Shown: positions 1 to 37,975 of the stretch, one piece after another | Numbering within the stretch: position 1 is the stretch's first letter | Layout: every line of letters starts with the position of its first letter | Assembly (NCBI GenBank): GCA_015067885.1 | Contig: SVLO01000021.1 | Coordinates: 1 to 37,975, forward strand | Source: Oscillospiraceae bacterium | GTDB taxonomy: Bacteria > Bacillota > Clostridia > Oscillospirales > Oscillospiraceae | Length of the DNA: 37,975 bases | Direction: 5' to 3' | Made by a program: the position numbers and the translations under genes | The notes under the pieces: generated by a model | The model's database searches: none | Seen by the model: only the letters and a program-made list of their open reading frames with translations | Told to the model about the DNA's origin: nothing

Positions 1-2
1 CC

Positions 3-569
3 AAACTCTCTTCCCCGGTACTTCTGCGGGGGCAGGAAACGCTGCTGTCCACGCTGAATCTGCTGCGCAAGGAATTCGCCCTGCAACAGCCTTTGTATGA
101 CACCACTATCGACGCCCTGCTGCAGGTATTTTATACCCAGCTGCTGCGCAGTCTTTTGGAGCTTCCCGCCCCTTCCCTGCCCCAGCAATTCCCCATCGTC
201 CCGCCCGCAACCGAAGAGCACCGGCTTTTGGATAACGTACCGCAGGTATTTTATACAGCCCTTTTGGACAGTTTCTTTCTCAGCCTCCCCCTGCACAAAG
301 CCAACCTGACCGAACTGTCCAAAACTTTGAACCTCAGCGCTGTTCAGACCCGCCGCATCGTCAAGCGCTATTACGGTATCTCCTTTCAGGAGCGGCTGAT
401 TCAGGCCAAGCTGCAGAGAAGCCGATTCCTGATGGCCACCACGGATTTGTCCCTGAAGGCCATCGCGGAACAGTCCGGCTACGGCTCCTACCACGCTTTT
501 TACAAGGCCTTTACCGCCCACACCGGGCAGACTCCCTCCGAATACCGGCAGACCCACGCCAAGGAATAA
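3..569 (+). CDS. AraC-family transcriptional regulator, C-terminal part (5' end outside window)
   Basis: The frame is open from the first bases of the window with no stop, so this is the 3' part of a longer gene; the TTG at 93 is probably internal. The last ~90 residues form a typical AraC double helix-turn-helix: a first helix pair around ELSKTLNLSAVQTRRIVKR, then the second HTH with the family signature SLKAIAEQSGYGSYHAFYKAF and a PSEYR ending. Such proteins bind DNA as sugar- or stress-responsive activators. The sensing domain is not visible. The gene converges on the large secreted protein downstream, and the two share a terminator hairpin. A link to control of the nearby glycan genes is only inference. 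Confidence 0.85.
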   Translation, partial: KLSSPVLLRGQETLLSTLNLLRKEFALQQPLYDTTIDALLQVFYTQLLRSLLELPAPSLPQQFPIVPPATEEHRLLDNVPQVFYTALLDSFFLSLPLHKANLTELSKTLNLSAVQTRRIVKRYYGISFQERLIQAKLQRSRFLMATTDLSLKAIAEQSGYGSYHAFYKAFTAHTGQTPSEYRQTHAKE

Positions 570-590
570 TCCTTCTCTCAACAAAGCAAA

Positions 591-622
591 GCCCCTGCAA
601 CCAAGTGGTTGCAGGGGCTTTT
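591..622. terminator. Bidirectional rho-independent terminator
   Basis: A perfect 12-bp stem (591-602 with 607-618), GCCCCTGCAACC and its complement, has a 4-base loop. TTTT follows on the plus strand and a T-rich stretch follows on the minus strand. It lies between two convergent genes and can serve both. Confidence 0.85.
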
Positions 623-643
623 GTCGTTTATGCGGTTTTCGGC

Positions 644-3600
644 TTACAGGCCGGGAACCCAGGCCCATTCCACGATCTCCACCTGCTCGCCATCAACCTC
701 GATGAGCTTGCGAACGATGGTCATGAAGCGACCGATAACGGACTGCGCGGCGGAGTCATCCTCCAGGGTACGGCTGACTTCCATCAGCTCGTTGGCGTAG
801 AAGTCGTCCACGTACACGCAGTCACCGCGGGACTGGGTGGCACCAGCCTGGTTGAACTGCACCGCGGTCACGCCATGCATCTCAGCATAGTCCTTCACGT
901 TGCCGTGCAGGTCGTAAACGGGCGTTTCGGAAGGCAGGGTGAAACTGCCCACATTGTCACCGTTGACATACAGGGTGCCGGTACCGGCGCTGATGTCAAA
1001 GGACACGGCGTAGTCGTTCCAGGTTCCAGCCACCACGGTGGTCAGCACGTGCTGAGTACCGTCGGCGTCCACATAACCCACAGAGCCGCTGGGCGTCACG
1101 AAGACAGCCGCGATGGCGAACTTCATGTGGTCGTAGTTGTAGGCCGCCTTCAGCTCCATGACGAAGGGAGCCTCGTTGGTGGAGGGAACCATCATCTTGG
1201 CGCCCACGGTGCCGGACTTCATGGAGGGTACCTGACGCAGGGCGTGAGCGGGAGAGCCGCTGGTGTCGTCAATCACCTTCATAGAGTACTTGCCGGACAC
1301 CGCCTCCTCGCTGGACAGCTCGATGGTGCCGTCGGCATCCACGATCCAGCCCTGATACTTCAGGGAGGCATCCTCAAAGTCGTCCCAGGCGCCCTTGTTG
1401 CCGTAGAGCATCTCATCGAATTCCTCGAACAGCATACCCATGGTGCCGCCCTTTTCCATAAACTTGCCCGCATCCACGGCCCAGGCGCCGTCATTGGTGT
1501 GCCAGTTCTGGTCATGGTAGGCGGCAAAGCCGGTCTTGCCGTCGGGGGAGATGGCAAAACCAACCTGGGTCTTACGGGCCTCAGGGGCCTTCACAGTGTC
1601 AAAGGCGGTGGCGAAGGCCAGGTCGATGATCTTGTCGAAGCTCTCGTAGTTATCGCTGGACACACCCATGTGCATGGGGCTGCGGCGGTAAGCGGTCTGA
1701 CCCAGACCGCTACAGGTAGACCACACCTGCAGGCGATCCTCGCCGTACTCCAGCAGCATGGGAGAGGTGTTGACGGACAACACGTCGGAGTAGTCGGCAG
1801 TCCAGGTAGCACCGAAGTCAGTGGAAACACCCTCGTACAGGTAGTAGTTACCCTCCTGCTGGGCACGGACAATCACACGCAGGCTGCCGTCGTCCAGCTG
1901 GGCAAAGCCGGACTCGGACAGACCGTCCTCGCTGTTGCGGGAGGTGTCCACACCGGGGATGCACATCAGGGAGTCACTGCAGATCCAGGTCGCGCCGCCG
2001 TCCTTGGAGTAGATGGCGGTGGTCACGATGCGCTCGGAACTATCCTTGGCGGCCACGCGGTTGCCGTTGGCATCGAACTCGTACTTGTACACACCGTCGG
2101 CGTGGACAATGACATAGTCCACATTGGGGCCGGCACCGTCGGCACCGTCCAGGGTCTGGCCGTCGCAGTAGAGCAGCGCGCGGCTGGCCATCTCGCCGGC
2201 CTGGATTTCGAAGGGATCGTCGGTCGCCGCCTTGTCCGTGGCACCAATGCGGGCCTCGGAGTTCTGCAGAGTCTGCACCACAGATTCGCCGGTGGTCTTG
2301 TCGATAATGTCGGTAGCGCCCTCCAGGCTCAGGAACACGGCATCGGACCAGGTGGCACCGTAGTCGTCGGTGTAGTTCAGCACGATGCGGTAGTCGGTGT
2401 TGTTGCCGCCCTGACCGCTGTAGGTGATCATATACAGACGGCCCACATAGTCATCATTGGGGTTCTCGTCCCGGTCGGCGTCCCACAGGAAGCCGCCGAA
2501 GCCGGAGCTGCGGTAGGTGGCGCCGCCAAAAGCAACCGTGCTGATATGCTCGCCGTCCTGATAGGCCAGCTTGTCAAAGGCGAAGGTGCGGCCGCCGTCG
2601 GTGGAGCGGAACACCGCCGCGTTGGAGGCCGCCTTCATAGTGCGGGCCACCACGATCACGTCGCCGTTGGGGAAGGTGAAGGGACGGCCATGGCTGAGCA
2701 TGCTCTTTTCCAGGTCGCCGCCGCTGGCCTCGTAGGTCTCACGGCTGAGGTTGATCAGGGACACGTTGCCGTAGGTGACCTCAAACACCGCCTCACCGTC
2801 GGAGAAGTCCTCCACACGGCCGCAGCCCCAGTGGGCGGTGACGGTGGTGGAACCGTTGGCGGGGATGGAGGGTACGCGGACGTAGAAGCCGTCCTCGCCG
2901 TTGTACCAGTGGGCCAGGGTCGTATCACCAATGGTGAAGCGGAAGTCGGCGCAGCCGGTCTGATACTCACCGGCCTGAGCGCCCAAATCGGCAATGCTGA
3001 TGAACACAGGGGTGTCCTTCTGCTCGGCATCGGTGCCGTTGGTGGCATTGAAGGTGGCGGTGTGGGCAAACTGACCGGCGGCGCCGGGCAGGTTGGTCTC
3101 GTTGGAGACCTTAATCATGTCGGACACCTTGTTGTAGAAGGTGGGGCCCTCCACCAGGTCCAGATCGTCGTGGTAGCAGTGGACCTTGACGTACTGGGCG
3201 GTGGCGTTCAGATTGTACAGGGTGTAGTTTCTGCCGGACTGATGCAGCATCCAGCCGGTGACCTTGGTCCAGTTCTGACCGTCGTCGCTGATAAACACGC
3301 CCAGATGGCGCTGGCTGATGCGGGAGTAGTTGTCGGTGTCGCGCAGGGTAATCCGGTTGAAGGCAAGGCTGCTGCCCTGATTGACCACGATACTGTTGTG
3401 GGTGTTGTCCAGATAGACGTACTTCTCGGAATCCCAAACAGTCACCGCACCGGCAAGGGGGTTGTCGTCGTTCTCAATCAGAGCCACAGTCCCCTCCGTC
3501 ACCTCGGTACCCTTGGTCTGGAAGGTAAAGGTCTTACTGCCATTGGCCTCGCCGTAGCTGACCACCGCCTTCAAATCAAAGGCCTGGGCGGCGGTCGTAC

Positions 3601-6600
3601 GGGTCACAGTGCCTTCCTTCACATTCACGCTGTAGGCCGTGCGGCCGGTCAGCTTGTCGACGGCGGTCCAGGACAGCTTCACCGTCTCGCCAATGTTGTC
3701 CACCAGCAGGCTGTCGGGCAGATTCAGCGCGGTCACGTCGGTGGCGTCGCCGCCATCGAGGACCAGTTCCTCGGTAATCTGATTCAGCGCGGCCTGCACC
3801 ACGGCATCGTCATCGGCATAGGGGCTCTTGGTCAGCTTCATCTCGTGAATGACCGCATCCACCACGCTGACACTGCCGTCGGCATTCACCGCACGGCTGC
3901 TGTTGTACGCGCCCCACATAAGGTGAGGAACGGACATCTGAACCGCAGAAGCGTCAAGGTCACGGCGGTCAATGGGGGCAAAGGCGTGAACGAACGAGTC
4001 GTTCACATACAGGCTAATGCTCTGCTTGTCGTCCATGGCAAAGCGGAAGGTGATCTCCTCACCGGTACCCACCTGCACGCCGGTGTCACAATGCTGCTCA
4101 ACCAGCGTATCACGGATGTCCATCCAAATGTCGCCGTCAGCGGTCTTGCGCAGGCCGAACACGGCACGCATATTGTCGCCGCACAGCTCGAAGATCAGGC
4201 CGCGCATACCGAAGTCGGCGGTCTCTTCCAGGTTGGGCAGATCGTTGACCGTGGCGGTCAGGGTCAGGTCAAAGGCGCCCTTGCTGTAATCCACGGGGAT
4301 GCTGTACTTTTCCACGAAGGTGCCGGTGGCGTAGATGGTGCCGTCGCTCTTCAGGATATTCAGCCCCTCCGCGTTCAGCACATAACCCTCGTCGCTGCGG
4401 CTGCGGAGGATATGGCCGTTGGCGATGCCCAGATAGTAATCCTTGCCGGAGTAGGCGCGGCCCGTGTCGCCCATCAGCATCTGATCGCCGGAGAAATGCA
4501 GGGTACCCGCCACAGTGGCGTACTCCTCCTCAAGGTTGTTGGCAAAACTGACTTCGTAGGCGACGTCCTTCTCCAGCACGTCCGCAGTCAGGCCAAATCG
4601 GCTCAGGGGAATGATCCATTCAAAGCCGGAATGACCCACCGCGAACTTGCCGGATTTAGGTTCCTGATAGGGACGCAGGTTTGCGACCGCGCGCTTGCCA
4701 CCAAGGGTGACCGCGATCAGCTCCGCCTTGGTATCGGCGGCCACGTACAGGTTGCCGTCACCCCAGTTGACGCCCAGCAGACCGCCGGGAGTCCCGTCCA
4801 CACCGGAAACAGAGTAGGCCATGTGCCACTCCGGCTCGGCCAGCACGCCGTCCAGCTCAATGCTGTTGGGGTTCAGGTAAGCGGTAATGTCCGCACTGTC
4901 GCTGGCAGCCAGAGGATGCTCCCGCAGCTCGGGCATGGGCACATCCTGGGTCAGAAGCAGGTTGTACAGCGCCACGTCATTCAGACGGCTGCTGGTGGTA
5001 TCGCGATACTTGGTGCTGTTATTGATTTGATAATAACCGCGGCCACCGGTCTTGGGACACTCAAAGGTGGAGGCAGACAGCGTTTCCGCCAAAGCCACAC
5101 CATTGATATAAATGGTGGTCACATCGTTTTCATCGGTGGCCAAACGCACGTTGACGTTGGTGGCACCCGCATCCACGCCGGTATCCACGCGGGTAACCTG
5201 AGTATAGTCATTCATACGCTGGGTCACGTAGATGTTGCCATCTGCGTCGGCGTGGAAGCCGTAGTTGTGGCAGGGGTTGGCACGCAGCTCGATGCTGACA
5301 CCGGCGGCGTACCAGTAGATGGGGCTGGTTTCATTCAGGATTTTGTCATCCCATGTCCCGGAGAAATATCCCTCGTCAACCGTGGGCACCACAGGCACCA
5401 CCAAATCGTTGAAGTCAGCGGTAAACTCCAACGCAAAGGGAGCGTTCATATCCATCTGCTGGGTGCTGAGAATCTTGTGGAACACCGTCTGGGTGCCGCC
5501 GGCGGAGTAGGTGCCGGCCTTCAGCTGCAGGGTGCCGCCGGTCTCCTTGGCATAGACCTCGCTGGAAGTGCTACCGCTGGACAGAGCGCCGTCAAAGGCC
5601 TTGTAGTCCACCAGCGCGCGGCTGGCCAGCACGATGGCGCCGTCAAAGCCGTCCCACTCGTAGGCAAAGCCCACCTTCTGTCCGGGGGTGTAGTCCAGGC
5701 CCAGCACAGACTTCAGGGGGATTCGGATTTCCATCTTGTTGCCGGTGGCAGACTTGGCCACCTTACCGGCCCAGGTGCCGTCGGCCATGGTCACATTCCC
5801 GGTGGAGAGATTGGCGGTCAGGCTGACCCCGTTGATGATGAAGTCGGGGTCGGGGTCGGAGTTGTTCACGGCCACGTACAGATAGTTCTCATCGCTGAGC
5901 AGGGCAACCTTGTCCGTACCCTCAAAGCTCCAGTTAGCCTCGTTGAACGCACCGTCCAGACAAGGCTCGTCAAAGGTGTAGTAGGCCTGCCGCTCGTCGG
6001 CCACGGGGGCCTGGGCCAGCTTCATATCGTACAGGTTCACGCTGTTGACATGGCTGTCATCCACGCGATTCTTGGTGCCGGTGTAGAGCACAAAGTGGTT
6101 GTTGCTGGCGTTGGCCGCCTCGGTGGTGGTAAACCGGCCCACATACTGCTCATCCACAATGACGGAGCTGTTCAGCTCATCGTCCGCCACGATGCGCACC
6201 TCAACATACTTGTCGCCCAGATCAGCGCCGGTGTCAAAGGCCACCTCGCTGTTGTCGTACTGGGTGACCCAGATGTTGCCCTCGGCATCGGCATAGAAGG
6301 CGTAGCGGCAGCGGCTGACCGCGCGCACGTCCACGATAAAACCGCTGACCGAGGCATGGGCCGTCCCGGCCTTGGGAACCACCAGGTCATTGAAGGTAGC
6401 CATAAAGCTGACCTCGAAACCGCGGTTGATGTCAAACTCGGTGGTGGCGAGATCCAAGGACGCAAAGCCCTTGCACACGCCGTCGGTGGTCAGCGTGCCG
6501 GTTCTGAGCAGAGCAGAGCTGGAACCCTGCGTGGTATACTGCTCATCCGTGCTGGTACCGTTCAACCCCTTGGTAATACCGGAGTTGATGTTGGTGAATT

Positions 6601-6745
6601 CTTCGTTCACTATCACGTTGCTGTAATAGTTGTTCTGCTCCGGCACAAGGCGCTCCGTTTCCTCCGCCGCCACGGTCATCGCCGTGCCGGGAAGCAGAGA
6701 GACCACCATCACCAGTGCAAGCAGGAATGATGTGACTTTCTTCAT
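644..6745 (-). CDS. Very large secreted multidomain sialidase-fold protein
   Basis: This 2,033-residue protein has a clear signal peptide (MKK, hydrophobic core, AAEE cleavage region at ~28). From N to C one sees a LamG-like beta-sandwich (~60-255), a CBM9-like domain (~255-385), a second LamG-like unit (~390-590), a second CBM9-like unit (~600-735), a third LamG-like unit (~750-955), an Ig-like linker, a discoidin (F5/8C)-like domain (~1080-1190), a sialidase/BNR beta-propeller (~1300-1790) and a final LamG-like domain. The propeller has four Asp-boxes: STDGGRTF, TDDYGATW, SKDGGATW and STDFGATW. The motif FNDLVVP occurs in LamG units one and two, so these are internal duplications. It has neither SLH repeats nor LPxTG, so it is probably released or held by its binding domains. 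A role in cleaving host or dietary glycans is inferred; the substrate is unknown. A good ribosome site (AGGAGG) precedes the ATG at 6745. Confidence 0.85.
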   Translation of the reverse strand: MKKVTSFLLALVMVVSLLPGTAMTVAAEETERLVPEQNNYYSNVIVNEEFTNINSGITKGLNGTSTDEQYTTQGSSSALLRTGTLTTDGVCKGFASLDLATTEFDINRGFEVSFMATFNDLVVPKAGTAHASVSGFIVDVRAVSRCRYAFYADAEGNIWVTQYDNSEVAFDTGADLGDKYVEVRIVADDELNSSVIVDEQYVGRFTTTEAANASNNHFVLYTGTKNRVDDSHVNSVNLYDMKLAQAPVADERQAYYTFDEPCLDGAFNEANWSFEGTDKVALLSDENYLYVAVNNSDPDPDFIINGVSLTANLSTGNVTMADGTWAGKVAKSATGNKMEIRIPLKSVLGLDYTPGQKVGFAYEWDGFDGAIVLASRALVDYKAFDGALSSGSTSSEVYAKETGGTLQLKAGTYSAGGTQTVFHKILSTQQMDMNAPFALEFTADFNDLVVPVVPTVDEGYFSGTWDDKILNETSPIYWYAAGVSIELRANPCHNYGFHADADGNIYVTQRMNDYTQVTRVDTGVDAGATNVNVRLATDENDVTTIYINGVALAETLSASTFECPKTGGRGYYQINNSTKYRDTTSSRLNDVALYNLLLTQDVPMPELREHPLAASDSADITAYLNPNSIELDGVLAEPEWHMAYSVSGVDGTPGGLLGVNWGDGNLYVAADTKAELIAVTLGGKRAVANLRPYQEPKSGKFAVGHSGFEWIIPLSRFGLTADVLEKDVAYEVSFANNLEEEYATVAGTLHFSGDQMLMGDTGRAYSGKDYYLGIANGHILRSRSDEGYVLNAEGLNILKSDGTIYATGTFVEKYSIPVDYSKGAFDLTLTATVNDLPNLEETADFGMRGLIFELCGDNMRAVFGLRKTADGDIWMDIRDTLVEQHCDTGVQVGTGEEITFRFAMDDKQSISLYVNDSFVHAFAPIDRRDLDASAVQMSVPHLMWGAYNSSRAVNADGSVSVVDAVIHEMKLTKSPYADDDAVVQAALNQITEELVLDGGDATDVTALNLPDSLLVDNIGETVKLSWTAVDKLTGRTAYSVNVKEGTVTRTTAAQAFDLKAVVSYGEANGSKTFTFQTKGTEVTEGTVALIENDDNPLAGAVTVWDSEKYVYLDNTHNSIVVNQGSSLAFNRITLRDTDNYSRISQRHLGVFISDDGQNWTKVTGWMLHQSGRNYTLYNLNATAQYVKVHCYHDDLDLVEGPTFYNKVSDMIKVSNETNLPGAAGQFAHTATFNATNGTDAEQKDTPVFISIADLGAQAGEYQTGCADFRFTIGDTTLAHWYNGEDGFYVRVPSIPANGSTTVTAHWGCGRVEDFSDGEAVFEVTYGNVSLINLSRETYEASGGDLEKSMLSHGRPFTFPNGDVIVVARTMKAASNAAVFRSTDGGRTFAFDKLAYQDGEHISTVAFGGATYRSSGFGGFLWDADRDENPNDDYVGRLYMITYSGQGGNNTDYRIVLNYTDDYGATWSDAVFLSLEGATDIIDKTTGESVVQTLQNSEARIGATDKAATDDPFEIQAGEMASRALLYCDGQTLDGADGAGPNVDYVIVHADGVYKYEFDANGNRVAAKDSSERIVTTAIYSKDGGATWICSDSLMCIPGVDTSRNSEDGLSESGFAQLDDGSLRVIVRAQQEGNYYLYEGVSTDFGATWTADYSDVLSVNTSPMLLEYGEDRLQVWSTCSGLGQTAYRRSPMHMGVSSDNYESFDKIIDLAFATAFDTVKAPEARKTQVGFAISPDGKTGFAAYHDQNWHTNDGAWAVDAGKFMEKGGTMGMLFEEFDEMLYGNKGAWDDFEDASLKYQGWIVDADGTIELSSEEAVSGKYSMKVIDDTSGSPAHALRQVPSMKSGTVGAKMMVPSTNEAPFVMELKAAYNYDHMKFAIAAVFVTPSGSVGYVDADGTQHVLTTVVAGTWNDYAVSFDISAGTGTLYVNGDNVGSFTLPSETPVYDLHGNVKDYAEMHGVTAVQFNQAGATQSRGDCVYVDDFYANELMEVSRTLEDDSAAQSVIGRFMTIVRKLIEVDGEQVEIVEWAWVPGL

Positions 6746-6813
6746 ACGTGTTTCCTCCTGTCATTTGTCCGTTGCAAAAGGGGCCTGCAAAACCGCATAA
6801 TATCCCTATAGCA

Positions 6814-6828
6814 AGACTAAGTCAGTCT
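6814..6828. promoter_or_regulatory. Operator-like inverted repeat at the start site of the large secreted-protein gene
   Basis: AGACT-AAGTC-AGTCT is an inverted repeat directly downstream of the -10 box of the minus-strand promoter, about where transcription should begin. A repressor site is the simplest reading. The regulator is unknown. Confidence 0.4.
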
Positions 6829-6829
6829 C

Positions 6830-6859
6830 ATTATACCAACATTTGTTATGTCAGGTCAA
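6830..6859 (-). promoter_or_regulatory. Promoter of the 2,033-residue secreted protein
   Basis: On the minus strand TTGACC (-35) and TATAAT (-10) are separated by 18 bases, about 85 bases upstream of the ATG. The rest of the 340-bp intergenic region (6746-7085) is AT-rich and holds the divergent promoter of the dehydrogenase gene. I see no gene in it. Confidence 0.7.
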
Positions 6860-6991
6860 TAGATTTTGGCGTTTTTGTCCAATATTTATATTGCTTTCTC
6901 AGTCCTTTTGTATTGCTTTTTCCGCTTTTTGTCCCGAATTGCGTTTGCCGCTCTCCCCGCCCACGCTCCTTATTTTTCTTGTAAAAGCACC

Positions 6992-7020
6992 TTGTTTTTC
7001 CTGTCGTCAGCCTTTATAAT
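6992..7020 (+). promoter_or_regulatory. Promoter of the SDR operon
   Basis: TTGTTT and TATAAT are separated by 17 bases, 65 bases before the ATG at 7086. The promoter of the GH127-like gene (12041-12069) has the same -35 and a very similar flank (CTTGTTTTTCC), which may point to shared control. Confidence 0.65.
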
Positions 7021-7085
7021 AGGATGGACGGAAGACAGGACCGCGGCTGTTCGTGCCGCGACGACAAAGAAAGAAGGTATGTAAT

Positions 7086-7889
7086 ATGAAGAATCTGCGT
7101 GAGCTTTACGACCTGACCGGCAAGGTGGCCATCGTCACCGGCGGCCGCGGTCTGTACGGCGCCTCCATCTCCACCGGCCTGTGTGAAATGGGCGCCACGG
7201 TGGTTATCGCCTCCCGCAACGTGGAAAAGTGCGAGGAGCTGGCCGGCGAGCTGCGCGCCCAGGGCTACAGCGCCTGCGGCATGGCTTTGGACCTGAGCGA
7301 CGATGCCTCCATCAAGGCCCTGGTCAAGAACGTGATTGACAAATACGGCAAGATCGACGTGCTGGTCAACAACGCCGTGGACCGCCGCAACATCGTGGGC
7401 ATGAGCGTGGCCACCCGGGAAAAGCTGGCCGCCTCCGCCGAAACCAACCTCAACGGCCAGCTGCTGCTGAGCCAGGCGGTGCTGGAGTACATGGTCCCCG
7501 CTAAGAGCGGCAGCATCATCAACATCAGCTCCATGCGCGGTCTGGACTGCCCTCACTTCCCCTTCTATCCCGAGGGCTTTGGTGAGCAGCCCGTCAACTA
7601 CACCACCGAGAAGTGGGCCATGATCGGCATGACCAAGTACATGGCCGGCCGCTACGGCAAGGACGGTATCCGCGTCAACGCCGTTGCCCCCGGCGGCTTC
7701 ACCACCATGGGCAAGAACCCCACCCCCGCCCAGGCCCAGTTCCTGAAGAACTACGAGGAGCATTGCCCCCTGGGCCGCTTTGCCAACGACGACGACATCA
7801 AGGGCCCCGTGGCCTTCCTGGCCAGCGACGCGGCGGCCTACATCACCGGCGCCACCCTGGTCATGGACGGCGGTTGGACCATCTGGTAA
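7086..7889 (+). CDS. Short-chain dehydrogenase/reductase (SDR) family oxidoreductase
   Basis: This 267-residue protein is a classical NAD(P)-dependent SDR. It has the Rossmann glycine motif TGGRGLYG (18-25), NNA (95-97), the active-site Asn121, Ser148, and the YxxxK pair Tyr172/Lys176, followed by a PGG turn. The Ser-to-Tyr spacing is about ten residues longer than usual, so a loop is inserted beside the active site. The overall form resembles gluconate-5-dehydrogenase-like sugar or sugar-acid dehydrogenases, but the substrate cannot be told. The ATG at 7086 was chosen because AAGAAGG lies 8 bases upstream; an in-frame upstream ATG at 7053 has no such site. It is the first gene of a two-gene unit, 16 bases before the next. 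Confidence 0.9.
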   Translation: MKNLRELYDLTGKVAIVTGGRGLYGASISTGLCEMGATVVIASRNVEKCEELAGELRAQGYSACGMALDLSDDASIKALVKNVIDKYGKIDVLVNNAVDRRNIVGMSVATREKLAASAETNLNGQLLLSQAVLEYMVPAKSGSIINISSMRGLDCPHFPFYPEGFGEQPVNYTTEKWAMIGMTKYMAGRYGKDGIRVNAVAPGGFTTMGKNPTPAQAQFLKNYEEHCPLGRFANDDDIKGPVAFLASDAAAYITGATLVMDGGWTIW

Positions 7890-7905
7890 TTAGGAGGATT
7901 TTGAC

Positions 7906-8841
7906 ATGATTTCCTGTACCGAGTTTATCCCCGCTTACAGCGAGCTGTTCCACTATTTGGACGAAACCTTTGGCCGGGAGGAGATCGACCGCTACTGGGC
8001 CACCCTCTTCAAGCCCGACGGCAAGGGCGGCACCCTCATCAACGCCCTGCTGGCCGAGGGCATCCACGGCTGCTGGACCCACTGGACCCACAGCCTGAAT
8101 GAGGAGGCCGCCGACTTCGTCATGTACCTGAACGAAAAGCGGGGCTTCTTCTACAACGAGATGTTTTGGTGTCCCTCCAAGGGTAAGCTGCTCAAGCTGC
8201 AGGACGAGATCGGCCTGAAGCCCTATCCCGACTACTGCCTGCACTGCGACGGCTACCGCCTGGCGGTGGAGAAGGCCGGCCTGAAGTATATCTACAACTT
8301 CATCGGCACCGACAAGGCCGCCTGCTCCATGCTCATCTACGACCCCGAGGTCTTTGACGGCCGCGTGATTTTGGACGAGGATACCCTGGTCATGCGCCGC
8401 AACGCCGCCGACAACGAGTACTTCCACCCCAGCTTCCACTTCAGCCTGAGCCGCTGCATCCACTACATCGGCGACAACTACGGCATGGACCACGTCCGGG
8501 CCGCCATGACCCGCTACACCAAAAACGCTCTGTGCAAGACCATCGAAGCCATCCCCACCCGTGGCCTTGCCGCCATCCGGGACAAGATCGTGGAAAGCTA
8601 CGAGCTGGACAAGGCCCCCGACGCCGTCACCTGTGAGCTGACCGACAACACCCTGGACGTCACCGTCCACTACTGCCCCGCCATCAAGTGGCTGGTGGAC
8701 AACGGCAAGTGGCTGTCCCCCTGGTTCCGCTACACCACCGAGTGCGTCATGGAGGTGCTGGCCGCCGAGGCCGGCGCCAAGTTCGAGATGCTGTCCTACG
8801 ACGAGCAGACCGGCGCCAGCACCTATCGCTTCACCAAGTAA
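7906..8841 (+). CDS. Conserved protein of unknown function, cotranscribed with the SDR
   Basis: This is a 311-residue soluble protein with no signal peptide or membrane segment. I do not recognise the family with confidence. The visible landmarks are a Trp/His-rich stretch (GCWTHWTHS), a Cys-containing core with PYPDYCLHCDGYR at ~107 (a CxxC pair), and a C-terminal region around HYCPAIKWLV with several aromatic residues. Parts recall small hydrolase folds such as the thiazoline-carboxylate hydrolase-like group, but this is weak. A perfect AGGAGG lies 8 bases before the ATG, and the gene starts 16 bases after the SDR stop. The two products probably act in the same pathway. The unit ends at a 16-bp hairpin. 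Confidence 0.75.
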   Translation: MISCTEFIPAYSELFHYLDETFGREEIDRYWATLFKPDGKGGTLINALLAEGIHGCWTHWTHSLNEEAADFVMYLNEKRGFFYNEMFWCPSKGKLLKLQDEIGLKPYPDYCLHCDGYRLAVEKAGLKYIYNFIGTDKAACSMLIYDPEVFDGRVILDEDTLVMRRNAADNEYFHPSFHFSLSRCIHYIGDNYGMDHVRAAMTRYTKNALCKTIEAIPTRGLAAIRDKIVESYELDKAPDAVTCELTDNTLDVTVHYCPAIKWLVDNGKWLSPWFRYTTECVMEVLAAEAGAKFEMLSYDEQTGASTYRFTK

Positions 8842-8854
8842 ATTTCGTAAATAC

Positions 8855-8890
8855 AGGACCGCCCCGGGCCATTCGGCCCGGGGCGGTCCT
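8855..8890. terminator. Strong GC-rich hairpin between convergent genes
   Basis: A perfect 16-bp stem (8855-8870 with 8875-8890) has an ATTC loop between the SDR operon and the convergent dehydrogenase gene. No clean T-run follows on either strand, so it may need help from Rho, or act mainly as an mRNA 3'-end stabiliser. Confidence 0.7.
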
Positions 8891-8897
8891 ACATTCT

Positions 8898-9839
8898 TCA
8901 CTTCAAATCCAACGCCTTCTTGACCTTGGCAACGATGTCCTGTCCAATGAGATAGGACGCATCCTGGGTCTGGGCGCCAATGTGGGGGGACACGATAAAA
9001 TTCTCACATTCAAACAACGGCGAGTCGAACCCGGCATTTAGGGTCAGGCCACCATGGGCCAGCTCGTCCCCCATGACGTCGGTGGCGTAGCCACCCAGCC
9101 GGCCGCCGGTCAGCGCCTGATACATATCCTCCTCGTTGACGATACCGCCCCGGGACATATTCAGCACCACCGCATCTTTCTTCATGGTCCGGATGGAGTC
9201 AGTGCAAATCAAATTCCGGGTCTCGGGCAGCAGGGGCAGGTGGATGGTCACAAAATCGGACACCCGCAGCACCTCTTCCCGACTCATGCCCACGGCGAAG
9301 TTGCGCTCAAACTCCTCCGCAGACACAAAGGGGTCGTAGGCCACCACATTCATCTCAAAGGCGTCGGCCAGTTTGGCCACCCGGCGCCCCACACGGCCAA
9401 AGCCGAGAATACCAAGGGTCTTTCCCCGCAGCTCCCGGCCGTAGAACTTATACTTGTTCCACTGATGCTCCACCTTGACCTCCCGATTGGCCTGCATGGT
9501 TCCCCGGGAGATGTCCAGCATCTTGGCAATGGTCAACTCGGCCACGGCGTTGTCGCTCCAACCGGGGGCGTTGAACACCTGCACCCCCTTTTCCTCGGCG
9601 TAGTCCAGATCCACATGGTTCAGACCCACGGCGCACACGCCGATGGCCTTTAATTTCCCGGCCGCGTCAAGAATGGTTTTGTCAATGGCGGGGTCCACCC
9701 GCATCAACAACAGGTCGTACTCGCCAATGATGTCCGCCAGCCGCTCCCGGGTGGGCAGCAGCTCGGTATCCACCTGCATATATTGTTCCAGCTCGTCCCG
9801 AATGATGTGGTGGACCACATCGATAATAAGGCATTTCAT
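8898..9839 (-). CDS. NAD-dependent D-2-hydroxyacid dehydrogenase
   Basis: This 313-residue protein belongs to the phosphoglycerate/hydroxypyruvate dehydrogenase family, which interconverts 2-hydroxy and 2-keto acids. It shows the cofactor motif GFGRVG (146-151) with an acidic residue after the second strand (YDP), and the catalytic trio Arg230 (NMSRGG), Glu259 and His286 (PHIGA). The length is normal for the family without an ACT regulatory domain. The ATG at 9839 has GGAG upstream and starts the usual MKCLII beta strand; the in-frame extension upstream has no ribosome site. It is convergent with the SDR operon. A joint role in sugar-acid breakdown is possible but not shown. Confidence 0.9.
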   Translation of the reverse strand: MKCLIIDVVHHIIRDELEQYMQVDTELLPTRERLADIIGEYDLLLMRVDPAIDKTILDAAGKLKAIGVCAVGLNHVDLDYAEEKGVQVFNAPGWSDNAVAELTIAKMLDISRGTMQANREVKVEHQWNKYKFYGRELRGKTLGILGFGRVGRRVAKLADAFEMNVVAYDPFVSAEEFERNFAVGMSREEVLRVSDFVTIHLPLLPETRNLICTDSIRTMKKDAVVLNMSRGGIVNEEDMYQALTGGRLGGYATDVMGDELAHGGLTLNAGFDSPLFECENFIVSPHIGAQTQDASYLIGQDIVAKVKKALDLK

Positions 9840-9903
9840 GGGTAACCTGCTCCTTTTCGTTCTTTCCCTGAACCACACAGATAACATGGCCGTTTCACAA
9901 GGT

Positions 9904-9932
9904 TTTATAACATAACCCAACGTACAAAACAA
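9904..9932 (-). promoter_or_regulatory. Promoter of the hydroxyacid dehydrogenase
   Basis: On the minus strand TTGTTT and TATAAA are separated by 17 bases, 65 bases before the ATG at 9839. Confidence 0.55.
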
Positions 9933-9984
9933 GAATTATCCGCACAAATTTCGGCCACATTTTGTCCTGTCTGCGGCAAAGCTA

Positions 9985-10014
9985 CCGCCCCGACCGTTTC
10001 TGCAGCCGGGGCGG
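9985..10014 (-). terminator. Hairpin downstream of prfB
   Basis: CCGCCCCG pairs with CGGGGCGG (9985-9992 with 10007-10014) just after the prfB stop at 10033. There is no long T-run, so terminator strength is uncertain. Confidence 0.5.
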
Positions 10015-10032
10015 ACCGATTTGTGTATGCAA

Positions 10033-11154
10033 TTACTTGGTGGCCCAGTTGCCCGTAGCCTCGGCGGTCAGGTAGGCATTGATAAATCCGTCCAGGTCGC
10101 CGTCCATGACACCATTGATGTTGCTGGTCTCAAAGGCGGTACGGGTATCCTTGACCATCTGATAGGGCATAAAGACGTAGGAGCGAATTTGGCTGCCCCA
10201 CTCGATTTTCAACTGCACGCCCTTCAGGTCGGAGATCTTCTCCGCCTTCTCCTGCATCTGCAGCTCCACCAGCTTGGCCCGCAGCATTTTCATACAGTTG
10301 TCCTTGTTTTGGAACTGGGACCGCTCCTGCTGGCTGGCCACCACAACGCCGGTGGGCTTGTGGAGCAGGCGCACGGCGGAGGATGTCTTGTTTACGTGCT
10401 GGCCGCCGGCACCGCTGGCACGGTAGACCTGCATTTCAATGTCCTCGGGCCGGATCTCCATCTCCACATCCTCAGGCAGGTCGGGCATAACCTCCACCGA
10501 GGCAAAGGAGGTCTGTCGCCGCGCGTTGGCATCAAAGGGGGACACGCGCACCAGGCGATGCACACCATGCTCACCCCGCAGATAGCCGTAGGCATTCTCA
10601 CCCTCGATCATGATGGTGGCGGACTTCAGACCGGCGTCGTCCGCCTCCTGATAGTCCATAATGGTGTAGGAAAACCCATGCCGCTCGGTCCAGCGGGTGT
10701 ACATACGGTACAGCATCTGGGCCCAGTCCTGGGCCTCGGTGCCGCCGGCGCCGGGGTGGACGGTGAGAATGACGTTGCAGCTGTCGTACTCGCCGGTCAG
10801 CAGGGTCTGCAGCCGGGCGGCCTCCATATTGGCCTCCAGCTGGGCGAAGCCCTCCTCCAGCTCGGGGACCAAAGAGTCGTCCTCAAACTCGTTGCCCATC
10901 TCACACAGGGCCATCAAATCGTCCCACTGACTCTTGCGGCGGCGCTGGCCGTCCACCTTGTCCTGCAGATTCTTGATGCGCTGCTGCACCTTCTGCGCCT
11001 TTGCAAGGTTGTCCCAAAAGCCATCGGCGGCGGACTCCGCCTCCAGCATATCCAGCTCCCGCTCCGCGCTCTCCAAGTCCAGGGCATCGGCCAGGGACTC
11101 CAGGGCGGGCAGCAGGTTGTTCAGCTTCACTTTATATTCGTCAAATTGGAGCAT
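10033..11154 (-). CDS. prfB: Peptide chain release factor 2
   Basis: This 373-residue class I release factor recognises UGA and UAA and triggers peptide release at the ribosome. The stop-codon-reading tripeptide SPF is at 205-207 and the catalytic GGQ at 250-252, in GAGGQHVNKTSSAVR. The length and domain order match the family. The ATG at 11154 follows AGGAGAGAGG with a 7-base gap; an upstream in-frame ATG lacks this. Most bacterial prfB genes need a +1 frameshift at an in-frame UGA near codon 26. Here codons 25-26 read CTG GAC without interruption, so the autoregulatory frameshift is absent. The small membrane protein gene lies upstream, separated by a terminator. Confidence 0.97.
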   Translation of the reverse strand: MLQFDEYKVKLNNLLPALESLADALDLESAERELDMLEAESAADGFWDNLAKAQKVQQRIKNLQDKVDGQRRRKSQWDDLMALCEMGNEFEDDSLVPELEEGFAQLEANMEAARLQTLLTGEYDSCNVILTVHPGAGGTEAQDWAQMLYRMYTRWTERHGFSYTIMDYQEADDAGLKSATIMIEGENAYGYLRGEHGVHRLVRVSPFDANARRQTSFASVEVMPDLPEDVEMEIRPEDIEMQVYRASGAGGQHVNKTSSAVRLLHKPTGVVVASQQERSQFQNKDNCMKMLRAKLVELQMQEKAEKISDLKGVQLKIEWGSQIRSYVFMPYQMVKDTRTAFETSNINGVMDGDLDGFINAYLTAEATGNWATK

Positions 11155-11247
11155 AAATATACCTCTCTCCTGTTCCATATTCTCTCAGTGTATTATTATA
11201 TACAAGTTTCCCCGCAAAGTAAAGCACAATCCCACTTGCGGAATAAA

Positions 11248-11283
11248 AAAACAGGGTATCCGCAAACCGGACACCCTGTTTCA
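11248..11283 (-). terminator. Rho-independent terminator of the small membrane protein gene
   Basis: AAACAGGGT and ACCCTGTTT, with an inner CCG/CGG, form an imperfect stem. On the minus strand a run of seven T follows. It closes the gene at 11309 and separates it from prfB. Confidence 0.8.
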
Positions 11284-11308
11284 AACTCTGTTTTGTTTTC
11301 CGCCGAAA

Positions 11309-11677
11309 TCAACCGTTCTTGCCGTGGGGACGGACCGCGGCGATAAGCAGCACGATAAAGGGCAGCAGCACCATCAAAACAACACCAAAACCAATCATAA
11401 TGGTGCCAATGCCAACGCCGCCATGCGCAAGACCCTTGCACGCAACAACAACCGGCTGGACGAACATGGAGTTGACCGTGGAAACCAAGCCCTTCTTAAG
11501 CGCGCTGATGATCGCAAGGCAAACCATGCAGGATGCGGGAAGTACGGAAAGGAACCCGCCCAGGAACCAGTCACCGGCAAAGCCGCGGCGGCTGTTCACA
11601 CCCTGAATCATGAAACCCCAAACGTACCAAATGACAACCATAGCCACCAGGCTGCAAACGATGTACAAAGCATTCAT
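11309..11677 (-). CDS. Small integral membrane protein of unknown function
   Basis: This 122-residue hydrophobic protein has about three membrane-spanning segments: near 3-22, a middle one around 35-58, and a long C-terminal one around 82-112 rich in Gly, Ile and Val. It ends in a short basic tail (RPHGKNG). I recognise no family. The ATG at 11677 is preceded by GGAGG with a 9-base gap; an in-frame upstream extension with many Lys/Arg lacks a ribosome site. It stands alone between two terminated units. Confidence 0.65.
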   Translation of the reverse strand: MNALYIVCSLVAMVVIWYVWGFMIQGVNSRRGFAGDWFLGGFLSVLPASCMVCLAIISALKKGLVSTVNSMFVQPVVVACKGLAHGGVGIGTIMIGFGVVLMVLLPFIVLLIAAVRPHGKNG

Positions 11678-11811
11678 CCTAAATTTCCTCCGTAATCTAT
11701 CTGTTTTCTTGTGCGCCAAAGGGCCACAAGGAACCGACTATGGTGATTATACACTATCCTTTCCCAATATGCAAGCAGGAATTTCGGTTTTTTCTTTATT
11801 TTCCCCGCCCC

Positions 11812-11925
11812 TCATCGGTCACTTTTCTGCCACTCCTGCTCATCCCGAAAAATCAGATCGTCCACGTCCCGCTCCCGGGGCGGCTTGCGCTTGGTGTCCT
11901 CCTGGGCACCCGCCTGTTGGCACAT
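11812..11925 (-). CDS. Possible small hydrophilic protein, 37 residues
   Basis: This short frame encodes a highly charged peptide, Arg/Asp/Glu-rich and ending in EWQKSDR. The ATG at 11925 has a perfect AGGAGG 7 bases upstream, which is the main support. A second ATG six codons earlier also has GAGGAG. There is no known family, and it could be fortuitous. It lies in the otherwise empty 450-bp gap between the membrane protein and the GH127-like gene. Confidence 0.4.
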   Translation of the reverse strand: MCQQAGAQEDTKRKPPRERDVDDLIFRDEQEWQKSDR

Positions 11926-12040
11926 AGTCCTTCCTCCTGTCATAGATAAACACTCCTCACCAGTATATGCGCCCACTCCGCCCCTTATCCACCCCTCGGC
12001 AAAAAAGCTAATATTGTCCATAAACGCGAACATATTTGTC

Positions 12041-12069
12041 TTGTTTTTCCCCTTGCCCTGTGCTATAAA
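12041..12069 (+). promoter_or_regulatory. Promoter of the GH127-like gene
   Basis: TTGTTT and TATAAA are separated by 17 bases, about 55 bases before the ATG at 12125. The -35 flank is shared with the SDR promoter. Confidence 0.6.
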
Positions 12070-12124
12070 AGCCTTGTAATACAGTCGCGCTCCGATGTGC
12101 GGCTGAAAAGGAGTTGGGTCCGCA

Positions 12125-14206
12125 ATGAAAGTATTTAAGGCAAACAACCCCAATATTATCTACATCGGCAGTTGGACCGATCAGGACAGCGCCAAAACCG
12201 CCAAATTCGACTTCTGCAAGTTCTTCATCCTGTTTCGGGGCGCCTGCCTCAAACTCCATGCCGAGGGCGAGCTGCTGTGCAGCGTGGACGGCGCCGCCGA
12301 CACCGCTGATACTGAATTCACCCTTGCCGACGGCACCCACACCCTGCTGGTCACCGTTAAGGCCGGTTTCCGGCTGAATTCCGTGGAAACGGACGCACTC
12401 CTGAGCGCCAATGAGGAGCTGCGCCACGCCTATAATGATGAGATCGTACACATCCTTTTGGGCCGTGAGGGTACCGACCCCAACACTTGGCAGCCCGTGT
12501 CCCCCGTCGCCCGCCGGCCGGAGACCGGCGTGAAGCCGGGCGGTCTGCTGGGCCGCCTGTTCGAGGAAAACGTGGCCCGCATCAAGCGCTGCGCCGCCGA
12601 CCCCGACACCCTGGACCTGCCCGAGGGGGCCAAGCGCGACCTGGGCTGGGTGGAGTGGCTGCCCGCCTCGCTGAAGGACGGCCGGGTCATGGGCGGTGCC
12701 GCCAAGGCTCTGCGCTGGGGCGAGGATGCCGGCCTGCGTGCCATCGTGGACGACGCCATCGGCCGCATCGAGGCCACCATGCGCCCCGACGGCTGGTACA
12801 ACTACTACCCCGAGTCGGAGTACGGCGTCAACTACTACCCCAACGTGGAAAACTCCACGGACGTCATCCTCAGCAGCGAGAAAAAGTCCTTCGACCGCAT
12901 CTTTTGGTCCTACGGCATGGTGGCCGCCGGCAAAGCGGGCAACGCCAAGGCTTACGACCTCATTCGTCGTATGTACGACTGGCTGGAAAACAGCCCCTAC
13001 GCCAACCAGCTTCTGCTGGCCCACAACAGCACCAACTCCCTCACCGGCAACCTGGTGCTGGCCGAGTCCGAGGCCGGCAAGGCGGAGGATATGCTGCTGA
13101 GCCAGACCTCTTTGGATAAGCACACCGTGCTGGCCGGCATGGCCGCCCGCAACCCCGTTATCTTCAGCAACTACCCCGCCGACCGCCCCCACTGCTACTG
13201 TATCATGGACATTTTAGCCGCCCTGGCCGAGTACCGCCTGACCGGCCAGCAGCGCTATTTGGACGCCGCTTTGGGCGGTTGGGAGGTCTACAACCGCTAC
13301 TACAAGCACCCGGGCGCCATCACCGCCATCTGCGAGCAGGACGGCCCCTACTACCCCGGCTCCTATCAGATGAACATCGGCCACACCGGCGAGACCTGTG
13401 GCACCGTGTTTTGGCTGTGGCTGAATTTGGAGCTGCTGGAGCTGTTCCCCGACCAGGAGAAATACGCCGCCGAGATCGAAGACGGTCTGCTCAACACCCT
13501 GCCCTCCGCCTTCATGGCGGACCAGGGCGTGCGCTATCACAACGTACTGCAGGGCCGCAAAAACGTCTGTAATGCTCCCGTGGGCAACACCATCGGCACC
13601 TGCTGCGAAATGACCACCACCCTCACCCTGGGCGATTGCCCCCAGTACACCTTCCTGTCCAATGACGAAGGTCTGTGGCTGCACCAGCTGGTGTCCTACG
13701 AGGCCAAGTGCGGTCAGTGGGACTTCTGCGTGGACAGCGACATTCTGCATAAGCATCAGCTCACCTTCACCGTCCGCTCCGCCCCCGACCGCGAGCAGTC
13801 CGTCAAGCTGCGCGTGCCCGCCTGGGCCAACGACACCACCCTCACCCTCAATGGCCGGCCCATGGCCGCCCGGCCGGGCAGCTTTGCGGAGATTCGGCGA
13901 ATTTGGCACCCCGGCGATACCGTCACCCTCACCTTCTCTCCCGCCCTTTGCGTCCGGCCCTATACCGGCGTGGAGCAGGCGGAGAATGGCAAGGGCCGCT
14001 TCTGCGTCACCTACGGTCCCTACCTCATGGCCCTGACCGGCATGGCCGAAAAGGCGCTGCCCACCGTCACCGCCGCCGCGGCCGACCTGCGCGTGGAGCA
14101 GACGGAGGCCTCCGTCCGGATCCCCGTCAACGGCGGTATGGTCTTCCGCCCCTATTTTGAGTTCGGTGACGAGATCGAATTCAACTGCTACCCTGTTTTT
14201 GAATAA
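12125..14206 (+). CDS. GH127-like glycoside hydrolase (beta-L-arabinofuranosidase superfamily)
   Basis: This is a 693-residue protein without a signal peptide, so it probably acts in the cytoplasm on imported oligosaccharides. The core matches the DUF1680/GH127 (alpha/alpha)6-barrel family. The unusual zinc-cysteine active site of that family is present: Glu423 and Cys425 in HTGETCGTV, and the Cys493-Cys494 pair in IGTCCEMT. These correspond to the ligands and the cysteine nucleophile known from the Bifidobacterium enzyme. The first ~90 residues form an extra beta-rich domain (IIYIGSW ... CSVDG) resembling the jelly-roll placed before some carbohydrate esterases. AAGGAG lies 11 bases before the ATG. 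It is a single gene closed by a strong terminator. The exact sugar specificity is unknown, as related GH families (GH142, GH146) share the fold. Confidence 0.85.
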   Translation: MKVFKANNPNIIYIGSWTDQDSAKTAKFDFCKFFILFRGACLKLHAEGELLCSVDGAADTADTEFTLADGTHTLLVTVKAGFRLNSVETDALLSANEELRHAYNDEIVHILLGREGTDPNTWQPVSPVARRPETGVKPGGLLGRLFEENVARIKRCAADPDTLDLPEGAKRDLGWVEWLPASLKDGRVMGGAAKALRWGEDAGLRAIVDDAIGRIEATMRPDGWYNYYPESEYGVNYYPNVENSTDVILSSEKKSFDRIFWSYGMVAAGKAGNAKAYDLIRRMYDWLENSPYANQLLLAHNSTNSLTGNLVLAESEAGKAEDMLLSQTSLDKHTVLAGMAARNPVIFSNYPADRPHCYCIMDILAALAEYRLTGQQRYLDAALGGWEVYNRYYKHPGAITAICEQDGPYYPGSYQMNIGHTGETCGTVFWLWLNLELLELFPDQEKYAAEIEDGLLNTLPSAFMADQGVRYHNVLQGRKNVCNAPVGNTIGTCCEMTTTLTLGDCPQYTFLSNDEGLWLHQLVSYEAKCGQWDFCVDSDILHKHQLTFTVRSAPDREQSVKLRVPAWANDTTLTLNGRPMAARPGSFAEIRRIWHPGDTVTLTFSPALCVRPYTGVEQAENGKGRFCVTYGPYLMALTGMAEKALPTVTAAAADLRVEQTEASVRIPVNGGMVFRPYFEFGDEIEFNCYPVFE

Positions 14207-14227
14207 CGCCCAACGCACCAACACCTG

Positions 14228-14261
14228 ACGGGACAGCGGTTTGCGCCGCTGTCCCGTTTTT
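14228..14261 (+). terminator. Rho-independent terminator of the GH127-like gene
   Basis: ACGGGACAGCGG and its complement (14228-14239 with 14246-14257) form a perfect 12-bp stem followed by five T. Confidence 0.9.
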
Positions 14262-14298
14262 CGTGGAACTCCGTCGAACACTTTCTGCACTTTTGGGG

Positions 14299-14327
14299 TT
14301 GACAAAGTCGGCCCTGCGTGTTATTAT
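14299..14327 (+). promoter_or_regulatory. Strong promoter of the tRNA operon
   Basis: Consensus TTGACA, a 17-base spacer and TATTAT lie 41 bases upstream of tRNA-Leu. Confidence 0.85.
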
Positions 14328-14367
14328 GGTTAGGCTCTTTAGAGCAGGAGTAACCGGAGCCACCCAT

Positions 14368-14454
14368 GCCGGAGTGGCGGAATTGGCAGACGCCAGGGAC
14401 TTAAAATCCCTTGGGAGTGATCCCGTGCCGGTTCGACCCCGGTCTCCGGCACCA
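14368..14454 (+). tRNA. tRNA-Leu (TAA)
   Basis: This is an 87-base class II tRNA with an acceptor stem GCCGGAG/CTCCGGC, an anticodon stem AGGGA/TCCCT around loop CTTAAAA (anticodon TAA), a variable arm (GGGAGTGATCCC), a TTCGA T-loop and encoded CCA. It is first in a two-tRNA operon. Confidence 0.97.
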
Positions 14455-14457
14455 TAT

Positions 14458-14533
14458 CGCGGAGTAGAGCAGTTGGCAGCTCGTCGGGCTCATAACCCGG
14501 AGGTCGCAGGTTCAAGTCCTGCCTCCGCAACCA
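14458..14533 (+). tRNA. Initiator tRNA-fMet (CAT)
   Basis: This is a 76-base tRNA with CCA encoded. Two initiator hallmarks are visible: the mismatched first acceptor pair (C1 against A72 in CGCGGAG/CTCCGCA) and three G-C pairs (GGG/CCC) at the base of the anticodon loop CTCATAA. It starts 3 bases after tRNA-Leu. Its 3' half is the integration site of the island array: the 46 bases from the anticodon loop to one base past CCA recur three times downstream. Confidence 0.97.
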
Positions 14534-14534
14534 T
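14489..14534 (+). repeat. att core copy A, inside the intact tRNA-fMet
   Basis: These are the 46 bases from CTCATAA (anticodon loop) to CAACCAT. They are identical to copies at 19925, 29257 and 37392. Copy A is the junction with the left end of island 1 and keeps the tRNA functional. Confidence 0.95.
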
Positions 14535-14539
14535 TAGGA

Positions 14540-14576
14540 AAGCCTCGCTATCTCAGGGTAGCGAGGCTTCTTTTTT
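14540..14576 (+). terminator. Terminator of the tRNA operon, contributed by island 1
   Basis: AAGCCTCGCTA pairs with TAGCGAGGCTT and is followed by C and six T. A nearly identical hairpin follows att copy B, but different ones follow C and D, so the terminator travels with each island. Confidence 0.9.
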
Positions 14577-14664
14577 ATGTTAAAAATGGGAAAAATCCAC
14601 GGCAAAAATTAACTCCAACCCGATGCTGTCAAGCCTCGTCTTGCCATCTTCGCGAATTTTTCTC

Positions 14665-14711
14665 GTCGGCATCCGGTCGGCACGTCGTCGGCGCCGCCGT
14701 CGGCGTGGTCG
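14665..14711 (+). other. Island 1 left arm: phased GTCG direct repeats
   Basis: GTCG starts at 14665, 14676, 14687, 14699 and 14708, spaced 11, 11, 12 and 9. The series ends in GTGGTCGG, 173 bases after the core. Islands 2 and 3 have the same final geometry. These are probable recombinase arm-binding sites. Apart from the terminator and the RM promoter, the 350-bp stretch 14534-14884 contains nothing else I can recognise. Confidence 0.6.
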
Positions 14712-14821
14712 GTACATACTAAAAACTTGAAATAATGCGTGCCTTCTGCGCATAAAGTCCATTTTTACGGACAGCGCTTGCTCTATTCTAACATTGTAAG
14801 CGCATACGCTGTACATTCGCT

Positions 14822-14850
14822 TTGAAAAACACGTCGAAGTATGGTATGAT
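14822..14850 (+). promoter_or_regulatory. Promoter of the type II RM operon
   Basis: TTGAAA, a 17-base spacer and TATGAT lie 34 bases before the endonuclease ATG. A small palindrome AGCG-CATA-CGCT (14799-14810) just upstream could be a regulator site. Confidence 0.65.
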
Positions 14851-14884
14851 TACAAAACAGAAAAGAGCGCAGGAGGTACCACAA

Positions 14885-15355
14885 ATGAAAGCAACCATCA
14901 AGAACATCATCCAGCGTAGCATCAGAGAGCACCTTTTGCCCCTTGCCCAGAAGTACAAAGGCAAAGAGATTTGTACAAAGCCCGTCGACCTTGCTTTCTT
15001 TGACGGTGTGGAGTGGAATGTTCTGGAGCTGAAGGCCGGTGGCGATCTTGACAGTTCCAATGCTCCATCTAATGTAGAGAAGCTGCTGACAATTTACGTC
15101 GATATGGGTATTGAAAACTGCAAGGCTTATTTCGCTGCTTTGTATAACAAAGATGGCGAAGGTAACACATGGAAGGGCGCGGTCAAGAAGCACATGGCCT
15201 TCCCTGAGATGTTCTTGATTGGCAAGGGTTTTTGGGCCAAAATCCTCCCTGCCGAGATCTCCTTTGACGAATTTGTCGCGATATACAAAGAGGCTCTGGA
15301 GCAGATTGATTTGAACTCCAGAATCAAGAGCATGATTGATGCTTGTATCCGTTGA
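14885..15355 (+). CDS. Type II restriction endonuclease, TdeIII-like
   Basis: This is a 156-residue protein. The nuclease core of the PD-(D/E)xK type is visible as an acidic residue in PVDLAFFD (Asp35/Asp40) followed by LELKAGGDLD with Glu48 and Lys50. The block from ELKAGGDLD through FLIGKGFWAKILP recalls TdeIII-family endonucleases, which cut unmethylated foreign DNA. It is at the short end for that family. AGGAGG lies 8 bases before the ATG at 14885. The next gene, a methyltransferase, starts 4 bases after the stop (or overlaps, if its earlier ATG is used). Assignment to an RM system is firm from context; the exact family is likely but not certain. Confidence 0.7.
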   Translation: MKATIKNIIQRSIREHLLPLAQKYKGKEICTKPVDLAFFDGVEWNVLELKAGGDLDSSNAPSNVEKLLTIYVDMGIENCKAYFAALYNKDGEGNTWKGAVKKHMAFPEMFLIGKGFWAKILPAEISFDEFVAIYKEALEQIDLNSRIKSMIDACIR

Positions 15356-15359
15356 TGCT

Positions 15360-16094
15360 ATGTATAACATAACGAAAGTAAAATCGCCAAAATACACGCT
15401 TGTCAACGGCGATTGTCTGGATTACCTAGGCCAAATCCCGGATCACTGTGTTGATTTGATTTTGACGGATCCCCCGTACAATATCGCCCAGTACTCCACC
15501 GGAAACATTCCTCTGCCTGGGCGAACCGCATTGAACAATGACCTCGCTGAATGGGATTTGGCTCCGATTGAGCCCAGAAAGTTGTTGGACGACTTCAAGC
15601 GCATCATCAAACCAGACGGGAATATCTTTATCTTCACCAGCTATAATCTCATTGGAAAGTGGCACGAAGTCTTCGACAGCGAATTTGACACTTTTCAGTT
15701 CTTCGTTTGGCATAAGACAAATCCAGCACCCAAGATATTCAAAAACGGCTTTCTCAACAGCTGTGAAATGATTGCTTGTATGTGGAACAAAGGACATAAG
15801 TGGAATTTCAGCAATCAGCGCGATATGCATAATTTTTTTGAAAGTCCGATTTGCATGAAGCCGGAACGCTTGTCCAATCCCAAACACCCCGCACAAAAGC
15901 CGGTAAAACTGCTGGAACACATCATCTCCATTGCTTCCAATGAAAACGATGTTGTCTTTGATCCTTTTATGGGTGTGGGGTCTACCGGAGTTGCAGCATT
16001 GAAAAACAATCGAAAGTTTATCGGTATTGAGATTGACAAGTCATACTTTGATGCGGCAAGAGGCCGGCTTTTCGATAAGGAAGCCATATTTTAG
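15360..16094 (+). CDS. DNA methyltransferase, beta class (N6-adenine or N4-cytosine)
   Basis: This 244-residue protein has the motif order of beta-class amino-methyltransferases: catalytic TDPPYN early (Asp37-Tyr40), HPAQKPVKLLEHII before the cofactor site, and the SAM-binding FDPFMGVGSTG late (from ~200). It should protect the site cut by the preceding endonuclease. The start is uncertain. An ATG at 15336 would overlap the endonuclease gene by 20 bases. The ATG at 15360 begins closer to the MTase core but has no clear ribosome site, suggesting translational coupling. It is the second gene of the R-M-wHTH operon. Confidence 0.9.
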   Translation: MYNITKVKSPKYTLVNGDCLDYLGQIPDHCVDLILTDPPYNIAQYSTGNIPLPGRTALNNDLAEWDLAPIEPRKLLDDFKRIIKPDGNIFIFTSYNLIGKWHEVFDSEFDTFQFFVWHKTNPAPKIFKNGFLNSCEMIACMWNKGHKWNFSNQRDMHNFFESPICMKPERLSNPKHPAQKPVKLLEHIISIASNENDVVFDPFMGVGSTGVAALKNNRKFIGIEIDKSYFDAARGRLFDKEAIF

Positions 16095-16109
16095 GAAGGA
16101 GAATATAAC

Positions 16110-16364
16110 ATGAGTTGTTACACCGAAAACGAAATTGCCGATGTTGTGTTGAACATCATCAGAGAGCATCCTGGAATACGGACGTCTGCACTTATCACAG
16201 AGGCTAGGGCTCGAATGCATCCGGATGGAGAAGATCTCGTGATTTTAGATAATAGAAATGACGATAAGTTTTCTCAAAAAGTCCGCAACATCAAGAGTCA
16301 CGACACCATCGCAGCACAAGTTAGAACTGTAGGCGAACGAGATCGTCAATGGTTTCCCGTATAA
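16110..16364 (+). CDS. Small DNA-binding-like protein of the RM operon
   Basis: This 84-residue protein is probably a winged helix: N-terminal helices YTENEIADVVLNIIREHPG and IRTSALITEARARM, then a basic stretch and a C-terminal QWFPV strand. It starts 15 bases after the methylase with AAGGAG upstream, and its stop codon lies in the terminator hairpin shared with the convergent Dam-type methylase. Its size and place fit a specificity accessory or controller of the restriction system. That role is inference; I recognise no named family. Confidence 0.7.
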   Translation: MSCYTENEIADVVLNIIREHPGIRTSALITEARARMHPDGEDLVILDNRNDDKFSQKVRNIKSHDTIAAQVRTVGERDRQWFPV

Positions 16365-16403
16365 TAACAAACCTCCCAGTGTTAAACTGGGAGGTTTGTT
16401 ATT
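16363..16403. terminator. Shared bidirectional terminator inside the RM system
   Basis: A perfect 18-bp stem (16363-16380 with 16386-16403) with loop GTTAA contains the stop codons of both converging genes. AT-rich arms give T-runs on either strand. Confidence 0.9.
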
Positions 16404-17500
16404 ATCAGATGTTCTGTATCTCGATTATTTCTGCTTCGTACGTTGTAGGTGTACTGTTTGTCAAAACTAAGTATGTTGAAATGCTTCTCATATAGACTGG
16501 CGATAAAGTCCGTGTTTTTGATTACCAAGATAAACTGCGCAAGCGTTTTCTTCAGCGTGTGGGCCAACCGCTCTTGGTCGAGCCTCGTGAAGTCCGTTCC
16601 TTCGTAGTCGGAAAAGTCAGTATCGTATGGGGGATCCAAGAACATAAAATCATTCTGCGAAAGCGGAACACGCTCAAGAAATGTTTCAAAATCGCAGCAG
16701 TGAATATCCGTGTTCGAGAACAGCTCTGCAATTTCCCGGTTAAACATGTTATCGATTTTTGCTTTCATATCTTTGCGGTTGTAGGACATTCCGCCGTAGG
16801 GTATATTAAACTCACCCTTTGCATTATATCGGAACATCGATCCATAGCAATATTCTCGAATGAAGTAGAAGTTTGCTGCCTGATACTGTAGTGATTGTGC
16901 CTCCATACGGTTTAGGCTGATGTCATTAAACACCTTGCGGAAATACATGTAGTAGCCGCTGGTAAATCCGGTTATCAGGTTTTCGCACAGGTCTTCTGTC
17001 GAAAAAGGCTTATTTATGTAGTTCTTAACGGTTCGGACAATCTTGTCCTCAACCATTTGGAGAAGAGAATCATCAAATTCATGCTTGTCCAACAGCAGTT
17101 TTTCGGTAAAGCCGGAATTGATTTTATCGGACAAACAATGGATCAGCGTTTTCAACTCGTTACTAAGTTCCTCTCTGGTCAGCATACCCTCTTTAAACTT
17201 GAAGAAAATATGAAGCAACTCAAGGGACTCTTTTTCACAGGTGGCAACAAGATTGTTAAAACTATTGCTGTAACACATCAACAATTCGTATAGTTGCTTG
17301 TCCTGCGCTTTGATCAAATCATAGTACTGTATAAGCGATTGAGATATGTCATTGATTGCCGCCGCTTTAGGCGCAAGGTGAAAGAACAAGGCGCCTCCAC
17401 CAAAAAACGGTTCAATGTATCTGCTGTAAGCCGGGATCAAAGGTTCTATTTTTCCAATCTCTCCACTCTTGCCACCAGGCCACTTAATTATAGGCTTCAT
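16382..17500 (-). CDS. DNA adenine methyltransferase, Dam family (alpha class)
   Basis: This 372-residue protein has the alpha-class layout: N-terminal IIKWPGGK (Lys6-Lys11), SAM-binding YIEPFFGGGALFFHL, and catalytic DPPY at 289-292. A long central insertion of ~130 residues should hold the target-recognition part. It methylates adenine N6. It converges on the endonuclease operon, and the two end inside one hairpin. Together with the beta-class enzyme this gives two methylases for one endonuclease, as seen when the two strands of a site need separate enzymes. GAGGTGAG lies just before the ATG at 17500. Confidence 0.92.
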   Translation of the reverse strand: MKPIIKWPGGKSGEIGKIEPLIPAYSRYIEPFFGGGALFFHLAPKAAAINDISQSLIQYYDLIKAQDKQLYELLMCYSNSFNNLVATCEKESLELLHIFFKFKEGMLTREELSNELKTLIHCLSDKINSGFTEKLLLDKHEFDDSLLQMVEDKIVRTVKNYINKPFSTEDLCENLITGFTSGYYMYFRKVFNDISLNRMEAQSLQYQAANFYFIREYCYGSMFRYNAKGEFNIPYGGMSYNRKDMKAKIDNMFNREIAELFSNTDIHCCDFETFLERVPLSQNDFMFLDPPYDTDFSDYEGTDFTRLDQERLAHTLKKTLAQFILVIKNTDFIASLYEKHFNILSFDKQYTYNVRSRNNRDTEHLIITNLPV

Positions 17501-17603
17501 GTTCTCACCTCACATTTATCATAGATTAACATAGAACAGCCAAAAATGAAACCCCTTTTCCAAACGTATGTACTCAAAAATGTTTCCTCCTAAAATAAAA
17601 GAT

Positions 17604-17634
17604 ACCCTGTAGCGACGGATAGCCACTACAGGGT
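17604..17634. other. Isolated hairpin in a 316-bp gene-free stretch
   Basis: ACCCTGTAG and CTACAGGGT form a 9-bp stem with a 13-base interior. The gap 17501-17816 otherwise holds only AT-rich promoter sequence, including a TATAAT at 17773-17778 for the dGTPase remnant. No gene is visible. Confidence 0.5.
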
Positions 17635-17816
17635 TCAGGTTTATAATATATAGACCCGTTGAGCGATAATACAAATGTACGTATGACCCTTTATGTTCGC
17701 ATCTTTGTTTCAATGGTTTTGTCTGGATGTTGTCTGGCTCTAAGAATTGCAGGTTTTGGTGAATCATGGTATTATAATATAAAATAAAACTAAATAATTC
17801 CTAGGAGGTGTTTGCC

Positions 17817-18251
17817 TTGGCAAAGGTTCCTTTTCGAAACGTCGCTGTTTTCCCCAACAACAAAAATTGGGGACTTCTTGTTTCTAGAAGCAGCAAACTG
17901 TATTCTAGGTCAGACGATATCCGAAGTCCATTTGCCCGGGACTATACTCGCATTTTACATTCGATGGCATATCGCCGCCTAAAACACAAAACGCAAGTCT
18001 TTTTTAATATTGATAATGATCATGTATGCACTCGAATGGAGCATGTTGCGCATGTAGAATCTGTAAGTTCAACAATAGCCAGACAGCTCGGTTTGAACGA
18101 AGAGCTCACAAAAGCCATTGCAATGGGCCATGATTTGGGTCACGCTCCTTTTGGACACCAAGGTGAAACTGTAATTAAGAAGTTGTGCCTAGATTATTTA
18201 CATCAAAGTTTTTGGCATGAACAAAACGGATTGAGGTTTGTAGACAAAATA
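17817..18251 (+). pseudogene. dGTPase (HD-domain triphosphohydrolase), N-terminal fragment
   Basis: About 145 residues match the start of bacterial dGTP triphosphohydrolases, which are usually three times longer: [26 protein letters not shown] and the HD metal site His76 (RMEH), His105-Asp106 and nearby [10 protein letters not shown]. After ...[11 protein letters not shown] the frame runs into antisense methylase sequence and stops at 18353. The TTG start at 17817 has AGGAGG 8 bases upstream. The C-terminal half, including the final metal-site aspartate, is gone, so activity is unlikely. Intact members lower dGTP or defend against phage; here the gene is a relic. Confidence 0.8.
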
Positions 18252-18726
18252 AGACATAGCTATCATACTGTCCAATGTCAAATCTATAGCCAGCATCCGA
18301 CAACCTTTTCTTATCATATAGTTTTTCTGAACTCCATGGTGGATTTGCAATGATCAATGTCGGATTAACGCCTTTGGAGCGCCAAAACTCAACTGGTGCT
18401 TTTGTCTCAGATGGAAGTAGTGCATCTTTAGAATAAAAAGTATATCGAGTGCGGTCAAAATTCTTTCGGTTATTTCTGATAACATCTTCTTCAACATCTA
18501 TGCCGGTAAGACTGAAATTTTGATGTTCCTGTCTAGAACCGATTATCTGTTCAACTGCCGAAAGCAGGGCTCCCTCGCCACAAGCAGGGTCAAGTACTGA
18601 AATGTCACTATCTTTTTGAATATCTGTTGTTGCATCCTTGTTATACTCTTCAATCAAAAGGTTGGCAACATATTCAGAGAGCGAGTGCGGGGTATACACC
18701 ACACCATATCCTGTGTTATTTGCCAT
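18247..18726 (-). pseudogene. N6-adenine DNA methyltransferase, N-terminal fragment
   Basis: About 160 residues carry VVYTP at the N-terminus, the SAM-binding VLDPACGEGALL (~44-55) and catalytic ANPPW (~127-131). The protein then breaks off after DSYVLF, where family members continue for 200 or more residues. The rest of the frame, to 18175, is antisense dGTPase. The ATG at 18726 has GGAGA upstream and overlaps the XRE gene by 11 bases, so the two were one operon. The type resembles methylases of BsuBI/PstI- or Eco57I-like systems. A single deletion joined it tail-to-tail with the dGTPase gene, and the cognate endonuclease may have been lost in it. Confidence 0.8.
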
Positions 18727-19093
18727 ATGTAACGTCTCCTTTATCCTCGGCACCTTCTGCCAGTGCACACAAAGCTTCCACGCTGATTTGCGTGCGTTCG
18801 ATGCGCCTGATTACATTTATAAGCTCCTTGTTGTCCCTTAAAAAGGTCGAAACATCTAGTGGTGCACATCCGTTTTCTTCGGCAGCCAAATCAAAGAACA
18901 GTTCACGTTCTCCAGGGTTGAACGGCAAATTATTCGCTAATGCCATCAGTACGGTATCGCTCGGAACTGGCCTCGCACCTTTTTCTAAATCCAGCAAATA
19001 CACATATGATATTCCTGCGGCTTTTGCTACTTGAGTCCCTTTGGTTCGCTTACGTATGTTGTGCAGGAATGTTCCAAATGAAGTCGCCGCCAT
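18716..19093 (-). CDS. XRE-family helix-turn-helix regulator
   Basis: This 125-residue protein has an HTH near the N-terminus: SFGTFLHNIRK, then GTQVAKAAGISYVYLLDLEKG as recognition unit. The C-terminal half is helical and acidic. It is followed by the truncated methylase with an 11-base overlap, so it was probably the controller of that modification locus. The upstream region (19094-19169) has three GCTAA repeats near an AT-rich promoter, a candidate autoregulatory site. The ATG at 19093 was chosen for its purine-rich GAGAGGGGG; an in-frame upstream start at 19153 is also possible. Confidence 0.85.
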   Translation of the reverse strand: MAATSFGTFLHNIRKRTKGTQVAKAAGISYVYLLDLEKGARPVPSDTVLMALANNLPFNPGERELFFDLAAEENGCAPLDVSTFLRDNKELINVIRRIERTQISVEALCALAEGAEDKGDVTYGK

Positions 19094-19169
19094 GACGCAC
19101 CCCCTCTCGCCTATCAACATATTGCTATTAGCTAGTTGTTTATATTTTAGCATTTAGCTGTGCTGTTTG

Positions 19170-19559
19170 TCAACCGTAAAAGAATCGCATGACCATGGCT
19201 TTATCTATTTCGCTCTGTGTGTACCGCTTCGGTTCCCCAAATCTCTCCTTGTAGCGGTCCATGGCCTCTTGGGGCAAAGATGTCAGCTCGCCGTCACCAT
19301 CCTCACCAAGGATGTAGAAAACGCCGGTGATGATGTCATCCCCTACTCGTCTGTTACCCTCCAACTGCAGAAGCTTACCTTCCTCGTTGCACAGCAGGCA
19401 GATTCCATCCTCAAGCCCGATGATTTCAATGAGTCCTTGGTCCTCGCACCCAATGCTCACCGCCTTCTGCAAGGCATCCAAATTGTTATCCAGCGTTACC
19501 TCCTTGGGATGCTCACCGGGTTCTACCATCAAGACCTTAATCGTTGTTTCTTTTTTCAT
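19170..19559 (-). CDS. DUF3846 domain protein
   Basis: This 129-residue protein matches the DUF3846 pattern: TIKVLMVEPGEHPKEV at the start, DNNLDALQKAV, the ICLLCNEEGKLLQLEGNRR core, and a DDIITGVFYILGEDG strand. The family is common on conjugative elements and phages of Firmicutes; its role is unknown. The C-terminal ~30 residues are extra (PKRYTQSEIDKAMVMRFFYG). GGAGA precedes the ATG at 19559. It is the gene nearest the right end of island 1. Confidence 0.8.
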   Translation of the reverse strand: MKKETTIKVLMVEPGEHPKEVTLDNNLDALQKAVSIGCEDQGLIEIIGLEDGICLLCNEEGKLLQLEGNRRVGDDIITGVFYILGEDGDGELTSLPQEAMDRYKERFGEPKRYTQSEIDKAMVMRFFYG

Positions 19560-19841
19560 TTCTGAATCTCCTTGTATCGTAGTTCTACTATTGCGAAGAA
19601 CTTTCTTTCTGTCGACAGTTTTTCTGTCATTTATCCTTTTTACTTCCTCTCCCAAAAACAGACCGGGAGTTTGGGGTTTTTGAGGCACCTTTCCCCCTTT
19701 AGCCAGCCTTGTCTTGCCAGTTTGGGTGTTACATTTTCCCGAATCGTTTCCCACCACGACGGGAACTCCCGACACCTCGCTGCGCGTTTGGGCATCAGCA
19801 CGCAAGTCCCCAACCTTTGCGAGGACGTTTCTGAAGCGCTC

Positions 19842-19924
19842 GGTCGGTGATTGGTCGCTAAGTCGGCGGCAAAAAATCCGCTTCTACCTCGCTTGCCTCA
19901 GCGCTTTGCGGGTTCTGCGGGGTT
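19842..19924 (+). other. Island 1 right arm
   Basis: GGTCG occurs at 19842 and 19853, 11 bases apart. The second is exactly 72 bases before att core B, followed at fixed distance by an A-run and a CTCG block. Islands 2 and 3 have the same layout without gaps. Confidence 0.65.
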
Positions 19925-19970
19925 CTCATAACCCGGAGGTCGCAGGTTCAAGTCCTGCCTCCGCAACCAT
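19925..19970 (+). repeat. att core copy B
   Basis: An exact 46-base copy of the tRNA-fMet 3' part. The 5' half of the tRNA is missing, so it is not a gene. Junction of islands 1 and 2. Confidence 0.95.
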
Positions 19971-19975
19971 TAGGA

Positions 19976-20011
19976 AAGCCTCGCTATCTCAGGATAGCGA
20001 GGCTTCTTTTT
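19976..20011 (+). terminator. Terminator after att copy B
   Basis: A 13-bp stem (19976-19988 with 19993-20005), loop TCAG, then a T-run. It differs from the terminator after copy A by one base in the hairpin. Confidence 0.85.
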
Positions 20012-20089
20012 GCTCATTTTTCTGTTTTTTCGGTACTTATTTCTGGTTGTTGATAGTTGCGCCTATTCATGCCCATTTGTGCCTGTTCT

Positions 20090-20161
20090 GTCGCTATATC
20101 GTCGCTATGGCAACCGTTCCCCCTCCGTCGATACGTCGTCGCCACGTCGTCGCTTTGGTCG
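20090..20161 (+). other. Island 2 left arm: phased GTCG direct repeats
   Basis: GTCGCTAT occurs at 20090 and 20101 (11 apart). ACGTCGTCGC occurs at 20133 and 20144 (11 apart). GTCG also starts at 20127, 20138 and 20149, then GGTCGG 9 bases later. The last motif is CGTCGCTTTGGTC, 187 bases past the core, and recurs in island 3. The gap 19971-20239 contains no gene. Confidence 0.65.
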
Positions 20162-20188
20162 GCGGTGATGTTACAAGTTTACAATATC

Positions 20189-20223
20189 AAAACTCCCTGC
20201 CCAGCAACCGGGCAGGGAGTTTT
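20189..20223. terminator. Terminator of the SLH-anchored protein gene
   Basis: AAAACTCCCTGCCC pairs with GGGCAGGGAGTTTT (14 bp) around a 7-base loop, giving T-runs on both strands. Confidence 0.85.
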
Positions 20224-20239
20224 TGTCTTTGCAGCGAAT

Positions 20240-23200
20240 TTAGTTCCCGCGCAGGTAGTTGGTCAGCATCTGTGCCGTTTGGGCGCGGGTGGCTTTTTCG
20301 GTAGCATTGGTGAAAGGGACATTGTCCAAAATTCCTTCGCCAACCGCCCACTTCAAGGCGTCGGCGGCCCAGTCGCTGTGGTTGCCCACCTTGGACAAAT
20401 CGCCGTTGCCGGCAGGCTTGCCGGAGTAGTTGTGCAGGATGACTGCCACCTGCTCGATGGTCACGGCATCCTCGGGTTTGAACACACCGCCGCCGTAGCC
20501 GCTGACTACACCGCGATTGCTACCCCAAGTGACCGCGTTGTTGTACCACTGGCTGGCAGGCACGTCGGAGAAGCTATGCTTTAGACCGTTCAGAGCGGGC
20601 TGCCCCTCCTTGTTGTACAGCACCTGCACCACCATGGCGCGGTTCAGGGTGTCGTTGGCGCCGAAGGTCTCGGCGTTGTAGCCGCTCATGATCTTGTTGT
20701 TGATGACGTAGTCCACAGCGTCGTAGTACCACGTGCCGGGGATAACGTCCAGCATGGCGGCAGCACCGGTAACCTGCTGCTGGGTAATGATAATGTTGTC
20801 AATGTCAATCTGGTTGCCGTAGTTGTTGCTCAACGTACCGCTGGAGTACGCCTGCAGACGCAGGTGGTTAGGCGTGGCAGTGGACAGACCGGGCACCTGA
20901 GCAATGGCACTCCACTCCACAGGCTCCGGCTGGGACTTGGGCCAAACCTTGGCATACAGAGCACCATTGACGCAGGTCAGCTTGAAGGTGGCCCACTGCT
21001 GGTTGGGGATGGCACTCTGCCACTCGCCGCCGTTGATTTGAATGCCGGTGGTGCCCTGCAGACGGAACATGGCGGTATTGGGATGGACGGCACCGTCGGA
21101 GTTCTTTTGGAACATAGTCACGTACAGGCTGTTGGCACCCATTTCGTAGTTGCGGTAGTCGAACTGTACGGTGTAGTTGCCGGTGACGGTGGTGTTGGAC
21201 ATAATCCAGGGGGAGAGCATATTGCCGTCATCGTAGAACTGCAGGAACTTGTTGCCGTTCTCCTCCAGGATGGAGTAGCCCTGACCGGGTTCGGTGCCGG
21301 GAGGTGTGGTGGAGAACGCCTTGTCCTTGCCCAAGAAGGCATAGAACGCATTGTTGCCAACGGGGTAGGAGGAGAAGTCCTCGGTCTGCATAACCTTCTT
21401 CTCGCCGGCGCCGGTCAACTCGGCAGGGGCGGGACGGACGGAGACCTCCACGGTACGGGTGATTGTGCCCAGCTTGGCGGTAATGGTGGCCACGCCGGGA
21501 TTGAGGAAGCGAATCACGCCTTCCTGATCCACGGGAGCCACAGTCGGATCGCTACTGCTCCAAACGATGGTGCCCTTGGTGTTATAGCGGTCATAGGCAA
21601 CGGTGTAGCCGCCGTCGCCGGTGGTACCGGAGACACTATTTACCGCCAAATCAAACATAGCGGGAATCTTCACGGCAATCTTTTCCACGGTGGCGGAGCC
21701 GGATGGTGCGTGCAGGGTGGCAGCGGTAATCATGCTCTTGTTGGCATGGTCGGTGCACCAGACGGACCAAGCGGGCTCGGCAGAGCCGGCAGGCCACACC
21801 TTACCCCAAAGCATCTTGCCGATGGCGGCAACCTTGACGCTGTACTTGGTACCGGCAGTCAAGGTCATGTTCTGCACGCAGGTGTCATCCAGGCAGGTGA
21901 CGCCCTTGGTACTCAGCTTCACGCCCACATCGGCACGCATCAGCGCCTGCACCACGGTGCTGTCGCTGTTCAGGGTCAGGTTGAATTCCATGATAAAGCT
22001 GCCTTCGGGTCGCGTGGGAGAGGCCCAGCCGCCCAGCTGGACGCTGTCGGCGGAGGCAGCGGTGGCCAAATCCTTGGTGGTCAGGGTGTTGGGCAGGAAC
22101 TCCTCGCTGTTGGGGTCGTCCTTGACGCCCACAATGCTCAGGTAGGCCTGGTCATACTGGATGGTCATAACGGTGCCATCGTCCAAGTAGGCGCAGGAGG
22201 GGTCGGCGGCATCCTGCTTTTCCCGCAGGGGGGATGCATAGATGAGGCGGGTCTCGGTCTCGTCCCAGCCGGCATCGTAGTAGAACACCTTGCCCATGGT
22301 ACTGCGGGGGGAGTCCTCGTCAGACCAGGTGACGAAGGCGCGGTTGGTGTCGATGTAAGCAAACTGAGGCTGCTGGGCGGAGCCGGGCTCGTTGCCAACC
22401 AGTTCCCAGTTGCGGCCACGGTCATAGGTGGCGTAGACCACACCGCTGGAGCGGACCATGCCGTACACCACCTTGTCGGTACCGTCGGGGGAAATCATAG
22501 AGAACTCGTTAAAGGCGTCGTTGGAGCTGGTCCAGTCACCCACAGGGGCCAGGTTGGGCACATCACGCACATCGTCAAGGAGGTCCCACTCCCACTGCTG
22601 GGTCTTGGGGTTGAAGGTCATGTCGTAGACGATGACGCGGCCGCCGGTGTAGGTGGGCAGCAGCATGGAACCGTCATCAAACTGCACGGCATCACCGCGC
22701 TTGTTGGTGCTGGAAATCGTCTGGAAGGGGGACCAGTCCACGCCGGGCTTGCCGGCAATCCAATCGTCCAAATCGTCCACGGCAATCCAGGTCATTACCA
22801 CGTCGCGGGTGTGGCTGGCGTTGCTGTAAACGCTGAAGAGGGTGCCGGTGTACAGCAGGGCATCCTCCGCCTTGCCATCGTTGTTCAGATCCATCTTGAC
22901 GGGCAGCAGGTCACTGTCGCCGGTGATGCCGCCCAGAGAGTAGGTGGCGCTGGGGTTTTGCTTGAGCAGCTCGTAGCGGCTGTAGAGAGTCTCCATGCCG
23001 GGGCCGTTCATTTTCAGCGCGGCCTTCTCCAGATCGTACAGCTCCGTGGAGGTCCAGGTTTTGCCGTTATCCTCGCTCATGGCAAAGCGGACGGAGTAGA
23101 TTCCGATGATGGGCTTGGTCTTGTCGATAGAGTGGACGGGGGTGTCGGAATAGGCGGCCACCAGCCGGCCGTCAGGCAGCTTCTTGATGTCGGGGAAGCG

Positions 23201-25417
23201 CAGGACGGAGGGGGGGTCGGTCTGATCCACGGTGATGGCACCGGGGGTCTGGGTGTTCTCGGGGTGGTCGGGGACGTTCAGCTCGGTCAGCTTGCGGTCG
23301 GCCATATCCGCGAAGGCGGCCGTGACGGCCTGCGCGATCTTGGGCAGGTCGGTGGCCTTGTAGTCCTTATCGGGATACTGACTCTCCCCGTCCACCAGGA
23401 AGTTGACCCTGTCCGCGGTCAGCAGGGACAGGTCGGGGGTGTAGCCCAGCTCAAGGCACAGGCTGTTGAACAGGGTCACGCCGGCCGCCAGACGGCCGGT
23501 CTTGTTGGTCAGGTGGTCGCTGTCCCGGGTCAGGTCACGGCCCAGGGCGGCGCGCAGGTTCTGCACCGCCACGCCCACGGGAACGGCGTTGTCAAACCAA
23601 TCGGTGCGGCCCAGGATATAGCGGTTGGTGCAGCGGATGATGGCGTTGTACATCCAGGCGCTGTTTTTCAGGTAGTCGGAGTAGCCCATGTTAATGGCGG
23701 TGCCCACGTTATAGGGGTCATATCCGTCGGCATAGGACCAGGCCATGGGCCACCACAGCTTGGCGCCGGGTTCCACGTCCCGCAGATAGTCCAGCATATA
23801 CTTCATATCGGTGCGGTAGGCGGATTCGTGGCCGGCCACATAGTTGTGGCTGCCCACCATGACAACGTCCCAATCCTCACCGGAGAGCATCTCGGAGATG
23901 CGGACATTCTCACGATTCTTGACCAGGTTGCCGTTGCCGTCCGGCGTGTACAGGGTGTAGGCCGCGGCGTTGGCAATGGCGTTGCGGGCATGGCCCTGCA
24001 CGGAGATATCGCCGCCGTGGAGCACGGAAAAATCAAAGCTCACATCGGGGTAAAGCTGATCCAGCTTTTTGAGATAAAAAGTGTTGTCCAAATCATAGGT
24101 GCCGCCGATGACCAAAAGCTTCAGACTCTTGACGGCCTCGCCCACCTGAAGGACGAAGGCGTCGGAGGAGGGGACACCGTTTTGCAGCCAGCTGGCGGTA
24201 ATTTTGGTGAGACCGCGGCTCTTGCAGGTGACGGTGCCGCTGGCGTCCACCGTGGCCACGGACAGGTCGGAGGAAGTCCAGGTCACATTGGGGACGGTCT
24301 GGGTCAATTTCAACTGGACGGTGTCGCCGGTGTTATAATGCTGGGCCAGAGCGGCGGTGTCGATACTGGTGGCATCCACCGTCACCTCGCAGGAGGCGGT
24401 GGTGATGACGGCGCCCTGGGCATCCAGCAGGCTGGCGGTGACAGTGGCCTTGCCGGCCTTCAGAGCGGCGAGGTTGCCCAAGGCATCCACCTTGACCACA
24501 TCGGGGTCGCTACTGGTCCAGGCATAGACAGGGGCGGCCAGCTTTGCGCCCACCAGCTCGGGGGTCAGGCGACCGCCGCCCATGCCGATGACGGTGTCGG
24601 TCAGCTTGAGCTGCACCGCGGCGGACAGGGTCAGGTTGTCCAGCCAGACGGTATACGCCTCGCCGGGGCGATTGCGGTTACGGGTCATGATACGCAGCTG
24701 GGACTGACCGGCGATGATGCCGTCGTCAATCTTGTCGCTGCGGTACACCGCCACGCCGACGGTGGCGTTATCGGCGGGTTCGGGGCTGCCCTTGAGCCAC
24801 GCCTTCAGCACCATCTGCCCCTTGGTCACGGTGGTCTTAACCGTGTACCAAGTGTCAAAACCCATGCGCAGGGGGGCGCCGTCGGTATCAGCGACCAAAA
24901 TCTGCTCCAGGTTGCCGTTCAGGTCGCCTCGGAACTTGACATCGCCCTGTGCCTCAATGTAGACCAGCACGCCGCCGTTGGCAAAGGTCTGGCCTTCCAG
25001 GGGGTTAAACACCAGACCGGGGACGGAAGCACCGCCGCCGGGGCGGAAGTTGATGTCCATGGTGACGCTGCGCTCACCGGAAAAGGTGGTGCCGGTGTGG
25101 AAGTAGTTGGGGGTCTCGTTGACAGAGGTCAGGGACAGAACCTTGTTGCTTCCGTCCATAGCAATGCCGTAGGTGGCGTAGCTTTCGCTGCCCGCGGCGT
25201 TGTGGTATGCCTCGTAAAATCCGGTGTAGTTGGAATTTTGGTAGAAGGTGTCTTCCCCCACCTCATAGGCGCTGAAATCATCGGTGGAGATGACAGCCAT
25301 GCCGGCGGGCGCGGATTCCGCGGCGGCAACGGGGATCGCCGTGGCGGGCACCATCCCGGCACACAGCACAAGAGCCAGCACCAAGGAAAGCGCGCGGTTC
25401 AATCGGGTTTTCTTCAT
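20240..25417 (-). CDS. SLH-anchored cell-surface protein with Big_2, DUF4886 and sialidase-like domains
   Basis: This 1,725-residue protein has a signal peptide ending near 34 (PVAAAES). In order follow a LamG-like domain (~40-265), two bacterial Ig-like Big_2 domains (~265-425, WTSSDPDVVKVD and WTSSDLSVATVD), a DUF4886 SGNH-like region (~440-690), a BNR/sialidase propeller (~745-1130) with SEDNGKTW and a degenerate YDRGRNW box, a second LamG-like unit, a third Big_2 (WSSSDPTVAPVD), a third LamG-like unit, and three SLH repeats (~1545-1725) that bind cell-wall polymer. The DUF4886 part keeps a late DSDH but reads VIGGTYD where the nucleophile serine motif GNSFS is expected. It probably binds or trims glycans at the surface. 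The ATG at 25417 has AGGAGG upstream; the gene is divergent from the AraC gene. Confidence 0.85.
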   Translation of the reverse strand: MKKTRLNRALSLVLALVLCAGMVPATAIPVAAAESAPAGMAVISTDDFSAYEVGEDTFYQNSNYTGFYEAYHNAAGSESYATYGIAMDGSNKVLSLTSVNETPNYFHTGTTFSGERSVTMDINFRPGGGASVPGLVFNPLEGQTFANGGVLVYIEAQGDVKFRGDLNGNLEQILVADTDGAPLRMGFDTWYTVKTTVTKGQMVLKAWLKGSPEPADNATVGVAVYRSDKIDDGIIAGQSQLRIMTRNRNRPGEAYTVWLDNLTLSAAVQLKLTDTVIGMGGGRLTPELVGAKLAAPVYAWTSSDPDVVKVDALGNLAALKAGKATVTASLLDAQGAVITTASCEVTVDATSIDTAALAQHYNTGDTVQLKLTQTVPNVTWTSSDLSVATVDASGTVTCKSRGLTKITASWLQNGVPSSDAFVLQVGEAVKSLKLLVIGGTYDLDNTFYLKKLDQLYPDVSFDFSVLHGGDISVQGHARNAIANAAAYTLYTPDGNGNLVKNRENVRISEMLSGEDWDVVMVGSHNYVAGHESAYRTDMKYMLDYLRDVEPGAKLWWPMAWSYADGYDPYNVGTAINMGYSDYLKNSAWMYNAIIRCTNRYILGRTDWFDNAVPVGVAVQNLRAALGRDLTRDSDHLTNKTGRLAAGVTLFNSLCLELGYTPDLSLLTADRVNFLVDGESQYPDKDYKATDLPKIAQAVTAAFADMADRKLTELNVPDHPENTQTPGAITVDQTDPPSVLRFPDIKKLPDGRLVAAYSDTPVHSIDKTKPIIGIYSVRFAMSEDNGKTWTSTELYDLEKAALKMNGPGMETLYSRYELLKQNPSATYSLGGITGDSDLLPVKMDLNNDGKAEDALLYTGTLFSVYSNASHTRDVVMTWIAVDDLDDWIAGKPGVDWSPFQTISSTNKRGDAVQFDDGSMLLPTYTGGRVIVYDMTFNPKTQQWEWDLLDDVRDVPNLAPVGDWTSSNDAFNEFSMISPDGTDKVVYGMVRSSGVVYATYDRGRNWELVGNEPGSAQQPQFAYIDTNRAFVTWSDEDSPRSTMGKVFYYDAGWDETETRLIYASPLREKQDAADPSCAYLDDGTVMTIQYDQAYLSIVGVKDDPNSEEFLPNTLTTKDLATAASADSVQLGGWASPTRPEGSFIMEFNLTLNSDSTVVQALMRADVGVKLSTKGVTCLDDTCVQNMTLTAGTKYSVKVAAIGKMLWGKVWPAGSAEPAWSVWCTDHANKSMITAATLHAPSGSATVEKIAVKIPAMFDLAVNSVSGTTGDGGYTVAYDRYNTKGTIVWSSSDPTVAPVDQEGVIRFLNPGVATITAKLGTITRTVEVSVRPAPAELTGAGEKKVMQTEDFSSYPVGNNAFYAFLGKDKAFSTTPPGTEPGQGYSILEENGNKFLQFYDDGNMLSPWIMSNTTVTGNYTVQFDYRNYEMGANSLYVTMFQKNSDGAVHPNTAMFRLQGTTGIQINGGEWQSAIPNQQWATFKLTCVNGALYAKVWPKSQPEPVEWSAIAQVPGLSTATPNHLRLQAYSSGTLSNNYGNQIDIDNIIITQQQVTGAAAMLDVIPGTWYYDAVDYVINNKIMSGYNAETFGANDTLNRAMVVQVLYNKEGQPALNGLKHSFSDVPASQWYNNAVTWGSNRGVVSGYGGGVFKPEDAVTIEQVAVILHNYSGKPAGNGDLSKVGNHSDWAADALKWAVGEGILDNVPFTNATEKATRAQTAQMLTNYLRGN

Positions 25418-25556
25418 AATTTCGTCCTCCTGTTCATACTGTTTCGGACATTGCTGTGATATTGACAAAGCGGATGTTTTTCTGTACCATGTTTTTGTAG
25501 AGGTATCAGCGGATACTACCCCACTTTGTTTATGCTATTTTACCATACCGAGCCAC

Positions 25557-25607
25557 ATTTTGAAAGACTCAAACAGGGCATTGTGTCTGCAAAGATGTCC
25601 CGTTCAG
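25557..25607. promoter_or_regulatory. Paired operator-like sites upstream of the AraC gene
   Basis: Two related sequences face each other: TGCCCTGTTTGAG on the minus strand (25557-25580) and GCAAAGATGTCCCGTT on the plus strand (25589-25607). The 16-base plus-strand sequence recurs exactly upstream of the GH116 gene at 26531, where it is followed by TGAGCATTTT. These are probably binding sites of the AraC protein encoded in between, also placed to act on the divergent SLH gene. Confidence 0.55.
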
Positions 25608-25626
25608 TATATAGGAGAAACTTACC

Positions 25627-26448
25627 ATGGCCAAAAAAGAAATCATCCAGACCTCCCTGGGCGATCTGGTGCTGGAGCTTCACATTGCGCCCAACTCAAT
25701 CCTGCAAACCCGGCACAACTGGCAGACCAACCGCCACAGCAATGTGGATCACGAACTGCAGATGATTCTCAGCGGAAGCTGCAGTGTGGAAGTGGAGGGT
25801 GTGGTGTATGACCTGCGCGCCGGACAGGGGATTTTGATCCTGCCGGGCAAGTTCCACAAGCCCGTTTCCTATTCGGAGGATTTTGACAAGCTGCTGTTCG
25901 GCTTTTTCCCCATTAAGGGCAGCATTGGTTCCGATTGGAGCACGCCGTGTGTTGTGCTGGACTTCGCGCCGTCCACCGTCACCATGGCGCGGGAACTGAT
26001 GGACGAGTACGCCGAACCCGGCCCCTTCCACCAAAAGATGACCCATTCGCTGCTGGATCAGCTGGCGATTCGCCTGCTGCGCACGCTGGGCACGACGGAT
26101 GCTGCGTCTGTGCCGGTGGTGGGTGCTGACCTGCGGGTGGACGTGATCGACGGCTTTTTTGCCGATTTTCTGGCCGATGATGTGACCAAGGAGGATCTTG
26201 CGGAGCGCCTGCATCTTTCCTCTCGGCAGGTTGGCCGTTTTTTGCAGAAGCGATATGGCATGAGCTTCCGGGAGAAGCTGTTCAACACCCGGATGCTGCA
26301 TGCGGGCTGGCTGCTGCGGCATACCCGGCAATCGGTTCAGCAGATCGCCCCCCAGGTGGGGTACACTTCGGTCCCCGCCTTTATCCGCAGCTTTACCCGC
26401 TTCCACAGCAAAACGCCCCAGCAGTTCCGCGAACAGCAGGATGTGTAA
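25627..26448 (+). CDS. AraC-family transcriptional regulator with cupin sensor domain
   Basis: This 273-residue protein has an N-terminal cupin-type ligand domain (~35-110, with HELQMILSGSCSVEVEG and ILILPGKFHKPV) and a C-terminal double HTH (~180-270: EDLAERLHLSSRQVGRFLQKRYG, then QSVQQIAPQVGYTSVPAFIRSF and TPQQFRE). Such proteins usually activate sugar-utilisation genes on binding a carbohydrate. It lies between the divergent SLH-anchored gene and the GH116 gene, and shared 16-base sites flank it, so it probably controls all three. Start ATG 25627 follows AGGAG. A hairpin separates it from GH116. Confidence 0.92.
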   Translation: MAKKEIIQTSLGDLVLELHIAPNSILQTRHNWQTNRHSNVDHELQMILSGSCSVEVEGVVYDLRAGQGILILPGKFHKPVSYSEDFDKLLFGFFPIKGSIGSDWSTPCVVLDFAPSTVTMARELMDEYAEPGPFHQKMTHSLLDQLAIRLLRTLGTTDAASVPVVGADLRVDVIDGFFADFLADDVTKEDLAERLHLSSRQVGRFLQKRYGMSFREKLFNTRMLHAGWLLRHTRQSVQQIAPQVGYTSVPAFIRSFTRFHSKTPQQFREQQDV

Positions 26449-26450
26449 AT

Positions 26451-26485
26451 AAATTCCCCTGCGGCAGTTTGCCGCAGGGGAATTT
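26451..26485. terminator. Terminator of the AraC gene
   Basis: A 15-bp stem (26451-26465 with 26471-26485) with loop AGTTT starts 2 bases after the stop. It implies a separate promoter for GH116. Confidence 0.8.
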
Positions 26486-26530
26486 GCCTGTTTACGGTGC
26501 ATCTTTGAAACCAAGTTGGACACACCGCAA

Positions 26531-26581
26531 GCAAAGATGTCCCGTTTGAGCATTTTGCGACACGGGGAACCATGATAAAAT
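26531..26581 (+). promoter_or_regulatory. AraC-type operator and activator-dependent promoter of the GH116 gene
   Basis: GCAAAGATGTCCCGTT (26531-26546) matches the site at 25589 exactly. A weak promoter follows, TTGCGA and TAAAAT with only 15 bases between. A poor -35 directly behind an AraC-type site is what an activator-dependent promoter looks like. Confidence 0.5.
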
Positions 26582-26614
26582 AGCTTGAAGCATTTTATAT
26601 AAGGAGTGGGCAGT

Positions 26615-29125
26615 ATGCCAACCTACAAAAAGGAAACCCTGAAACAAATCGTATTCCCTTTGGGCGGAATCGGCGCGGGCAGCATCGGCCTGGCCGGCAA
26701 CGGCAAGCTGGTGGACTGCGAGATTTTCAATCGCCCCAACCGGGAGTCCGTATTTAAATACTCCTGTTTCTCCGTCAAAGCGGAGGACGAAGAGCGGGTG
26801 GTGGACTGGCGGGTGCTGACCGGCGACAACACCCGGGACTACGTGGGCACGCTGTATCGGGACTACGGCAGAGGGGTCCCCGACCCCATGGCCGGTATGC
26901 GCCACTTCGAGGACGTGACCTTCCGGGGCCAGTTCCCCTTTGCCGAGTTGGACTTTTCCGACCGCAGCTTTCCCGGCGCGGTCACCTTGGAGGCGTATAA
27001 CCCCTTCATCCCCTCCAACAGCGAGGACAGCAGTCTGCCCGGGGCCTTTTTCACCCTCCGCGTGCGCAACACTTCGGACCGGCGGCTGAATTACTCCGTG
27101 TCCCTGAACGTGACCAACCCCTTTGAGAAAAAGGGGTTGCACACGCTGAGCGAGGACGCCGGCATGACGGCCATTACCCTGCACAGCGCGCAGGGTGATC
27201 CCGACGACCCCCAGTACGGCAACCTGACCATCGCCACGGACCACGCCGGGGCCATCTCGTATCAGCAAAACTGGTTCCGGGGCCTGCACCGGGATATGCC
27301 CACCATGTTCATCAACGACTTCTCCGCCTTTGGTCCCTTCCGCAACCGCGCCTATGAACCCAGCGAAACAAACTACGAGGACACTGCCTCCCTCTGCCCC
27401 AGTTGTGTGTTGGAGCCGGGTGAGGAAACCACCTTCCGCTTTATACTCAGCTGGTACGTACCCAACATCCACGTGGATTGGTTCAGCGGCGAAGAACCCT
27501 ACACCCTAAAAAACTACTACAGCACCCGGTACGCCGACTCCAAGGCGGTGGCCGCGTATGCGCTGGACAACTGGCAGCGGCTGTATGAGGAAACCCGGCG
27601 CTTTGCCGACGCCCTGTCCGGCTCTACCCTGCCCGATTGCGTCGCCGACGCCATTCAGGGCAATCTGGCCACCCTGAAGTCCACCGCCTGCCTGCGGCTG
27701 GCCGACGGAAGCTTTTGGGCCTGGGAGGGCGTGTGGCAGAAGGAGGGTTCCTGCCACGGCACCTGTCAGCACGTGTGGGCCTATGCCTACACCCTGCCCT
27801 TCCTGTTCCCCGACCTGGAGCGGGGTGTGCGGTCCAACGAGTTCGATTACAGCCTGCGAGACAGCGGCATGATGTTGTTCCGTCTGCACCCCAACTTCGA
27901 CGGCGAGGGTCTTGAAATTGCCTGCGTGGACGGCCAGATGGGCGCGGTGATGCAGGCGTATCGGGACTGGAAAATCTGCGGCGACACCGACTGGCTGCGC
28001 ACCTACTGGCCGAAAATCCGTCGGGCACTGGAATACGCCTGGAGTCCGGAAAATCCCCACCGCTGGGACCCGGAGCACAGCGGCCTGATTACCGGGCGGC
28101 AGCATCATACTCTGGACCGGGAGCTGTTCGGCCCCTACGCATGGCTCACCGGCTTCTACCACGCCGCCCTGCTGGCCGGGGCCGAAATGGCCGAGGCCGT
28201 GGGTGAGTGTGACCGGGCCGAGGAATACCGGGACCTCTTCCGTCGGGGCCACGAAGCCTTGGAGCGCGAAACCTTCAACGGCAGCTATTACGTCCATAGG
28301 GTGGACCTGGGCGACAAATCCGTACTGGACGTGTATTCGGACGCCACCGAGACCTATTGGAGCGACGAAACCCACCAAATCAAATACCAAATCCACAAGG
28401 GCTGCGAGATCGATCAGGTGCTGGCCGACTGGCACACCGATTTGATGGGCCTGCCCCACGTGTTCGACCAAAGCCACCGCAGGTCCGCCTTGGAGGCCAT
28501 TTATGCCAACAATTTCCGCACCATGCGCGACCACGCCAACCCCTGGCGCATTTTCGCCTGTAACGAGGAGCGGGGCGTGGTCATGTGCGCCTGGCCGGAG
28601 GGGGAGGAAAAGCCCCTGATTCCCATCCTCTACACCGAGGAGTGCATGACCGGCTTTGAGTATGCCTTCGCCTGCAGCCTGCTCCAATGCGGTATGGAAG
28701 ACAAGGCGCTGGATGTAGTCCAGGCGGTTCGTGCCCGGTACGACGGTGCTAAGCGCAACCCCTGGGCGGAGCTGGAGGCCGGGGCAAGCTACGCCCGAGC
28801 CATGGCCAGCTATGCCTTCCTGCTGACTTACAGCGGCTTCCAATACGACCTGTCCCGGAATATGATTGGGTTTCTCCCCCTGCGCCCCGGCAAGTATTTC
28901 TGGTCGGTTGCGGGGGCCTGGGGCAGTGTGGAGCTTGCGGACAACCATGTAACCCTCCACCTGCTGTACGGCCAGCTGCAACTGGACCAATTTATCACAA
29001 ACCTTCCCACCGTTTCCGGTGTTGTTTGCCGCGGACAGCAGTTCCCCTTCTCCGCCCACGGCGGCACGGTCAGCCTGAACAGAATCGTTCTGACCGCAGG
29101 AGACATGCTGGAAGTCGTGCGTTGA
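26615..29125 (+). CDS. GH116 family glycosidase (beta-glucosidase/glucosylceramidase-like)
   Basis: This 836-residue protein lacks a signal peptide and is probably cytoplasmic. The N-terminal beta-domain carries the family marks FPLGGIGAGS and FRGQFPFAELDF...YNPFIPSNS. The catalytic (alpha/alpha)6 barrel shows WEG followed by GTCQHVWAYAYTLPFLFPDLE, the HHTLD segment, the probable acid/base Asp600 in GCEIDQVLADWH, and the ending TGFEYAFACSLLQCGM...RYDG..RNPWAELEAG. Known members hydrolyse beta-glucosides, beta-xylosides or N-acetylglucosaminides; which applies here cannot be told. The ATG at 26615 has AAGGAG 8 bases upstream; a GTG 9 bases earlier lacks spacing. It is the last gene of island 2. 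Confidence 0.92.
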   Translation: MPTYKKETLKQIVFPLGGIGAGSIGLAGNGKLVDCEIFNRPNRESVFKYSCFSVKAEDEERVVDWRVLTGDNTRDYVGTLYRDYGRGVPDPMAGMRHFEDVTFRGQFPFAELDFSDRSFPGAVTLEAYNPFIPSNSEDSSLPGAFFTLRVRNTSDRRLNYSVSLNVTNPFEKKGLHTLSEDAGMTAITLHSAQGDPDDPQYGNLTIATDHAGAISYQQNWFRGLHRDMPTMFINDFSAFGPFRNRAYEPSETNYEDTASLCPSCVLEPGEETTFRFILSWYVPNIHVDWFSGEEPYTLKNYYSTRYADSKAVAAYALDNWQRLYEETRRFADALSGSTLPDCVADAIQGNLATLKSTACLRLADGSFWAWEGVWQKEGSCHGTCQHVWAYAYTLPFLFPDLERGVRSNEFDYSLRDSGMMLFRLHPNFDGEGLEIACVDGQMGAVMQAYRDWKICGDTDWLRTYWPKIRRALEYAWSPENPHRWDPEHSGLITGRQHHTLDRELFGPYAWLTGFYHAALLAGAEMAEAVGECDRAEEYRDLFRRGHEALERETFNGSYYVHRVDLGDKSVLDVYSDATETYWSDETHQIKYQIHKGCEIDQVLADWHTDLMGLPHVFDQSHRRSALEAIYANNFRTMRDHANPWRIFACNEERGVVMCAWPEGEEKPLIPILYTEECMTGFEYAFACSLLQCGMEDKALDVVQAVRARYDGAKRNPWAELEAGASYARAMASYAFLLTYSGFQYDLSRNMIGFLPLRPGKYFWSVAGAWGSVELADNHVTLHLLYGQLQLDQFITNLPTVSGVVCRGQQFPFSAHGGTVSLNRIVLTAGDMLEVVR

Positions 29126-29173
29126 CCACCGGGCCGGGAGAAAAAGGCTTGCGACGGCGGCACGAGAGGGCGC

Positions 29174-29256
29174 GGTCGGCATCTGGTCGTCGTTATCGCC
29201 GTAAAAAGTGCGCATTTCCTTCGCTTTTGTCGCTATTTCTGAACTTCTTGGCCGTT
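29174..29256 (+). other. Island 2 right arm
   Basis: GGTCG at 29174 and 29185, 11 bases apart. The second is exactly 72 bases before att core C, with an A-run and TTCG at the same offsets as in the other two arms. Confidence 0.65.
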
Positions 29257-29302
29257 CTCATAACCCGGAGGTCGCAGGTTCAAGTCCTGCCTCCGCAACC
29301 AT
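29257..29302 (+). repeat. att core copy C
   Basis: An exact 46-base copy of the tRNA-fMet 3' part. Junction of islands 2 and 3. Confidence 0.95.
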
Positions 29303-29303
29303 T

Positions 29304-29342
29304 AAAAAAGACTCGAAATCATAGGATTTCGAGTCTTTTTTT
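29304..29342 (+). terminator. Terminator after att copy C
   Basis: GACTCGAAATC pairs with GATTTCGAGTC (29310-29320 with 29325-29335), then seven T. Its sequence differs from the terminators after A and B, but its position is the same. Confidence 0.9.
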
Positions 29343-29470
29343 GCGTCTTTTTACAGTTTTAAACTTTGCACTTGTTTTCGCCAATTTTACGAAGTTCAGC
29401 GCTGTTTTTGTCCCCTCCGGCGCCATCTCGTCGCTTCGCAATGGTTGCGAAAGCCCAAACCGACTGCGCC

Positions 29471-29493
29471 GTCGGCGCATCGTCGCTTTGGTC
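29471..29493 (+). other. Island 3 left arm
   Basis: GTCG at 29471 and 29482 (11 apart), then CGTCGCTTTGGTC ending 191 bases after the core. The same 13 bases end the left arm of island 2. A further GTCG is at 29430. Confidence 0.6.
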
Positions 29494-29515
29494 ATTCGGG
29501 AAAGTGACCCGGAGG

Positions 29516-29839
29516 TCACCTTTTCTCAAGTTCCAACAACACCATATGAGAGCGAATTGCCCCGCGGCTGCGCGAATGTGCGGCAGCAATCTTTCCAACA
29601 GGCATCCCGCTTTGAACTTCACTACGCAGTTGATTGTCCTCTTCCACGGTCCACGGTTTCCCCGCATTTGCAGGTGCAGCCTTCTGTGCCGGAATTTTCA
29701 GCTCCGCAAGCGCAGCATGCAAGGCCCGAACCACTTCCGCCTGATTACAGCTGTCCTCGGGCGGCAAAATCTCCCCCGTCAGAGGATTAACGCCATCCGC
29801 AAGGGCAGACAAAATCTCTTTCGCTCGGACAATATCCAT
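29516..29839 (-). CDS. Small SANT/Myb-like DNA-binding protein of the type I RM operon
   Basis: This 107-residue protein has an N-terminal part (MDIVRAKEILSALADGVNPL, with a TGE.LPPED motif) that looks like a conserved helical module. The C-terminal ~45 residues read PWTVEEDNQLRSEVQSGMPV then KIAAAHSRSRGAIRSHM, a Myb/SANT-like helix-turn-helix. It lies 12 bases after hsdR with AAGGAG before its ATG, so it is translated from the same transcript. A role as regulator or accessory of the restriction system is inferred. Confidence 0.75.
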   Translation of the reverse strand: MDIVRAKEILSALADGVNPLTGEILPPEDSCNQAEVVRALHAALAELKIPAQKAAPANAGKPWTVEEDNQLRSEVQSGMPVGKIAAAHSRSRGAIRSHMVLLELEKR

Positions 29840-29851
29840 CTTAATTTCTCC

Positions 29852-32800
29852 TTACGCCACTGTCGCGTTGGCATTGATTCGATCAATAATCGCCTTGATT
29901 CCGTACCAAAGCGTTACGTCCGTAAAGACTTCCACAATGCTGCCCCGGTCAGTGAAGGGGGTCTCCTGCAGCACAGACAAATCTTTCATCACACCGTTAT
30001 GGACAATATACTCCACAATCTGATTGACGAAATAAATCTGCCGGGCATCTAAGCTGGCATTGTCGAGGTACTCCGCAAAGGCTTCTTTTGCAGCCCTCAT
30101 ATCAAGGCCCACAATCTCCCGCACGAACTCGCCCAAGGGCTTCGCGCCCAATTCCGCCTCATAGTCCTCCCGGCTGCCCACCTCACTCCACAGAATCCGC
30201 TCCAACGCCAGCACATCATCCGCTTCCAGCGGCACATTGCTCCGCAGCTTCGCAATCACCGCCTCGTTTTGATGCTGCCGCACGTAGAATTCCGCCTTGG
30301 CCCGGTAGTTTTCCAACTCCCCGGTGTCCAATTCAGCCGCGTTCCACTCCATGGTCAAAATCTCGTCATCGAAGTTGGTAGTATATGTCGTACGGTCGCC
30401 CCGGATATACTTCACCAAATTGCGCAAGCTCTCACGGATATGCTCAAATTCGTTAATTCCCGCATTGTCCAAATAATCGGTATGCAGCAACTGGTTAAGC
30501 AGCTCCGACTGCGCCATGATCTCCGGAATGTTGGCTACGTCAGCGATACCCCTGACTTTTTTATACAAATCTCTCCGGGCCCGCGGATGCTTCTGCCCAA
30601 CGAGGTAGGCCAGTTCAATGCCGTACATCAACGCATCAAACCGCATGGCCTTGGGGTCATCCTCATCCGGTGTAACCAACGGAGCAAGTTCTTCCTCCAT
30701 CTGCAATGTATCCTCATAGCTCAGCGCCACATAGTTATCCGGGTTGGAGTACAGCTCTACAAACTTCAAATGCTGTCGCACGGCAAAGTTGTCCCGGTTG
30801 AGCTGGCGCACCTTGGCCACCATATCCTCCACCAGCGCCTTTCGGAACGCAATCAGCTCCGGCGTCTGCCACTCCAACCCCTGCAGCTTGAACGCCATCT
30901 GCGCCTTCAGGCTGAAAATCGCACCCTGCAGCGCAAGCTGAGTGGCACTTGGGCGGGGCGTTTTTCCGCGGAAAAACTCAAAATTCCCGCAGAAATCAAA
31001 GATGTAGAACTTATTCTTGTCCGCGCCATCCATCAGCCCCGGACACAGGCGCGTGCCACGACCAATCATCTGCCAGAACTTCGCCTTGCTCATCACCTTC
31101 TTAAAGAACACCAAGTTCACACACTCCGGCACATCGATGCCGGTGTCCAGCATATCCACCGAAATGGCGATTTGGGGCAGCTTCTTGGGGTCGGAGAACT
31201 CGTCAATGGCGCTCTGGGCGTAGTTGATGTAGTTGTCGATCACCTTGGCATACCCCGGCAGATGGGGGTACTCCTCATTGAAAATCTCATAAATCTTCTC
31301 CGCGTGGGCGTGATTCTTTGCAAAAATAATGGTCTTGCCCAGCTTCTCGCCATAATCCACCCGTAACCCATGGGTCATCAGCACGTGCAGCACCTCGCGA
31401 ATGGTGTCCCGGTTGAATACCCACTCGTTCAGCGCCGAGGAATTGATGTGGTCGGGCAGCTCGCCGTCCTCATTCTCAAAGGTATCCTCATAGGCCGCCT
31501 TGTCCGCCTCGGACAGCTCATCGTAGACAATACCCTGCTGGATAAACTTCAGCGTGGTCTCCACACTGGTGTAATCCACCAAATACCCGTCCTGCACCGC
31601 CTGCGCCAAGTCATAGCCATAGGTGGGCATTCCGCTGCTCAACTCAAACACCTCGTAGGTGTTCTTGTCAATTTCGTCCTTGGGTGTGGCGGTCAGACCC
31701 ACCAGCGGTGCATCGAAATAGTGGAAAATGTCCCGGTACTTGTTGTAGATGGAGCGGTGCGCCTCGTCCGCGATCACAAGGTCGAAATGACCGCAGGTAA
31801 ACAGCTTACCCTGCTCGTCCTTCAGCTCATCAATACAGTTCATCATCGTCTGATAGGTGGAGAATACGCAGTGGGCCGTCAGGTTGTCCTTCTCCTCGCA
31901 CAGATTGGTCACCGACAGGTCAGGCAGCAGATTGACAAAGGAGCGCTTGGCCTGCGTCACCAGGGAATTGCGGTCCGCCAAAAACAGAATGTTCTTCACC
32001 CAACCGTGGCGCAGCAGCACGTCGCACAGGGCAATCACCGTTCTCGTCTTGCCGGAGCCGGTAGCCATCACCAGCAGCGCCTTGCGGCGGTTGCGCCGGT
32101 CAAAGCTGTCGCAGACGGCCTTGATGGCACCCTCCTGGTAATAGCGGCCGGCAATGTCCCGGTTCACACTCACGTGGGCAAGGCTTCTGCGCATAGCCCG
32201 CAGGTTGAACAGCTTCTCCAAATCCCGCTTGGAGTAGATAGCCGCCACCTTCCGCTCGGGGTAGGCGCCGTCGTCAATGTGGGTGGTGAAGCCGTTGGTC
32301 AGGAACACCACCGGGCGGCGGTGATACTTCTGCTCCAACAGGTCAGCGTACAGCTTGGCCTGCTGACGTCCCTTGGACACGTCCACACAGGTGCGCTTGG
32401 CCTCCACCACCGCAAGGGGTCTGCCATCGTCGCCGTACAGCACATAGTCGGCAAAGCCCACCTCGCTGCGGTTGGGCATACCGGGCAGCTCCACCTCATT
32501 GAGCCAGTCCTTGCCTTCCGTCCAGCCGGCATCCAGCAGCATAGCGTCAATGTAAATTTTACGCGTCTTAAATTCGGACAGATCCAGCGGCCGGGGGACA
32601 TAGGTCTGCTGCTGCTCCTCGCGCCGGGCGGTCAGCTGCTGACGCAGAGCGGCGTTTTCCGTCATAAGCTGTTCCAGCTTGACCTCCGCTTCCTTCATTG
32701 CCTCCCCTGTGTAAGGGGAGGTGTCAGCGGCACTGCCGCCGACGGAGGGGTTATCCAACAAAGTCGCGTCAAATGTCCCCTGCTCGTAGTCCTTGCCGTA

Positions 32801-33172
32801 ACAGCAGGCCACAAAGTCCAAAAAGACATAGAGGTTTTCCAGACACAGCTTCGCCTGCTCCAACGTGATTTTCTTTCCCGTGTGGGCGGCGTTGTTGCCC
32901 AAAATGCGGATCAGCTTCATCCGCTTCCACACGTCCTCCGGCACAAGGTCACGGAAGTCCTCGCTGTCCATCAGCGCCGCCAGCCGGTCGTCAAAGGGCA
33001 TAGTGAGACTGTCGTCCACGGAATACATCCACTTGACCGCAAATTCCATAGCGCGGCGGCAGTTGATCACGCAGGCCGCCGGGTCGATATGTAGAATGCG
33101 CTCGGCGGACACCGCCACGGAGGAGAAGGTATCAAATTGTGGGTCGGAGGTTAAGAAATCAAAGTTGGTCAT
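29852..33172 (-). CDS. hsdR: Type I restriction enzyme, endonuclease/translocase subunit HsdR
   Basis: This 1,106-residue motor subunit cuts DNA after ATP-driven translocation. Domains in order: DUF4145-like N-terminus (~20-125), coiled coil (~158-188), PD-(D/E)xK nuclease (Asp242...Glu257-Ala-Lys259 in VVEAKR), SF2 helicase with Walker A TGSGKT (371-376) and DEAH (469-472), helicase C-terminal domain with the arginine motif IGRGTRL, and an EcoEI-type C-terminal region. It is full length. The ATG at 33172 follows GAGGTG; an upstream in-frame start has no site. Residues ~143-158 are encoded by a palindromic repeat inserted in frame between the N-terminal domain and the coiled coil. It is fourth in the minus-strand operon, after a 130-bp gap holding the RNA promoter. 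Confidence 0.95.
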   Translation of the reverse strand: MTNFDFLTSDPQFDTFSSVAVSAERILHIDPAACVINCRRAMEFAVKWMYSVDDSLTMPFDDRLAALMDSEDFRDLVPEDVWKRMKLIRILGNNAAHTGKKITLEQAKLCLENLYVFLDFVACCYGKDYEQGTFDATLLDNPSVGGSAADTSPYTGEAMKEAEVKLEQLMTENAALRQQLTARREEQQQTYVPRPLDLSEFKTRKIYIDAMLLDAGWTEGKDWLNEVELPGMPNRSEVGFADYVLYGDDGRPLAVVEAKRTCVDVSKGRQQAKLYADLLEQKYHRRPVVFLTNGFTTHIDDGAYPERKVAAIYSKRDLEKLFNLRAMRRSLAHVSVNRDIAGRYYQEGAIKAVCDSFDRRNRRKALLVMATGSGKTRTVIALCDVLLRHGWVKNILFLADRNSLVTQAKRSFVNLLPDLSVTNLCEEKDNLTAHCVFSTYQTMMNCIDELKDEQGKLFTCGHFDLVIADEAHRSIYNKYRDIFHYFDAPLVGLTATPKDEIDKNTYEVFELSSGMPTYGYDLAQAVQDGYLVDYTSVETTLKFIQQGIVYDELSEADKAAYEDTFENEDGELPDHINSSALNEWVFNRDTIREVLHVLMTHGLRVDYGEKLGKTIIFAKNHAHAEKIYEIFNEEYPHLPGYAKVIDNYINYAQSAIDEFSDPKKLPQIAISVDMLDTGIDVPECVNLVFFKKVMSKAKFWQMIGRGTRLCPGLMDGADKNKFYIFDFCGNFEFFRGKTPRPSATQLALQGAIFSLKAQMAFKLQGLEWQTPELIAFRKALVEDMVAKVRQLNRDNFAVRQHLKFVELYSNPDNYVALSYEDTLQMEEELAPLVTPDEDDPKAMRFDALMYGIELAYLVGQKHPRARRDLYKKVRGIADVANIPEIMAQSELLNQLLHTDYLDNAGINEFEHIRESLRNLVKYIRGDRTTYTTNFDDEILTMEWNAAELDTGELENYRAKAEFYVRQHQNEAVIAKLRSNVPLEADDVLALERILWSEVGSREDYEAELGAKPLGEFVREIVGLDMRAAKEAFAEYLDNASLDARQIYFVNQIVEYIVHNGVMKDLSVLQETPFTDRGSIVEVFTDVTLWYGIKAIIDRINANATVA
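32701..32755. repeat. Palindromic intergenic-type repeat inside hsdR
   Basis: CCTCCCCT-GTGTA-AGGGGAGG is followed by GTCAGCGGCA/TGCCGCCGAC and GGAGGGG. This resembles the double-hairpin repeats scattered between genes of gut clostridia. Here it is in frame and adds about 16 residues (SVGGSAADTSPYTGEA) at a linker. Confidence 0.6.
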
Positions 33173-33221
33173 AGGGGTCACCTCAATGCAGAACAAACGT
33201 TCTAAAAAACTAAATTTAGTA

Positions 33222-33250
33222 TTGACTTTTTTCCAAATTGCGCATATACT
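33222..33250 (+). promoter_or_regulatory. Promoter of the structured RNA, between hsdR and the hsdS chimera
   Basis: TTGACT, a 17-base spacer and TATACT on the plus strand point against the operon. The expected start, ~33257, is the first base of the RNA's closing stem. Confidence 0.65.
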
Positions 33251-33256
33251 ACAAAT

Positions 33257-33341
33257 AGAAAGAATGTCGCCGGATAACGCGAGGGTGTTTCACCAGCATG
33301 CTTGTCATGTGGTAGTCGCGCCGGGGGTTCTTTCTTTTTTT
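33257..33341 (+). ncRNA. Compact structured RNA next to a DUF3800 coding region
   Basis: About 85 bases with a full transcription unit. The closing stem AGAAAGAA/TTCTTTCT (33257-33264 with 33328-33335) runs into seven T, so the whole RNA is framed by its terminator stem. Inside it, CCGG (33270-33273) pairs with CCGG (33321-33324), and CGCGA (33278-33282) with TCGCG (33316-33320). Within that junction sit two hairpins, GGTG-TTT-CACC (33284-33294) and CATG-CTTGT-CATG (33297-33309). It overlaps the last 12 codons of the DUF3800 part of hsdS on the opposite strand. Several structured RNA motifs near DUF3800 genes are known (the DUF3800 RNA motifs); this is probably one of that kind. Function is unknown. 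Confidence 0.65.
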
Positions 33342-34486
33342 GTGCAAATCCTCGTTTCGCGAACTTCTACGATGTCAGGTTTCATTTCTGATGTAAAGAA
33401 TTTAATTCCGTAACTATCCACTTTGCTGTTTTTACGGTATAGATGAGCCTGCATAGCTGCCGAATAGCACGGGGTCGTAAACCCATATCCGTTAACTTCA
33501 TATGTCAAAAGCATTGTTGTTGCACATACATCCGCTAATTGAAGCAGTTCCCAAGATCCTGCTGATTTAGCGGATACTTTATTGAATACATTTTCATTGA
33601 TACTGTTATTTGGATAGGGTAGCAGTTTTTCTTTAATGTACTGAATTAGTTCCCCATCTCTAGACGTACCTCGCGCAGAAAGGACAATATCCGCTGTTTT
33701 TCCTTCAGCCTCAAGATACCATGAAACACGCTGAAGTAGATACTTGCAGACATAATTGTAGGCAACGGAGGAGGCTGGAATTTTGGCAGCATCAAATTTG
33801 CTGGTATCGACCAAAACATTCATATATGTGAACGTTTCGCCATTTAACTCATCAATGCTCTCTACACAAACGGAAAGAGGCACCCGTTCCCATCCCATTG
33901 GATTACTTACAGGGTCACCAAACAGTTCGACAAATCGTGCTTTGACCAACTCGTCCAATTTTGCAAGCTGCTCCCTGCGGAGGGAAATTAACTCGTTAAC
34001 CTGGTCTAAAAAGGCACAAATCTCCGTTTGCTCTTCGTATGTCGGGATGCCAATAATCAACTCATCTATATGCTCGTTTCGGATATTATTGATGTTCGCT
34101 CCAGCAGCCAAATCCGAAATCCTTTTGCGATAAGAGGGACTGTCAAAAAAATGCCCTATGTATCTGGGACAATCAACTTTCGGGCGCACAACCTTGCAAA
34201 ATGCCCCAAAAACGGCCGAAACATTCTCCGGAACGTATGCCGCTTTTCCAACAAGTTCTTTGCTCCCGCTTGATGCACAAACAAAGATGTCACCTGCCCT
34301 CAAGTATTGGCTCGGCTTCACCTTGCTTTTATCAACGTACACGACATCATCAAAATTCAGTTCTCCATCACGGATGTTATTTGCACGCAACAGCATAACA
34401 CTATTCTCATTGAGCGCATCATGCAAATCTTCCGGCCTATACGAAACACCTCGGATTTGTTCGATAATATCTCCCAACCTCGCCAT
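33305..34486 (-). CDS. HsdS-DUF3800 chimera (half specificity subunit fused to DUF3800 C-terminus)
   Basis: Residues 1 to ~205 of 393 are a type I specificity subunit: start LGDIIEQIRGVSYR, one target-recognition domain with RANNIRDGEL and SSGSKELVGKAAY, the conserved helix QLAKLDELVKARFVELFGD and the opening NPMGWERVPL of the second domain. From ~212 (ELNGETFTYMNVL) the sequence is that of DUF3800 proteins: ADIVLSARGTSRDGEL, LLQLADVCATTM, HLYRKNSKVDSYGIKFF and the end KKERTPGATTT. The second recognition domain is absent, as is the DUF3800 N-terminus with its acidic active-site start. The ATG (34486) shares its A with the hsdM stop (TGATG). Half-size HsdS can act as a dimer, so function is possible but unproven. 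Confidence 0.75.
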   Translation of the reverse strand: MARLGDIIEQIRGVSYRPEDLHDALNENSVMLLRANNIRDGELNFDDVVYVDKSKVKPSQYLRAGDIFVCASSGSKELVGKAAYVPENVSAVFGAFCKVVRPKVDCPRYIGHFFDSPSYRKRISDLAAGANINNIRNEHIDELIIGIPTYEEQTEICAFLDQVNELISLRREQLAKLDELVKARFVELFGDPVSNPMGWERVPLSVCVESIDELNGETFTYMNVLVDTSKFDAAKIPASSVAYNYVCKYLLQRVSWYLEAEGKTADIVLSARGTSRDGELIQYIKEKLLPYPNNSINENVFNKVSAKSAGSWELLQLADVCATTMLLTYEVNGYGFTTPCYSAAMQAHLYRKNSKVDSYGIKFFTSEMKPDIVEVRETRICTKKERTPGATTT

Positions 34487-36039
34487 CACAGCATCCCCTC
34501 CAACTCGTGCAACCCCTTGGCGATTTCAGCCTCCAGTTGTTGCAGTTCGGCCATGATTTCCGAGGTCGGGGCATAGGCCACGGCCTTGTACTCGGTCTTC
34601 TTATACTTGTTGATGGAGAGGTCGTAATCGTTCTGCACGATTTCGTCCTTGGGAACGAAGAAGGACTTGGCGGTACGGGGGTTGGAGGCTTCGTCGTAGG
34701 TCGCCACCTCATCCGTCGGCTTCGCCGCCACCTTCCCCTCAAGGGGAAGGCTGTTAAAGGAGTGGAACCGGGCGATGATGTCGGGGATATCGTTATCCGC
34801 CACGGGGGTGCGCTTATCGTCCAGGCTGAAGCCGTCGGCGGTCATATCGTAGAACCACACCTTGTCCGTGCCACCGTGGCCGGTCTTGGTGAAAATCAGA
34901 ATACCGGTGGACACGCCGGCGTAGGGCTTGAACACGCCGCTGGGCATGGAAATGACAGCCTCCAGCCGGTTGCCGTCCACCAGCTCCTTGCGTATGGCCT
35001 TGTGGGCGGCGGAGGAGCCGAACAGCACGCCGTCGGGCACGATGACCGCCCCGCGGCCGCCGATTTTCAGCATCCGCAGGAACAGGGCAAGGAACAGCAG
35101 CTCCGTTTTCTTGGTCTTGCACACCTTCAACAGGTCGGCGGACACGGTATCGTAGTCCAAACTGCCCTTGAACGGAGGGTTGGCGAGAATCAGGGAGTAC
35201 TTCTCCTTGTCCGGGTTTTGGTCGGACAGGCTGTCCCGGTACTCGATAAAGGGGTTGTCCACCCCGTGGGTCATCATATTCATGGCGCCGATGCGCAGCA
35301 TGGTGCGGTCCATATCATAGCCGTGGAACATGTGGTTCATGTAGTGGTCTTTGTTGGCTCGGTCAAACAGCACCTCTTGCTTGCGATGCTCTTTCAGGTA
35401 CTCCCCTGCCTCCACCAAAAAGCCGGCGGTGCCGCAGGCAGGGTCGCAGATGACATCATCGGGCCGGGGCTGCATCAGCGCCACCATCATTTTGATGATG
35501 TGCCGCGGGGTGCGGAACTGGCCGTTCAGGCCGGACTGTCTGATTTTGTTCAGCAGATACTCATACACATCGCCGCGCACGTCGGCATCCTTAAGCTGCG
35601 CCATCTGCTCGTAAATTTCGTCCAGAGCGGACACCACCTTGTCCAGCAGCAGGGGCGTAGGCAACTTGAAAATGGCATCGTCCATGTACTTGGAATAGGC
35701 GCTGTTTTTGTCCGCGTGGAGGTTCTTGATGAAGGGGAACACCCACTCCTGCACGGTGGTGTACATCTTCCCGGCAGGGAAATCGCGGAACACCGACCAC
35801 TTCAGCTGCTGACCGGGGACGGTGCGGTCACCGATCTGCACCTGCTCGGCAAAGATGCTCTTGTGGGGCAGGCCCAGCATGGCGCTCTCCTTGGCGCGCA
35901 GGTTGTCCGTTTCGTCCAGATCGTGGATGAACATCAGGTAGGTGATCTGCTCGATCACGTCCAAAGGGTTCACCAATCCACCCGCGGCAAAAATATCCCA
36001 CAGGCTGTCAATTCTGTTTTTCAGTTCACCGGTAATCAT
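34486..36039 (-). CDS. hsdM: Type I restriction-modification methyltransferase subunit HsdM
   Basis: This 517-residue N6-adenine methylase subunit works with HsdS for modification and with HsdR for cleavage. It has an N-terminal HsdM_N helical domain, SAM-binding VICDPACGTAGFLVE (from ~196), catalytic LANPPF (285-290) and a C-terminal coiled tail that contacts HsdS. Length is normal. GAGGAG precedes the ATG at 36039. The stop overlaps the hsdS start by one base. Residues near ~435 (SLPLEGKVAAKPTDEV) are encoded by a palindromic repeat, probably an in-frame insertion before the C-terminal tail. Confidence 0.96.
   Translation of the reverse strand: MITGELKNRIDSLWDIFAAGGLVNPLDVIEQITYLMFIHDLDETDNLRAKESAMLGLPHKSIFAEQVQIGDRTVPGQQLKWSVFRDFPAGKMYTTVQEWVFPFIKNLHADKNSAYSKYMDDAIFKLPTPLLLDKVVSALDEIYEQMAQLKDADVRGDVYEYLLNKIRQSGLNGQFRTPRHIIKMMVALMQPRPDDVICDPACGTAGFLVEAGEYLKEHRKQEVLFDRANKDHYMNHMFHGYDMDRTMLRIGAMNMMTHGVDNPFIEYRDSLSDQNPDKEKYSLILANPPFKGSLDYDTVSADLLKVCKTKKTELLFLALFLRMLKIGGRGAVIVPDGVLFGSSAAHKAIRKELVDGNRLEAVISMPSGVFKPYAGVSTGILIFTKTGHGGTDKVWFYDMTADGFSLDDKRTPVADNDIPDIIARFHSFNSLPLEGKVAAKPTDEVATYDEASNPRTAKSFFVPKDEIVQNDYDLSINKYKKTEYKAVAYAPTSEIMAELQQLEAEIAKGLHELEGML
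34709..34752. repeat. Palindromic repeat inside hsdM
   Basis: CCTTCCCCT-CA-AGGGGAAGG is a 9-bp inverted repeat with a flank TCCGTCGGCTTCGCCGCCA. It encodes SLPLEGKVAAKPTDE in frame, a peptide typical of repeat-derived coding sequence in gut Firmicutes. Confidence 0.55.
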
Positions 36040-36083
36040 ACTTTACTCCTCACATTCAATCAACTCTTTAACCGCTTTTAGTT

Positions 36084-37139
36084 TTACAGTTCTTCCCTGT
36101 TCCAAATATAGGCTGTATACCGCCCACCACTGACTTTGAGAACCGTCCCACTTCGAACCAGTTCGTTCAACGTCCGTTGAATGGTAACCTGACTCACACC
36201 CGGACACTGTTCCATGATTTCTGCTTTTGTTATTTTCCCAAGGGTATTTTCAATGACATTCCGCACTTGGTTAGGCTTGGAAGTTCCTGGCTGTCCTACT
36301 CGTTGTACCCGCTGCTCGAAATCACGGTAGGCGGCCAAAATAACGCCTAACAAATATATAACAAAGGGCTCGTAGTTATTTTTTTCTTCATGCCAGCCAA
36401 TCGAACTTGCTTGCAAGGTTTCGTAATAGGTTTCTTTTGATTGTTCAATCAGCTTTTCGATACTGATATACTTGCCCACGTGGTAATCGGCCCGGTAGAG
36501 CAGTAACAGCGTCAGCAAACGGCTCATACGACCATTTCCGTCGTTAAACGGGTGAATACACAAAAAATCCAACACAAAGATGGGTATCAGCAGCAGGGGA
36601 TCGATTCCTTGCCGCAGACCCTCGTTATATGCTCTGCAGAGCTGCTCCACCGCTTCGGGGGTCGCCCACGCTTCCACCGGTACAAACCGCACCGAGCGAT
36701 TACCACTCTCATCCGTTTCCGCAATGATATTGTCAGAATTCTTGTAGTTTCCGCCAATACTCATACCGCTGAACTTATATAAATCCCGGTGCAACTGCAA
36801 AATCATATTAGGCTTGAGAGGAATATACTCATAACTCGCGTGAATGGTGGCCAAAACATCGCGATAGCCGGCAATCTCCTGCTCACTTCGTGTGCGAGGA
36901 GCTGTTTTGTCTTGAACCAGTTTTTTCAGCCGATCATTCGAGGTATAAATACCTTCGATTTTGTTGGATGCTTCTGTGCTCTGAATCTTCGCTATCTCCA
37001 CGAGTTGTGTTAGCGTTTCCCGCCCGGTTTCCACCAGATGCGTATGCCCGCCTTTCTTCTCGTGGATTTGATTCATCAGTGCAACGATTTCGGGCACAAG
37101 CAATTTCTGCCACTTATTATTTAATTCGTAGTTTCGCAT
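36084..37139 (-). CDS. Fic-domain protein (AMP-transferase type)
   Basis: This 351-residue protein carries the complete catalytic motif HPFNDGNGRMSR (196-207), which transfers AMP or another nucleotide to a target hydroxyl. The inhibitory helix is also present N-terminally as SNKIEG (58-63, pattern S/T-xxx-E-G), so it is the self-inhibited class with its own antitoxin segment. A C-terminal winged helix (~300-345, KITKAEIMEQCPGVSQVTIQRTL) suggests DNA binding and autoregulation. It is first in the minus-strand operon, 44 bases before hsdM. Fic genes are often found with type I restriction loci; the link is not understood. Its own promoter lies just upstream, behind a strong hairpin. Confidence 0.93.
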   Translation of the reverse strand: MRNYELNNKWQKLLVPEIVALMNQIHEKKGGHTHLVETGRETLTQLVEIAKIQSTEASNKIEGIYTSNDRLKKLVQDKTAPRTRSEQEIAGYRDVLATIHASYEYIPLKPNMILQLHRDLYKFSGMSIGGNYKNSDNIIAETDESGNRSVRFVPVEAWATPEAVEQLCRAYNEGLRQGIDPLLLIPIFVLDFLCIHPFNDGNGRMSRLLTLLLLYRADYHVGKYISIEKLIEQSKETYYETLQASSIGWHEEKNNYEPFVIYLLGVILAAYRDFEQRVQRVGQPGTSKPNQVRNVIENTLGKITKAEIMEQCPGVSQVTIQRTLNELVRSGTVLKVSGGRYTAYIWNREEL

Positions 37140-37174
37140 GAGCGTGCCTCCGTTGGATGTTGTCGTTCACTTTT

Positions 37175-37202
37175 ATTATACGCAACTAAGCAAAAAAAAC
37201 AA
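37175..37202 (-). promoter_or_regulatory. Promoter of the Fic-hsdMSR operon
   Basis: On the minus strand TTGTTT and TATAAT are separated by 16 bases, 36 bases before the Fic ATG. The -35 begins at the foot of a 20-bp hairpin. Confidence 0.65.
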
Positions 37203-37245
37203 CCCCCAATTTGATCATTTTTCGCAAAATGATCAAATTGGGGGT
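37202..37245 (-). terminator. 20-bp perfect hairpin insulating the Fic operon
   Basis: 37202-37221 pairs perfectly with 37226-37245 around TCGC, containing two GATC. On the minus strand it is followed by TTGTTTTTTTT. It would stop transcription entering from the right, yet no minus-strand gene lies there, so it insulates the operon from whatever lies beyond the att site. Confidence 0.75.
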
Positions 37246-37300
37246 CGTTGCATCGTATTAACACTTATTCTCCGTCGCAAATTGTGATTGATTGCCTAAT

Positions 37301-37391
37301 GTCGATTCCGTCGACATATGGTCGCTTTGGGCGGCACGAAAAACCGACTCTAGCCTCGATGTCCTAAGCGTTTTCGGGTTTCTGGCTACTG
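37301..37391 (+). other. Island 3 right arm
   Basis: GTCG at 37301, 37310 and 37321 (spaced 9 and 11). GGTCGCT at 37320 is exactly 72 bases before att core D. The arm aligns without gaps to those of islands 1 and 2. Confidence 0.65.
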
Positions 37392-37437
37392 CTCATAACC
37401 CGGAGGTCGCAGGTTCAAGTCCTGCCTCCGCAACCAT
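37392..37437 (+). repeat. att core copy D
   Basis: An exact 46-base copy of the tRNA-fMet 3' part. Right end of the array. Confidence 0.95.
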
Positions 37438-37441
37438 AACT

Positions 37442-37494
37442 GGACACCAGTTTTGATACAATGCGTATCGAAGCGGGTGTCCGGTTTCTTTTTG
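37442..37494 (+). terminator. Terminator after att copy D, probably the ancestral tRNA-fMet terminator
   Basis: GGACACC/GGTGTCC (37442-37448 with 37476-37482) encloses GATAC/GTATC; TTTCTTTTT follows. By integration logic the outermost terminator belonged to the uninterrupted chromosome, unless D borders a further element. Confidence 0.75.
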
Positions 37495-37541
37495 CAAAAC
37501 CCCCTATTTGCAAGGGTTTTCCTATACTTTTTAACGATAAT

Positions 37542-37586
37542 AGGCTCTACGGTGATTCCGAAATGGTCACCGTAGAGCCTGTTTGC
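37542..37586 (+). terminator. Terminator-like hairpin
   Basis: AGGCTCTACGGTGA pairs with TCACCGTAGAGCCT (37542-37555 with 37567-37580), then GTTTGCATTTTTT further on. There is no gene between att D and this hairpin; the 270 bases from 37438 hold only hairpins and the next promoter. Confidence 0.6.
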
Positions 37587-37705
37587 ATTTTTTCCTATGA
37601 ACTTTTCAACGAAAGGTCTGTGGGGTGTGCATTTTGAGCCAAGGGGTGTGCATCTTTTAATTATTTGTCTTTTTTGAACTGTTTGTAACTATTTCTCAAA
37701 ACCTA

Positions 37706-37734
37706 TTGACAAGAAAACTTGGCGTGAGTATAAT
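37706..37734 (+). promoter_or_regulatory. Consensus promoter of the DUF6442-like gene
   Basis: TTGACA, a 17-base spacer and TATAAT, fully consensus, 40 bases before the ATG. Confidence 0.85.
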
Positions 37735-37759
37735 TTAGGTGTGACAAGAAAACTTGGCG
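37707..37759 (+). promoter_or_regulatory. Twin operator-like direct repeat over the promoter
   Basis: TGACAAGAAAACTTGGCG occurs at 37707-37724 and 37742-37759, starts 35 bases apart. The first covers the -35 and spacer, the second the transcribed leader just before the ribosome site. A repressor binding both would shut the promoter. Confidence 0.7.
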
Positions 37760-37773
37760 AAGGAGGTTGTAGT

Positions 37774-37975
37774 ATGAACAAAGAAGAAATCCTTAAAATG
37801 AGCCGCGAAGAAAACGAGGGCAGACATGACGAGCGTGAAATGATTGCGTTTGGCACCGCTTCAAGAGTTGGTATGCTTGTCGGTGCTTTGGTTTGCGTTC
37901 TGCTCGTATTGGCAAGTGAGTTTCTTTTCCATATTCCAGAAATAGGTTTGGTCGGTTGGCTTGTATATTTTGCAA
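37774..37975 (+). CDS. DUF6442-like small membrane protein (3' end outside window)
   Basis: The first 67 residues are visible: MNKEEILKMSREENEGRHDEREM, then two probable membrane segments (SRVGMLVGALVCVLLVLASEF and one around GLVGWLVYF). The charged start with NKEEIL.KSR.EN followed by membrane helices fits DUF6442 proteins, which commonly sit next to HTH regulators on mobile elements. AGGAGG precedes the ATG. The gene is under a strong, apparently repressed promoter. Confidence 0.7.
   Translation, partial: MNKEEILKMSREENEGRHDEREMIAFGTASRVGMLVGALVCVLLVLASEFLFHIPEIGLVGWLVYFA

Follow-up and report, generated by a model that had tools for sequence, protein, structure and literature searches.

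Three genomic islands stand in tandem behind the initiator tRNA gene of an Oscillospiraceae genome, and at all three of their right ends GTCG occurs at -82 and -71 relative to a tRNA-derived core. We conclude that these islands are probably CIME-like, integrase-less members of a family of elements specific for tRNA-fMet, inserted in trans by an integrase of that family. Many genomic islands show no visible means of moving. The ends described here provide a searchable signature (two GTCG motifs at a fixed distance from the tRNA core) together with a candidate enzyme, so that the choice between relic and passenger, for islands without an integrase, becomes open to direct test; the same signature might also mark the limits of islands which escape integrase-based searches.

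The window, by which we mean the whole stretch of DNA analysed (37,975 nt), is one entire contig of a 1.93-Mb assembly that comprises 43 contigs and is 87% complete; its features are listed in Table 1. The 46-bp core (CTCATAACCC...CCGCAACCAT) starts in the anticodon loop of tRNA-fMet, ends one base beyond CCA and is present in four mismatch-free copies. An earlier note on this DNA had reported the repeat at the positions of cores 2 to 4, with cassettes of 5.4, 9.3 and 8.1 kb between the copies; the copies are indeed exact, and the core-to-core spacings are 5436, 9332 and 8135 bp for islands 1, 2 and 3, respectively. For the fourth copy the match extends one base further, starting at 37391. The sole further match to the core in the same assembly is 23 bp long and lies on another contig (BLAST, E <= 0.001). 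Right after every core copy there is a hairpin with a T-run, as judged by eye. The pairing of tRNA-Leu with tRNA-fMet recurs in relatives. The contig ends 538 bp past core 4, and the array may continue beyond the assembled sequence.

Table 1. Features of the tRNA-fMet locus and its three islands in the window
Feature	Position	Strand	Remark
tRNA-Leu (taa)	14368..14454	+	Upstream neighbour of the target tRNA-fMet
tRNA-fMet (tRNA-Met(cat)), gene complete	14458..14533	+	3' half is core 1
Core 1 (46 bp)	14489..14534	+	Left boundary of island 1
Hairpin with T-run	14539..14577	+	Just right of core 1; by eye
Left arm array, island 1	14665..14711	+	GTCG at +132, +143, +151, +154, +166, +175 from core end
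TdeIII-like type II restriction enzyme	14891..15355	+	Island 1; partial Pfam match, below cut-off
N6/N4 DNA methyltransferase	15339..16094	+	Island 1
D12-class adenine methyltransferase	16382..17500	-	Island 1
dGTPase-like HD protein, N-terminal fragment	17808..18353	+	Island 1
N-6 DNA methylase fragment	18175..18768	-	Island 1
HTH regulator	18716..19153	-	Island 1
DUF3846 protein	19170..19805	-	Island 1; start uncertain
Right arm, island 1	19843..19865	+	GTCG at -82, -71, -63
Core 2	19925..19970	+	
Left arm array, island 2	20090..20161	+	
1742-aa surface protein, SLH + Big_2 + DUF4886	20240..25468	-	Island 2
AraC-type regulator	25627..26448	+	Island 2
GH116-type glycoside hydrolase	26606..29125	+	Island 2
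Right arm, island 2	29175..29192	+	GTCG at -82, -71, -68
Core 3	29257..29302	+	
Left arm, island 3	29430..29485	+	GTCG at +129, +170, +181
HsdR, type I restriction subunit	29852..33196	-	Island 3
HsdS-like N-terminal half, then DUF3800 match	33305..34489	-	Island 3
HsdM, type I methyltransferase	34486..36039	-	Island 3
Fic protein	36084..37139	-	Island 3; best PADLOC match SoFic
Right arm, island 3	37301..37324	+	GTCG at -91, -82, -71
Core 4	37392..37437	+	Contig end at 37975

The cargo was said to differ completely from one island to the next, and this is what we found: type II restriction-modification genes in island 1, a surface protein with an AraC-type regulator and a GH116-type hydrolase in island 2, and HsdR, HsdS and HsdM with a Fic protein in island 3. 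The further claim that none of the islands contains a recognisable integrase also held in both types of search. The Pfam scan of the 16 island proteins, which is also the search that covered serine recombinases, revealed no recombinase and, among its matches, no relaxase or secretion family; no conjugation gene was found among the scanned proteins either. With tblastn, the best match of a tyrosine recombinase to the window had E = 0.17 (21 queries, two being fragments), and no match at E <= 1e-8 was obtained inside the islands with 52 queries.

On its + strand the window has ten copies of the motif GTCGN7GTCG, every one at an island end, and on its - strand none. In 2000 order-1 simulations, end regions contained 0.07 pairs on average and 3 at most, against the 10 observed; in simulated whole windows (200 runs) the mean was 1.0 pair on the + strand and the maximum 4. 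The GTCG pairs stand where arm-type sites of tyrosine integrases would be expected. At the left ends the motifs are spread from about +118 to +194. At the right ends, the -82/-71 positions are occupied in five of the six examined in the genus (the three of the window, G029 and G052), and in the sixth, which closes the second G029 interval, a GACCCA pair stands in place of GTCG. The left end of island 2 was detected by BLAST in 6 of 64 genus genomes (G029, G052, G056 and G062 being among the genus-mates with an end of this type) and is 84–93% alike to seven left ends in relatives; among these seven, cargo in common with island 2 was seen only for G052, the G024 island being outside the comparison. 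The likeness of island 2's left end to the other two in the window is only 54.5% (island 1) and 62.6% (island 3), and there the motif alone is shared.

The distribution of this right end was analysed with the pattern GTCGN7GTCGN{60,75}CTCATAACC, in which the gap was free to vary from 60 to 75 bp, in genus, family and order samples that overlap. Five matches were found in 3 of 64 genus genomes and nine in 6 of 400 family genomes, every gap being 67 in both cases; 3 of 394 order genomes gave five matches, one of them new and genuine (G566, gap 67). One more match, with a gap of 66 in G622, does not lie at a tRNA end and was rejected as a family right end. As a control, the reversed pattern was matched against the three samples and hit 0, 1 and 1 times. 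The earlier note had proposed looking in relatives for the core with matching arms; the outcome is 12 distinct right ends at tRNA-fMet 3' ends, with a gap of 67 in 12/12, five of them in the genus, six elsewhere in the family (five genera) and one in another family. The right end of the GTCG-arm family may be written as GTCGN7GTCGN67 followed by the tRNA-fMet core, a form that all three right ends of the window have. Eight of the 12 close complete islands, seven without a recognisable integrase and the eighth (G566) with one; the right ends of G267, G431 (two) and G349 were left out of this count, there being no left core on the contig.

In G349, a 382-aa tyrosine integrase ends ~40 bp before the element's own -82/-71 arm, on a contig that starts inside the island, and in G566 a 378-aa integrase is encoded in a complete 7.1-kb island that has an exact core repeat and a -82/-71 arm. 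Aligned over 379 aa, these enzymes show 52.8% identity. Their elements have further proteins in common, one with DUF1643, in mirror order, and the integrase is positioned at the right end in G349 and near the left end in G566. When both integrases were compared with 384 order genomes (E <= 1e-70), matches were found in G566, G687, G126, G612 and G738; at E <= 1e-60, a search of 400 family genomes added only the seventh and most distant homologue, G006 C32, which is 38% identical to the G349 integrase. Six of the seven integrase genes of this kind are associated with tRNA-fMet: those of G566, G612 and G738 are near a tRNA end, those of G687 and G349 near a core, and that of G126 lies inside a 14.5-kb island with exact cores at both bounds. 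A recombinase gene accompanied by the same right arm, of the type that the earlier note had suggested looking for, is present in G566 and G349, whereas the right arm is spaced differently in G126 (-81/-69) and G687 (GTCG at -101/-85/-81), and neither an fMet core nor a GTCG pair was found in the 4.1 kb read around G006 C32. In a phylogenetic tree, five cognate genes form a 100/100 clade apart from a 13-gene GACCCA-type clade and from 28 recombinases of seven genomes, none of which falls inside the cognate clade; the tree left out the G738 integrase (truncated at the contig end) and G006 C32, and the program warns of long branches. Integrase and arms are matched through co-occurrence only. From this and from the shared ends we infer that integrases of the clade would bind GTCG and would act in trans on the integrase-less islands.

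An integrase such as the autonomous members of the GTCG-arm family carry was detected neither in the window nor in its genome (no match to the G566 and G349 integrases at E <= 1e-70 in the 87%-complete assembly), and the window islands are therefore non-autonomous at best. There are four PF00589 matches in the genome of the window. Two of them are members of clade-wide conserved gene groups and were discarded as helpers (we take them to be Xer-like); the remaining two, one beside tRNA-Arg and one beside tRNA-Thr, were discarded as well. The seven genomes that supplied the 28 recombinases of the tree have 39 PF00589 places, 30 of which were read as loci. A GTCG triple at L087 was rejected as an arm site; it is coding sequence near a conserved recombinase gene. 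No gene common to all GTCG islands, as a possible novel recombinase might be, emerged from ORF clusters, in a comparison that excluded the G024 and G499 islands. It appears that the proposal of a non-autonomous family moved in trans stands as regards matched-end cassettes across genera and a candidate integrase, and falls short as regards a helper, for which the window's own genome was searched in vain.

If the islands were inserted in trans by a family integrase, the following sequence of events can be envisaged. The family would target the 3' half of tRNA-fMet, and each island would retain what a tyrosine integrase needs in cis, namely the core taken from the tRNA and, on both sides, arm-type sites made of GTCG repeats (right side, -82/-71; left side, an array between about +120 and +190). 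Every left end would bring along a terminator-like hairpin, and the tRNA gene, rebuilt at each insertion, would therefore regain a terminator. The recombinase would be supplied by another element, the integrase-bearing members of G566, G349, G126 and their relatives being candidates; judging by the ends, the enzyme that placed the window islands would most likely belong to the clade of the G566 and G349 integrases. Each new insertion at the tRNA would shift earlier islands outward and in time generate an array, which is the order of insertion that we infer. Several observations count against this scheme: the helper sought in vain in the assembly, the gene fragments of island 1, the deviant arm spacing of G126 and G687, the mirrored layout of the G349 and G566 elements, the low likeness among the window's left ends, and G006 C32, with no fMet core in the 4.1 kb read around it.

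The main rival is decay: each island would have arrived with its own integrase and lost it later, so that the array would be a graveyard and no action in trans would be needed. The census of islands at tRNA-fMet bears on this alternative. The tRNA-Leu/tRNA-fMet query matched 51 of 64 genus genomes, many of which hold extra tRNA-end pieces. In the fetched stretches, to which the census was confined, there are 21 core-to-core intervals, which are not independent samples (core pairs outside the census are known, e.g. in G031 C39 and G011). A recombinase is present in 0/7 islands with the -82 GTCG arm. The 14 intervals without this arm comprise nine GACCCA-type islands, in which the pairs lie close to +87 and -133 relative to the cores, with a tyrosine recombinase 91–151 bp inside the left core in 9/9; a mixed G029 interval (GTCG left end, GACCCA right end, no recombinase); a G024 island (16.4 kb, no recombinase); a G006 island (other ends, recombinase present); and two mini-intervals of 269–271 bp. 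No GACCCA pair occurs on the + strand of the window, the islands of which are thus not of the GACCCA family. Outside the window, a Pfam scan revealed no recombinase among the proteins of the integrase-less islands of G029 (n = 5), G499 (n = 3, right core interrupted by ~200 bp of other sequence), G052 (n = 3) and G385 (n = 2). Five complete GTCG-arm islands were read in the genus, with an integrase in 0/5. Restriction-modification genes are found in 4/7 of the integrase-less islands and Fic genes in 2/7.

Decay has in its favour that some members with this right arm do encode an integrase (G566, G349), that island 1 holds dGTPase and methylase fragments, that the genome of the window yielded no helper and that CIMEs are by definition products of decay, at least in the available text of PMC5704250. 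However, four other genomes, of which two represent other genera, also have the arm without an integrase, and no integrase remnant was found in the window. The islands also leave little room for one next to their ends: the spacing from left arm to first gene is ~180, 80 and 370 bp in islands 1, 2 and 3 (the ~370-bp gap holds a 107-aa ORF), and that from last gene to right arm is ~40, 50 and 160 bp, although a remnant deeper inside could have been removed. On balance we regard decay as unlikely.

Comparison of relatives suggests that the content of the locus changes. G029 and G052 have left flanks of 94% identity and different first islands (DUF3846 and Fic in G029, the former protein being a relative of that of island 1, versus an SLH/DUF4886 protein in G052). 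Fixation of the islands in all relatives, one of the two results that the earlier note had named as refuting, was therefore not obtained, and nor was the other, a recognisable integrase remnant. Behind the first islands, G029 and G052 have in common a block of sortase and pilin genes (Pfam; 87–88% identity). This block, which in G029 falls in the second interval, is found in G033 upstream of the tRNA, and because of this the sequence between cores need not all be mobile cargo. Island 2 of the window and the first island of G052 have the surface protein in common; their ends also agree, at 80% along 887 bp (left) and at 90% along 180 bp (right), and what lies between has diverged. This pattern fits cassette turnover at the tRNA and dates no event.

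Turnover could also be brought about by homologous recombination between repeated tRNA ends or shared left ends, which would shuffle cassettes with no need for site-specific recombination. Two of the G029 left ends are indeed 97.9% identical to each other versus 90–93% to those of G052 and island 2, and the mixed GTCG/GACCCA interval of G029 is as expected from a deletion between two elements. Yet such shuffling leaves unexplained both the conservation of the right arm mainly at its two GTCG positions, with their exact 67-bp gap across genera, and the co-occurrence of the integrase with right arms, and we consider it improbable as an account of the arrays. An artefact of assembly or binning caused by the repeated 46-bp cores is very hard to credit: the window is a whole contig of an incomplete, 43-contig assembly, but the same layout is present in other assemblies (G029, with three cores on a 250-kb contig; G052; and G007, of the GACCCA kind, on one 3.67-Mb contig), and parts of the left flank of the window align with G029 and G052 at 82–90%. 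A viral origin was rejected: two viral contigs contain 37 bp of the core, and each has a complete tRNA-fMet of its own; viral contigs contained no left-arm pattern and no confirmed relative of the cognate integrase, which had 240 matches at <60% identity in phage records (33% in the best 8 of 240).

Insertion in trans by a family integrase thus being the preferred reading, it may be extended. The integrase-less state of GTCG-arm islands recurs in three genera, and tentatively, as a possibility that we put somewhat short of probable, the cassettes, often with restriction-modification or Fic genes, could constitute a stable satellite lineage that depends on the arm sites of a tRNA-fMet-specific integrase clade and is inserted in trans across several genera when integrase-bearing members pass. 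If so, they would be the tRNA counterpart of CALINs and MITEs, forming arrays behind an essential tRNA gene.

Several known systems resemble these islands in part. No such arrays at tRNA-fMet in Oscillospiraceae, no such arms and no such integrase clade were among the literature matches listed (titles and abstract openings). In contrast to ICEs and IMEs, the window islands have no integrase or relaxase that could be found. As in CIMEs and tandem ICE/IME accretion, at least in the available text of PMC5704250, integration genes are lacking, attL and attR are kept and the elements are in tandem at one site; in the window, integration genes (tblastn) and transfer genes (Pfam, 16 proteins) were not found, and cores, right arms and left arrays form related, putative att sites. 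The same text describes CIMEs as decay products beside an ICE or IME, whereas the integrase-less state is here found in more than one genus. CALINs and MITEs, which the available text of PMC11389934 treats as 'hitchers', are likewise reduced to recognition sites with or without cargo and obtain the enzyme from elsewhere; the sites in the window differ, being tRNA cores and arm repeats apparently suited to a phage-type integrase and not attC or transposon ends, so that CALINs and MITEs are a broader analogy. Additive flexible islands also consist of variable cassettes added at a tRNA gene, and in Methylophilaceae repeated copies of the final 20 bp of tRNA-Lys mark them; arm sites and a cognate integrase are absent from the passages on flexible islands (PMC10872708, PMC4119200).

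The closest likeness is to the ssrA islands of Dehalococcoides, which, in the part of PMC3146451 that describes them, are also arranged in tandem behind one RNA gene and bounded by its 3'-end repeats. Integration modules are present in 16 of them and lacking in 15, and the module-less islands were suggested to be cis-mobilizable elements. The view of the array as unusual thus has to be tempered by these 15 islands: that text already documents tandem arrays at an RNA gene in which part of the islands lack an integrase. Those islands have a CcrB-like serine recombinase and a 20-bp tmRNA repeat, whereas the GTCG family has a tRNA-fMet target, a 46-bp core, a candidate integrase of the tyrosine type and spaced arm sites; what is new is the spaced GTCG right-end signal, present at every right end of the window.

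Two very short intervals between consecutive tRNA-fMet cores were found, 271 bp long in one genus-mate of the window (G033, stretch L049) and 269 bp long in a genome of another genus (G385, L150), the latter also carrying an integrase-less GTCG-arm island. By eye, the two resemble each other, and each contains an inverted piece of tRNA-fMet; such an interval is possibly a minimal mobile unit of this site. In a GTCG-arm island of G499 (L147, about 10897-11130), a stretch of roughly 200 bp that is not core sequence divides the right core in two.

Integrase-bearing islands with the GACCCA arm occupy the same tRNA gene in other species of the genus (L057, L058, L059, L060, L062 and L066), and a search of the genus with a tRNA-Leu/tRNA-fMet query gave six extra cores in G027. 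On contig C59 of G024 (stretches L042, L043 and L125), an island of 16.4 kb has a GACCCA pair at its left end, and no recombinase was found in it. The same contig has a GTCG-type left end close to its edge, and the sequence preceding that end contains no tRNA core.

Coordinates of further genes and gene blocks are given in the table. The block shared by G007 and G003 begins at the core in both species and ends in a tyrosine recombinase of 302 amino acids, about 4.8 kb past the core. The integrase-bearing GTCG-arm element of G566 encodes a protein with DUF927 and Cch helix-turn-helix domains, which may give the element a replication step of its own. The sortase/pilin locus is located between the second and third cores in G029 and follows a core in G052; in G033 it is found upstream of the tRNA. 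A complete tRNA-fMet is also present in a phage-like viral contig (L115), in which a match to a tyrosine recombinase (about 25% identity) ends some 300 bp before the tRNA gene.

In window island 3, which encodes type I restriction-modification and Fic proteins, the DUF3800-VII RNA match overlaps the 3' end of a gene on the opposite strand (33305-34489, minus strand), whose product is half of an HsdS joined to a DUF3800 match. The Fic gene is separated from this island's right arm by a stretch that contains an inverted repeat.

Features at tRNA-fMet islands of the window and of related genomes
Feature	Stretch	Coordinates	Strand	Details
Sortase/pilin locus	L040 (G029)	10799-19246		Pfam
Shared gene block	L057 (G007)	12801-14864		orientation as read
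Shared gene block	L056 (G003)	5342-7405		orientation as read
DUF927 + Cch helix-turn-helix domain protein	L159 (G566)	15069-16922	-	Pfam
DUF3800-VII RNA	window	33259-33338	+	Rfam, 62.6 bits (cut-off 36.2)
Inverted repeat	window	37198-37249		arms 24 nt, 96% complementary; spacer 4 nt
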